64,000 nt of DNA from Pocillopora verrucosa (Eukaryota; Cnidaria; Anthozoa; Scleractinia; Pocilloporidae): assembly GCF_036669915.1 (NCBI RefSeq), contig NC_089325.1, positions 5,192,900 to 5,256,899 on the forward strand, read 5' to 3'. Positions 1 to 64,000 of this stretch are shown here, piece by piece. The position numbers and the translations under genes are program-made. Each line of letters opens with the position of its first letter. Position 1 is the stretch's first letter. The notes beneath the pieces were generated by a model. The model did no database searches. It saw only the letters and a list, made by a program, of their open reading frames with translations, and had not been told where the DNA came from.

Positions 1-60
1 ATATTGTAATCATTGTAAGGAGAAATTTTATCTTGGTCACTCATGGGAGTTAAAGGGTTA
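1..60 (+). repeat. Dispersed MITE-like repeat, 3' end only
   Basis: The stretch ending in 'actcatgggagttaaagggt' matches the right end of a repeat that recurs downstream of R1 (about 6883-7006), at 33653-33832, 42902-43102, 44635-44842 (reverse), 50145-50375, 55050-55255 (reverse) and 63973-64000. Only the terminal 60 bases are in the window. Confidence 0.6.
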
Positions 61-640
61 ATTTCTTATGTAGTCCAGTTTGTAAATTTGTTGTCTGTCA
101 TAATTGGTTTGGTGTTAGTCTATATCAGGACAAGTTACAATTAACTTAATCACCTGGGGGTGGGGTGGGTGAAAGTATCTAGAGATAAAAGGAACACTTA
201 GAAACACAGGTTACAGGCTGAAAATTGTCCTGTTTATTCGCACTGTTGGTCTATAGCACAGGTAGCCTAAGCTGCAATTTAGGGCCAATTTACTTGAAAC
301 TACAAGCAGACAGTTGACATACAAACATTCGTATTTTTGCTTTAATTTTCTTGAAAATGTTTTAAAATATGCTTAGTGTCTTTTTGTTGTTCTTTATTTC
401 CCCCTGAATGAGTTTCATCAAGTTGCATCTAGTTTCAGCTACCTTCGCCCACCATGATAAAACAGTGGAATGGTCGGTAATTAAGGCTGTAAAGCAACTT
501 GAGAGGAATCCATTCCACGACAAATATTTTCCCTGAAATATTCATTAAATCAAATGTAGCCCATGCACTTGGCTATAAGAACTGTTTATTGAAATGCAAT
601 TGTTATTCGAAAAAAAATTAATGCATCCTATTGGTAATCA
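61..640. other. No recognisable feature
   Basis: AT-rich sequence without a supportable ORF, RNA gene or repeat. It could be the 3' flank of a gene to the left. Confidence 0.5.
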
Positions 641-850
641 CTGTGGGAGATGCAGTGGTTAATGGTTAGTGCGCTCAACTTTGTGTCCAGAGGTCTGGAC
701 TTGAAACCTTGGTTGTTCAATGTGTGTAATTGGGCAAAGACTCAACTCTTGCAGTGCCTCTCAGCTCAGCAGAAGCCTGATGAAAGACTGTGGGTAACCA
801 TGCAATGGACTAGTGTCCCATCCAGGGGGTAGTAGTAATACTCCTAGTCA
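640..850 (+). repeat. tRNA-derived SINE
   Basis: The head contains a box-A-like 'tggttaatggttagtgcgct' and a box-B-like 'aggtctggacttgaaacctt', spaced as in a tRNA gene, followed by an unrelated body. Positions that should pair in the acceptor stem do not, so it is a SINE and not a tRNA gene. The short ORF here is incidental. Confidence 0.5.
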
Positions 851-859
851 TGAAACCAG

Positions 860-1815
860 GATGAACTCTGGCTGGGTGGGCCATATGACTTAAAAACAGA
901 CTAAAAAACTACCTGTATGGGCCATCAGCCCAGCTAATCTTCAGCTGGGCTAGTTACCTGTCATATCAACAGGGAAGGACAAGAGTGAGAATAAACTTGT
1001 TCAGGGAGGAACAACAAGAAGAAACAATGAGTGTTTCAAAAAGTTTTATTGAGAATCACTGAGAAAATTTTAATGTTCAGATCTTGCTATTTAATATCAA
1101 GTACATTGGCATCATTCTGCAGCTTGGGTTACCTGTGGTCTTAAGTCTCTGTAACAGTTGTCTGTCTGGGTCTAGTGTGCTCACAAATTTTGCAATCTTT
1201 AGCTTTCCATTTTTCATTTCAGCTTACTGTTGAGTGTCAAAAGCGGATGATTCATGGATGCTTTCTTCGAAAATTATTGGAAAAGCTCTGAAATCTCGCA
1301 ATGAATTAATAGCAGTAATATATGATGATAGAATGTTAATTTATCTTGTAATTATTACTAATCGAGTGACAAATGTTTCTGTACATTTCAGTCTGTAAAT
1401 TTCAAATTGTTCATTTAACAGGCTTATTTATTTCTGGTCATTCTGTTTTATTCAAGAAATAGTTATGTAAATTCAAATGCTCAGAATATTGTTCCTCAAT
1501 TTTCCGTTTCATTTTTTTAAACTTATTCCATACCTAAAACAGATGTTCTGGTGACATGCATATTTTGTGTTTCTTAGGATAGTCTAATAAGAGAAGATAT
1601 CCCAGCTTTCTTAAAACTTAGTAACTTGTGTCTATTTTAGGTGCTTTGTGCAACTTCTCTGTGTCCTCATTTGCAATTTGTGCTATTTTCTTTGTCCGAA
1701 ACCTTCTTTCATCCCTTTTGGTTTATTCTTGTGTCTTTGTAGGTGTCCTTCCCTAGCAAATTAAACTGTTATAATAGGGTTTGATTTCAGTTAAGGAAAA
1801 TTGCCAGTGACCTAG
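860..1815. other. No recognisable feature
   Basis: AT-rich intergenic sequence with no ORF over 60 codons and no repeat that I can match elsewhere in the window. Confidence 0.5.
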
Positions 1816-3293
1816 ACCTATTCCCTCTCTTTGTCCACCCATAGTCCCCTAACAGAAGCCAGGAAAATGCCTTCAATGACAACAAAAGAGCTCAGTTTCA
1901 AATTTCAACCCCTTTTTATTCCACAATTGATTCTCAATAGTGGTGGTTACACACACCTTGGGTTCGGGGTCTTGCAGAGGGTAAATGGCTTGGGTTTGGT
2001 TAAGCTCAGGTTTCATGTTACCCTTGGGGATGCAGTTACACAGTAAAAGACTTCCATCAGGGATTCAGGCGTGTGAGCCCGCGTTATTCATTATCCGCGT
2101 TATAGAGCGCATACCTGTGACGTAGCATTTCGTTCTTTAATTCTGGTGATCAAACGCAAAGTAACCATTTGGGTGGGGGCTATACGTGCCCCTTTTAACA
2201 TCTGAGTGCGCAATTTAGTGGACTTGTCTGTGCCAAAATGCATATTCTCCATCCATGGTATTGTGAGAGGGTAGAGGAGGAAGCCAAGCTTGGCCAATTT
2301 GTCCGAGGAAATCCATGAGGTAAGTTGTATTATCTCAGGCGTATGTTTCGTTGGCGTTGACGTCGCAGCGCGCCTACCGAAGCTTTTTCGGACTCCGCTG
2401 CCCCCACCGAAGGGAGCAGCGGGCTCTATGAGGGGTTGACTCAAGGGAAAATTGCTGAGTCATGATCATATAAGGATCTTCGGACAACCACCCAAAATAC
2501 AACTTGCTCGATCCATTCAGTCCCGACGAGGAAATAATGCATCGTGCTTTCTTCATTTCATTTACTTTCAAACTCTTCAGTGATTCTGTCGGACAGGTCT
2601 TTTTCTTCCTCAGAGACCTCCTTGACAGAAAGTTAACTGTTACCGAAAAGAAGTTCAACCGACACTGCCTAAGTTAATTTTGGTAGAAAATTTTTTTCAT
2701 TATGTCCTGTTTTCATTAATATTGAAGCTTTCCATTCATTACATATTCGTTTTCGAAACAAATGTCGAAGGGTCTTGGATGGTTTTTTTTTTTTGAGATC
2801 TAGAAGGATACGGTAGCTTTGCTCAATATTTTAACACAATAAGGCAATCAAGGAACAGTGCTATTTTATTTTCCTAGCAATCAGGTCGCGAGTGTCACAT
2901 CTCATCACCTCACTTTCATCCTTCGACAGACGATGAAAAAACCGGTAGAGAACTAGGACTAATCATGAATAAGACAAAATTGATTCGTGGTAGGGTGGGT
3001 GAAACAAATATACTTTGTTCAATTTACTCGTTCACATAATTCTTCTTCAGCCTAATCTTCTCTAAGTTCAAATAATTGGAATTTCTTCCGCTATCTCTCT
3101 CCGAGAGTGTTTGTGATCCGAGAAAGGATGGAAGCTTTGCTATAAACGGTTTTCAACTTCATTCCTGCCACGTCCCCCACGATTGTCTTGTTGTAATTTT
3201 TTCCTTGAGCCCGCAAGACTGTTGGCCAGTGTAAACCTTTTTTAAATCACTAACGTAGTTTATAACCAACATTTCGCGCCGGCTGTCAGGAAA
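1815..3293 (+). promoter_or_regulatory. Conserved upstream block of R1 (copy 1 of 4)
   Basis: This block runs up to the R1 start codon and is recognisable at 11036-12360, 28130-29268 and 36690-37806. Shared landmarks are a 'cgcaatttagtggacttg' stretch, a 'ccatga-gtaagtt' site, a 'gaagggagcag' stretch, and a 'gaaaggatggaagcttt' stretch near the 3' end. Conservation across copies whose coding exons have diverged suggests promoter and 5' UTR, perhaps with a non-coding first exon ending at the gtaagt site. The ORFs here are not shared between copies and are probably spurious. Confidence 0.5.
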
Positions 3294-6200
3294 ATGGTTT
3301 ACAACATGTTTTGGTTATCATGTTTGCTATTCACAGTTACTGTGAGAGGTGAGGGAGCCTTGTGTTGTTGGTTATTTGCACGCTTCTCTTCTTTAGGATG
3401 CAGAATTCCAGCTTTGAATGCCTTGGGCACGACAAGTTCGAAATGGCTCGTACGATCGCGATAAATTTTTCCATGTCCGATACATTTTCTATAGTTTCAT
3501 AGTTTTTGGGATAGCTTGAAGAAGGAATGTGTGTAGCGTTTGCCAATCGTCATGAATGAAATATTCGATTACTCAGCATCTTTGCATGAAAAAAAGTATA
3601 CTTCTCATAGTGATCTCCTGACTTGTTGAATTAAGCCGCATTGTATATCAACTGAAGAGAAGAATTTAACCATTTTTATAATTTTGCTTGTAGGGGAGAT
3701 TGTCCTGAATCCAGACGGCAGTATTACTTTGCCAACTGAAAATATCACTATATCTGGAGACCAAAGCGACTTAATCTTGACAATTAATATCACCCTCCCA
3801 AATGACACCGTTTCGGTTGAAAATGTCATGGTGTTCGCCTTCTCTGATGATGATAATGGGGGTCGCCTCATTTCTCGTCCTGTGAATACTTCTGGCACCA
3901 CCCAAGCTTCTCCAGAATCGGAGATGGTGAGCAGATTCAAGCTAGAGACGGCCAATGTTACTCTGGCCTCTCAACTTACCAAAAACTCTACCACAAATCG
4001 GTTTAAAGTTCGAGCAATGTTTAAAATTGCTCTGTCTTGTTCGACGCTTTACCGGCAGTCATATGTGATAAGAAAGATCGTTTTCGTCGTCACTTCTTGC
4101 GGTAAAGATGATCGCCAAAATGAGCAACAGTACTTGATTTTGTACTCGAAGTCAGGTGAGATTAAGTTTAGTTCAGTTGTGTTCCTTGTTTAGTAAGCTC
4201 AGTCGCGAGCAGTGCACCCGATAATAACTAATTTCTTCAATTATAATATACATAAAAAAAATTATGCGCATTTGAATGGCTGCAAAGTTTTAAGACGAGT
4301 GAAAAGTTGTAACACGAGTGTTAAATGAAATGCCTGCTATCAGTACCTTTTAAATTAAGAGGTTCTGTTGGGTTCTCCTCAGTGAACTTGGAGTTTATTT
4401 TTGGTTATTGAAAGTTATTTCAGTGAGAATGAAGCTAAGTGAGAAGTTTTGAACAACTTATTCTACGCTAGCTGTATGACAAGAACTATCCTGCCTAGAA
4501 GGTTTATTCTTTTCCATGTCAGTGAAATTTTTTTTGTGAATGCTGTTTTTTTTTTCTTACAGTGGTTCCATCCCCAATAAGCACTATAGTAGCTGGTGCC
4601 TCTTCAAGCATTCAAAACACTGGTAGGCCACTAGCTACAGGTATGATAAAATTGTGTTATATGGATTTAATCTCTATTATATTACAACCTCTGACTAGTA
4701 TTATAGAGAGTCTATATAGTCAATGAATACATTCCTGGTTTTCATTCAGTTTTTTGACACTAACCCAGACAGAAGGGTGATGAAAATTGTTGATTGGGAA
4801 ATTATCAACCCAAGAATTTTGAATGATGACTTACAAGAAACATGTGGGAGATGGGTTGGTCAATCAGTGGTTAGTCTGGTTGGTTATTGTGTTGTGCTCT
4901 TGGGAAATTTTCCCAAGACCACAAAACACTTTATTCTCATGGTGTCTTCTGGTAATGTCTCCATCCATCCAGGTGTATAAATGGGTACATTCAAACCTTG
5001 ATTATCCAAACCTTGATAATCCAGATTTTTGAATAATCTAGACTTGGTTCTTAAGGTCCCATTTTTTAATGAATATTAATTGGCCCCACTGGAGATCTGT
5101 AAGTTCTACTTTTTCCAATCAAACAAAGCAGTTGTGAAACAATTTGGCTCTATTCTTTAAATTTATGCAGCTTCAAAGAATGATAGAATTAGTTAGTGTA
5201 ATTAACAGGATTGTTAGGGGTTGTATACTTTTAAAGGTTTTAAGTCCTTTTTGTTATCTGTTGTATGAGCATGTGCATATATATTTAACTAAAAACCTCA
5301 AAAGTTTTTTTTTTTCTTGAATATTTCTGATCAATATATTTTTTCCTGTTTAACAGAAACAGGATTTTTAGTGAGGCCTACATCTACAAGTGTTTACATT
5401 ACTTTTCCATCTGCTAGCTTAACAACCTCAGGTAGAGTTTATTGTAAAATTAATCTAGTCATTAGGTTAAATAAGTCAGGCCTGCTATCGATAATCCAGA
5501 TTTTTCAGTCATTTGCATTTGTCAATCATCTGGGACTGGCCTCTTTTGTCCCATTTTTTGTAGATATGAATAAGTCATTGCAATGGAATAGCATTTTATC
5601 CAGGGGATGATCCAGTAGTTGTGCCATTATACCCCAAGTCACTCCATGCTAAGGAAATGGGGATAAGCTCCAGCTGGAATTATGGGTCACTGGCTCAAGT
5701 ACAGACTTTACCTTTTTTTTACTCAAAATAAACACTAAATTCTCAGGGCTTATAATCATGTAAACCAACAAGCTAGGTGGCGTGGTAAGGAAATGAGGGT
5801 CGGGAAACTTTTGAATTTTTGCAAAATTAATCTAGTCATTAGTTAAATAACAGACCTGTCATCAGTACTTTTTAAATTGAGAAGTTCTGTTGGGTTCTCC
5901 TCAGTGAACTTGGAGTTTATTTTAGGTTATTGAAAGTTATTTCAGTGAGGATCAAGCTTAGTGAGAAGTTTCTAAAACTTGATTCACACTAGCTGTATGA
6001 CAAGAATTATCCTACTTAGAATATCTACTCTTTTCCATGTAAGTGAATTTTTTTGCAAATGTTGTTTTTTTTCTTACAGTGGTTCCAACCTCAGTACCCA
6101 CTAAAGTTGCTCAAAAGACTGATGGGCCACCAGCCACAGGTATGTATTTTTAATATGAAAACAAGTTTTTCCCATCAAACAGAACATAATATAATGAAGC

Positions 6201-6857
6201 AATGTTGAGGCTATTTAATTAATGGGTCTTCAAAGATTGATAGAATTAGCAACACGCAAACACTGTAGCAGCTTAAAACAAACTATAATTTGCATCAACA
6301 TTTTTGGTCGCAACATGTTGTATGTAAGCTTTTGTTAATAGCTTCATGAAAATGCTCTTGGCAGATGTCAACAATGATGGACAATGATTGAATGATGTGT
6401 GCTCCATTTTGTTTTTGGCTCATCGATATTCATATTTTCAATTGTCTGAACTCTTGATTATACATCCCAATCCCCATGTGTCTGAATAATCAAGGCTTGA
6501 CTGTAATGGAATAATCTCTTACTGATAAAATTCTGGGGCGGTCACACTTCAGTGGACTTTAATTTCTCCCTGTATTTTTAGTTATTGTCTAAAAGTGATT
6601 AAATAATCCTGCAAACAATCCCATGAACATGTAACTAAGTTTTTATTTCATGTCATTTCTTACTTTCAGGAACAAGTAACACAAATGTGGCCATCATCGC
6701 TGTTCCCACTGTGTTTGTAGCAGTCATAACCTCAGCAGTCATAGCCTCATTTATGTATTACCACAAAAGAAAGAGCAGTAAAATTTATGACATTCAGACA
6801 GCTGAGCGACCAGTATCTACAAATAGTGAAGAAAATTATGTGGAATCCTCTGTTTAG
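3294..6857 (+). CDS. R1: type I membrane receptor-like gene
   Basis: Six exons predicted by eye: 3294-3348, 3694-4155, 4563-4640, 5357-5431, 6080-6139, 6670-6857. They join to 918 nt, 305 aa, with AG/GT borders and phase 1 throughout. Exon 1 (18 codons) starts with M and a hydrophobic FWLSCLLFTVTV core and is a signal peptide. Exon 2 (154 aa) is the ectodomain: beta-rich in appearance, several N-glycosylation sites (NITI, NITL, NTS, NVT, NST) and exactly two cysteines (SCSTLY, TSCGKD). I do not recognise its family. Exons 3-5 are short Ser/Thr/Pro-rich stalks. Exon 6 encodes about 23 hydrophobic residues, a basic stop-transfer YYHKRKSSK, and a tail of about 35 residues with two tyrosines but no clear ITIM or ITAM. 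Likely a surface protein; the ligand is unknown. R4 is its closest relative here. Confidence 0.8.
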
Positions 6858-6882
6858 AGGAAATTTATTCCCCTTACTGGCA

Positions 6883-7006
6883 ACCATACGATCCAATTAT
6901 TCCCAAATTGATATGTTTCTTTATTCTCATCACTTATCTAGTTGTATTGTATTGGTATTGTGAAGAGAAATTCTGTCTTGGTCACTCATGGGAGTTAAAA
7001 CGTTAA
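6883..7006 (+). repeat. Dispersed MITE-like repeat, partial
   Basis: Contains 'ttctgtcttggtcactcatg' and the final 'gggagttaaaacgtt', matching the copies at 42902-43102 and 44635-44842. It lies directly behind the R1 stop. The copy at 42902 lies behind the dead transmembrane exon near R4 in the same way, so the two were probably duplicated together with the gene. Confidence 0.6.
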
Positions 7007-7029
7007 GTGCATGTATTTTTCTGAATCAG

Positions 7030-7380
7030 ATACGGTTGAGAAAGTATTCAATACTAGTAGCTACCTATCCAGTAGATATCAAAGAGTACAATGCGAAGAT
7101 TCAGTCTCAGAATTGTTACCCTTAACAAATGGAGTACCTCATGGATCAATCTAGGGTCTTGTACTTTGCACTAGCTATTTAGATTAATGATTTAAACAGT
7201 GTCATTACACAGTCAACCTGGTGCGTATGTTGATGTTAGTCAATTGCACTTTCAATTTTCTGTATCAGACTCATCAAATGCTATGGCAGCCGTAAACCAA
7301 GATCTTAGGAACATCAGTCAATGGTGTGCAAAGAATTCTCTTCTTATAAACCCCGAGAAGACAAAATTAGTGAATTAGTG
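7030..7380 (+). pseudogene. LINE reverse transcriptase fragment, decayed
   Basis: With frameshifts and stops allowed, the + strand reads SSRYQRVQ, then GVPHGSI (family GVPQGS), INDLN, YVDVSQLHF where YADD-type catalytic residues belong, NQDLRNISQWC and NPEKTK. This is the order of RT motifs in CR1/L2-type non-LTR elements. The second catalytic Asp is lost and the frame is broken at least twice, so the fragment is dead. Confidence 0.6.
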
Positions 7381-7600
7381 GTTGTTGGCTCCGCACAACT
7401 TATTAATAAACTTATTTTTTGCATTTTTCTGTTGATAGCTGTGTTTAAAATTACAAGTAATCCACCCTAGCGAGTTCTCCTTGACCATTTTCCTGTGCAT
7501 TGAAAGTATGATTTGGCGGCCAAAAAGTGTCCTCATTAAGCGCGCGGCCAAAACGAGAATGATGTTACATCGTTGTGACGTAGAAAACTAAGAAGACACG

Positions 7601-7890
7601 TTGGCAACTATAGTGAAGAAAGGAAAAATCTCGAAGAAAGGATTATCGTATTGCGTGGCCGGAACGCCAAATGATGTTAGTTACAAGAATAACACACATA
7701 TACCGGGTATTTCCATACACTACTTTCCAAAGGATGTAGCTGTATGGCCAAAATGGACGCGTTTCAATTGTCGATATCGAGGAGATTTTACTCTTCAATG
7801 TCGTCGGTCTTAGGCTCCGTTAGCCGGCTTCGAAGACGGCTGTTACGAACACATACCACTAGACAAATCAGGGGAAGATAACCAAAGAAT
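7601..7890 (+). pseudogene. THAP-type zinc-finger fragment
   Basis: The ORF at 7601-7813 reads SYCVAGTPNDVSYKNN, then ISIHYFPKD and WPKWTRF. The expected SAHFEDGCYEH continuation appears after a frameshift at about 7800. A cysteine near the N-terminus, HxFPxD, and Trp-x-Lys-Trp followed by a C...HF segment are THAP features. THAP domains are frequent at the N-termini of transposases, and no transposase follows here. The fragment is broken and probably non-functional. Confidence 0.5.
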
Positions 7891-8034
7891 TTAGCTAAAA
7901 AGAATGCTGATTAAGCGGCCTATTCCCACACCGTAAACGATTGTTCAACGTTCTTTTCGGCTGACAAGTCGCAATTGAGGAATGGTGAGCTCCTTATTGC
8001 TGGCTATTTTACGCGCTTGAGATGTACTAGGGTC

Positions 8035-8540
8035 TACAATAGGGTTCTTCAATCCCGTGATCCCGACTAAAATTTTCCCTCAATCCCGACGGTTTATACC
8101 GGCCAATCCCGATCCTGATCATACAATCTTGTCCTAGTTCATTTCCTAAACTAAGAAGGGCCTTTCCGGTGGGTGATGATCATATCAACCAGCATTGATC
8201 AGCTGAAGTCTATGGTCACCGTAAGGCGTAAGTTTATTTCTTTTCACCAAAATGATGATATCGTTCATTTTAGAAGTTTTCAAAGTAATTGTTTGAATAA
8301 CATACGCTATAGTCACGTTATCGACTTCCTTCCGTTGAAAATTCGATCACGGACAAAGAAGGTCTCCAATAGGTTTTTCGGGATCCGGGATTGGGCTCAT
8401 TTAAACGCGGGATCCGGGATTTTAAAGTAAGAAGGGAACGAGATGCGGGATTGCTATTATGAACGGGACAAGAGAATCAGCGATTTTGAGGAGCGGGATT
8501 CGGGAAATAATCACTTAAACGAACCGAGAGGCGGGATGTC
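8035..8540. repeat. 'ggatccgggatt'-type repeat
   Basis: Short units containing 'aatcccg' (8050-8130) face units containing 'cgggat' (8380-8540) across a unique centre, giving a loose inverted arrangement about 500 bp long. It may be a non-autonomous element. The ORF at 8173-8430 inside it has no recognisable domain. Confidence 0.35.
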
Positions 8541-8542
8541 CG

Positions 8543-9430
8543 TTGACGAGAATTTATGAAATCGATTCTCTCAGTCATGAAAAGCACCAAGCATACAGGT
8601 TCTCTAGGATTCAAGAGGCGGTCGGACTGCTCAGCGACACTCTTCAGCTACTGCGCGGGAATGAAAATTATATCAGATGTGAAGTTGCCAATATATCAAA
8701 AATCCTCAATGGCCCACAGGGTAACGTGGTCTAAGACTGCTGCGTCAATTAAAATGCTTCATGGCCTCGAAAACCTCCAGCAAGTCTCAAAATTATACCG
8801 ATATGATGCTCTTAACCAGTTGAGTTACTTGACACAAGATATGAAGAATATTCACTCGGTTGTGCATCATAAAGATAAACTTTTCACGATGTTAGACTAC
8901 CCAAGGAACTTTGGAAATGTAACCTAAGAGGGCTTAATGAGGAAACCCATTGGGCGGTATACTATCTAACAGATCCAAATACTTGGTATCCTGTGCCCGG
9001 ACGTGCCAGGATCCTGTCGGCCATACCAGCAATAGTCAACCGTTACCACCTGTGCCGATGGCACCACAGAGCACACAGAAGATGGGGGACTGGGCGTAAA
9101 AATTTGTTGCAGCAGTGCGTCAGCTCTCTGTCAGACAGGAAACAACGGTGGCAAGAGTTGGAACTTCCCATCGTATCTCTATCAGAGAGAATTCAGCTAG
9201 TCGAACCGGTCAGCCTCGAACGCTCTGACTTCGTGGAGCGGCAAAAAAAAATATCGGGAACACGACGCCGCAGAGGAAGATGGAATATTGGAGTCGACAT
9301 GTTCCCCGAGTGATGATGACATTCCGTCTTTGGAGCGAGAGGCTGATTTGTACCTCGGAAGAGGTTCCCACTTCGGAAGACATATTCGCTCCAACAGCAG
9401 AATGAGGGGGACATGGGGGGTTCTGAATAC
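8543..9430 (+). pseudogene. Cnidarian repeated protein, copy 1, frameshifted
   Basis: Pieces in different frames align with the minus-strand copy at 9942-10830. They read ILNGPQGNVV (8543-8734), YDALNQLSYL and NIHSVVHHKDKLFTMLDY (8712-8927), NTWYPVP, AAVRQLSVRQETTVAR (about 9105-9160), and an acidic end with SDDDIP and LYLGRGSHFGR (to about 9400). At least three frameshifts are needed, so it is dead. From memory, this is a multi-copy cnidarian family of unknown function, possibly with an NHL-like N-terminal part. Confidence 0.5.
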
Positions 9431-9930
9431 CGCAACACCGCAAACAAAATAAATATTATCGACACACCGACACCGCGAGATTTACCTGGTCTAAATGTTT
9501 CTAAACCGTTACTTCTAATTTTCAAACACAAGAAACACATTCCTACCGCATTCTCCGCATGTAAAATTCCTTGCTGTCACTTCATTATAAATGAAGTGTA
9601 GGCGACACTAAGATGAGCCAAAGAAGTTACCGCTGCCAAGTGATACGCCAGTGTCTCCGTTAGGTCGATCCTGCGTCCTCTGAAGTTAGAATATACTCCC
9701 ACAAAAAGTAAAGTTCACAGTTTGCTTCCTTTGATGTCACGACTTTCTTTGTCTAGTATTTTTGTTTCAAATCCATTTTATATTTCCTAAAAAAAGTTAT
9801 ACAGTTGGTCATCGTGGTGACTAACACTAGCAGCTAAGTTTATCGTTTGTTTATCGATGTGGGCAACTATGATGTCAACTGGTTGTGCTTCATCTCATAA
9901 AGAACCGGGCGGTCCGCTGTCATTCATTGG
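9430..9930. other. Repeat-flank sequence
   Basis: The part at 9410-9560 recurs at about 13139-13345 ('gttctgaatac' ... 'accgtgatttt'), next to another fragment of the same protein family. The remainder shows nothing recognisable. Confidence 0.4.
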
Positions 9931-9941
9931 CTTAACAACAG

Positions 9942-10830
9942 CTATGATTGGCATATAAACTCAGGGAGAATCCCATGCTTTGCCATGGTCGTCTCTTGGC
10001 GCACTGTCCGCTGTCGCACTGCTGCTCCATACGCCGACGCCCAATTCCGCATAATATCGCAATTTGCTTTAAACATATCAACGATAGGAAGTGGCTTTAT
10101 CAAAGGGACTTTAGAGAATGGCATTGTCTCCTTTGGTTTTGGGTACCATGACTTCCTACTTGCATGATAAAACGCGGCCCATTGTGTCACCCTCTTAAAT
10201 GATTCTTTCATGGTAAGTTCAAAGGATCTAGCATACTTTATCATGGACATGTTCACCTGCCTGATATGAACAGTGGAATGGAAATTCTTTACGTCCAGTG
10301 TCATACAACTCAAGAAATTGGTTGAACTTTAATTAAATGGTTGCAAATTGCTGTACAATCTCTGCAGCCCCCATTCAAGAAGTGCAACTGAGGCCACGGT
10401 CCTGGCGGAAACATGACCCTGAGGTCCATTAATAGCGCTTGTAATGCCAGTACTCATTCGGATCTCGTTGGTGTTCCTCTCTAGTAGCTCTTTACACTGG
10501 CGGACAAGGGAGAGCGCTTCATCTGCAGACTTAACAGAGTAACCTGTTCCTTTACAATGGATGGAAAAGGTGTCAAAAAGCTGACCAACGGAGTTGAGAA
10601 ATTTGGCGTACTCGACCATTTTAGTGCAGATCTTGATGGAATTTGTCTGGGCATCACAGGTGTAAATGACCCTTTCAGACTCCGTGCAGATGCCCATCGG
10701 TTGTCGAAACTGGCAATCCTGTACTTTCCCATCCACACTACCTTCCTCTCTTTCGCAGCCGGCAAAAACTTCGACCTCTCCATTTGTCTTGATCGTTCAC
10801 AGAGATGCCCGGTTTAACGACTCTAAAAGC
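9942..10830 (-). pseudogene. Cnidarian repeated protein, copy 2, one in-frame stop
   Basis: On the minus strand the same frame runs from about 10797 to 9942, broken by one TAA at 10329-10331. It reads EVEVFAG, GSVDGKVQDC, QPMGICTES, VIYTCDAQTNSIKI (NHL/beta-propeller-like), INGPQGHVSARTV, LQPFN, the stop, then CMTLDVKNFHSTVH, WAAFYHA, WYPKP, AVRQRTVRQETTMAK and LPEF. It is much less decayed than copy 1 and convergent with it. The stop could be real or an assembly error. Function is unknown. Confidence 0.5.
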
Positions 10831-11035
10831 GCTGTTCGTTCCTAACGACAAAGGGAGGCGTTGTTCGTCTCTAACAACAAAATGGACCGTTGTTTGGTTA
10901 GTACTTCTACTTCTACTTTATTGATTGATAATGCGTATTAACGCATCGCATCAACATAAATACAATAAAATAATAAATAAATAAACACTGATAATAAAAT
11001 GTAAATATGTTATAAGAGCAATTATTTACTCCATT

Positions 11036-12360
11036 GTATTCCCTCCCTTTGTCCACCCATAGTCCCCTTACGGAGGCCAAGAAAATGCCTTCAACGACAT
11101 CAAAATACCCCGGTTTAAACTTCAATCCCTTTTTACTTAGCCTACGCGTAGACATGTACCCTCCCCCGATGGTGAATCGGAATCGAGGGAACCCCTTGGT
11201 TCACCTTAGCAGGGGAGGGTACGGCTACACAATTACTCTAATTGTGCGTTTGAGCCCGCGTTATTGATCGCATACCTATGACGAACTTTTCATCATGCAC
11301 AGGTAGACAAAGCGCAAATTTATGTCCGAGGGGCTATGTATACCACATTTTTACACCTTGTTACACCTGAGTGCGCAATTTAGTGGACTTGGCTGTGCCA
11401 AAATGTATATTCTCCATCCATGGAGTGAGTGGGTAGAGAAGGAAGCTAAGCCTGGCCAATTCTTCCGAGGAAGTCCATGAAGTAAGTTATTATCTCAAGC
11501 GTATGTTTCTTTGGCGTTAACGTTTGGCGTTATCGTTTGGCGCCTACCGAACGCTTTTTCGGACTCCTCTGCTCCCACCGAAGGGAGCAGTGGGCCCTAT
11601 AGGGTTGACTTTAGGGAAAATTGCTGAGTCGTGATCATATACAGATCTTCGGATAGCCACCCAGAACACGACGTGTTTGATCCATTCAGTCCAGACGAGG
11701 AAAATAATACATCGTGCTTTCGATTCTTCTCATTTATTTTCTAACTCTTCGGTAAGTCTGTTAAACAGGTCTTTTTCTTCCTCAGACGCTTGCTTGACAG
11801 ACAATTAATTGTTACTAAGAAGAAGTTCAACCGACATTGCCGAAATTTAATTTTGGTAGAAATATTTCTTCATCATGTCTCGTTTTCATTATTAATTAAG
11901 CATTTAGTTTACTACCTATTCGTTTTCGAAAGAAATGTCGAAGGGTCTTGGATGGTTTTGTTGATGAGATCTAGAAGGATACGGTGGCTTTGCCCAATAT
12001 TTTAACACAATAAGGCAATCAAGGAACAGTGCCATTTAATTTTCTTAGCTATCAAGTCGCGAATTTCTCATTTCGGCTCTCTAGTTCTTCCATCGATTAG
12101 CCGTCGATTGCGATAACAAAGAGACGGTGAAAAAAGCAATAGAGAACTGGGACTGAATGACAAAACTGCTACGGGTAGGGTGGCCTGGGTTAAACAAAGA
12201 TACTTTGTTCAATTTACCCGTTCACAAAATTCTACTTATCTTATCCAAGTTCAAATATTTGGGAAGTTATACTGCTATCTTTCCCCAAGAGTTTTCAAGA
12301 TCTGAGAAAGGATGGAAGCTTTCCTATAATTGGTTTTAACTTTATTTTTTCTTGAGACTA
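11036..12360 (+). promoter_or_regulatory. Conserved upstream block, copy 2 (R2)
   Basis: Collinear with 1815-3230: 'tttgtccacccatagtcccc' at the start, the cgcaatttagtggacttg landmark at about 11370, and gaaaggatggaagctttcc at about 12305. Similarity stops at about 12350, before the place where a signal exon would be expected. R2 therefore either lost that exon or uses another one. Confidence 0.5.
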
Positions 12361-12923
12361 CATGGGCATTGTACTGACACTATGACTTATGTAATTCTTA
12401 AAGAACATTTCACACTAGTTAGTGCCCATATCTTGCACGGTCAAATCTATGGAGCTTACACAGCATTTCCTATCTGTCACTGAAGGCTTGAAAAATTTTA
12501 TCCAGAAATGCTTTGGTGGGATTTTCCCATATGTTTGCTAATTCTAGCAATAGGTAAGAAAACTGTGTGCTTTGGGGTTTATGTTTCAGATGAGTCAGAT
12601 GGAAGATACCATCCTTTTCTCACCTCGCTTCACTCAGAACAGGAATAGTTGCTTCAGGATGAACTTTTCACACAAAATTTGCAATGGTCGACTGTTTATC
12701 ACATTTCCATGGCAGAAGCCAAATGAATGGTCTGCAAAATCTGCGCCCTCTAGGGTAGTTTAGCCATTTTTCATCTGCTTATGAAGCCTGACAACTGAAT
12801 GACTCACTGCCCATATAATAGGCTATAAAATGCACTTTCCCACTCATAAAACAGCAAGTTGGCATCGGTTTACTGAGATTTAAGAATGAATAGTCACATT
12901 TTATTATCTTTTTTTTTCCTTAG

Positions 12924-15900
12924 GCGAAACGGAGCAATGGAATAGCACTGGAATGTTCCATGATACTGACAATGGTAAGTCAACAAGAGTTTAATTGCAT
13001 TAAGGAGATTTGTCTTAAAGCTTAAAGTGATGGTAGGATGGTAGTCTCTTACTTGTAGTCTTTTACTCAGAAAGATGTGAAAAATTTTGAAGAGAAGTAA
13101 TTTTGGAACAAAGAGAAATTTGATTTCTTTGGTAGATTTTGTTCATTGAGGGAGACATGGGGAGTTCTGAATACAGAAACACTGCAAACAAAATAGAACA
13201 AACACTGCATCACCCCAAGAAATATTATCAACACACCCACACCGTGATTTTGTTTCTGGATTTACTTGGTGTAAGTGGTTTTTGGAAAAAAAAAAAACTC
13301 AAAACCATTACTTCTACATTTCAAATATAAGAAATATGGTAAATCCAAAGGATCTAGCATTCTTCATCATAAACATGTTAACTTGCGTGAGAGTCAGACT
13401 GTATTCAACTTTTTGCATGGGGTCGAATACAGTAACTACTAAAAGTAGATTGATCGATAAATAACTACTTTTTTCACAGAAGTTTTCTGCCTCTCCAAAA
13501 ATCATCTCATGAACGTGCTGGTGCTAGCCAGCGAAAGTGATTGTCGTTATCAAATTTCCCATGGTTCTAATAATTTTTTGGTTGCACAATGACCACAATA
13601 TTGTGACTCTTTTGAGGACTCTTTGGGAATGCTCCAAGCAGAAATGGAAGGTCAAAGGTTCTCAGGGCATGTACAGACCTTTTCCGCCCTGTATAGACTG
13701 ACCTCTAGACTGTGATGACTTATTCAAGTTATGAGGGTATAAAGATTATGCCAACATTTTTGTAAATTTATCAAATGGTTTCCTTTAACTTTGAAAGGCT
13801 CTTTTCATTTCTCTTGACTCAGCATCTGAATTTACTCTTGTTGCCATAGTTCTCACCACCTTTTCATATGTGATACCAGCATGTTGCTTTTACCTTGATG
13901 AATATCTCATTGAGGAGATTTCTGGGGGCATATTTTGACAGAGAAAAGAATAAATCAATTTTCTGTTTTTTCATCAACATACTTCTTTGTCACTTTGACT
14001 TGGTGGTCAGTTGGATTGTAAGGATTGATTATCTTTTGATTGTTCATATCTTTATTAGTTTCTTTAATTGACTGGTCAGAATTGCTCAGGTCTATTGAGA
14101 AACTAATTTTTTATTAGTTTTTTCTTGTGACAGCATTCGTTGCCATTTCTCATGTCACATCACTCATGAATTCATGTCCAGGATCAACCTGAAGAACTTT
14201 TGGCCATCTCAGTGGTCCACACCTATAAGCCTTTGAGACCTCAGTAGAATCTTTTGAGGTGAGAGGTTCAGCAGCTGTGAATCTGTTTGCAACATCAACA
14301 ACTGTCAATGCATAATTGAAGACTTTCTTACTTCTTGGGAGCCTCTCATGGGGAAGGAAATGAAGATCAGCTTAATGAACTGCATTTGGAGATTCAACAT
14401 CAAAAGTTATTCTCCGGGTATACTTTGTGGCAGGCAAGTCTGCTTGATGGCTTGCCACATCAACCAAAGCTTTGCAACGTTCTCAGAAACTCTGGCTTCT
14501 TTAACCACCTTTTTCACAGCTAGCAATCTGATCCAAAAGCCTTTAGGACTAAAGTAGATACTTAAAAGCTTTCTTTCCATTTTACTTTGTGTTCACAAGA
14601 AACAACTGGTGGCCAATCCCAAAGCAAAGCCATTCCTCTGATGTAGATCATCTACCTTGCTTTTGTTGAAATCTCAGCTTTTAGAAGTCAGAAAGTTGTG
14701 GTTCCCTCAGATCAAGTTCTTGATTATGCACCTTGTTGTACAGCTTTAAAGCATAATCTGTGTTCACAAAATTCTGGTTTGGCTGCTCCTTGACTCTGTC
14801 ATTAGTTGCGATCCAATTGACAATTTTTGTTCGATTTTCTTGATACTTTTCATAAGCTGATTGGTACTCCTCCACAGCGAAATCATGCCTCTTCTTCTCT
14901 TCTTCAGCACTATTCTGGTCTCCACTCAAATACTTTGCAAGATGGCTTCCACCAACAAAGGCAGTCACATTGATGAGTGCTCCTCCAATCATTATTGCTA
15001 TGCTTGCCATTTTATTTATCTGCATCATTATTTTCGCAAATTGATGACAATTATTCATTATGAAACTTTTGATGAAGTTCTGCCTCTATATGCTGCTCCA
15101 CAGTCTGGCCAAAGGCTTTACTGATATTGAATATTAAGACAGTCTCAATGATTGCACAGACTGTTGCTAACTTAATTACATTCATTGTAAATCAGCAGAA
15201 CATTTTTAAGATTGCAAAATCTTTTTATGTTCAAGGTACTGTCTTACTGTGATTTTTGCAGCAAACTTCATGTAGCTCATGAGATTTGAACACAGATCAG
15301 AAGTCATCAGCTCCTTGATGACTCTCTTTGCAACTCATCCAATTCCAGCAGCCAATCCAGTCAATGTAGCTGAATTGTTCAATGTTTTTCACTTTTGATT
15401 GATCTCAGGAGTATGAGTGACAATGGTTTTCTTGAAAGTGGGTTGAGATTGGTGAATATGATAGAAAGAGTTCAGCTTGCACTTAACAGGAAGGCATTAG
15501 GTTCAAGTAATGTGAAATGTCACATCTTTATCCTCCCGGATGCCCAGCTCAGCATCATCAATTGCAAGCTTGAAAGTGTGACTTATTAATGCGATAACTT
15601 GTCATTTACAAAGACACTGTTTTGACAGAAGAACAAATCAAGGCAAGCCATGAGGTTGAGGTCAAGGCCAGGCACAGAGCGGCACACCACGACTTATTCA
15701 TTACAAGATACAACATTGCTGTTGATCCTGTTGAATGATTAAATTTGTTCTGGTACTGAAGATTGACAAGTTGATATGTCATAATTTTTTTGAAAAAAAT
15801 TTTGATATGAGATTTCTGTGTTTGTCTCAGTGATAGTAGATAATTAATATGTAATGGCACATTCTGGCTCAATACAAAACCAAGGATAAAACATGACTTT

Positions 15901-18900
15901 GGGTAGAGCTCAAAACAATGTTTATCCGTGTTTTTGTATTGAGCCAGAATGTGTCATTACATAATTATCTACTAATCCAGTATGGCACTGGGAACTGTAG
16001 AAAAGGCTATTCGTTGAACTGTATACATTGCTGGTCAGGTAACAAGACTTCTCCCTGTATTTACATTAGATTTATGCCCTGCTGTGCCATTTCCTCGCTT
16101 TCACGCCAAGATCCAAAAGGAGATCATATTGTAAAAATCTATCCCAATCAAAATGGTAGCATTAAAGTGGTATATCTTAAATTACTCTTTTCATTGGCAG
16201 GCAGTACAGACGCACATCAACATGACATGGATCAATGTGGTGAGTGATGCACTTGTAGTAAACTTTATTAGATTATATTTAGATGACAACATTAAAACAG
16301 TTTGCTAAATTAACATTATTTCTAAAGTTGGTACGGTATACTAGTTGTAGGTCTGTTCCACAATCTGAGCACTTACATTTGAAAAGAATGCTCTCTGAAA
16401 GTATTACAGTGGGGTACACCTTCTCACTACAGGTTTTTTTTTTGCCTCTTAAGTCAATTGGTGTTAATTAGACCTAGGTGTGAGCAATACTTGTATATGA
16501 CAGAGCTCTCACCCAAGTTGATTATCTGGCAAAGAGTGTGTCACACCACAGGCATCGCCTACTGAAAGGGGGGGGGGGGGGTTATGGGGGCATGCTCTGC
16601 CAAAAATTAGTGTAAGCTAAGATGTGCATTCCTTTATTCTGTATGAGAATTTCCACTTGTGGAAAGTGTTCGAAGCAAGTAGAAATGGAACAAGGAGTAA
16701 ATTATAATTAGAAGGTTAATTAATTCTGTAGGCACTTACTGGTAACTAAAGTAGAAGTTTGCTATCTCAAAATCAACTGTTTTAATCAGAAACCTTAAAT
16801 GGGTGAGAAATGTGAGTGTGAGAGCATAAGATTGAATTTGTTCGAGTGTCTCAGTCTCACAATCAATAAATAAGACTTGGAGCTCTGATGTAGGTACTCT
16901 GTGGTCTCTTGAAAGGACTCAATATGAGTAAGTAGACAAAGACTTTGGAAAATAGTTGATTTACTGGCCAGTGAAAAATTGTTTGCATGATCTCTTTCTA
17001 ATTTTTTTTATGGCTTGTGGGGTTGAAAGTTAGTATAATTGTGACCATAGTAAAAGGTTGATAATGTTTATCACTCCACTATTGAGTTTAGATGGACTTC
17101 AAAATACTGCATTTTAAAATTATCTCAATAGTCAGGTATCTTGAGAGGATACTATCTTCTAACTAATTAATTTATCAGGAATGTGGATTATTTAAAAAGG
17201 ATTGATGAAATTATGTTTTTAAAAAAAAAATGTTTATCTTCTTTAGTTTCAAAAGAACACATCTATGTCAAAGAGGGGCAATCAGCCCTAATGGTTTGGA
17301 GGAGAACATCTGGTGGTGAAGAGCTACGTGGCAACCGCCTTGTGGTAAATTCACAAGTCATTGCATTCTTGCCCAGACATTCCGTAAACATGAGTTGTAG
17401 CACATTTATAAAAGATCCAAGTCTGGAGAAATTCTGCCACAAGAGATTAGAATTCTTCAGCAACGCAGCAACTATTCTCGTAAAGTTAAGAAATCTTTCT
17501 AGAGATGAACATTGGGACTTCACTCTGACACATGTGTTGGGGAGCTCATCACCATGTAATCCTCAAGACATCAAAATTGTGAGAGGTAGGTGACTGAAAG
17601 TTTAGTGGAAAGTGATGATAACAGCCTTGATTATGAATTAAAGACAAATTTGTACTATGGATGGTCATGCAATATCAGCATGTACACTCATTATTGAGTT
17701 AAGTAAAAGATGAGAGCTAAAGAGAAAAACCTGGTCCACCCTGATGCCTGCTAATTTTCTATAAAAATGTGCTTCTACAGAAGAGTATGACTGTTTTTTC
17801 TATCTCTTCACCTCTGCTTTTTTCCATGAAAATTTGATTATAATGAAGTGCAGTTGGAAGATCCAAAAGGGTCAGATGTCAGGAAGCAAACAAGTCTGCT
17901 TCCCAAAATAGATTACTTTAGATTATTTGCAGATCATAATGTACAAAATCTTGACACTTTTCCACCTTAACCGAGTTTGTTTATTATTTGCTTGTTTCTT
18001 TGATTTTTCTTGCAGTCATTGCACCTTCCCCTGTAGTGTTAAGTACTGTTCAGCAGTTGCTAACAATACTGTCAGGAAACTGATCTCAAGTATGCTAAAA
18101 TTTTTTTGTTTCAAAATCATCGCTTAATATCGGGAGTGATCATCATATGGGCTCTCCTCACAATTTTAAAAAAGGGGTAATGGCATACTGATAACTTTTA
18201 TTCTCATGACAAACAAAGTAAAGCCTCGTAAGGAAACAAGAGTCAGCAAATTTTTGTATTTTCTTATTTCCCTCCACTCCAGTATTTCTAAATAATTTGT
18301 ATAATTATTTTAAATAAGTTATCTATGAGAAAAAAGTTTGGCCTTAACTTCAAGTAATCAGAGAAGAGAGGATAGGGGCACATCTAAGAGGTAGTGCTTA
18401 TTAATTATCAATGGCAAAGGGGAGAAATAGTGAAAAAGAAATACAGTTGTGATTACCAGCATTTTTTGATAATCCAGACTTGCCCCTCATGGTCCCATTT
18501 TTTTCTTGAATATTAATTGGTCACACTGGAGATCTGTAACCACATTTTTCCCATCAAACAAAGCAGTTGTGCTGTAACAATTTGACTCTATTCTTTAAAT
18601 TAGTCCAACTTCAAAGAATGATAGAATTAGTTAGTGTAATTGATAGGATTATTAAGGATTACTCTCTAAGGTTTAAAGTCCTCTTTGTTATCTGTTGTAT
18701 GGAAATTTGCATAGTTATTTAACTAGTAATTGCATAGGGTTAGTTTCTGATCAATTTCTTTCCTCTTGTTTAACAGAAACAACAGTTTCAGTGAGGCCTA
18801 TGTCTTCAAGTGCTCACTTCAACAGTCCATCTTGTAGCTCAACAACCTTAGGTAGAGTTTATTGAAAAACATTAATCTAGTCATTGGGTTAGATAACAAG

Positions 18901-21900
18901 CCTGCATGCTATCAGTACCCTTTGAATTATCCACTTAGAATGTTTAATATTTTCCATGTAAGTGAATTTTTTTTGTGATTGTTGTTTTTTTTTTCTTACA
19001 GTAATTCCATCCCCAATCAGTACAACAGTAGCTGGTACCTCTTTAAGAGGTCAAAAGACTATCAGGCCACCAACTACAGGTATGGCAAAATTGTGTTAAG
19101 TGGGTTTAATCTTCATTACAACCTCTGACTACTAACTAAAGAGAGATAATTGTCAATGAATGCATTTCAGGATTTCATTCAGTTTTATGGCAGTAACTCA
19201 GACAGAGAGGTGATGAAAATAGTTGCTTGAGAAATTATCAACCTGAGAATTTTGAATGATGACTCGCAAGAAACATGTGGGAGATGGGATGGCTTGTCAA
19301 TGGTTAGAGCCTGATTGGTCATTGTGTTGTGTTCTTGGGAAATTTTCCCAAGAACACAAAACACTTTACTCTTGTGGTATTTACTGGTAATGTCTCCATC
19401 CATCCAGGTGTATAAATGGGCACATTCAAACCTTGATTATCCAGTCCTTGATAATGCAGATTTTTGGATAATCCAGACAGGGTTCTCATGTTCCCATTTT
19501 TTCATGAATATTAATTGGTCACATTGGAGATCTATAAGTTCCACTTTTTCCAATTAAACAAAGCAGTTGTGCTGAAACAATTTGACTCTATTCTATAAAT
19601 TAGTGCAAATTCAAAGAATGATAGAATTAGTTAGTTTGTGTAATTAACAAGATTGTTAGGGGTTACTCTTAAAGGTTTTAAGTCCTCTTTGTTATCTGTT
19701 GTATGATCATGTGCATATTTAACTAAAAACCTCAAAAGTTATTGATTTTTTTTTTAATCAATTTATTTTCTCCTGTTTAACAGAAACAACAGTTTCAGTG
19801 AGGCCCACATCTCCAAGTGCTCACATTACTTTTCCGTCTGGTAGCTTAACAACCTCAGGTACAGTGTGTATTGTAAAATTAATCTAGTCATTAGATTAAA
19901 TAACAGGCCTGTTATCGATAATCCAGATTTTTCAGTCATCAGCATTTTTCAATTATCTGGGACTGGGCTCTTTTGTCTCATTTTTTATAGATATGAATTA
20001 GTCATTGCAATGAACTAGCATTTTATCCAAGGGATTGGTACATTCAAACCTTGATTATCCAATCCTTGATAATGCAGATTTTTGGATAATCCAGACTTGG
20101 TTCTCATGGTCCCATTTTTTCATGAATATTAATTGTTCACATTGGAGATCTGTAACCACTTTTCAAATAAAACAAAAAAGTTGTGCTGAAACAATTTGAC
20201 GCTATTTTTTAAATTAATGCAGCTTCAAAGAATGATAGAATGAGTTAGTTTGTGAAATTAACAGATTTTTAGGGGTTACTCTTAAAGGTTTTAAGCCCTC
20301 TTTGTTATCTGTTGTACGAACATGTGCATATTTAACTAAAAACCTCAAAAGTTATTGATTTTATTTCTTGAATATATCTTATCAATTATTTTCTCCTGTT
20401 TAACAGAAACAACAGTTTTAGTGAGGCCTACGTCTCCTAGTGCTCACATTACTTCTCTGTCTGGTAGCCTAACTACCTCAGGTGCAGAATTTTTCATAAA
20501 ATTGATCTAGTCATTAGGTTAAATAACAGGCCTGTCATCAATAATCCAGATTTTTCAGTCATTGGCATTTTTCAATTATCTGGGACTGGCCTCTTTTGTC
20601 CCCTTTTTTTTATAGATATGAATAAGTCATTGCAATGGAATAACATTTTATCCAGGGGATGATCTAGTAGATGTGCCATTATACTCCAAGTTACTTCATG
20701 CCAAGGAAATGGGAATAAGCTCCAGCTGGAATTATGGGCCACTGGCTCAAATACAGACTTAACCTTTTTTTAACTCAAAATAAATTAATACTAAATTCTC
20801 AGGGCTTATAATTGTGTGAACCAACAAGGAAATGTTGGTCTTCTATTGAAAGAAAATCAAAATTCAGATCTTAGAAAAGTACACTTGAAGATTCTTAGGG
20901 GATACCCTTAAATTTTTTAAGTCCTGTCTTAAGACTGGTGAACAGTTGCAAACTTGATTTGAAACCCCAAAAATGTTAGACTTTTTTCATGACTCTTTCA
21001 ATTTTTTTCTTTTTTGGGGCAGTTGTACCATCTGTAGTCAACGCTGTGTCTCCTGATGGTCAAGGCAAGTCTGACAACCCACCAACCAGAGGTAAGAAAG
21101 GGTTCAATGTAAAATTGATAGTTTTTAGTTCTGGTAAAATTGAATTAATTTTTTTTGCGATATACTTTTAATCATTTTGAACTCAACTCAGGTCAGAGCA
21201 TTTGAAATTTTTTTGCTGCTAAATCCCTGGTTACATTTAAAAGCTTAAGAATCAAGCCAGCTAGTTGTGTAGTTTTCGCACCCCTCGTTTAATTATCATA
21301 GTTCCCTTTGCTAGAATTTTAAATCTGGAGGAGAATTGTTCTTAAGTGTAATGGGTTGATCAATTTGAAGCTTTAAACATCCCTATGCCCGTCCTTCCCC
21401 CAAGCAACCCCCCTGGCATTTGAACTTTTAAAGATTGCTTTCTTAAAATTCCTGTCCATTGGGACCAAAATTGCACTCAAATGCCCTACCTGTGTATCAA
21501 TGTTGTTTTTAAAGGCAATATTGGCCATATTATTGATCAAGTGCCAGATTTGATGGTCAAATTGTTGTAAAAGGATTGATTGGCCACAAGTAACCAAACT
21601 TTAAAAGCTAGACCTTTAGTTCTCAGCCATTCAACTGCAAAAGTGAACTCTTTACCTTAAAACACCCCACATTATAGATACAACACTTGTATTCTGCTAG
21701 AAAGACTTTTCCAATTCAAATTCCCCAATCTAATCATGCAATGCTTAAATTCCCCACCCCCTTCAGGCAAGTCTCTATGGGATGGGAAGTTGAGACTTTG
21801 CAAGGGGAACAAAGCCAGAAAAGCAGCAAAGCACATACCAAAAAACACATGGCAATATGTCCACACTAACCTCCCTTACGCCCACTCATCATATTGGTGA

Positions 21901-22238
21901 AAGCACCAGACTAATATGGTTTTAACCCGCTTACTTCACTTGCATCCGGCACCATTAAAACAAGTGTAGACATCCATAACATGTGTTTTTAATTTTCTCA
22001 GTAAAGGGTGGTTGAATTTTAACAAATAAAAAACCTTCTCTATCAGTTATCTTTGATAGATGTACTATAAAATAAAAATAGCAGAAAAGATTTAAACCCT
22101 CTCTTTCATCTCTTTATAGGTAACAAAGCTTTGATGGCATTCATTGCTGCATTGATTGTGACCATTGTACTTTGGGGTGGAATTACTTGGTTTTCTTTGT
22201 GGAAAAAACGACAAGAAAATGACCTTTTAATTGCATAA
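12924..22238 (+). CDS. R2: Ig-like type I membrane gene, long stalk, 5' end unknown
   Basis: Predicted exons, all phase 1: 12924-12974, 16201-16239, 17247-17585, 18777-18851, 19002-19079, 19784-19858, 20407-20481, 21023-21091, 22120-22238. The 113-aa exon at 17247 looks Ig-like: EGQSALMVWRR, NMSCSTF, EKFC, VKLRNLS, and SSPCNPQ near the end. The 13-aa exon before it adds one cysteine (DQCG), as in RA and RB. Five Thr/Ser/Pro stalk exons follow; three are near-copies beginning ETTVxVRP. The last exon has a membrane helix (LMAFIAALIVTIVLWGGI), KKR and a short tail. I see no signal-peptide exon between 12360 and 12924. An exon-like piece at 18016 (VIAPSPVVLSTV) lacks a donor and was left out. Confidence 0.65.
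13336..13505 (-). pseudogene. Cnidarian repeated protein, copy 3, fragment
   Basis: The minus-strand reading QVNMFMMKNARSFGFTI matches RQVNMSMIKYARSFELTM of copy 2. It lies in R2 intron 1 next to a copy of the 9410-9560 repeat, so the two were moved together. Only about 55 codons remain. Confidence 0.45.
14100..14580 (-). pseudogene. Integrase (DDE) fragment, F54H12.3-like
   Basis: From an ATG at 14580 the minus strand reads ERKLLSIYFSPKGFW, KEARVSENVAKLWL, FDVESPNAVH, a TAA, then ADLHFLPHERLPRSKK, YALTVVDVANRFTAAEP, GPLRWPKVLQ and VDPGHEFMSDVT, then a TGA. The DxxxLP and VDPGxEFM segments hold the first two acidic residues expected in this integrase family (often labelled transposon-derived F54H12.3-like). 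The distal Glu region is absent. Two in-frame stops and truncation make it inactive. It follows the membrane ORF on the same strand. Confidence 0.6.
14600..15058 (-). pseudogene. Element-encoded membrane/coiled-coil protein
   Basis: An ORF of 125 codons (15058-14681) starts near a hydrophobic segment (SIAIMIGGALINVTAFVGG). A charged, probably coiled-coil region follows (EEEKKRHDFAVEEYQSAYEK, then NRTKIVNWI), and the ORF ends PQLSDF plus TAA. Recognisable coding character goes on past the stop for about 25 codons, so the stop is probably a lesion. I recall similar proteins beside this type of integrase in cnidarian genomes. A Polinton-like or related element is possible but not shown. Confidence 0.45.
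15836..15973. repeat. Hairpin (MITE-like) inverted repeat
   Basis: Arms of about 55 bp (15836-15891 and 15920-15973) are near-perfect reverse complements around a spacer of about 28 bp. They contain 'cattctggctcaatacaaaa' and its complement. It lies in R2 intron 2. Confidence 0.65.
16567..16581. repeat. Poly-G run
   Basis: About 15 consecutive G in an AT-rich intron; a likely place for length error in assembly. Confidence 0.7.
18460..20760 (+). repeat. Tandem stalk-exon cassettes in R2
   Basis: A unit of 'cttgataatccagattttt', an 'aagcagttgtgctgaaacaa' stretch, 'taacag', a 75-bp stalk exon, then 'aatctagtcatt' and 'tcaattatctgggactggc' occurs three times (exons at 18777, 19784, 20407). Single relatives are at 5357 (R1) and 41363 (R4). 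The intronic 'ttgattatcc' ends resemble pogo/Tigger-type termini. All copies keep exon length 75 and phase 1, so copy number changes stalk length by 25 residues per unit. Confidence 0.6.
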
Positions 22239-24530
22239 CAGTTAATAATATGGTCTAATATGATATGGACCAATTGATAAGGGTTTTTTTTTCCTGGGGT
22301 AAAGTGATAAGTAGACAAGTCTTGTCAGGGGTATCGGAAAAAATGCATATGAGATACTGTCTGACAAGCGTTATTTTGCTATTATGCTTACAGTAATTCT
22401 GTGAAGACTTTTACATGTAATCAACACTTCATTTTTCTGTTTAAAGCTGACATTTCTACTTTTATATGTAATTGCAAACGTTTGGGTTGGGAAATTAACT
22501 AGCTAGCAAACATGCAGATGTAACCTGGGCTTTTTTAACTATCATCCAGTTTTTTAGGTATTTCAGTTATTTCTAACAGTCATCAATCCTTTTATTTTGT
22601 TTTTTCTTTCTGTTTGAATATCGTCTTTCTCTCTTTATCATTTTATTTATTTATTTATTGTTATTATTATTTATTTGCCCAAACCACCAGCCAACTTTCA
22701 CTAAAGAGATGTATAATAGAAAATAGAATATTTTATGAAAATGGCCTTCCCTATAATTACATCAGGGAACGATGTAATTATACCTCTTTCCATAAGATCG
22801 CCAAGGGTAGCTCTTCTAATATGTAGCCCAGGGCTAATATTTTTTAAAGATAACAAATAAATAATACAAAGTAAATAATAAAATTAATTATACAAATAAG
22901 ACTTGTAGAAATGCAAATAAATTTTCCTGCATAGGACTTAGAGCGATTTTCAATGAACTGTCAATAGCGCTACTTTCCCAAAAAGCTAGATGATCACAAA
23001 ATAAAATCAGGGAGTAGTTTATCACTACTGGTCCCTTTGGTAAAGTCATACGCATTTTCCAACACCGAAGTCGATCGATCTTACACAATTTTAAAACCCT
23101 CTATGAGTTCTACTAGGCTACTTGTGATACTATCCTGTGTTTTGATCGTCCGGAGTGAGATCTTGACTTGCTGTTTTTACGACATTCCATGGAGAAGCGC
23201 TCTAAGAGGTTCTTAAATTTAAAGTTTTTTTTTTCTGGCGTGTTTTTTAGCATTGATTTCAGTCGCTTTGTACTTAACATTTAAGAAAAGAGAGAAATAG
23301 AGTAATAGAGATATAGAAACCGCTTAATTACATAGATGGCCAGCATTGTGCCGGCTTCAGCCCTCGGCTGTAAAGTGATATATAAGGATTAAAGGTTATT
23401 GTATTACTATTTGCGACGAAACGATTTGTCAACAGCCAAATCTTTTTGTCTTTGATACTTGTGAATAAAGTGGAATCATCTTTTTATGCCGTTGTCACTG
23501 GTTTAAACTTTTTCCTCAAGTTTGGTCTGTCAAAGGAAATCTCAGTCGTAAGTCTATGGCTTGCATAACTGTATAAGGTTTGGGTGGGCCTTCAAACAGG
23601 TGTTGGTGAGTGATTGAGAGATTGTCCAATAGGTAAACTACAAGCCATCCCTCATTTTGGGCGAATTCTGTCGCGCGAGTCAAAACTAAATTAGCGAAAA
23701 AAAACAATGACATTTAAATGACACACGGAACTCTGAGTAAGGTGTACGTATTAAATTGTTGCGTGTCGTCGGTGAATTTTTTTCAGGTCACAAGTGAATT
23801 ACCGCGGGTGGTGAAGTAAAAACAACTTATCCATTAAATCACAGGATAATTTAAACCACTGCAATTACATATTTTTATAGTGTAAGGCTTGAAAAGGCTT
23901 ATAAATCCATGTTGTTAACTGGGAGGAACAGTGGGGCCAAAAGAAGAACAGTTGAACGTCTAAGTGGGTGGGAAACAGAATCCGAGACGCTGAGGCTCTA
24001 TTCACTTTAAGGAAAGAGGTTGGTGGCCGTTGAAGGGAGATGGCTACAAGAGTTCGCTGTTGCGACACAAAGGAGTTCATTACCCACTGCTATACTGTAC
24101 ACTAGCCTCTTTAAAGTTTTAGCAATTAATTTACATGTAATTTGTTTTACTATCTGAGATAAGGATAAGCTGTCTATAAACAGTTTCAACACAGATGTCC
24201 ACTTTAGTTCATATCCCGCCACTTTCACACGTCGCGTGATAATTAGTATTTTACCAGCGACCCGTGACCTGCCAGATAATAGCACTTATCAGTGTTGAAA
24301 GAAGAGATAACCTAAACTTCATTCATTCAGAGTGCGATGGTATGATCCCGTGAAATTTTATAAAAACTAGACGCATATTTGCATTCACACGGGCTTTCTG
24401 TTGAAAAGAAACTTTTTTTGTGCTCAAATTTTTCAACGTTTTTTTATACACGTAGTGGTCTATCCTGAACCTTTTTTCTGTCTTGGTATGCCAGAGATGC
24501 AGGTTTCTCACATATTTAAACAAAGAGCTA
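21230..24530 (+). repeat. Terminal-exon/3' flank block, copy 1
   Basis: Shared with 25400-28125 and 34490-36600. Landmarks are 'gaatcaagccagct', a C-rich 'cccttccccc' stretch, 'gacttttccaattcaaa', the membrane exon after 'tttatag', 'ctctaagaggttcttaaatt' and 'caagtgggtgggaaacag'. Only this copy holds an intact membrane exon (22120-22238). Confidence 0.6.
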
Positions 24531-25400
24531 AAAACAGCATTTGTTAGGTAGTGTGAAGATCCTTTTCTGGGATCGGGTGGGGGGATGCAGTGCCAGATAT
24601 TATTGGCTATTTCAATACTTATTACCAGACACTTTAGTTTTGACTTGATTAAATTTTGTTTTGCGAGTTAAGGGGTTGTAGCGGGGTGAGTCATTTGCCA
24701 AATAGGCTGTCTTTTTATGTTTTCTTTTTCTTGGTCAACAAAAGATTCCAGGCTGAAATAGCTTTTAATTATAAACAGCCCCAAGTGCTTGGGTGATGAC
24801 ATTTAACCCAAGCAAGAAAACCAATCTTTTTTTTCTTATCACCAAAAGAAAACAAAAAGTCACTACCAAAGCTCATTAGCAGATGAAGTATTAATTTTAT
24901 GAGGTTGTTAGAGTGGTTCTCATGAACCTGTGAAATACACTTAAACATATTTTTTACTATTACCCTTCAATTTGTTTGTTTCCATTCGGAGTTAGTAAAG
25001 AGAGTGGTGCAGCACAGCACAACCTAGATTGAAGTTTGTGGTTTCATTCACCCTGTTTTGAGAAACCATCCTATTTTGAATATTCTCAATTTGTGCTCCT
25101 CTCACTTCCAAATATATCATTTTTATGATACTTTCAAAATAATGCACTAAACTATCAAGGGACAGTACTTCAGGAAGAACACATGTACCTAGAGGCTCTC
25201 CTCCACCATACAAATCTCTGGTTTGAGAATCAAATATTTTGAGCCCCATATTACTATTACAATAGGTTGCAACAGCAATACACCTTACTATTAATATGAA
25301 ATTGGTGTAGTTTTCAGAAATGAGCGACTCAAAGGCTCTTCGTTGAGAGGTACAAATTGAGAAAATATCTGGGTAAAAAAATTAATGATCAGTGGAATTA
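24530..25400. other. Spacer between duplicated blocks
   Basis: No match to the neighbouring blocks was noticed. A minus-strand ORF at 25249-24992 (85 codons) has no recognisable domain and no sign of splice partners, so it is not called as a gene. Confidence 0.4.
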
Positions 25401-28125
25401 AAATTCACAGGGTTAAGCTCCAAGCAACATTAAAGACGGTTGTTATGGGGAGGGGACCATGAATATTAATTAGATACAGAAACCTGAGAGCATCGTTTGC
25501 ATTATGCAAGATTGGTCACATGACTGATCAAGTGCCCGATTTGATGGTCAGTGTTGTTGTAAAAGGCTAGATCGGCCACCAGTGAACAAGCTTTGAAAGC
25601 TAGACCTTGTAGATCTTTTTTTCCTCAGCCATTCAATTGCAAAAGTAAACTTTTTACCTTAAAACACCTCCATATTAAAAGATGTAACACTTGTATTCTG
25701 CTGGAAAGACTTTTCCAATTCAAAGTTCAGTCATGCAATGCTTAAATTCCCCGCCCCCTCCAGGCAAATCTCAGTGGGATGGGAAGTTGATCAGTTTCGC
25801 GAGGGGATCAAAGCCAGAAAAGCAGCAAAGCATATACCAAAAAACACATGGCAATATGCCCATACTAGCCTCCTTTGCACCCACTCATCATATTAGTGAA
25901 AGAACCAGATTGATAAGGTTCTAACCCCATAGGTAATGAGGTTTTGGTGGTATTCATTGTGACGTTCATCGTGACCATAGGACTTTAGTATGTTTGCATC
26001 TCTGCCTGCCTGTCCTTCTGTCTGTTATTTATTTATTTTTTATTTTTTATCCTTCTTATTATTAGCCCAATCCACTGACAAACTTTCACAAAATAGAAGG
26101 CTATAACGGAAAATGAAATATTTTTATAAAAATGTCCTTCTCTATAATTACATCATGGAACGACCTTGCCTCTTTGCATAAGACCGCCCAGAGTAGCTCT
26201 TCTAATATGTAGGCTAAGGCTAATAATTCATTAGGTAAACAAGTAAGTAATACAAAGTAAATAATAAAATTAGTTATATATTTAAGACTTGTAGATATGC
26301 AAATAAATTCTCCAGCATAGAGCTTAGAGCAATTTTCAATGAAGTGTCAATAGGGCCACTTTCCCAAAAAGTTATTTGATCTCAAAATAAAATCAGGAAG
26401 TGGTTTATCACTACTGGTCCCTTTCGTAAAGTCATACACATTTTCCAACATCGAAGTCGGTCTTACGTAATTTTAAAACAGGCTATGAGTTCTCACAGGT
26501 TCATTGTGATATTATCCTATGTTTTGATTGCCCAGAGTGAGAGCTTAGCTTGTTGTTTTTACGACATTCCATGGAAAAGCGCTCTAAGAGGTTCTTAAAT
26601 TTAATGTTGGTTTCTAGCGAATTGTTAGCATTGATTTCTGTCGTTTTGTACGTAACATTTAAGTAAATAGAAAGATAAAGAAACGGCATAATTACCTAGA
26701 TGGCCAACATGTAACTGTATATAAGTATTAGAGATGATTGTATTACTAAGTGCGAGGAAACGAGTTGTGAATAGCGAAATCTTCCGTCTTTTATGCTAGG
26801 GAATAAAATGAAATTATTTTTTTCATGCGGTTGTCACTGGTTTAAACTTAGGGCTACGGCTGGTCTTTTAAAGGAAATCTCAGTAATAAGTCTATGGCTT
26901 ACATAATTATATGAGGTTTGAGTAGACCTTCAAACTGGTGCTGGTGAGGGAGAGATTATCCAATAGGTAAACTACAAGCAGTCCCTGATTTTGAGCGAAT
27001 TGATTCAGTCGCGCGAGTCCAAACTAAATCAGCGAAAAAATGTAACGTTGATATCAGCGCGAAGTGAGGAACTCCAAGTAAGGCGCACGTATTAAATTGT
27101 TGCGGGTCCTCGGTGAATTTTTTTCAGGTCACGAGAAATAAAACCGCAGGTTGTGAATCAAAAATAAGTTTATCCATTAAATCACAGGTTAATTCGAACC
27201 ACTGCAAATTAAATATATTTGTAGTGTTAGGCTTGAGTACATAATTGAACTACACTTATAAATCCATGTTGTTAATCAAGAGGAACAGTGGGGCCAAAAG
27301 TACAGTCGAGCGTTCAAGTGGGTGGGAAACAGTAGAATCCAAGACGCTGGGACCCTACTCACTTACTGGGACCCTACACCTACTCAAGGAGATCGCCATG
27401 AGTAAATCTATACGCAGGGAGAAAAAAGTAGTGCAGTGGATAGTTCACCTTTGCAAACAGGTGACCCTTAGTAGAGTTTCCTCCTATCAGCGTTTCACAT
27501 AAAGGAGTTTCTTACTCACTGCTTATAGTGCACGCTAGCCTCTTTGAAGTGTTAAGAATTAATTAACATGTTATTTGTTATACTCTCTGAGATAAGGATA
27601 GGCTGTCTAAAAAACAGTTTTATCACAGATGTCCACTTTTGTTCATATCCCGCCACTTTCACGTGTCATGTGACAATTAGTATTTTACCTGCATGCAACC
27701 CACGACCTGCCAGATATAGCACTTATCCAGGCACTTATCAATGGAACACAAAATGTTGAATTATAGGAGATAACCTGAATTTCATTCATTTAGAATGCGA
27801 TGGCATCAACCTATGGAATTTTCCTAAAAACAAGGTGCCGAGATATTGTTAAAACGGTTTATGGATCTCAATGATCATAAATTGAGAAAATATATGGATA
27901 AAGAAAATTAATAATCAGTGGAATTAACATTTACGGGGATAAACTCCAAGTCACTTGAAGGTTATTCAATGGCATTGGAAAACAGTTGTTTTGGGGAAAT
28001 CGTGAATTTCTCAGGGACTACAAATATTAATCAGTTGCAGAAACCTGAGAGCATCGTTTGCATTATGGATTATACACGGGGATACAAGATAGGTAAGCTT
28101 AAAAAGAGAGTCTAAGAAGCCTTGT
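25400..28125 (+). repeat. Terminal-exon/3' flank block, copy 2
   Basis: Collinear with copy 1. The membrane exon counterpart (25933-25988, after 'cccatag') reads GNEVLVVFIVTFIVTIGL and then TAG where copy 1 has a Trp codon. Confidence 0.6.
25933..25988 (+). pseudogene. Orphan membrane exon, stop after the helix
   Basis: Acceptor 'cccatag' and phase 1 are kept, but the reading ends in TAG right after 17 hydrophobic residues, removing the basic tail. It has no upstream coding partner before 24.5 kb other than R2, which has its own exon. It is a dead exon or an unused alternative end. Confidence 0.5.
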
Positions 28126-28129
28126 GTGG

Positions 28130-29268
28130 TCAAACTAGCGCTAATAACCCCAGAGTAGCCTTCACACGAGTCATCTGGAAAATTTAGAGGCCTCCTAGGG
28201 CAAAAGAGTCCGGGAAGTCAGCGGTCTTGGGTTTCGTCTTCGTCTTGCTGGCAGCATGAACGAGCCCATGGACGAGTTGACGGTCTTATGTACCCCTTTT
28301 TCCTCGTGTTCGCAATTTAATGGTCTTGCCCGTGTCAAAATGCAAGTTTTCCTCCTTGGTATAATGAGAGAGCAGTGGAGAAAGCATTACCTTGCCTATT
28401 CTCCCAGGGAAACCCATGACGTAAGTTAAATCATAAGAATTATTACTGTCTGCAGCACCAACAATGCCGCGCGCCAGGCGTGTTCGAACTCAGGCGGAAA
28501 GTACGCGCGGTTTCCGAACAAATTCCCAAGCTCCCCGCGAGAGTTTACTCAAAGGAAAACCGCTGAATCAATGTATGATTGGCATAGATATGGCTACACA
28601 AAAAAATTGGTCCTTTCGCAGTGAGGGAGATGAAGCATTTTTCATTTTATTTATTCTTTCAAGTTCAGTCACTGACAATGAAAGCGGACAAATCTTTGAT
28701 ATTTCCCACGGACCTTGCTTAAGAAGGGCTTGATTTTTTTTGGAGAGGTTCCATCGACATTGACCATTTCCAACCTTGATAGCCAAATATCTATTGCCAT
28801 CTTGCTTTTAATTATTTATTTGTTTATTCTGAAGGCCTTGAATGAGTTAGTGGATCTATTATAAAGGTATCGAGTACCTTTGCTTTAGATTTATTCTTTT
28901 ATTCTTCTCGTTTTTTTCATCGAGAAAGTTAAGGAGGGGTCTCTTTTTAAATGTTCTCAGATAAAAGACTGCCAATTTCTCCTGCCATCTTTTCCTGGAG
29001 AGTGACAGGAAGGAGTGAAGGAACTTAGAGAGAACTGGGTTTGAGTGATGAAACTAGCTTGGGAGCGGGGAGGGGAGAAAAACGTAATATTCTATCCTTT
29101 CGCTTGCTTGCACAAAATGAATTGCTTTTGTTTAACTATTCAGGTTTTCGTTGTTTTTTTTTAAGGTTTTTCGAAAATAGAGTCGCAGAACGACTTGCAA
29201 GAAACCATTTCCCCCTTCACACTCTGCTGCCTCCCCAACCCCCAAATCAAAATCCAAAGTAAAATCTA
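28130..29268 (+). promoter_or_regulatory. Conserved upstream block, copy 3 (R3 relic)
   Basis: Collinear with 36690-37750: 'tgacgtaagtta', 'ccgcgcgccaggcgtgttcg', and 'tttcccccttc' near the end. It is cut off at about 29268 by the OTU-like repeat, before the signal exon position. The R3 signal and ectodomain exons are missing. Confidence 0.5.
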
Positions 29269-30553
29269 CCGGTTAACTTGTCTCCAAGCGCATGGTTTGT
29301 TGTGAATTTGACATCGCGTAATGATCTCGAAATTTAGAAAAACTAACTATTAATCGCTAAGGAATAACTCAACTAAGCCGTTTCAGTTTTTTTTGTGTGT
29401 GTGAAGTCTACTTCTGGCTTTTTCGTTGCTTAGTAATACAAAAGAGCGCTATAAAAGCTACCTCGAAGCAGCAAGAGATTGAAATGGCGGTAGATTTTAC
29501 TACATATTACATGGTTTTTCGAACAAAAACTTACGCTTCCCTTGTATCAACATTACCCAAATCCATATCTGATAAAAGAGAGGCGAAAAAGCGATAATCT
29601 CTCTCTAAAATCGTTTTTTTGGACGTCGGAACAACTTTTTGCCATACAATTTCCCCTACAATTTCCCCTAGTAAGTTGCACTGCTTGCCCAGCACGATCC
29701 CAGCAATCTGTGCGCCACCACAAGGATTCGTAGCGCCAAAATAGAGCTACATACACGTGATGTGAACAAGTCAACCACGTGCTTTCAGAGAGCAACAGCC
29801 CGGTAAAAATAATTTTCATCTCCCCAGCTTTCACCCCATATTGAGTTCGCCCCTTTGAGTTCGGCTCTACCTTATACCGCGTTCGCCCGCACAGTTTTTG
29901 AGTTCGACATCACCAAGATTGAGTAATGTCCAGATGAGTTGATTTGTGACGAAAATCACTTAACCCTTATCATGCTGACTTTGAGTTCAGGTTACAATCC
30001 CCTAAACTGACTTTATTTTTAGAAACGCACTCATGCACGACAGTTGATCCTTTCAACAGCATTGAAAGCTTTACTTTTCATCAAATCCCAACAACCTATA
30101 TATCAAATTAAAGCTTAATAAATTTCCTTTCTGATTATTCTATTATGATAAATTTTGAACCTAAGTTGCTTTTAAAATTTAGCTATGAAATCATGTTTTT
30201 GAAAAAAGTTATACATTAACAAATAACACATCATATTAATTTCTTCCAAAAATTATCTGTAAAAGCCTAAAATGGCAACCAGAGTTAAGCCCTAGTCCAA
30301 CAACTTGATAAAACAATTCCTGTGACTGTGAGAGCATTTTTTTTCTCAAAATAGTAGCAAAATTGCATATTTGTCTTGTCAACACATAATCAAATTAGGA
30401 ATTTATTTACATTGTTTGGTTTTGAATTAGTTCAAAACAGTCAGCTCAGTTGTATGGGTCTAATTGGTCTAAATTTATCTATTTCTGTGTTTGAATTGAC
30501 TTCAAAACCAAACAAAACCAAAAAAAAGATGAATAATGGCTATGATCAGTAAA

Positions 30554-32362
30554 TCAATTGGTTTCAGCATCCACATTGTCATTATTGGCATCATGTCTTC
30601 GAATGTAAGCAGCAACATAGTCCTCAACAGTGTGGTACAACTGGAAGCAGTCTTGCATACAGAGTGCTACTTTACAGACACTGCACTGAAAGCTAGACTC
30701 CTTCCCTGGCCTCTTCCTTTTATCTCCTGTCCTTTTCAGAATCTTCTTTTGGGCAGGAAAGCAAACCACACATGCCCGGGTGATGTTGGACTTCTTCCCA
30801 GTACCCAGTATTTTCTCTGGGAAGTGACCTCCAACTTGGAGGCGGGTTAAGCCTTCAGCTGACCTCCTTGGGCGGCCTCTTGGAGTGAGAGAATGGGAGA
30901 TGCCAGAATTCCTAACAAGCTCCTTCACAAGCTCCCTTCGAAAGGTCCTTTGCAGTACAGGTGACTGGGTTCTATGTTTGTAGAGGATATAAGCATTCAG
31001 GATGCTTAAGGAAAACAGATGGAAGAACACTTTCTTCCACCATTTCATGGTGCGTCGCCTGAAGCAGGAATAGGCCACCATCTGATCACACCTGTCAACT
31101 GCCCCCATGAACTTGTTGTAGTCATGTACAATCTCGGGTTTAGTGATTGGGCGCCCAGTTCCAGGGTGATTTCGGCCAACTTCTACATCTGCAATGGAGT
31201 GAACAGATGACAGCATCTGGAAAACTCTGCGGTCCTTAAATTTAACAGCCAGCAAAGTTCCATTGTTCATAACAAACTTGTCACCTTTTTTTTTCACTTG
31301 TGCCCTTTTAAATTCCTGGGGAATACCTTTCCTGTAGCGGGCTGTTCCACAGGCCCCAGTGTTCTGCCTATAGAGCTCAGCAAATAAAGTAGGTGATGTG
31401 TAGTAGTTGTCAACATACAAACACCTACCCACATTCAAATAAGGTTGCATGAGCCTCATGACTAAGTCATATGTTTTGCCTTTAGCACTGGGTGGTTCTT
31501 GGTTTACACCAGTGTAAATTTCAAACCTACAACAATAGCCATTACTTGAGTCACACAACTGGTATGACTTTACACCATACTTATCTGGCTTGTCTGGATT
31601 GTACACTTTGAAGTGCACTTTTCCTCTGAATGGAATCATTCCCTCATCTATGCAGATATTTTTGCCTGGCTTCCAGACATCTGAAAAATTCCCAGTGACA
31701 ACACTGTATATAGTGCCAAGCTTGTTTACTGGGTTATACCCTTCCTGTCCTCGAGGAATATAATTATCATTATTGCACAAGTGAAAAAATGTTAAAATGT
31801 TCATAAATTTGTCTCTTGACATAATTTGAGGGAAAAAGGGAGTAGATAAAACCTCGTCGGTGGACCAGTAATCCTGGATATTCTCTTGATTCACCAGGCC
31901 CATCGCAGTAATCATGGCAAGAAAAGCTTTCATCTCACCAGATGTCACACCATCCTCAGGCCAATTTCTAAATCTCGAGTGCTGAGGTAAACGATCTCTT
32001 CGCTGTAAAGATGCGATTGTTTCCCTTGCATATTTATTTGTTTGGGATGCAATCTCATCAAATAGGTTTTCAGGAAAGAGGAGATGAAAGTAGTCAGAGA
32101 ATGATGGATTGTCAGGAAGCTCCACATTCAACCCTCGATCAGCTGTGAAGTCAAGCCTTCGCGGGATACGATCGCCAAGGACCCAGTTGTCTTCTTCGGT
32201 TTCTTCTTCGCTCTCCTCCTCGCCATCACTGTCTTCTTCGCTTCTGCCATCTTCTTCTTCGCTGCTTTCAGAATTATCCGTGTTTTCATCAAAATCGCTA
32301 TCCTCTCCACCAACAACTTCATCGATAGTTCCTTCATCAACAAATATAATATTGGCCGCCAT
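30554..32362 (-). CDS. piggyBac transposase (PGBD-like), intact ORF
   Basis: Cut-and-paste transposase of 602 aa, the usual length, in one exon without stops. Residues about 10-58 are a Glu/Asp/Ser-rich acidic region typical of PGBD N-termini. The DDE_Tnp_1_7 core follows at about 85-460. Probable catalytic Asp residues are D239 (CIDEGMIPFRG), D318 (LYVDNYY) and D423 (GAVDRCDQM). The C-terminus has a cysteine-rich zinc-binding region: CVVC at about 531, then CSVC, C568, C572 and H577. The start at 32362 lies about 260 bp inside the right end. With matching TIRs and TTAA this may be a recent, possibly active copy; domestication is less likely because the element ends are kept. Confidence 0.9.
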   Translation of the reverse strand: MAANIIFVDEGTIDEVVGGEDSDFDENTDNSESSEEEDGRSEEDSDGEEESEEETEEDNWVLGDRIPRRLDFTADRGLNVELPDNPSFSDYFHLLFPENLFDEIASQTNKYARETIASLQRRDRLPQHSRFRNWPEDGVTSGEMKAFLAMITAMGLVNQENIQDYWSTDEVLSTPFFPQIMSRDKFMNILTFFHLCNNDNYIPRGQEGYNPVNKLGTIYSVVTGNFSDVWKPGKNICIDEGMIPFRGKVHFKVYNPDKPDKYGVKSYQLCDSSNGYCCRFEIYTGVNQEPPSAKGKTYDLVMRLMQPYLNVGRCLYVDNYYTSPTLFAELYRQNTGACGTARYRKGIPQEFKRAQVKKKGDKFVMNNGTLLAVKFKDRRVFQMLSSVHSIADVEVGRNHPGTGRPITKPEIVHDYNKFMGAVDRCDQMVAYSCFRRRTMKWWKKVFFHLFSLSILNAYILYKHRTQSPVLQRTFRRELVKELVRNSGISHSLTPRGRPRRSAEGLTRLQVGGHFPEKILGTGKKSNITRACVVCFPAQKKILKRTGDKRKRPGKESSFQCSVCKVALCMQDCFQLYHTVEDYVAAYIRRHDANNDNVDAETN

Positions 32363-32549
32363 CTTTGTTTATCAGTTTTACCGCGCAACAAAATTAATTT
32401 CATGCTAATTAATTCTTTTATTCTACTCGGATCTTCGGAACTCTGTCGGATGCTTAATTTATGTCCCTTTGGTAGGCCCATGACCGTAAACCTACCTAAG
32501 CCCGACATATTCCGAACTTCTACGCCAATAAAACAATGATGTTCGGAAA

Positions 32550-32608
32550 CCCGGAATATTCCGGGACCCGTCCACATGGACGAACACGTGCGCCCGGAAT
32601 ATTCCGGG
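32550..32608. repeat. Paired 16-bp palindromes at the piggyBac right end
   Basis: cccggaatattccggg occurs perfectly at 32550-32565 and 32593-32608, 27 bp apart, 16 bp from the element end. It is self-complementary. Subterminal repeats are known transposase-binding sites in piggyBac elements; that role here is inferred. No such palindrome was seen at the left end. Confidence 0.75.
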
Positions 32609-33652
32609 AGCCGCACGATAAGGGTTAAGAATGAGGGAATCAATTAAATACTCTGTCAGGAGTTACAGGAAACAACTATGTACTCTGAACTTGTGATAAT
32701 GTGGAACACACTTAAATTAAGATGAGTTAGGGCGAACTAGATAAGAGACGAATGCATACCTGCTAGCATAGTTGTTTCTGGTTGATTTATTAGTTGTTTA
32801 TGGTTGCCTCACCTCCCACGCCCATGTGAACTCTCAAAATGGCCGTTGGCAATTATCATTCAAACTTGTCTTGGTTCCAACTTGTTTTTAGATTTCAACA
32901 GAAAGCAACTCGTTTAGACGTTAATCAATCTGGAGGCAAACTTGACTTGGTGGGGTTGAACTCAAAAAGTGTGGGGGCAAACACGGTATAAGGTAGGGGC
33001 AAACTCAAAGGGGAAAACTTGATAGAGGGCGAACGCAGTGCAATTCCCTCGCTGACAACAACTTTTCTCCTTTGAGGAGGTATATTTTCACACATCGTAA
33101 TTTGTTCATCAAATACATTAACAAGTTTGAAAACAGGCTGTACATATATAAATACAACTGAAAATACTCAAGTGAGTTATTTCCTAGCGACATATGGCTG
33201 ATTTTGTAACATTCTGAGACTATTACATGATGACAATTTCACAAATGCAATAGACCTTCTGCAAGGGGTGATGTTTTTTTGGTATTTTTAATAACATACT
33301 TCGTGGTAATTTCAACCCAAACTTAAACTTCCCTCATAACATTATCTTTATCCATGCATGATAACATTGCAGCGAAAAAGCCATAATTTCTCGCCAAAAT
33401 CGCTTTTTTGGACGTCCAAACAACCTTTCATCATACGTTTCTTTATATAATGTGCTTAACCTCACCACCACTATACACAAAGAGGCAACTATAATTTAAT
33501 TTAAGTTTTTTTCAACATATTATTTTGATGCCTCTATTGGGAAAGAGCATCACTCAACCAGTTGGTCAGTTATTTAGAAGTCAATTTCATTTAGTCAGTT
33601 AGGAATTGAGACTGTCCTTCAGTCTATCAATCATGTATGAAGTATTGTTTAA

Positions 33653-33832
33653 CTGTTTCACTCCCAGGATCTCATTTAGTATTTCTCTTTACTCTCTGCC
33701 ATACAATTCTTATGATGTTAGAGTGGAGAATTTGGAGTTGTATTAACTAATAATCCCTTAATTGATATTTTTCCTTATTCTCAACACTTTGTGCTTGATA
33801 CTGTATTAGTATGGTAAGGAGTGAAAGGTTAA
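33653..33832 (+). repeat. Dispersed MITE-like repeat, full copy
   Basis: Starts near 'ttcactcccaggatctcatt', contains 'gccatacaattcttatgat', and ends with 'aaggagtgaaaggttaa'. It matches the other copies along its length. Confidence 0.55.
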
Positions 33833-33955
33833 GTTTATAGTGATAGCTTGTTTAATGAGGGACACATCAGCAATATGCATGGCACTGTTAGTAAGGGATG
33901 GGTTGTTTGTTTTTATATGAATGTTATTTTACAGCTAGCATTTCATTCAATGTAG

Positions 33956-34388
33956 GTGTGACCAGCCAAATCAATGAAACTGCAAATGAACCAATTGCTA
34001 CAGTAACTACAGCTCCAGGTACCAATTGATTCATTTAGTACAAACATTTTTTTCTTTTGCTATTTAGCTTAAAGCCACCATTGATTTTGTGAATGCACAG
34101 TGTATTGTAAACATCACATAATTGAAGAGTACCTCACAAACACATCTCAATGTCACCATTTGGACCGCACTCCCATCTAGGTTTACCTAAGTTGTTATTT
34201 TATGTTATTTCTTACCTTTAGGACCAGGCAACAAAATTTAGGCTGTCATTGGTACTGCTATTAGGGTTGTTGCATCAGCTTTATTCCTGATTGGAGGAAT
34301 TGCATTTTGGTATGGCAAAGGTCATGCAGAAGACAAAGAGGATCGAGACATAAGGTCTGCTGATCAAGTGGAGTTAGTGCATCACTGA
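33956..34388 (+). pseudogene. R3 relic: stalk exon plus dead membrane exon
   Basis: A stalk exon 33956-34018 (21 aa, TSQINETANEPIATVTTAP) has good AG/GT borders and phase 1. The next exon, 34222-34388, would encode GPGNKI, a stop (TAG), then a helix IGTAIRVVASALFLIGG, a Trp-Tyr-Gly-Lys border and a tail ending LVHH. The stop before the helix kills the anchor. With the upstream block at 28130 this is the remnant of a fourth + strand receptor whose front was lost around the OTU/piggyBac insertions. Confidence 0.6.
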
Positions 34389-35503
34389 GCCATATTTTGT
34401 ACCAGTTGATGCATTTTGACCAATCAGGATCCAGAATTTTGACACACCCCCAAACTTGAAATTTTTTAACTCAAGGCATGTTGAGGTGTTTAGAGCATTT
34501 GGAGTTTTTTTGCTGCTAAAAACCTTGGTTAAAACCTGTAAGAATCAAGCCAGCTTGCTAATGTGTATTTTTTTCTACCTCTCGTTTAATTAGAAAAGTA
34601 CTCTGCTATAATTTTAAGTCTGGAGGAAAATTGCTCTTAATTGTAATTGGTTGATCAATTTGAAGCTTTTAATGTCCCTATGTCCCTATGCCCCCTTCCC
34701 CCTCAGGGCAACCCCCCCCCCCCGGCATTTGAACCTTTGACGATTGCTTTGTTCAAGTTCCTGTCCTTTGGGACCAAAATTGTGCTCAAATGCTCTACCC
34801 AAGTTCCAAATTTGATGGTCAGAGCTTTTGTAAAATACAAGATCGGCCACATGTTCAATTATGTGCCAGATTTGATGGACAATGTTGTTGTGAAAGGCTA
34901 GATCAGCCCCTAGTGGGCAAGCTTCAAAAGCTTAGACCTTTTCTTCTCAGCCATTCAATTGCAAAAGTAAACTTTTTACCTTAAAACACCTCCATATTAA
35001 ACGATATAACACTTGTATTCTGCTGGAAAGACTTTTCCAATTCAAATTCCCCAGTTCAGTCATGCAGTGCTTAAATTTTTCAGTCCAGCCATGCAAGACT
35101 TAAATTCCCCACCCCCTTGAGGCGAAGCTTAAATTCCCTATCTTTTCCCCCCCCTCCCCCAGGCAAGTCTCAATGGGATGGGAAGTTGAGGGGATCAAAG
35201 CCAGTAAAGCAGCAAAGCATGTGCCAAAAAACACATAGCAATATGCCCATTCTAACCTCCCTAATGCGCCCACTCATTGTTTTGGTGAAAACATTAGACT
35301 GATATGGTTTTAACCTTAATTCACTTGCATCCAGCACCATTAAAACAAGTGAGGATATCCATGAAATGTGTTTTTACTTCTCTCAGTAAAGAGTAGTTGA
35401 ACCTTAACAAATAAAAAACCTTCAATAGCAGTCATCACTGATAGTTATGCTATTAAGAAAAAGAACAGAAAATATTTTAACCCTCTCTTTCATCTCATGC
35501 TAG

Positions 35504-35559
35504 GTAATGAGGTTTTGGTGGTATTCCTTGTGGCATTCATTGTGCCTATAGTACTTTAG
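35504..35559 (+). pseudogene. Orphan membrane exon with stop, second example
   Basis: Acceptor 'gctag', phase 1, 17 mostly hydrophobic residues, then the same TAG as at 25986. The two stops are probably one ancestral change before duplication. Confidence 0.5.
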
Positions 35560-35570
35560 TATGTTTGCAT

Positions 35571-35623
35571 CTCTTCTTTCTCTCTGTCTGCCTGTCTGTC
35601 TGCCTGTCTGCCTCCCTGCCAGT

Positions 35624-35663
<40 letters not shown>

Positions 35664-35685
35664 GCCTGCCTGCCTGTCTGTTATT
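35571..35685 (+). repeat. (CTGT/CTGC)n microsatellite
   Basis: About 115 bp of tetranucleotide repeat. The overlapping ORF rich in Leu, Ser, Val and Cys is an artefact of it. A short relative lies at about 25995-26030 in block copy 2. Confidence 0.8.
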
Positions 35686-36689
35686 TATTTATTTTATATT
35701 ATTATTGTTGTTTATTAGCCCAATCCACTGACCAACTTACACGAAATAGAAGGCTATAATAGAAAATGGAAAATTTTTATGAAAATGTCCTTCCCTATAA
35801 TTACATTATGGAACGACCTTGCTCCTTTGCATAAGATCGCCAAGAGTAGTTCTTCTAAAAAGCGGGCTTAGGCTAATGATTTATAAGGTAAACAAGTAAA
35901 TGATACAAAGTACATAATAAAATTAATTATGTATTTAAGACTTGTAAATATGCAAATAAATTCTCCAGTATAGGGCTCACAGCAGTTTTGAATGAAGTGT
36001 CAATAGCACCACTTTCCCAAAAAGTTAAATGATCACAAAATAAAATCAGGGAGTGATTTATCGAGACTGATCCTTTTTGTATAGTCATACGCATTTTCCA
36101 ACTTCGAAGTCGGTCTTGCGCAGTTTAAAAACCCGCTAAGATTTCGAGTAGGTTCCTTGTGATATTATCCTGTGTATTGATTGCCCAGAGTGAGAACTTG
36201 GCTTGTTGTTTTTACGATTTTCCATGGAAAAGCGCTCTAAGAGGTTCTTAAATTAAATGTTGGTTTATGGCGAATTTTTAACACTAATTTGTGTCGTTTT
36301 GTGGGGTCAAAAGAAGTACATTCGAGCGTTCAAGTGGGTGGGAAACAGTAGAATCCGGGACGCCGAGGCCCTATTCACTTTGAGAAAAGAGGTTGGGGGC
36401 CGTTGTGAAGAAATGGCCATGAGTAAATGTGTTCGCGGGGAGAAAAAAATAGTGCAGTGGAGAGTTCACCGTTACAGACAGGTGGCCCTTAGCAGAGTTT
36501 CCCCCTATCAGCCTTTGATACAAAGGAGTTCATTACCCATTGCTATGCTGCACGCTTAGCCTCTTAAAAGTTTTAACAATTAATTTATATGTAGTTTGTT
36601 ATAAACCAGAGAGCATACAAGATAGACGGGAATATAATATAGGTAGACTTGAAAAGGGAGTTTAAGAAGACTTGCGCAATCAGATTAGC

Positions 36690-37806
36690 GTTAATAACCC
36701 CTGAGTAGCTGTCAAACGAGTCACCTGGAAAATTTAGATGCCTCCTAAGGCAAAAGAGTCCGGGAAATTTTTATACGGAGTCAGCGGTCTTGGATTTGGT
36801 CTTGCCGGCAGCTCGAACGAGGCCATGGACAAATCGACAGTCTAACATACCCTTATTCCCTCTTGTTCGCAATTTGGTGGTCTTGCCCTTGTCAAAATGC
36901 AAGTTTTCCCCCTTGGTATAATGAGAGCAGTGAAGAAAGCATAACGTTGCCTATCTCCCAGAGAATCCCATGACGTAAGTTATATCATAAAAACTTGTAT
37001 CGTCTGCAGCACAAACAGTACCGCGCGCCAGGCGTGTTCGAACTCAGGCGGGAAGTACGCGCGGTATCCAAACAAATCGAAACGAAACGAAAGCTGCCGA
37101 ATCCATGTGAGGATAGGTATAGATATGACTTCACAAACAAAGTGGTATCCGCGCAATAAGGGAGATGAAGCGTTTTGTTTCCATTTTCGTTATTCTTTCA
37201 GTTCTTGGAATTTGATATTTCCCACGGAACTTGCTCAAGAAAGTGCTTAATTATCTTTTCCGGAGAAGCTCGACCGACGTTGGCTATTTTCAACCTTGGT
37301 AGTCAAATATCTACGGCCATCTTGCTTTTATTTTATTTTTATTTTTAAAATAGATTCTGAGGGCCTTGAATGATTTAGTGGATCTATATATGACAAAGGT
37401 ATCGAGTGCCTTTGCTTTTCTTTTACTCTTTGATTTTTTTTTCATCGAGGGTTCTCTTTAAATTTTCTCAGCTGAAAGAGTACAGGAAGGAGTGAAGGAA
37501 TTGAGAAAGAAATGGGTGTGAGTGATAAAACTAAGTTGCGGTGGTGAGGGAAGAAAAATGTAATATTCTATTCTTTCGTTTGCCTGAACAAACTGAATTG
37601 CTTCCGTTTAGTTATTTAGATTTCAATGGTGTTTTCAAAGGTTTTTCGAAAAAAGAGTCGCTGAACGGCTTGCAAGAGAAACATTTCCCCCTTCGCACTC
37701 TAAATCCCAAACGTGCTAATTTTTTTGGACAATTATCAGGCCTGGTTACTGAGTTACTTTACCAACTGACACACGTCACGTGAATGTGTATGTGCGGCGA
37801 ACAATC
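36690..37806 (+). promoter_or_regulatory. Conserved upstream block, copy 4 (R4)
   Basis: Runs up to the R4 start codon. It shares 'tgacgtaagtta', 'ccgcgcgccaggcgtgttcg' and other landmarks with copy 3, and more weakly with copies 1 and 2. TGACGTAA is a CREB/ATF-type half-palindrome as well as a splice-donor-like string; which role applies cannot be told. Confidence 0.5.
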
Positions 37807-40800
37807 ATGGGTCTTCCCTCTGAGATTGTCATAAGAATTTTTCTAATCCCTTTGGTTGCTGTGAGAGGTGAGGGAGCCTTGTTTTGTTGGTTATTTGCAC
37901 GCTTCTTGTCTTAAGATGCAAAATCCAACCATTCCATTCCAAGCCTTGGGCATTACAGGTCCGAAATAGCTTGTACGATCGGAAGAAAATTTTACTCTTA
38001 TACTTTCTGAACAGAAGCCAAACATCAACAGTATAACTTCTGATTGTTGTCCGAAGAACGGTTTCATAGTTTTTTGGGACAGTTTGAAGCCAGAATGTGT
38101 GTAGCGTGTGCTAATCGCCATGACTGAAAACATTCGATTACTTAGCACCTTCGCATGATAAACAGTATACTTCTTATTGTGATTTCCTGACTTGTTGAAT
38201 TAAGCCACATTGTGTATCAACTGAAGGGAAGAATTTAACCATGTTTACAATTATGCTTGTAGGGGAGAGTGTGCTGAACCTAGATGGCAGTATTACCTTG
38301 CCGACTGAAAATATCACCGTATCTGAACACCAAAGTGACATGATCTTGACAGCTAACATCACCCTCCCAGATGATACCGCATCGGTCGGAAATGTCCTGG
38401 TGTACGTCTACACAGAAGATGATATTGGCGGTCGCCTCTTTTCTCACCCTGTGAATACTTCTGGCACCACTCAAGCCTCGCCAGAAGCGCAGATGGTGCG
38501 CAAATTTAAGTTAGAGACTGCCAATGTTACTCTAGCCTCTCAACTTACCAAAAACTCTACCACAAATCGGTTTAAAGTTCGAGCAGTGTTTAAAATTGCT
38601 CTGTCTTCTTCGACGCTTTACCTGCAGTCATTAATGATCAGAAAGATCCTTTTTGTTGTCACTTCTTACGGCAAAGATGATCATCAAAATGAAAAGCTGT
38701 ATTTGATTTTTTACTCAAAATCAGGTGAGATTTACTTTTGTTTAGTTGTGTTCCATATTAAGTAAGCTCAGTCCCAAGTAGTGCACCCGTTGATAACTTA
38801 TTTCTTCAGTTATAATATACATGAAAAAATTATGCACATTTGATTGGTTGGAAACGAGTGCATAATAACATAATTTTGAGTGCAATTTGGTGTTAATATG
38901 CACAAGTTAGTTTTCCAAAGACTACAAATTTCCTTGCCCTATGGGCTCATGCAATTTTGTTGTTGTGGAAAAATTTACTTGTGCTTATTAACACCAAATT
39001 GCACTCAAAATCATGTTGTTACCTAAAAGTATTTACTACTCTAATCTGCTTTTTCCCTGGAAAATGTTGATAATTAAGTGCAAAGTATTGTTAGTTAGGA
39101 ACATCTAAAAAGGTCGAGTGTCAGGAAGCAGATACTGCTTCCCAAAATAAGTTAGTTTGGATTACTCATATATCATAATGTACAAAATCTTGATACTTTT
39201 CCACCAAAACTGAGTTTGTTGATTATTGTACCTTCCCCACTAGTATTAAGTAATGTATCATCATCATCTTGATTTTTAAACTTAGGAAATGTATGGAGAA
39301 TATGCATACTGATGTTAGGGTGTAAAGGGTTAATTTGTCATTATATGTGACATTACTAGAATTGACAACAATTGATAGAGAAAGCAAACAAACAAACAAA
39401 CAAAGATTAATGGCAAGGGAACCTACATATAATAAAAGCCATATACCTTTTGAGCTTTAAGAGGGACTAACATCTGATTTCTCCAAACAATATCAGCCCA
39501 AAATCACACATTAAAGTCACAAGAATAGAGGCAATGATCACTGACTAAAGTAGCTCTTGATTGTTAATCAAGTTCTCCTTATCTGCACCTTGGGAAATGT
39601 ATGGATAACAGTATGTAGAATATGTATACTGATGTAAAGGTGTAGAACTTTGTAATGGGCCTTACACACCATAGCCTCTGTGGCTCAGTGGTAGAGCATC
39701 AGAACACGGAATCCTAAGGTCTGAGGTTTGATTGCTTATGGGAATTAACTCAAAATCTTTTCCTTGTTCCATGCTCATGACAAGACAAAAAAAAACATCT
39801 TTCTCTATTTCTTTACCAAATCCAAAACTTACCATCTTTCTTATTTTATTTACAAGATTATATAAGTATGACTGTCTTCTTGTTAAACTGTTTCTTTCAG
39901 AAGACTTTGAACATTCCCAGCTACCAATTTCTGGCGGCTCTCCCATGCACTTCCCACAGATTGTACTCCTTATGCTCTTTGTTTTGGTGTGGTTCTGGTA
40001 GCAAGTGACTGATATATTATGATGTTATAGATACCCACTCCCAGGGTCCTATGTGTGTGTGGTCCGTGAAAGATTTGTGTTAAATTAAGGTGGCTGGTAA
40101 CAGTTTCCAGTAATTTTTTAAGACTTATGAGTTTGATGGATCATTATAACCATTCTATACCAGTTGACACCAAAATCATGGTATCAACAAACTGCCCAAT
40201 CATCGGGGAACAAGTTGCTGTTAATTTCGTGGCACAATAGGTTACCATAGCAACAATATGGCCTGCTAAAAACACCCTTAATTTTAGCATTAAGCGCTTA
40301 TAACTCAAAAATGAGCTTGGTGACCCCCATTTTTTATTATCGAATTGTAATTAACATGATAAGATGCAACTTTTTGCAAAGTTTAAAAAAATTATGCGGA
40401 GGGGGTTCAGAGCCACCTTAAATTTTCGAAATCTCTCTAATTCTCAACTAAATTGTAAGCATACTTTTTGTCACAGCTCCACCATCAGCACCAAGAAATC
40501 TTAAAACACAAACAGTATTTGATGATGCAGCAATTTATATCAAACTGAAATGGGATCCCCCATCAACAGATGGTGGCACAGAAATCAAGCGTTATGTTAT
40601 TCAATATGTGGCTAAAGGTCTCTCGTGGAAGTCACCAAACGAAGCCGAAACTACAAGTACTGAGTATGGTGACCTGAGACTTCCAAATGGAAAGTACAGT
40701 GCTAGAGTCAGGGCCCAGAACAAGGCAGGCTTAGGACCCCCTTCAAATGAAGTGATTATAGATCTTGGTAAGTCTATGCTTTTGACCCTATATGGTGTAT

Positions 40801-40892
40801 ATCAGGGGTGATTCTGTAAGGAGTAATTTGATGCTGGTCACTCTCAGGGGTCAGAGTTAAAATGTTACATATATATATATATACACATACAT

Positions 40893-40962
<70 letters not shown>

Positions 40963-43945
40963 TTTAATCTTTGACCCCAGAGAGTGACTAGCATCAAATT
41001 ACTCCTAACAGAATCACCCCTGAATCACACATTAGGATCTCGTATTGATTATCAATAATCCAGACTTGGTTCTCATGGTCTCATTTTTTAAAATATTAAT
41101 TGTTTACTTTTAGATCTGTAACCACTTTTTCCCATCAAACAAAGCAGTTGTACTGAAACAGTTTGACTCAATTCTGTAAATTAGAGCAGCTGCAAAGAAT
41201 GATAGAGTTAAATAGTATAGTTAACAGGGGTTACTCTTTAAGGATAAAAGTCCTCTTTACTATCTGTTGTATGAACATCTGTATATTTAACTTAAAACCC
41301 CAAGAATTAATAATATTTTTCCTTGAATATTTCTGATCAATTTCTTTTATCCTGTTTCACAGAGACAACACTGTTAGTGAGGCCTACATCTCCAAGTGGT
41401 GACATTAACATTCTGTTGAGTAGCTTAACAACCTCAGGTAGAGTTTATTGCAAAATAATTATTAATCTAGTCATTATTTAGGTTAAATAGCGGGCCTGCT
41501 ATCAGTACCCTTTAAATTAAGAAGTTCTGTTGGGTTCTCCTCAGTGAACTTGGAGTTTTATTTTAGTGAGAAGTTTTGAACACTTTATTTTACACTAGCT
41601 GTATGACAAGAATTATCCTACTTAGAATACCTACTCTTTTCCATGTGAGTGAAATTTTTTTTTTGTGAATGTTGTTTTTTTTCTAACAGTGGTTCCATCC
41701 CCAGTACACTCTACAGTAGCTCTTTCCTCTCCAGGTGTTCAAGAGACTGATAAGCCACCAGCTACAGGTATGGTAAAATTATCTAAAGTGGATTTAATTT
41801 CTATTACAACTTCTACCCAGTAAGAGAGATTATATAGTCATTAAATGCATTCCAGGTTTTCATTCAGGTTTACGACACTAACTTAGACAGAAGGGTCATG
41901 AAAATTGTTTATTGGGAAATTATCAACCCAAGAATTTTGAATAATGACAAACAAGAAACATGTGGTAGGCAGGGTGGCTTATCAGTGGTTCAGTATGATG
42001 AACTCTGGATTGAGAGGTCTGAGTTTGAGGTCTAATTGGTCATTGTGTTGTTTTCTTGGGCAATTTGCTCAAGAAGACTACACACTTTACTCTCATAGTA
42101 TCTAATGTCTCCATCCAGGAGTATAAATGGGTACATTCAAACCTTGATTATCTAGACCTTGATAATCCAGATTTTTTAATTCACATTTTTCAATTATCTG
42201 GGACTCAAATAGAACATGATGTAAAGAAGCAATGTTGAGGCTATTTAATTAATGCTCTTCAAAGATTGATAGAATTAGCAATGTGCAAACATTGTAGCAG
42301 CTTGAAACAAACCAAGTTGTGTCAACATTTTAGATTGCAACATGTTGTAGGTAAGCTTTTGTCAATAACTTCATGAAAATTCTTCTCGAAGATGTTAACA
42401 ATAATGAACAATGATTGAAATGATGTGTACTCAGTTTTGTTTTTGGCTCATCAATATTCATATTTTCAATTGCCTGGACTCTTGATTATACATCTCAGTC
42501 GTCACGAGTCGGAATAATCAAGGCTTAACTGCAATGGAATAATAACTTGCTGATAAAAATCTGGGGGGTTACATTCCAGTGGACCTTAATTTCTTCCTTT
42601 ATTTTAAGTTATTGTGTAAAAGTGGGTAAACAACCCCATGAATGTATTACTAAGTTTTCATTTCATGTCATTTCTTATTTTTTGGAACAACTAACATAAA
42701 TGAGGCCATCATTGCTGCTCCTATTGTGGCTGTAGCATTAGTCCTAATAGTCTCATTATTGTGCTGTTACTAGAAAAGGAAGGGCAGAAAAAATGATGCC
42801 ACAAAGACTGCTGTGCAATCAGTGTCTAAAAACAGTGTAGAAAATACTTTGGGATCCTCTGTTTAGAGGAAATGTATTAACATAGAGCAGCTTCTCCATC
42901 TTGCTTTAACCCTTTAACTCCCGGATCAAATTTGTCATTCTCCTGACTGTCAACCATGCAATTCTCATAATGTTTGTTCAGAGAATTTAGTATTGGATCA
43001 TCTTATTATCCCCAAATTCATATTTTACTTGATTGTCATCTCTTATCTGGTTGATATTGTAAGAAGAAATTCTGTCTTGGTCACTCATGGGAGTTAAAGC
43101 GTTAAGTGCATATATATTTTTCGGTAATTGTGAAGAAGAGCTCCCCAAAAAACCTGTCGGCCGACAGTCGACCGACAGTCTACCGACAGGTTAAGAAAAA
43201 AGAAAAATTGTGTTAACGTTTCACGGACAAGCTACCGACAAGCTACCGACAGGTTACCGACACATTACCAACAGTCGGCCGACTGTCGGCCGACTGTCGG
43301 CCGACAGGTAGCCTATATTTCAGGCAAAACCTGTCGGCCGACTGTCGGCCGACAGGTTTTTTGGGGAGCTCTTCTTCACAATTACCGCCAGGCCACCAAC
43401 TACAGGTCTGGTAAAATTATGTTTAGTAGATTTAATGTTCATCACAACCTCTGACTAGAAGGGTAATGAGAATTGTTGACTGGGAAATTATCAACCCAAG
43501 AATTTGAATGATGACTCAAAAGAAACATGTGGGAGATGGGGTGGGGTATCAGTGTTAGTACATTGAACTCCAGGTTGAGAGGTCTGGGTTTGAAGCCTAA
43601 TTGGTCATTGTGTTGTGTTCATGTGTAATTTAATTTATCCAATTAGGCTTGACTGTAATGGAATAATTTGTTACTAATAACTTTCTCCCCTATTTTAAAA
43701 GATTGTCTAAAAGTGTTTAAATAATCCTGAAAATAATCCCATGAACGTGTAACTAAGTTGTTTTTTCATGTCATTTCTTATTTTTAGGAACAGGCAACAG
43801 ATATGAGGCTATCATATCTGTTCCCATTGTGGTTCTTGCTGTATTAATAGCATTACTGTCTTGGTGTTACTGCAAAAGAAGCAGAAGACAAAGTGATCCT
43901 GAAAACATTGCTGTGCAATTAGATTTTAGTGAGTCAACAGTGTAG
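37807..43945 (+). CDS. R4: receptor-like gene with FN3 domain, membrane form
   Basis: Exons 37807-37867, 38263-38724, 40477-40767, 41363-41437, 41690-41767, 43788-43945 join to 1125 nt, 374 aa, all phase 1. Exon 1 is a signal peptide (MGLPSEIVIRIFLIPLVAVR). Exon 2 (154 aa) is collinear with R1 exon 2, same length, with conserved DGSIT, LPTEN, NTSGTTQASPE and NVTLASQLTKNSTTNRFKV. Both R1 cysteines are replaced here (SSSTLY, TSYGKD). The 97-aa third exon is a fibronectin type III domain (PPSAPRNL, LKWDPPSTDGG, YVIQY, YSARVRAQNKAGLGPPSNEV). Two stalk exons follow, then a helix (IISVPIVVLAVLIALLSW), a basic border CKRSRR and a short tail. The exon order is inferred; the GPI-type exon at 39901 offers another end. 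Confidence 0.75.
38877..39020. repeat. Hairpin (MITE-like) inverted repeat
   Basis: Arms of about 43 bp (38877-38919; 38976-39020) are reverse complements sharing 'gagtgcaatttggtgttaat', with a loop of about 56 bp. It lies in the R4 intron after the ectodomain exon. Confidence 0.65.
39670..39840 (+). repeat. tRNA-derived SINE
   Basis: The head 'gcctctgtggctcagtggta' and 'ggtctgaggtttgattgct' are box A and box B of a tRNA-like promoter. The body contains 'ttccatgctcatgacaagac', seen in cnidarian SINEs as I recall. It ends about 60 bp before the GPI-type exon, so it may supply branch-point or polypyrimidine context. Confidence 0.6.
39901..40001 (+). CDS. R4 alternative terminal exon: GPI-anchor-type tail
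   Basis: After a good acceptor ('tgtttctttcag') the phase-1 reading is EDFEHSQLPI, SGGSPMHF, then PQIVLLMLFVLVWFW and TAG. A small-residue cluster (S-G-G-S), a short polar spacer and a C-terminal run of about 14 hydrophobic residues with no basic residue after it are the signature of a GPI-attachment signal. Joined to exons 1 and 2 it gives 207 aa, signal peptide plus ectodomain, without FN3 or stalks. It lies between exon 2 and the FN3 exon, so use requires alternative splicing and polyadenylation. No counterpart was seen in R1. Confidence 0.6.
40803..41023. repeat. Inverted repeat with an (AT)n core
   Basis: Arms 40803-40860 and 40966-41023 (about 57 bp) are reverse complements, sharing 'gagtaatttgatgctggtca' with few mismatches. 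The centre is about 85 bp of AT/ACAT microsatellite. MITE with repeat expansion inside; it lies in the intron after the FN3 exon. Confidence 0.7.
42685..42866 (+). pseudogene. Dead membrane exon upstream of the R4 terminal exon
   Basis: Similar to R1 exon 6 and R4 exon 6: NEAIIAAPIVAVALVLIVSL then CCY and TAG. The acceptor AG is changed to GG ('attttttgg'), and the stop precedes the tail, while tail similarity continues to 'ggatcctctgtttag'. Both lesions agree that it is unused. Confidence 0.65.
42902..43102 (+). repeat. Dispersed MITE-like repeat, full copy
   Basis: From 'ccctttaactcccgg' to 'actcatgggagttaaagcg'. It is followed by 'gttaagtgcatatatattttt', which matches the R1 3' flank at about 7003-7020. 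Confidence 0.6.
43132..43387. mobile_element. 256-bp palindromic MITE
   Basis: The ends are perfect reverse complements for about 50 bp, starting cggtaattgtgaagaagagc. The inside is built from 'ctgtcggccgac' and 'ccgacagtcg' units in both directions. It has no coding capacity and no clear target duplication. Confidence 0.75.
43388..43405 (+). pseudogene. Truncated stalk exon beside the MITE
   Basis: 'ggccaccaactacag' plus a donor gtctgg is the 3' end of a 78-bp stalk exon, as at 19065-19079. The 5' part is missing and is replaced by the palindromic MITE. The intron behind it (43410-43640) matches those after 4640 and 19079. Confidence 0.6.
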
Positions 43946-44039
43946 AGCCTAAGGAAATTACTTCCCTTGTTTAGTGAGAAATGTATTTACATATAGCAGC
44001 TTCTCCATCTTGCCTTAAGTGCAAGTATGTGTTTCTGAA

Positions 44040-44620
44040 TCAGAGAGGGTTGAGAAATTATTAGTATAATCTTTATTTAAGCACGAAACAATTCATCAGC
44101 AATTACATTAACTAAAACTATTTAAAAATTAAAACACTAACTAATAACTAAAAGCTGTTTGTGTTATAGAGTGGCATTGATCTTGCGTTTAAATAACCCC
44201 AGAGACTCTGTGTTCCTTATATCACATGGAAGACTATTCCATAATGTGGCTCCACTATAGCTAAAGCTTTTTCGATAATAGTTAGTGCGAGGTAGAGGAA
44301 CATTGAGTTTATTTTCAGAGTCCCTGAGGTCATAAGCAGAGTTACGCCATCTAAACTTAGAATTAAGATATTCAGGAGCTAGCCCGTGCAGACATTTGAA
44401 AACCATGGTAACTCTATGAATTTCCTGCTGGCTTGTCAGATTTTTCCAACTTAAAAATTCAAGCAGCTTAGTTGCATCGGCATCATAGCTGGAAAATGTC
44501 AAAACACGGGCTGCTCTAATCTGTAATTTCTGCAGCTTATCTCGTAGCGTTATTCCACAGCTACCCCAGACAATGTCACAGTAATCAAAGTGAGGTTTTA
44601 CTAAAGCTTGGTAAAGCAGA
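44040..44620 (-). pseudogene. LINE (CR1/L2-like) 3' coding fragment
   Basis: The minus strand reads ALVKPHFDYCDIVWGSCG, then LQIRAARVLTF and an ORF ending SGATLWNSLPCDIRNTESLG plus FKRKI. This is the conserved C-terminus of cnidarian non-LTR reverse transcriptases. It is 5'-truncated near 44630 by the adjacent MITE and is not functional. Confidence 0.7.
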
Positions 44621-44634
44621 TGTATTCAATACCT

Positions 44635-44842
44635 CAACCCTTTAACTCCTATGAGTGACCAAGACAGAATTTCTCCTTACATTACCAGTAAACTATCAAC
44701 CAGGTAAGTGATGAGACTAAAGAAAAATATCAATTTGGGGATAGTTAGTTGATCCAATACTAAATTCTCTGAACTAACATTATAAGAATTGTATGGTTGA
44801 CAATAAGGAGAATTACAAATTTGATCTTGGAGTTAAAGGGTT
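44635..44842 (-). repeat. Dispersed MITE-like repeat, reverse copy
   Basis: Reverse-complement copy running 'ccctttaactcctatgagtg' to 'gatcttggagttaaagggtt'. Both ends carry the ggagttaaaggg motif, so this copy shows the element is TIR-like. Confidence 0.6.
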
Positions 44843-44859
44843 AACCAAGATACACTGTG

Positions 44860-45390
44860 AGGACTGTAATACATTGCAGGAACATGTTGCAGAGACAAAT
44901 CCTCTTGAATTTTGTGCATAAAAGCAAGTGACACAAATTGAAACTGGTTTGCAATTGGATTTGAGCATTTCATGGAAGTTTTAAAATGAGCCATACATGG
45001 ACCTCAAATTTTAAAGCTGTACAATTTGTTGCAGTGACTTCTTTAAGTGTCATGAAGGATTATACTTGCTTTATTTAACTTTCATTTATTTATAATAATT
45101 ATTATAATGAATGGATGAATTATTGTACTTTGTATGAGTATTAGACTATGAAGCTTTGTTTTGTTGGTATGATAAAGATTTGAGTTTTTGAAACAATTCT
45201 TTTTCTTCAATTTGAATGGAATTAATGGAAAGTTTCAATTGGTTTGCTTGAAAAGTGAGAGTAAGGTTATGAATTAATTTTTGTTATTATTCAATTATGT
45301 GTTTCTGCAAAAATAAGCTATGAATATTAAGAATGCTTTTAAAAAGCTTCTAGAAAAATAGAGTTATTTAACATGAAAGAGTGATACAAT
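44860..45390. other. No recognisable feature
   Basis: AT-rich spacer between the + strand and - strand receptor groups. Confidence 0.5.
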
Positions 45391-45640
45391 TTAGTAATGA
45401 TGATGATAATAACATTTTATTTATGTAGCATTATTTCTATTGCTATTCAATAGCGCTTTACAATAACTTGAAAGTCCCAACTGGCAGGAAGCAAACCAGG
45501 TGGTTATTTACACAGCACAGCCAAGGGGTTGAACTCAGGGCGACCAAAAACAAATGTAGTGAATGGCAAGGTGGAGGACTTAAAACTGGGACCACCAAAT
45601 TACAAGTCCAGGGCCCTAACCACTTGGCCACACCACCTAA
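45390..45640 (-). repeat. tRNA-derived SINE
   Basis: On the minus strand the head reads 'ggtggtgtggccaagtggtt', and box B is weak ('agttttaagtcc'). The tail runs through 'gcgctattgaatagcaatag' to 'tcatcatcat' near 45390. Confidence 0.55.
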
Positions 45641-45699
45641 AATGTTTAACAACCAAATGGTTGTTAAAATTTTCCCTTTGCTAAATACACTATCCTAAT

Positions 45700-47760
45700 T
45701 AGGATTAGAATAAAATATAATATGGTTTGGATTGAATAGGAAATTAAATTCTCTTTGTATGATTGCTACAGATTGGGAATATTTTAGGGAAAAAAATTTG
45801 TAAGGGCAGGAATGAAGTTAGTGAATTTATAGTGAAAATTTAAAGGGATAAAAAGGTCAGGAGAAACTGACCTTATCAACCTGTTTCAGTGCTATTGATA
45901 GCTGTAAGAAGGTTTTTTAGTTTTTCAGATGCATTAACCTTAAAATCATAACAAAATTCCTTCTTCACAAGGGATTTTTTGTTTTTTGGTCATGACACCT
46001 ACTACAGGTAACCCTAGCTCATACAATGAGCCTAATATAGGTGATTCGTATGTAAAGGTAGGGTAAAGATGATGGATTTGTATGGGAATGGATTTAAAGC
46101 CTGATGATGTAGTTTTTAATAAAAAGTTTCTTACTTACATTTGTTCTTTTGCATTTTGTGAGTTTTCCACGCTGACTTACAGAGGTTTATGCACCAATCA
46201 GTTTACAGCTTCAACATCCACACCTCCAAACCCCCCTCCTCCCCCTTCTTTTCCATGCTCCCAGGAAGGACATTTGAACCTTGACTGGGTGGGGTGGGTA
46301 ATTTAAAGCAGTGGGAAAACATGAGTTTTGATTCTAAATATGGAGGATTTTGAAGGTAAAGAGTCAGCTTTCGGGGTCATTTAAGCTCCAATTTTCTTTA
46401 CCAAATCCTCAAAAGTTCAAATTTGCAGAGGGTTGCCCAGGAGAAAGGAGGGGGGATGTTTGAGCTTCTATTAGATCAACTTATTGGTAATTTTCTGCTC
46501 TCCTCTCTATGGAGGGCTTTTTGTGATGCAATGACCAGGAAACACATTGCAATCACATGAGGTACCATCTCATGTTTGGTTTTTAACAGTACTGTAACAA
46601 GAGTGCTTCTCTTTAGAATAGGACTGAAAAAAAACTGGCCAATTATTGGCTGAAGCTTGGACCTTTTGACCCAGAGTGTAGCAAGGTTATTCTGGGGCCT
46701 GGGTGAATCTTGCTATTTGATCAAAGAAATGAACATTTCTTACTTTTATTAAGATGACTTCTTCTTAATCAGATAGGGGTATCTTTGCACAACTTAGGAG
46801 AGAATTTAAATGCATACAGTCCTCTAAGCTCATAAGTGCTAGTCTCCCAACGGTTTGGAAGTAGGTTGGATAGGTAAGGACTTGACATGGAATAATTTCC
46901 AGAGCATTGGACATGAAAATAATGAATCTTACAGCCTGAGCAGGCAAGCCCTTCACTGGCTGATGAAAAACCACCCAGTGTCATCACCCCACCTCCCCCT
47001 AACCAGATTTATCTTTTCAGATCTTGAATGGGCTAAAAATTGATTAAAAATTACACAAAATATGCAAAGTTTATTATCCATTACAACTGCTTATCCTAAT
47101 ACCACAAACAAAATAGGAAAACATTTATTACATCATCACAACTACAATAATGTCTCCTGCTATAACAATACGACACATTTATCTCTACAGTTTACATCAA
47201 AAAAGCCATATTTGCTTACATCAAACTTAGTGCAAGAATACTGACTTCCATTCACCTGACAAAAAAGTTATTAAAATATAAAAATATGTCCTCATTGAAA
47301 CAGTGCACAACAGTACTTACCAGTACTAACACCAGTTTATTCAAGCTTTATAAGAATCTTCCAGTCAATTAAAGTACAGTAGAACTCCATTAACTCAGAA
47401 CATCCCACTAACCTTAACAAAATCTGATTTCCTCTGGATTTTACCCCATTTCTTCAGTCATTTATTATCAACAAACTTGAACTCAATAAACTTGAACTCT
47501 CGTTAACTCAAACTAATTTTACTTTCCCACATCTCAAATTTGCCCCATAATGACTGTTGATTGTGCAAGCTACAATGGGGTAGTCTCTCATGTAATAGCA
47601 TAGGTTAATTATTAAGAAGACTACACCTAAGAAAGAAAAAAATTCAATCCAGCTTATCAATTATTTCAAAACAAGATAATTGAGATTCAACACCCAGCCC
47701 CAACAGCTTGTACTATTTTGTAAAATGCAACACAATCACTCAGTTGAAATAACTTTACCT
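45700..47760. other. Intergenic; weak repeat only
   Basis: 46190-46600 contains C-rich and G-rich stretches that resemble the 21360-21660 part of the terminal block, possibly inverted. ORFs at 46082-46306 and 46765-46987 have no recognisable domain or splice context. Nothing else was seen. Confidence 0.4.
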
Positions 47761-47774
47761 TGGGTAGCCTTGTA

Positions 47775-47787
47775 TTAATATTTTTGT

Positions 47788-47818
<31 letters not shown>

Positions 47819-47995
47819 CTGACCTTATACAATTTTATTTACTTTATACTGCTGTATATTTCTTTTTTTTTTTAAAAAATGTAAAACAGAAAAACATAAT
47901 AAAATATAAAAAATAATAAAAACAAAACAAAAAAGAAAAAAAAAACAAAAAAAAGAAAAAAACAAACATAAATAATAAATAAATTAATAATCTGG
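47775..47995. repeat. (TTTA)n and A-rich low complexity
   Basis: About eight TTTA units, then about 120 bp of nearly pure A with scattered C, G and T. The Phe-rich minus ORF is an artefact. Confidence 0.75.
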
Positions 47996-48456
47996 AAATA
48001 CAATCCTTTGGGCTGATATAGAACAAGCCAATGCAACAAAATAATATGAATACTGCTTTAAAAGTAAAGGTACAATATATGACTCATCATTTTACAATTT
48101 GTAACACTGTACATATGATGATATTCTTAAATCCAAACCTTAAACAGCCTAAATTATTTTAATCTGCATTGCTTGCTGTGTCCAAATAACTTCAGTGGTA
48201 GGGATAAAGTTTCCTCCAATCCTACTGCCATGTCACACAAGAATTTATGATACAGAATATCCCTCCATAAATGATTTCTCAGAATTGTCTAGTGCAGACA
48301 AACATGTACACTTTACTTATAAATCTAGATGAAGTACCTATTAACAGGGGAATATTCACATTATATATCTTTGCACAGAAATGTGAAAATCCAGCTTCAA
48401 CATGATACAAAATTACAATGACTTCAGTGCAGACAAAAATGAGAGAAATGGAGGGG

Positions 48457-51400
48457 TTAAACCATTTCTTTAGCAGTTCCTGTAGTTCCAGATTTTTTTC
48501 CCTTGCAATGTGAAAGATAACACCGATACGAAATCAATGCAATCAGAATGACAACAATGATTGTAGCAGAAATAGCCCATGCGATAACGGCATGATTTGT
48601 GTTATCTGCTCCTGCAAAAGAAGAAAAAGAAAGTTAAAGAATGACAAGTACAATTAATGATTAAAAGAAGTACCGGTAATGATTAAGATTTTATAAATGA
48701 TTGTGTTCAACCTGGTTAACTTTTTTAGGATACATTAAGAGAGATTCACATTAGAGAAAAGCACTCCAGATGAACTTTCAGCTAAATTAATAAGCATTAC
48801 ATACATCATGCATGTGTTGATTAAAGGACTGAGTGAGTGACTGACAAATTGATAGATTTTTCAAATTAATAATTAAAAGCATAATTCATGAGAATTTCAA
48901 ATATCTTTTGAACACAAGAACCCAAAATTTGACATGGTTTATGTCTACTTGAAAAAAAAAACTACTAACAGTACCCAAGTGCATATTAATTTAAGATATA
49001 CATGTAGCTACCTCATGTTGTATAGTAGCTTAGTAGTAAACTAAGTGAAATTAAATGTGTGAATCAATTTGCTGATGCACTGAATTTAAATTTCAAACCC
49101 AATATGATGGAGCTTAAGCTTCACACTCCATCTTCTTTTTGTTAACCATTAGGTACCTAAATTTAATCCTTAATTTTTCATCCCAGCTGCATGAATGATG
49201 CCTTTTTACCTTGAGAACCTGTACTGGTTGTAACTGTTGTAGCCTGTGTTATCTTTGGTTTACCTGCAATAAGGAAAATGAGAAGTCTGTGGCATGCATG
49301 CTATAGTAAGTAAAAAAAGAAAGAGTCATACAAGCCTTATGAGATTCTGGCTGCAGTGAAACCTCGCACCAGTCAAGGCATTGAGTGGGATGAATCATAA
49401 CTATATCATAATTATGTGACTCTTGTTGTCATTTTTATATTTAGAACAAATTAAAGCAAGAAAAACTGTATAATAAACAGTGTGCTAAATTTACCTCACA
49501 AAGAAAGTTTTTTCAGCAACTAAGACACTATTTGTAAGTTAATTATATTCTTCTAGAGTATTTCCTTATCACATACACCGTTTTACCTGAAGAAACCTGT
49601 TCTGTAGGGCCTGAGTCTGTCTTAACAGTTGTCACCTTTGTTGGCTCTGGCTTATCTGCAATGATGAAAAAGCAAGTTTGTGTCATCACTGTTTATACAT
49701 AAAGTTACAATGTAGCTGTTCACCTTTTTAGTAAACAGATACAAAAGTTCAAGTTGGAAGTTATATGATTCTACCATATGAAAATGTCCAAACCTAAAGC
49801 AATGAAGGTTATTTTTAATAACACAAATTCCTTATCCTATATTCTAATTTTTTTCTTCACTGTGATATATGAGCCCCAATTTACTTGGTTGGACAATCAC
49901 ATTTCAGTTGCACAATCACTAAATTTAGCACAGCATTAATTTCTCAGGTCACTGTCAGGGCCACAGTCACCAAGCTTGCACAAACCTTAAATACCATTTT
50001 TGAGGTATTCAATAAATAGCTACATGCACCAAAGGATGCTCTTTAGATATGTACCCTTGGCTGACTGAGATATATGCACATCCTGAGGTATTTTATTTAA
50101 AACAATGCAAGAGGCAACCAGGATATTCTGAAATCAAGTAAATTAACCCATTAACTCCCAAGATCTGATTGTTAATTCTCCCCTCTAGCTGCTACACATT
50201 TTCTTGTAAATTGGTTATGAAAAATGTTAAATTGTAAATTGGTTATGAGAATTTGGTGTTCAATCAAGGTAACATCTTGTACCTGATATGTTCAAGTATT
50301 CTCACTACCTGTTTGCTGGATAATGTATGGATATTATGGGGAGAAGTTACATGTTAATCACTTCTAGGAGTTAAAGTGACTTCACCTTCAACAGTCAGTA
50401 CAAAACTCTTCAACGGTTGGTCTGTAGTACAATTGTGGTTAGATCCTAGGCAGTAAGGATATAACTTGTAATAGCCCTCCATTAACTTGGTTACCGCTCT
50501 TAGGGTGATATTTAGTGTGTTATCTCCTGAATGTCTAAGAAGGTAATTTTCTTTGCACTCAGGCACCTCAATGTAACAAGTTCCACTACCATCTTCTCCT
50601 TTTGAGAGCTTGATCAGGCGCAGTAAAGGAAAGCCTTTACCGAGGTATGTGTATGCAGCCTGTTGATTGTTAACTGAGACGTTGACCATTATGGTCTTTG
50701 TTCCACCTACAGGAACTGTTGAAGAAAAAAGTATATCCAAATAAAATGTCATATTTATCATACACTTATACACTTCTTGAAAACCTAGGCAACTAAAAAG
50801 GATATTGAAACCTATGTTGTTATTTTAACCTCAGTTTGTACCCAAACATTAGAAGCTGCCTTTAAGTTGTTAGAGAATGAGTTAGTAACTTACCATTAGC
50901 TATAGGTCTAGAACAGGGTGGGAAATTTAGGCTTTCGACACTGTCAGCAGAGTCACTGGGAGTTTAATTCTACGTCAAAAGTGACTCCCTCTTTAGGCCT
51001 TGTTTTGGTTGATAATGTCCTTGTGAATGCAATGAGGGACTGATGTTTAAGAGCCAAAAACATGCAAGTCAGTCAATAGGAAAACTATAAACAGAAATAT
51101 ATTTTTTCACTTGCCATAGTAATTTGCAACACTCGGGTTAATAGCTCGTCCACATGTTGGTGCAGCTGTAAATTAAATGAAATATTGTGATTCCGGGGTC
51201 ACTTGCAGTAAAAAGTATTTTCACTTTTTCAAGAAGTCTTAAAATCCGGCCCTTTGAAGAGTTGCCATGATGTAGCCTTCTTTCAAGATCCTATTGTTCC
51301 GCTTTTGAGCTTCTAGTTATAAACCACAGGATTATGGCAATAAATTAGATTGTACCCTGCCTATCAGTCAAAGAGACAACCCCGTTATGGAAGATAGCAC

Positions 51401-51810
51401 TTCGTCTAATGTGCAAACAAAGGTAACGTGTTCCATTGCGCAGGCCCAATCGTGAAAAAAGAATCTACAATCACGTGACAGGAAATGCGAGCATTTACTG
51501 CGGTCGACCGAAACAATACATTGGCGAAACGGTTCGTTGGCCTCATTCATGTCGCACCGATTTCAAAGCTTAAATGAAGCGAAATCATAATTAATTGAAT
51601 CGATCTTTTTAGTCAGGATGGGCGTTGGTCCTGTCCAGTTTCGTGACTCTGCGATAATGATTAATGAGTCAGCAAAATTAGAAGACCACGCGGGTTTGTT
51701 CCTCACACGAAACGCCGAAACTAGCATGTGTTTTTGTTACACCCACCTCCATTCATGAGGATCATCCAAAATACAAGGCAAAACGTCATCTTGGGTGTGT
51801 ATTGGTCCAT
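48457..51810 (-). CDS. RA: Ig-like type I membrane protein
   Basis: Six exons on the minus strand: 51810-51747, 51165-51115, 50715-50386, 49655-49587, 49263-49210, 48611-48457; 723 nt, 240 aa, every junction phase 1. Exon 1 is a signal peptide (MDQYTPKMTFCLVFWMILMNG). Exon 2 (17 aa) begins AAPTCGRAINP. Exon 3 (110 aa) is the ectodomain with four cysteines (GTCYIEVPEC, YPYC, NHNC), DNTLNITLRAV and MEGYYKLYPYC, like the last strands of an Ig fold; I rate Ig-like as probable. Exons 4-5 are Thr-rich stalks (PTKVTTVKTDS). Exon 6 gives a helix (AISATIIVVILIALISY), CYLSHCKGKK and a short tail without signalling motifs. The intron after exon 2 starts with GC. RB is a clear paralogue, exon for exon. 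Confidence 0.8.
50145..50375 (+). repeat. Dispersed MITE-like repeat in an RA intron
   Basis: Runs from 'ttaacccattaactcccaag' to 'acttctaggagttaaag', ending about 10 bp from the exon 3 donor at 50386. It could influence splicing of that exon. Confidence 0.5.
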
Positions 51811-51947
51811 GACAGTCTGTGACTCACACAAATGAATAAAGGGGGCAGGCTTCTGGAGAATTCGTGGTGCTGCTTCTGTAGGAGAGTATAACAGGTAGTT
51901 AAGTATCATCAATTGAGTTCATAACGTAAATTAGCCACCGTAAAGAG

Positions 51948-51998
51948 TTCTAATGGAGAAGTTCCGAGCGTTAGCCCTTCGTCAGAGCGAAACGTGTA
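51948..51998. repeat. 'cgttagcccttcgtcagagc' motif upstream of RA
   Basis: The motif also sits just upstream of RB (about 59565-59598), and in reverse at 54418-54446. It is a widespread-looking repeat end or a shared 5' UTR element. Confidence 0.45.
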
Positions 51999-52055
51999 TT
52001 ACCCCTACTCACAGCAAATCGTTCAGAAAGTTATGAGACCGCTTTGCTCGACTCG

Positions 52056-53590
52056 ATGATGGCGGACAGCGCGAGAGTCCTGGATGGAGTTGCATGAAAA
52101 CGAGGTCAGAAACGCCAAGCCATCACGTCGCATTTCACTTCAAACATTTCGACTGTGTAAGTCAGACATCGCTCACGGAAAATGATATACCTGGCGCTTC
52201 TCTTCTTGGAAGAAAATCTGAGGAGTTAAAAATCTCAGAGCTTAAATTTTTTCTGAAAAGTCGTGGAGACGCGGGAAAAGGATTGAAGACAAGAGCAGAA
52301 CTGGTGAAGCGAGTGAATCACTACAGAAGAACAACCAAAGGTAAACAGGTGGTGGATTCAGATCCTCACAAAATATACAGCTGTAGAGAGGAAAAGCAAG
52401 GCATGAGTTCTGAGCCTGACACTGAAAGTAATAAATCAGTACAGTTTCCCAGCTCTGGATGTGGAACTTCACTTGAAAAGGTGCCTATGTTCACGCGGCT
52501 CCAATTTTGAAGTCTGGAAAAGCTATCGCCAATGTGGAACATCACACCTTTCCGACCACATTAGTAAAGGCAAGGCGTTTGTTAGACGACGAATATCTTG
52601 AAGATATTGACTGATTCAGGTACTTTTTCTTAAAAGGGAAGTGTTGCCACAGTTTCAGGAAAAGCGACCTTCATCATAATCTGAGAATTGCCCTAGGTAT
52701 CTTGTCTGGAGTTGTGGTGAATGCCTCTTGTTCGTGTGTGGCAGGAAAAGTTGGATTCTGTAACCACGTATTGGCGATGATATGCGAGGTAGCTTTATTT
52801 TCTTCTACTAACTCTAAAGATCTGAGTGAGGAACAGGATCAACAGTCCTCCGTGGCTTGTACTTCTCAACTCTAGCAGTGGCACAAAAAGGGTGGGGGAA
52901 AGAACATTGTACCTCAGCCAGTGATGGAAGTATAAGTGAGGAAAATAAAGGATACTGCATCCACTTTACGGTATGATATCAAACCTATGGTGCATGATGC
53001 CAGAATGAAAAATACGCATAACCAGGCTATGGAACAAAATCTTCAAGAGCAACTGAGAAAAATTGGTTTGCATTAGGCCTCTCTCAAATGGAGAATGTAC
53101 AGACTGATAAGGCAGGAGTTGGACATGTGGAAACAAAGCTTGGCAAATTTCAAGTTGGCAGTTCCTTATCATGACAAGTTCCACTAAGAGTCACAGTTTG
53201 AGGCCACTGTTTCTATTAACTGCATTTCAAGACTCAATCAAGTAAATAACCAGGCCTTAAGTTATCCCAGGTTTTTTCTCAGGGACATTGACAGAATTCA
53301 ACAGAAGAACACCTGCTAAGGTACTGCCCTATGGACTTGTGGAGTCAAAAGAATGTCCAACTTTAGTGCTACCCTGGATGCACAAGTAGTTGACTTTGGC
53401 TGTGTTGATTACTTTGGGATAGCAGAAGTAAAATGCCTGTATACCAAATATCATGTCATACCCCTTGATGCTTGCACAGATGTAAAGTTCTTCATGGAAC
53501 AGACAGGTGCTTCTGAGTGTAAATTGAAGGAGAAACCACCCCTACTATACCCATGTCTAGGGACATATGGCAGGAGCAAGGAGGTGTGAC
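52056..53590 (+). pseudogene. SAP/SWIM/YqaJ protein gene, decayed
   Basis: Pieces in changing frames give: a start MADSARVLDG at 52059; a SAP-like DNA-binding segment (DIPGASLLGRKSEELKISEL, FLKSRGDAGKGLKTRAELVK; 52190-52340); a SWIM zinc finger (ASCSCVAGKVGFCNH; about 52725-52775) with the C-x-C...C-x-H pattern; and a YqaJ/lambda-exonuclease-type end (FGIAEVKCLY, PLDACTDVKFF; 53410-53510), in which EVK is the catalytic E-x-K. Many stops and frameshifts lie between, so it is dead. From memory, ISL2EU transposons carry such a gene; the DDE gene facing it from the right supports that. Confidence 0.6.
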
Positions 53591-54546
53591 TTTATTTTTT
53601 TTTTACCAGGAAAGGCATTTATGTCCAATATATAGCATTCTTATTACTTTGAACATTTCATTACATTTGCTTCTACAAAGCTTTTCAGTGGAAATTGTCA
53701 GGCAAATAACAACAGTGATTGTGAAGTATTGTGCACAGTTACAGCTGGTTGACTCTGTAATCTACAGTTCTCCAGCAAAATCCATTTAGTTCTAACATCT
53801 CAGGTTGTATTTTTCAAACAGAATTGGTAATACCATGCTTCTATATTCATATATTCTTAACTGTCGCAAATTTATTTCTTGACTAGGAATTAATACCTTA
53901 CATCAATAAATTCTTACTGTTATTGTAGTTTTAATTTGTTGTGGGTTGAAATTTTCCAACCAGTTTGATTTTTGTTCTCCTTTGTTTCAAAGTATGCTGA
54001 AGAATACAAAGGAAAATTAAAACCAAAATGGTTTACAATTTACACCCAAAGATAATTTAAACACAACATAAACAACATAGTTGACATGGTCTATACAAAT
54101 ACAAAAGATGTCTCTCAATTACAATAAATAGTTGGAACAGTGGGGAAAATATTGTCGTTATCTTAATGCCCAATTTATAGTCCCTTACAGTCTAGGGAGA
54201 GAAGAGATTTGTTGGCAATTTATGGAATAAACAATTAATTAATGCTTCACTTGAGTATGATAGTCACATTGATATTATGTTAGATTGTGCATTACAACAG
54301 AATGCACACACTGCCCACATCTGGTTTACAATTCCCATTTGATATAGTGGAACAACTCTGTCCCAGATTTGAAAATTCTTAGAGGGTAATTTAGTGTTAA
54401 CTGAGTTGATTCCATCACTCTGACGAAAGGCTAACGCTCGAAACATCAGCTTTTTTACCCTTTGCGGTGCCTAATTTACATTTTCAACTCAATTCTTAAC
54501 ACTAAATAACCTGCTATACTCTCCCACTGATGCAGCACCAGTTTCT

Positions 54547-55440
54547 TTAGAAACTTACCCCTTTATTCATTTGAAAATTCTTAATCTTGTTGATGACACA
54601 TTTTACATGTATCCTTAAACTTGCAATTTCCTGTTTTTTTAGCACATCTTCTGCAGCCACATATGAAGATGTTCCAAGAAAGGGTGGCAAGTTTAAACTA
54701 ACTCCCAAAGGCAACAAATCCTGAATTGTGAATCCCTTATCTGCCATAACGGAGTCTTGTCATCAAATGGTAGATTTAAAAATCCACTCCTTCTGACAAT
54801 TTCTCGATCAGAGATTGAACCTGTATACAGTTGAATTTGAATGTCACTGCTCCACCAGGAGAAGTACCAATCAAACCCTTTCAAAGTTGTGTGATTTCTG
54901 TATGCACTGAAAAGTTCTCTATTCAATGGCAAGCTGCTTGGTATTTGACATTTAACCTCAGTACAGTCAACTATGACTTGAGTACATTTTGTACTTTACT
55001 TTAAAAGATTCAGACAGTCAATTACTTTTCTGCTGGGCCAAATGTTTATTTAACTTCCATAATTGACCAAGAAAGATTTTCTCCTTACAATATCAATACA
55101 ATAACAAACAGAAAAGTGATGAGAATAAAGAAAAAGATCAATTTGGGAATAATTAGTTGACCTAAAACTAACTTCTCTGAACAAACATTGTAAGAATTGT
55201 ATGGTTGACAATAAGGAGAAGTAAAAATTTGATCTGGGAGTTAAAGGGTTTAATATCCAATCTTGAAGAACAAAATTGAACCTACATTCTAAATATTCTA
55301 CTAACTGTAGATGCTGATACATTAAATAATTGAGCTAGATGGTCCTTTAGGAATCCTTGCCTTAGTCTACACATGACCATAAACAATTCATCAAGGGCCC
55401 TTAAAGATCTAGCTCTCCCCTTTGTTGTTATTAGAATGGC
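54547..55440 (-). pseudogene. DDE transposase (DDE_Tnp_4, ISL2EU-like), decayed
   Basis: The minus strand begins with a helical segment TTKGRARSLRALDELFMVMC, GFLKDHLAQLFNVSAST (55437-55305). After an inserted MITE it continues VDCTEVKCQIPSSLPLNREL, SAYRNHTTLKG, GSISDREIVRRSG (54970-54760). A one-base shift leads to MADKGFTIQDLLPLGV, LNLPPFLG, and IASLRIHVKCVINKIKNF (54747-54560). The first Asp (VDCTE), the second (SISD/MADKG region) and a C-terminal helical E-region are visible in family order. Frameshift plus insertion make it inactive. It converges with the SWIM/YqaJ gene, and together they form one element of about 4 kb. Confidence 0.65.
55050..55255 (-). repeat. Dispersed MITE-like repeat inside the DDE gene
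   Basis: The right end is 'gatctgggagttaaagggtt' and the body includes 'gtaagaattgtatggttgac', as at 44635-44842. It splits the transposase between its N-terminal helical segment and the first catalytic Asp. Confidence 0.6.
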
Positions 55441-56275
55441 CTAAAATGATCTTAAGTTATCTCTAAAATAACCTAAAACAACCTTGAGTGATGTGCTCAA
55501 TGATCTAAAATGACAAAAGAAAACCTTAAACACATGCATCCCAAGCTCACAGAAAACCTCGACAGACATGCAAGATATGAGTTAGTTCTCTTCATTTAAC
55601 ACGTAAAATGTTCATATTTTGAAATATTTTTGTAACTTGACCATATTTTGTTCCCCATATTGTTCCTTATCATGTGTTCAAATTCTTAACAGGATCCTCT
55701 TGCATCACACAATGCAAGACACTTTCATGGAGTGAACTGTTTGCTTTTTGTTGAGACGCAAGTGTTACATTTGCAGCAACTGACACAAAATTCAAGCAAG
55801 GCATCGCTTTGGGCATATGCCTACCAAGGTGTTTGGGGCTAGTTTCTGGTTTGCAATCACAAAAACCAAAGTGATGGTTAACAACCAAGTAGCTCAAAAA
55901 CGACCTTAAACTGAAATAATAATACAATGAATTCCCATTAATCAAAGTGAAAACTTTTGAAATTTAAGATAAAAGCATGTAAAAACAAATCTAACTTAAT
56001 TACAACTCAAATTGTAATGAAAACATAAAAGGCAACAAAGAAAACTGCCTTAATTAAAAGATTCCTGCAAACAGTCAATAGCTTAAGTGTTCTCAAACTA
56101 AAAGGTGGGCGTTCACTCATAGATGTTAAGTGTGATTTTTATGGGCTACTTATCACAAGGTACACAGTACAAAAGAATTTCAAGTACCTTTGTGTAAGCA
56201 AAATAAAAGAATAAACTCACATATACATTTCCCATGAAAGGAAAAACTTATTATCTCTACACCCAGACAAGACAT

Positions 56276-59200
56276 TCAATGTGAACAGTTTACTAAGGAT
56301 GAGTCAGTCTGTCTTCTAGTACATGCATTCTGACACAATCTTAATATGCGCACCCTGAGATGAGGTTGCACATAAACAACCACTGAAAATATAATCAGGA
56401 TGGCAACTATGATTGTAACAAAAACAGCCCCAATGATGACTTCATGATCTGTGTTTCCTGTACTCACAAAAGAAAAAAAGAGGAAAATTAAAGAATGAAA
56501 AGTACAATTAATGATTTAGAAAAAGTAAAAAATTAAGATTTTATAGGTTATTGTGTGTTCAACTTGGTTAACTTATTAGGATACATTTACGGAGATTCAC
56601 ATGAAAGTAATGCATTCCAGATGAACTTTGAGCTAAATTAATGAGCATTACATACTTCATGCATGTGTTGATTAACGGACTGACCGAGTGACTGACAAAC
56701 TGATAGATTTTCCAATTTAAAAGCTTCATCCATGAGACTTTTAAATATCTTGAAAACAAGAGCCCAAAATTTGACATGCTTTATGTCTATTTAAAAAAAA
56801 ATATAGTACTTGAGTGTATATTAATTTATGATATACATGTAGTCACCTCATGTTTTACAGCAGCTTAGTAGTAAACTAAGTGAAACTACATGTGCGAATT
56901 GATTTTCCGATGGACTGAATTAATTTTATACCCAATATAATGGGGCTTAAGCTTCACACTCCATCTTCTTGTTACCCATTAGATACCTAAATTTAATCAT
57001 TAATTTTTCATTCCAGTAGCTTAAACGATGCCTTTTTACCTTCAGAAACTGGTTCCTTGGAGCCTGAACCTGTAATGGTTGAGGCCTGTGTAGCATTTGG
57101 TTTTCCTGCAATTATGAAAATGGGAAGTCTGTAGCATGCATTCTAATTAAGTAAAAAAAAGGAAAAAGAGTCACACAAGCTTTATGAGAGTCTTACTGCA
57201 GTGAAACCTACAGTCAGTCAAGGCATTGAGTGGAATGAATTCATATTTATATTATAATTATGTGACTTTTGTTGTCATTTTACATTTAGAGCAAATTAAA
57301 GAAAGAAAAACTGCATAATTAACAGCTTACCAATTTGTCTCACAGAAAAAGCTTTCATGGTTAAGACACTAAGTTAATTATTATTCTGCTCGAGCATTTC
57401 CTCATAACATACACCTTTTTACCTGAAGAAACCTGTTCTGTGGGGCTTGAGTCTGTCTCAACAGTTGTCACCTTTGTTGGCTCTAGCTTATCTGCAATGA
57501 TAAAAAAGCATCCCTCAATTAAACTCTGCCTTAATTTCTCAGGCCACTGTCTGGGTCACACTTACAGAGCTCATAAATACCATTTTGAAGTATTCAATAA
57601 ATAGCTACATGCAGACAATTATTATTCTGCTCAAGCATTTCCTCATTAGATACTCTACCATACAAAATTGTCCTAAAACCTAAAGCAATGAAAAGTAATT
57701 TTTATAACATAAATTCCTTATTCTTCTTATGAATATATTTTTTTCTTCCCTGCTGTATATGAGCCACAGTTTATTTGGTTGTACAATCACATTAGTTGCA
57801 CAATCACTCAATTTAATTCAGCCCTAATTTCTCAGGCCATTGCCAGGGCCACACTTACAGAGCTCATAAATACAATTTTGAAGTATTCGATTAATAGTTT
57901 TATGCAGACAAGGATGCTCTTTAGATATGTACCCTAGGCTGACTGAGATAGAAACAAATCCTGAGGTACTTTATTTACAACAATGCAAGAGGCAATCAGA
58001 ATATTCTGAAATCAAGTAAATTAAAGTTTACCTGTAATAATCAGCTTGAAACTCTTCAATAGTTGGTCTGTTGTACAATGGTGGTAAAATCCTACGCAGT
58101 ACAGATATAACCTGTAAAAGCCCTCCATTAGCTTGGTTACCTCTTTTATTGTGATAGTAATAGTTTTATGTCCTGAATGTCTCAGACCATAGTTTTCTTT
58201 GCACTCAGGCACCTCATGGTAACAGGTTCCACTACCAACTTCTCCTTTACGAAGCTTGATCAGGCGAATAACAGGGGAGCCTTTGCCAAGGTAAAGGTAG
58301 TTAGACTTTTGAATTTTAAACGATATGTTCACCGTCATGTTCAGTGTTTCACCTACAGGAACTGTAGAAAAAACCAAATAAAATGTAATATTTGTCATAC
58401 ACTTAAACACTTTTTGAGACCCTGAGTGACTGAAAAGGATATTGAAGCACATACTGTTATTTTAACCTTGGCACATACCCAAACACAATTAGAAGCTGCC
58501 TTGAAGTTGTTAGAAAATGAGTTACTAACTTACTATTAGCTGTAGGTTAAGAACAGGGGTGGGAAATTTGGGCTTTTGACCTTTCAGTAGTCACCATGAG
58601 TTTCTATTAATTCTGAGTCACAAGTGATTCTCTTAGGGTCTTTTTTTTTCTAATAATGTCCCTATGAATGCATCGAAGGACTGATGTTTAAGAGCCAAAA
58701 ACATGCAAATCAGTAAATAGGTAAATTATAAACAGGAATGTAGGTTTCACTTGCCACTAAAAATTTCAACCCTTGGATTGATAGCACCTCCAGTTCCTCC
58801 GCATGTAGGTGCAGCTGTAAATTAAATGAAATAGTGGTTCGAAGGTCAATTGACATAAAAAGTATTTGCGCTTTTTAAAAGTCTTAAAATCCGGCCCTTT
58901 GGAGAGTTGTCATGATGGAAGCTTCTTTGAAAGATCCTACCGTTCCGTTTTTGAGCCGCTAGTCATAAACCATAGGGTTGTGGCAATAAAATAGATTGCA
59001 CTGCCTACACTATCAGGGTGTCGTCCACTCTGTGAAAGGATAACACTCCGATCGTAGATCTGTGTTGAACAAGGGTAACGTGTTTCACTGCGCATGCCCA
59101 GTTGTACGTCATAAGTGAAGCGAAACGAAAGCGAAATGATATAATTCCACAATCACATGACAGAATGATAGGTAATATATTGCGGGCGATTAAAACTTCA

Positions 59201-59555
59201 AAGGCATTGGAAATATGTCTTGTAGGCCTCGTGCACCGATTTCAAAGCTTTACCGAAGTGAAATCATGATTACCTGAAACGATTTTTTTCCTTAGGATGG
59301 GCGTACTAGTTGTCGATCTTGTATAGTTTCGTGCTCTGCGATGACGTATCCACATCAGCTTTTTAGCTGCCATTTATCGACCTACGTGACAAATAAAGTA
59401 CGATGAGCGAGTAGGCAAAGTAACAAGATCGTGAGGGATTGTTCCACACAGAAACACCAAAAATAGAGCGCTTCTTTGTTACACCTACCTCCGTCCATAA
59501 ATAACATCCAAAATAAAAGAAGAGAAAACGTGATCTTAGGCGTATAGTCATCCAT
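56276..59555 (-). CDS. RB: Ig-like type I membrane protein, paralogue of RA
   Basis: Exons 59555-59489, 58814-58755, 58361-58032, 57491-57423, 57105-57040, 56457-56276; 774 nt, 257 aa, all phase 1. Exon 1: MDDYTPKITFSLLLFWMLFM, a signal peptide. Exon 2: AAPTCGGTGGAINPRVEIF. Exon 3 has the same length as in RA (110 aa) and the same four cysteines (GTCYHEVPEC, YLYC, YHHC), with many surface substitutions. Stalks: EPTKVTTVETDSSPTEQVS and KPNATQASTITGSG. Exon 6: helix VIIGAVFVTIIVAILIIFSV, then a tail longer than and unlike that of RA (VRILRLCQNACTRRQTDSS). The GC donor after exon 2 is shared with RA. Ligand unknown. Confidence 0.8.
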
Positions 59556-59744
59556 AAATGGAGAGGTTCCGAGAGTTAGCCCTTCGTCTGAGTGAGACTC
59601 GTACCGTCTGTTTACACAGAAAGATAACATTCTGAATAAGTTTTGGTATGTACTTTAACCTTGTCTGTTTTATCTCGCTGTCTCATTGGTTGATCGGGAC
59701 AATGCCGAGGTGCCGAGGGTGGTGGTTTACGCACAGATTTCTGG

Positions 59745-60930
59745 GATCGTCAGGGGGCAAACATTGCAACTCACTAAAAGGAAATGTCTGGCGAAAGGTT
59801 GTTCCGACGTCGAGACAAACGATTTTAGCGAGAGATTTTCTCTTTTTCGCCGCTCTTTTATCAGAAATTGATTTGGGTAATGCTGATACAAAGGAAGGCG
59901 TAAGTTTTTGTTTGATAAACCATGTAATATGTAGTAAAATCTACCGATTAACTTGTCTCCATGCGTAAGGTTTATTGTGAATTCGACATCGCGTAATAGT
60001 CTCGAAATTTTGAAAACATAACTACAAATCGCCAAGGAATAACTCAACTGAGCTGTTCCAGTTTTTTGTACTTGTGTTAAGTCTCAGTACTTCCAGCGTT
60101 TTTCTTGGCTTGGTAATACAAAAGAGCGCTAGAATAGTTGCTTGAGAATTAAATATTATTGCGGTACATTAAAGTGATGAATCACCTACACTGCTTCTTT
60201 GTTTTGAAGAATGAATACGAACGAATCAGTGTTGATAATTGGCTCAAAGCTGAACCCTTTCTTCTGTGACGATGAGTGATACAAATCGGTTCCTTTAGGA
60301 GTGATGCACAACCGGTGATATGTCTACAGTTTCTGCCGGAGTTCCCGTGATCTTGCTTTTCTTGATAAGATCCTTCAAGGAGTTCGAGAAGAAAAGTTGC
60401 AGCTCAAAGACCTTTGGATTTTTCTCAAACAAATTATCACTTGAGCGAGGGATTTCCTCATGTTTTCCATCGCTTATTTCATCCTTTCGGAGAGCAACAG
60501 CTCGGTAAAAATATTTTCCATCTCCGTGGACAACGACTTCTCTCCTTAATAGAGGTATATTTTCAAACGTCGTAATTTGTTCATTAAATACGTTAACAAG
60601 CATGAAAACAGGCAGTTCATATATAAATACAACTGAAAAGACTTAAATGAGTTATTTCCTAGCGATTCCTTGCTAGTTTTGTAATATTTCGAGACAATTT
60701 CACAATAGACCTTACGCAAGGAGAGAAGTTTTTCAGTGTTTTTTATAACATATTTCGTGGTAATTCCAACAAAAACTTACACTACCCTCGTATTAACATA
60801 TCTTTATCCATGTATTATAAAACTGCGGCGAGAAAGCATTAATCTCTCGCAAAAATCGCTTTTTGGACGTCAAAACAACCTCTCGACACACGTTCATTTA
60901 TAGCGAGTTACAATGTTTGCCCGTGGCGAT
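59745..60930. mobile_element. Long-TIR element with an OTU-like ORF
   Basis: 59745-60090 and the reverse complement of 60600-60930 align over about 330 bp: both hold 'gggcaaacattg', 'aggttgtt-cgacgtc', 'gcgagaga', 'taaggt-tattgtgaa' and 'aaggaat--ctc--aat'. The space between them holds the OTU-like ORF. Long TIRs with a protease-like cargo recall MULE-type or foldback elements; no transposase is present. Confidence 0.5.
60295..60603 (-). CDS. OTU-like domain fragment inside the long-TIR element
   Basis: ORF of 102 codons: VVVHGDGKYFYRAVAL, then DGKHEEIPRSSDNL and KDLIKKSKI. OTU cysteine proteases carry D-G-N-C-F-F-R-A at the active site. Here the Cys is Tyr (GDGKYFYRAVAL), so catalysis is not expected. 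The homologous relic at 33110-29745 is interrupted. It is probably a non-functional passenger. Confidence 0.45.
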   Translation of the reverse strand: MLVNVFNEQITTFENIPLLRREVVVHGDGKYFYRAVALRKDEISDGKHEEIPRSSDNLFEKNPKVFELQLFFSNSLKDLIKKSKITGTPAETVDISPVVHHS

Positions 60931-60934
60931 CTCA

Positions 60935-61640
60935 GAACTCTTTGCTCAAACGCAAGGATCCGATTACTGGCAACTCATTCCAAATTTGTGGTTACCGGAG
61001 TGAAACACCTATGCTCACATGCGAATTCAAATTAGCGCACACGAACGGTCAAAGTGGGGCCTATTTACGTATCGCTACCTTGCTTGGGAACCCCTTGAAA
61101 CGGCTTTGGAAACCATTATGCATCCTAAGCGCAATTTTGGGTCGAAAAAGAGTTTGAATGTAGTCACTTTTAAATGAAGAAAAGCTATAAGAAAGTCAAA
61201 GTTTAGTGTTCCAGTTCGATTTGCCGCCTAGCAATTAATTGATACAACGCTCTTATCCGAACACGTGCAGAGGTTTTTTTCTCCAGGCCAAGACGAATCT
61301 CATATTTTGAGAACCAAACAAAGATCAAAAAGTGCGACTGAAGCGCAAGTTAAAAGCTTACCATGAGAGAACAGCGACGCTGCTCCATGCGAGAGGGCAG
61401 CTCGTCTCAGCACTGTTGACCTGGCAAGCTTTGCCTTTGGGGCAGATGTGTGTCACTCCTTTCTGCGAAGAAGAGGTTTGCAGCAGATGCGTCAAATGCA
61501 GTCTGAAGTCTGCAATTCCTATGCGAAAACCATATTAACATAGTTCACGCAGGTGATAGATCACTTCACCACTCGGAAGTTTGGAAGGTGAGTTGAAGAT
61601 TTATGGAGCAAAATCTCCTCCAGTCACCTTTTCAATTACG
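60935..61640. other. No recognisable feature
   Basis: Two + strand ORFs (60942-61157; 61332-61538) lack recognisable domains. The second is Cys-rich at its end and could be the eroded N-terminus of the KDZ-like element, but I cannot support that. Confidence 0.35.
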
Positions 61641-61641
61641 G

Positions 61642-61920
61642 TGGCCAGTAAGAACAAACCAGAGTCACAAAAGCTACAACACAAACTTAAAACAGAATCA
61701 CAAAAGCCGCAACACTAACACAAAACTCTAACAACACAGACACAAACTTAAAACAAAATCACAAGGTTTTGGGTTTTTGTTAGTGTTGCAGATTTTGTTA
61801 TTTTCTTTTAAGTTTGTGTTTGTGTTACAGAGTTTTGTGTTAGTGTTTCAGATTTTGTGATTCTGTTTTAAGTTTGTGGTTGTGTTGTAGGTTTTGTGAC
61901 TGTTTTGTTCTTACCAGCCA
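61642..61920. repeat. 279-bp palindromic repeat, low complexity
   Basis: The left end 'tggccagtaagaacaa' and the right end 'ttgttcttaccagcca' are inverted copies. Both arms consist of 'cacaaacttaaaaca'-like units repeated two or three times. Long A/C-rich and T/G-rich arms would fold into a hairpin. Non-coding MITE or foldback element. Confidence 0.65.
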
Positions 61921-61924
61921 TCAT

Positions 61925-63000
61925 AGGAACCCGATTTCATCTGAACTCTGGCTGTTAGGCATTTTCATTTGTAAGTCTGTTGTCTTGTGGTTTAATTTCA
62001 GAGTAATCCTTTTTTTTTTTCTAACATCTGTATATATCATCTTTACACAATTACTTAACTTGATGAAGTTTTTCTCAACTTCAATATGTATTATGTCAGT
62101 AAAACCTGCCTCATTTTTATACAGAGGAAAAAGCGAAAGCGGTGAGCATAATTTTTTCTTGCAAGCATACAGTCATGTAATTTGCTCTACACTCAGAACG
62201 AAGTAAAGTTCATTTTTGGCAATTTTGATAGAATTGGCTGATTTAAGGGGTGTGTGATTTGTAGTCACCTGATTCACCTAGGGTATTATATGCTCATAGG
62301 ATGGAGGATTCCTGCCATATCAGTTTGGTGAGTGTGTATGGACTACACCTCACAACATGGATCATGGATATGTGCGTGATATTATAGCTGTTGGTTTGCA
62401 TGGTAAGTAACTAACAGCAGCACAATATGTAACTATATTTTGTGAGAGGTTACCAATCTACAATCAGTAGTCATGCTTTTTACCTGTACTAATATCAATA
62501 TTAGTACAATGTTGTGGTTACCTCTTCCAGGAGGGTCTTTGTTTCTTTTGTAATTGGTTTTAAAGTTCTGATTATTTTAGAGTGAAAGTGCTGTAACAAG
62601 TAAGTTACTGAGGATAACTGATACCTTACCTGTAACACAGATAGGGGCTGTTATATTGTAGAAGTTGGTATTTTTGGGGTGTCTTTTGTTTTCATGAAAG
62701 GAATACTGACCACTGATAAGCTATCACTGCTTTCAACATGGACAGGAATCAAAAGACAAATATTATGGAAGAATAAAAGTATGGACACACTATGGTGTAC
62801 ATGGCAGCAACATCCCATTAAAATCAAGTGTTGCGAGCATGAACCAGAAGCCAAAACATAGAGTATCTTTAAAGTCAATATGTCAGGCACTGCAGAGGCA
62901 GTGGTCCCACCTGCTTCCAAGGTTTATGTAAGTATTCATTCAGTAATTTTTGTTTTATCTTATGCTCATGAATGTAATCTTTTTTTCTTAATTAGACAAG
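61925..63000. other. No recognisable feature
   Basis: Possible splice-like sites (about 62317, 62400) do not bound a recognisable protein. ORFs at 62651-62920 are not supported. Confidence 0.4.
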
Positions 63001-63820
63001 TTTTAAACTGGTTCCAATCTTCATTCTAAGAACAAATCCACAAAGCTGGATGACAGCCCAGTCTTCGGTGGAGGCTGCAAGCATGAAGTGCCACTGAAGT
63101 TTTTCAGCTTAAAGAGAGGAGAAGGGTATGTATGGGCAAAAGAAAATTTATACTAAAACTACTATTTACATTATTGGTTGGCTATTGTTAAGGGATAGGT
63201 GAATAGGGTGCCTTGTAAGATGCATAAATTAAGAGACATGTTATAGAGAAGGGTATGTATGGGCAAAAGAAAATCTATACTAAAACTACTATTTACATTA
63301 TTGGTTGGCTATTGTTAAGGGATAGGCGAATAGGGTGCCTTGTAAGATGCATAAATTAAGAGACATGTTATAGAGAAGGGTATGTACGGTCAAAAGGAAA
63401 TCTATACTAAAACTACCATTTACATTATTGGTTGGCTATTGTTGAGGGATAGGTGAATAGAGTGCCTTGTAAGATGCATAAATTAAGAGACATATTTCTT
63501 TTTGAGTAGCATATTTAGATGACTATAATGTTGGTTCCTAAGAAAAGAGTTTGTATATGTAAGTCATGTACAGCTGTATAACGGCACTCTGTTTTATATT
63601 AAACCAATTATATTAGGCTACTCAATGAAACTAGGGTACAAATAAATTACTGCATGGAAATTGTGACTAATGAGGATTATCATTTTATTAAACAGGATTG
63701 GAAATGCTGTGTATTTGCCAGTAAGAATGGATTAAAAATCATGTGCACAACAAAGCTATCAACATTCGCTTCTTCTATGTTATCGCATGTGTGCTGGATA
63801 CACATTTGAGAGTAGGATTT
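63001..63820 (+). pseudogene. KDZ-like transposase fragment
   Basis: Reads STKLDDSPVFGGGCKHEVPL, KFFSLKRGEG (about 63035-63128), and after the tandem repeat IGNAVYLPV and FFYVIACVLDTHLR (about 63760-63810). The last piece resembles the conserved YDxACxLxxHLR motif of Kyakuja-Dileera-Zisupton transposases. Frames change and a repeat array interrupts it, so it is a relic. The family call is from memory of the motif. Confidence 0.4.
63121..63494 (+). repeat. Tandem repeat, 127 bp x about 3
   Basis: Starts of 'gaagggtatgta' at 63121, 63248 and 63375 give a period of 127. Copies differ by only a few bases, so the array is recent. It lies within the KDZ-like relic. Confidence 0.85.
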
Positions 63821-63972
63821 TTGGGCAGTTTTATTTTAATTAAGTTGTTGTCATGGTACTCTCAGCTGGCATTTTTGCTCTGAAAGATAAGGTAGAAATA
63901 TGATGCATTATTTTACAATTTGTAACACTTAACATGTGATGATATTCTCAAATCCAAATCCAAAACAGCCTA

Positions 63973-64000
63973 TTAACCCTTTAACTCAGAGATCAAATTT
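63973..64000. repeat. Dispersed MITE-like repeat, cut by the window edge
   Basis: Begins 'ttaaccctttaactcagaga', the start of the same repeat as at 42902. Confidence 0.5.

Follow-up and report, generated by a model that had tools for sequence, protein, structure and literature searches.

How a coral assembles cell-surface receptors that could serve recognition is the question raised by a 64,000-nucleotide stretch of the Pocillopora verrucosa genome (hereafter the window), which holds a real cluster of receptor-like genes with interchangeable exons. A preliminary description had laid out five gene models and a relic on one plan of signal, ectodomain, Ser/Thr/Pro stalk and membrane exons, and had given exact open frames for four of them. 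When the chains of R1, R4, RA and RB were rebuilt with splice sites, each remained open to its stop and the same lengths were obtained (918, 1125, 723 and 774 nt, respectively). R2, for which no length had been given, also closes, its eight exons chaining into an open frame of 876 nt. The outer bases of the cluster, 3294 and 59555, agree with those reported earlier. The exons are as follows.

3294 to 6857, plus strand: R1, with signal exon 3294-3348 and ectodomain exon 3694-4155
4563-4640, 5357-5431 and 6080-6139, plus strand: R1 stalk exons
6670-6857, plus strand: R1 membrane exon and tail, ending ESSV
12508 to 22238, plus strand: R2, with signal exon 12508-12553 and ectodomain exon 17247-17585
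18777-18851, 19002-19079, 19784-19858, 20407-20481 and 21023-21091, plus strand: R2 stalk exons
22120-22238, plus strand: R2 membrane exon with a short tail, the weakest exon
37807 to 43945, plus strand: R4, with signal exon 37807-37867 and ectodomain exon 38263-38724
40477-40767, plus strand: R4 fibronectin III exon (PF00041, E 3.3e-10)
41363-41437 and 41690-41767, plus strand: R4 stalk exons
43788-43945, plus strand: R4 membrane exon and tail, ending ESTV
48457 to 51810, minus strand: RA, with signal exon 51810-51747, exon 51165-51115 and ectodomain exon 50715-50386
49655-49587 and 49263-49210, minus strand: RA stalk exons, with membrane exon 48611-48457
56276 to 59555, minus strand: RB, with signal exon 59555-59489, exon 58814-58755 and ectodomain exon 58361-58032
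57491-57423 and 57105-57040, minus strand: RB stalk exons, with membrane exon 56457-56276

Every intron of all five models is in phase 1, as had been claimed, and introns in the R1, R4, RA and RB chains are GT-AG except for GC-AG at the second intron of RA and RB. Shuffled extracellular modules in animals usually come on phase 1-1 exons, so this part of the observation is ordinary. In a 3-kb alignment of RA with RB, both boundaries were common to five of the six exons, the exception being the membrane exon, whose acceptor maps six bases apart. R1 and R4 have in common both ectodomain boundaries and the signal-exon donor, and do not have the start codon in common. Because of this boundary sharing, and because relatives occur on chromosomes C14, C13, C5, C3 and C11, the exon models exceed what chance would give. 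Each chain begins with a hydrophobic N-terminus, by hydropathy a predicted signal, and hydropathy and the exon chains together indicate a type I plan with one predicted membrane helix. Ser, Thr and Pro make up 37-47% of the 60 residues preceding the helix, and the cytoplasmic tails run 17-37 residues past the membrane window. The tails of RA and RB are unlike each other. Each gene has one ectodomain exon; four of the five carry a single ectodomain module, and R4 alone adds a second, of fibronectin III type.

Copies bearing stops stand beside intact ones in the cluster. Where one relic had been described, two decayed membrane exons, each with an in-frame TAG, were found, and a duplicated flank was also detected.

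34221 to 34370, plus strand: relic membrane exon, possibly part of the relic R3 of the preliminary description
42684 to 42863, plus strand: decayed extra membrane exon within R4, found by tblastn
2191 to 3163, plus strand: 5' flank of R1, matching the R2 5' flank at 11356-12346 with 80% identity

The first of these matched the RA membrane exon at a tblastn E of 1.9; it resembles the membrane exon of an R2-type gene on chromosome C5, and the DNA at 34055-34421 matches that C5 locus (74%, E 2.6e-65). The decayed exon within R4 matched the R1 membrane exon at E 1.7e-9.

All three ectodomain types have relatives elsewhere in the 353-Mb genome. For the R1 type, six of nine rows were credible copies, on C14, C13 and C3, and searching from a C13 copy led back to those six places and none besides; three rows on C5 (E 0.06-0.26, two stops in each) were rejected as family members, as was a membrane-exon row at C13:11483939 (E 0.22). 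For the RA type, eight of eleven rows were strong, on C14 and C13. A row on C10 appeared in the same search at E 0.04. Two distant RA-type copies lie on C11 (hhalign 95%, E 3.4e-8), and the eight rows of the reciprocal search from them comprised two self matches and six RA-type copies. Two places hold R1-type and RA-type genes in a joint cluster: C14, where it spans about 161 kb and continues for 100 kb outside the window, and C13, with a paralogous cluster of 37 kb in which the two types are interleaved. Between C14 and C13, R1-type dS was 1.35-1.78 in the five of six pairs that could be estimated, and RA-type dS was 1.57-2.45 in six of eight, values that are consistent with one old split. 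A strict rule of facing R1-type and RA-type pairs was discarded, as unlike neighbours converge in three of four cases and diverge in one, on C13; two of the six RA-type copies on C14 share the strand of R1 and R4. Outside this genome, two viral-contig scans with 61 (R1 type) and 14 (RA type) pattern matches yielded no confirmed relative.

DNA comparison resolves R2 into pieces of the R1 type joined with pieces of the C5 type.

18461 to 20828, plus strand: stalk cassette of the R1 type within R2, matching parts of 4483-5772 at 78-86% identity

Among the matches listed (40 of 53 candidates scored), long copies of this cassette occur only in this cluster. Of 43 rows, 35 fell outside the cluster, all at query positions 503-711; since that segment behaves as a dispersed repeat, these rows were not taken as cassette copies. 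In R2, the signal and membrane exons are supported by frame, splice signals and hydropathy, and by homologous sequence in neither case; a search for the membrane exon at the C5 relative found no match. The comparison indicates that receptor genes exchange ectodomains by way of phase 1-1 exons, as seen for R2.

The presence of three ectodomain types in one cluster was upheld, their profiles being mutually unmatched (hhalign probability 0.2-0.5%). Common ancestry of the R2 and RA types, whose E-F motifs look alike by eye, was rejected at an hhalign probability of 0.4%, and for this reason three types were retained. Pfam scans of the types gave nothing better than E 0.01, the value at which one of five R1-type members matched Glucodextran_C, and the curated Ig profile was unmatched. 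AlphaFold modelling, a check proposed in the preliminary description, returned beta sandwiches for the R1 and RA types at low confidence (pLDDT 66 and 63; pTM 0.65 and 0.56, respectively), with Ig V-type folds filling about half of the R1 list. Of the 50 structures listed for the R1 model, 24 were Ig V-type by title, 23 other and 3 unclear; the first group includes CD96, CRIg, nectin-1 and 2B4 (TM 0.27-0.49 by query for those four), and the second gp350, protocadherins, RET, pilus proteins, parasite antigens and others. The 50 listed for the RA model were nearly all antibody, nanobody or TCR complexes by title (TM 0.52-0.68). At E <= 0.001, Foldseek retained three matches to the R1 model, two to Epstein-Barr gp350 and one to CD96, and none to the RA model. 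When RA-type sequences were compared with the PDB, the matches, non-significant at E 0.31-0.87, were Ig proteins in 8 of 9 and 5 of 6 rows; the R1 type gave no match to an Ig protein. The canonical B-F strand disulphide was not found: the invariant columns of the R1 type lack cysteine, and the invariant RA-type cysteines, at 46, 53, 88 and 95 of the model, lie outside strand 5-11, where the B-strand cysteine is expected under our own strand naming of a low-confidence model. Taken together, the models suggest that the R1-type and RA-type ectodomains are probably Ig-like.

Divergence of ectodomain exons was compared with that of noncoding DNA in collinear BLAST blocks for six pairs, five of RA or R2 type and one of R1 type. 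Outside this test stood the pairs involving RD, along with the RD pseudogene pair and the three R1-type pairs of C13, whose flanks aligned poorly, and whole-segment MAFFT divergence for 13 pairs was set aside in favour of the blocks, its intron values being inflated where homology ends. In the RA/R2-type pairs, the ectodomain exons diverged more than their own noncoding DNA at p < 0.01 in four of five cases (Fisher p 0.051, 0.0074, 0.0014, 0.004 and 9e-12), part of the C13d/C13e excess coming from a recombination step close to the exon's 5' boundary; the R1/R4 pair showed no excess (p 0.86). The dN/Ki ratio was 1.20-2.25 in the former and 0.66 in R1/R4, ratios biased upward because local alignment drops the worst-aligned introns and dS amounts to 2.1-4.2 times Ki for each of the six pairs, R1/R4 included. 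With noncoding JC values from the alignments used for the exon boundaries (RA/RB 0.229 versus 0.180 in well-aligned blocks; R1/R4 0.215 versus 0.170), dN/Ki falls to about 0.97 and 0.52, respectively. All 23 of the 26 pairs that yielded a dN/dS value had one below 1. Frames of the RA and R2 types stay open despite the ectodomain divergence, and the RA type keeps four cysteines. A fast-evolving ectodomain did not hold for the R1 type, with a dN/dS of 0.31 (0.18-0.60) in R1/R4, a sign that the preliminary description had itself listed as refuting. These comparisons indicate that the R1/R4 ectodomain is constrained and that those of the RA and R2 types are fast-diverging.

On balance, we lean towards a recombining, lineage-specific receptor complex, likely for contact-dependent recognition of self and non-self or of microbes and symbionts. 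Each receptor would present one beta-sandwich domain on a Ser/Thr/Pro stalk with a single membrane pass and almost no tail; because their own tails are short, signalling would go through a partner protein. The proteins may reach the surface and bind across cell-cell or cell-microbe contacts; the RA and R2 types would then form the variable side of recognition, next to a constrained R1/R4 ectodomain. The complex would evolve by tandem duplication, decay and phase 1-1 exon recombination, which can place different ectodomains on a common stalk cassette, as R2 shows, and the R1-type and RA-type classes are linked at two chromosomal places. A bolder form of this proposal, decidedly improbable, is an independent anthozoan histocompatibility-type complex of two or three unrelated Ig-like classes with swappable stalks, near-tailless, in which RA and R2 diversify and linked R1 proteins are conserved partners.

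In one narrower form of the preferred reading, the fast RA and R2 ectodomains could reflect an arms race, in innate immune or symbiosis receptors for microbial or algal ligands, that drives divergence apart from self recognition. Pervasive tandem duplication in coral genomes, with receptors that probably serve self/non-self recognition, innate immunity or symbiosis making up most of the amplified families according to passages of PMC10236652, fits this reading, but the Pfam scans contained no known pattern-recognition domain, and we regard it as unlikely. In allorecognition proper, the other narrower form, allelic ectodomains of neighbouring colonies would bind and match or mismatch would decide fusion or rejection, as for Alr1 and Alr2. 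The clustering of type I genes and relics, the Ig-like models, the same fast ectodomains and exon exchange speak for it, whereas tails far below the reported Alr length, the single ectodomain of four among the five genes and constraint on R1/R4 make it distinctly unlikely. That constraint, together with the fibronectin III module of R4 and dN/dS below 1 in every pair yielding a value, would suit ordinary adhesion or gamete-surface proteins that turn over by birth and death and take no part in recognition; RA and R2 ectodomain exons that outpace noncoding divergence and the mosaic exchange of exons render this highly improbable.

For the contact-dependent receptor complex that we prefer, the context is that genes for coral self/non-self recognition are apparently not established, going by passages of a 2025 perspective and open-licence literature. 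The cluster provides a bounded candidate region, about 161 kb plus the paralogous 37 kb, lying within C14:5.19-5.36 Mb and C13:10.93-10.97 Mb, with variable and constrained ectodomains named, so that association can be tested directly in crosses scored for colony fusion. Ectodomain exchange among receptor genes by way of phase 1-1 exons is a further feature that it exhibits.

Among known systems, the predicted folds of the R1 and RA types resemble V-type Ig domains such as those of CD96, CRIg, nectin-1 and antibody or TCR V, as does, by eye, the E-F strand motif of the RA type. Unlike V-type domains, they lack a Pfam Ig match, the R1 type has no invariant cysteine, and the invariant RA-type cysteines miss the expected B-strand position. 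Botryllus fester and BHF, the latter named in PMC12018476, serve recognition in a colonial marine animal of a different phylum; the likeness to the coral cluster would be one of role. The Hydractinia Alr family (Huene et al. 2022) is described, in passages of PMC11067881, as a cluster encoding single-pass membrane proteins whose Ig-like ectodomains share little identity with one another, with likely pseudogenes among the genes. The Alr proteins differ from the coral ones in their cytoplasmic tails, 200-250 aa for Alr1 and Alr2 (passages of PMC7563517) against 17-37 residues past the membrane window, and in that both V-set and I-set domains are said to occur in Alr proteins (PMC11999971), against one ectodomain module in four of the five coral genes. 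The short coral tails and mostly single ectodomains weaken the allorecognition side of the earlier proposal; the part that stands is the Alr-like layout, a cnidarian cluster of single-pass type I genes with relics. The cluster itself was strengthened: it runs 100 kb beyond the window, has a second cluster on C13, and combines exon recombination with fast RA and R2 ectodomains.

We rebuilt exon chains from splice sites for four receptor-like genes, R1 and R4, which share one ectodomain type (R1-type), and RA and RB, which share another (RA-type). Each comprised six exons open to the stop, with every intron in phase 1, and the lengths of 918, 1125, 723 and 774 nt reproduced the open frames claimed for R1, R4, RA and RB in the preliminary description. 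Intron 2 of both RA and RB begins with GC. The R2 model proposed there, which carries the third ectodomain type, was completable as an open chain of eight exons and 876 nt, its signal and membrane exons being placed by frame, splice signals and hydropathy only. The five predicted proteins each have a hydrophobic N-terminus, a stalk and one membrane helix; Ser/Thr/Pro make up 37-47% of the 60 residues preceding the helix, and 17-37 residues follow the membrane window. A fibronectin III exon is present in R4 (Pfam scan, E 3.3e-10). R1 terminates in ESSV and R4 in ESTV, and ends of this kind have the shape of a PDZ ligand; such an end was absent from the relative on contig C13. In whole-gene alignment, RA and RB shared both boundaries of five of six exons, the exception being the membrane exon, whose acceptor maps 6 bases off. 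R1 and R4 shared both ectodomain exon boundaries and the donor of the signal exon, though not its start codon, and their ectodomains gave dN 0.112, dS 0.364 and a ratio of 0.31 (bootstrap 0.18-0.60). Judged from these alignments, the exon chains are genes rather than chance frames.

Pfam scans of all three ectodomain types gave nothing better than E 0.01; one of five R1-type members matched Glucodextran_C at E 0.01. The structure modelling of ectodomain exons proposed in the preliminary description returned, with low model confidence, a beta sandwich for R1 (pLDDT 66, pTM 0.65) and listings rich in Ig V entries, about half for R1 and nearly all for RA. The R1 model had 1072 PDB matches, three at E <=0.001 (EBV gp350 twice, CD96 once). 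By title, the 50 of these 1072 that were listed comprised 24 Ig V-type entries (CRIg, nectin-1, 2B4, CD48, TCR, antibody and similar), 23 others (gp350, protocadherins, RET, pilus and parasite surface proteins, and similar) and 3 ambiguous ones. The RA model (pLDDT 63, pTM 0.56) had no PDB match at E <=0.001; the 50 matches listed, headed by a bacterial transporter entry, were nearly all antibody, nanobody or TCR complexes by entry title, not chain (TM 0.52-0.68). Because the PDB abounds in Ig V domains, these predicted models are only suggestive of an Ig V-like fold for the R1 and RA types. The RA type has four invariant cysteines, and the R1 type has none among the members aligned.

Relatives were searched for across the genome (353.4 Mb, 52 contigs), in which the window occupies C14:5192900-5256899. 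The R1 ectodomain gave nine rows, namely two window copies, one on C3 that carries a stop, three on C13 at 34-36% identity, and three weak rows, which were rejected. A reverse search with a C13 R1-type copy returned precisely the six credible places. The RA ectodomain gave 11 rows: RA, RB, four others on C14, the contig of the window, a further two on C13, and three weak rows. Two of the weak rows are C11 copies with identical protein, which hhalign places as distant relatives (95%, E 3.4e-8); the reciprocal search gave eight rows, two self and six RA-type. These copies lie 110 kb apart, at C11:12013841 and 12123633, which would mean either that a segmental duplication took place very recently or that the assembly holds the segment twice. 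The R2 ectodomain had a single relative, on C5 (57%). The four further RA-type copies on C14, two of them with stops, extend to 5357592, so that the cluster spans about 161 kb from R1 to that position. In the C14 sequence read (the window, 5332000-5361999 and match loci), a further candidate RA-type gene at 5348683 comprises a signal exon, a second exon, an ectodomain exon, two stalk exons and a membrane exon.

R1, R2 and R4 lie on the plus strand and RA and RB on the minus strand, so that R4 and RA are convergent; the six RA-type copies on C14 comprise four on minus and two on plus. Both types also occur together on C13, where signal exons and a membrane exon resembling that of R1 are present as well.

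Ectodomain copies on C13 (position, strand, type)
10932264, plus, RA-type
10939000, minus, R1-type
10940476, minus, R1-type
10958307, plus, RA-type
10969175, minus, R1-type

Three of four unlike adjoining pairs were convergent and one divergent, which indicates linkage of the types and rules out a strict orientation rule for such neighbours. Synonymous distances between C14 and C13 were near saturation, at 1.35-1.78 for the R1 type (estimable for five of six pairs) and 1.57-2.45 for the RA type (six of eight). These distances are compatible with, though no proof of, a single ancient duplication of a locus with two receptor classes.

The 5' flank of R2 (11356-12346) matched that of R1 at 80%, and its stalk block (18461-20828) matched pieces of R1 at 78-86%, whereas its ectodomain region (16052-17607) matched the C5 locus instead (77%). 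Two more parts matched C5, the last stalk exon of R2 (20944-21233) at 79-87% and a block 3' of R2 from 22815 onward; the membrane exon of the R2 model had no match at that locus. The C5 gene has this last-stalk-exon type in three copies, and its membrane exon lies within a stretch matching 34055-34421 of the window (74%), around a relic membrane exon (34221-34370, +). Among the matches listed for the R1 stalk block, those longer than about 210 bases were confined to the C14 cluster. By these flank, stalk and ectodomain matches, R2 joins an ectodomain and last stalk exon of C5 type to a 5' flank and stalk of R1 type. In addition, noncoding divergence within the C13 RA-type pair was 7.2% (3132 sites) on the upstream side of the ectodomain and 15.5% (1544 sites) on the downstream side, and the step between the two levels lies close to the 5' edge of that exon. 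Together, the R2 mosaic and this step suggest exchange around the ectodomain exon at two places.

In six pairs, the ectodomain exon was set against the well-aligned part of the pair's own noncoding DNA (RC, a further RA-type copy; C13d/C13e, the C13 RA-type pair).

Differences in ectodomain and noncoding DNA, and dN/Ki
RA/RB: 64/313 and 353/2204, p 0.051; 1.23
RA/RC: 64/330 and 333/2427, p 0.0074; 1.20
RB/RC: 72/320 and 310/2048, p 0.0014; 1.43
R2/C5: 76/339 and 181/1165, p 0.004; 1.40 (bootstrap 1.01-1.88)
C13d/C13e: 77/327 and 466/4676, p 9e-12; 2.25 (bootstrap 1.64-2.99)
R1/R4: 68/462 and 72/474, p 0.86; 0.66

R1/R4 had no ectodomain excess, and the bootstrap interval lay above 1 in R2/C5 and C13d/C13e; three of the six pairs have genes in common, and one pair represents the R1 type. 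The firmer part of these results is that RA and R2 ectodomains change faster than the R1/R4 ectodomain. Other results tell against reading the excess as positive selection: dS exceeded Ki by a factor of 2.1-4.2 in every one of the six pairs, R1/R4 among them, and dN/dS was below 1 (0.21-0.81) in all 23 of 26 pairs yielding a value. Moreover, the C13d/C13e excess is in part explained by the recombination step, and a less selective alignment lowers dN/Ki of RA/RB to about 0.97.

Other sequence lies around the genes. Repeated non-receptor blocks (21195-29225 and 34492-37701), parts of which recur downstream of the C5 R2-type gene, appear to mark older duplication rounds. Between R2 and R4, a piggyBac-type transposase frame of 604 aa runs without stops (30554-32368, -; PF13843, E 4.5e-84), and a DDE_Tnp_4 transposase fragment lies at 54693-54995 (-; E 9.3e-9). 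Frames between RA and RB (52037-52875, +) have a weak SAP match (E 0.008, under the cut-off) and a CxC...CxH pattern, which we take to be SWIM-like; they perhaps derive from a mobile element. At 8547-10796, both-strand frames are alike by eye and likely represent a mobile-element gene; four frames scanned against Pfam gave no match at E 0.01. Nor did a 134-aa frame with a hydrophobic stretch in the long first intron of R2 (14681-15085, -) match Pfam at E 0.01. GCCGACAGGT-like units are arrayed in both orientations at 43134-43380, between the decayed and intact R4 membrane exons, and a 127-nt unit occurs in three tandem copies, 91-98% identical, at 63119-63499. Elsewhere, large GFP-like exon arrays (74 matches, all on C1) lie at 28.36-28.79 Mb and 0.67-0.88 Mb, which suits an anthozoan, for example a reef coral; none of 14 control genomes matched, a weak control because the six named ones are prokaryotes.

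Receptor-like genes that have little tail themselves and form a recombining complex are consistent with recognition on contact, acting via a partner. Candidate targets are self, microbes or symbionts, which our data do not separate. The nearest known layout is Hydractinia Alr, described in passages of one study (PMC11067881) as clustered membrane proteins of the IgSF, probable pseudogenes among them. The parallel drawn in the preliminary description holds for the clustering of genes, but the coral cluster differs from Alr in two features that were compared, the length of the tail and the presence of V-set together with I-set domains, and is therefore not classed as Alr. A 2026 Podocoryna preprint (PMC13119343) mentions, with a manuscript in preparation as its source, that ARC genes are homologous across cnidarians, and on that mention the coral cluster may have a distant link to Alr.
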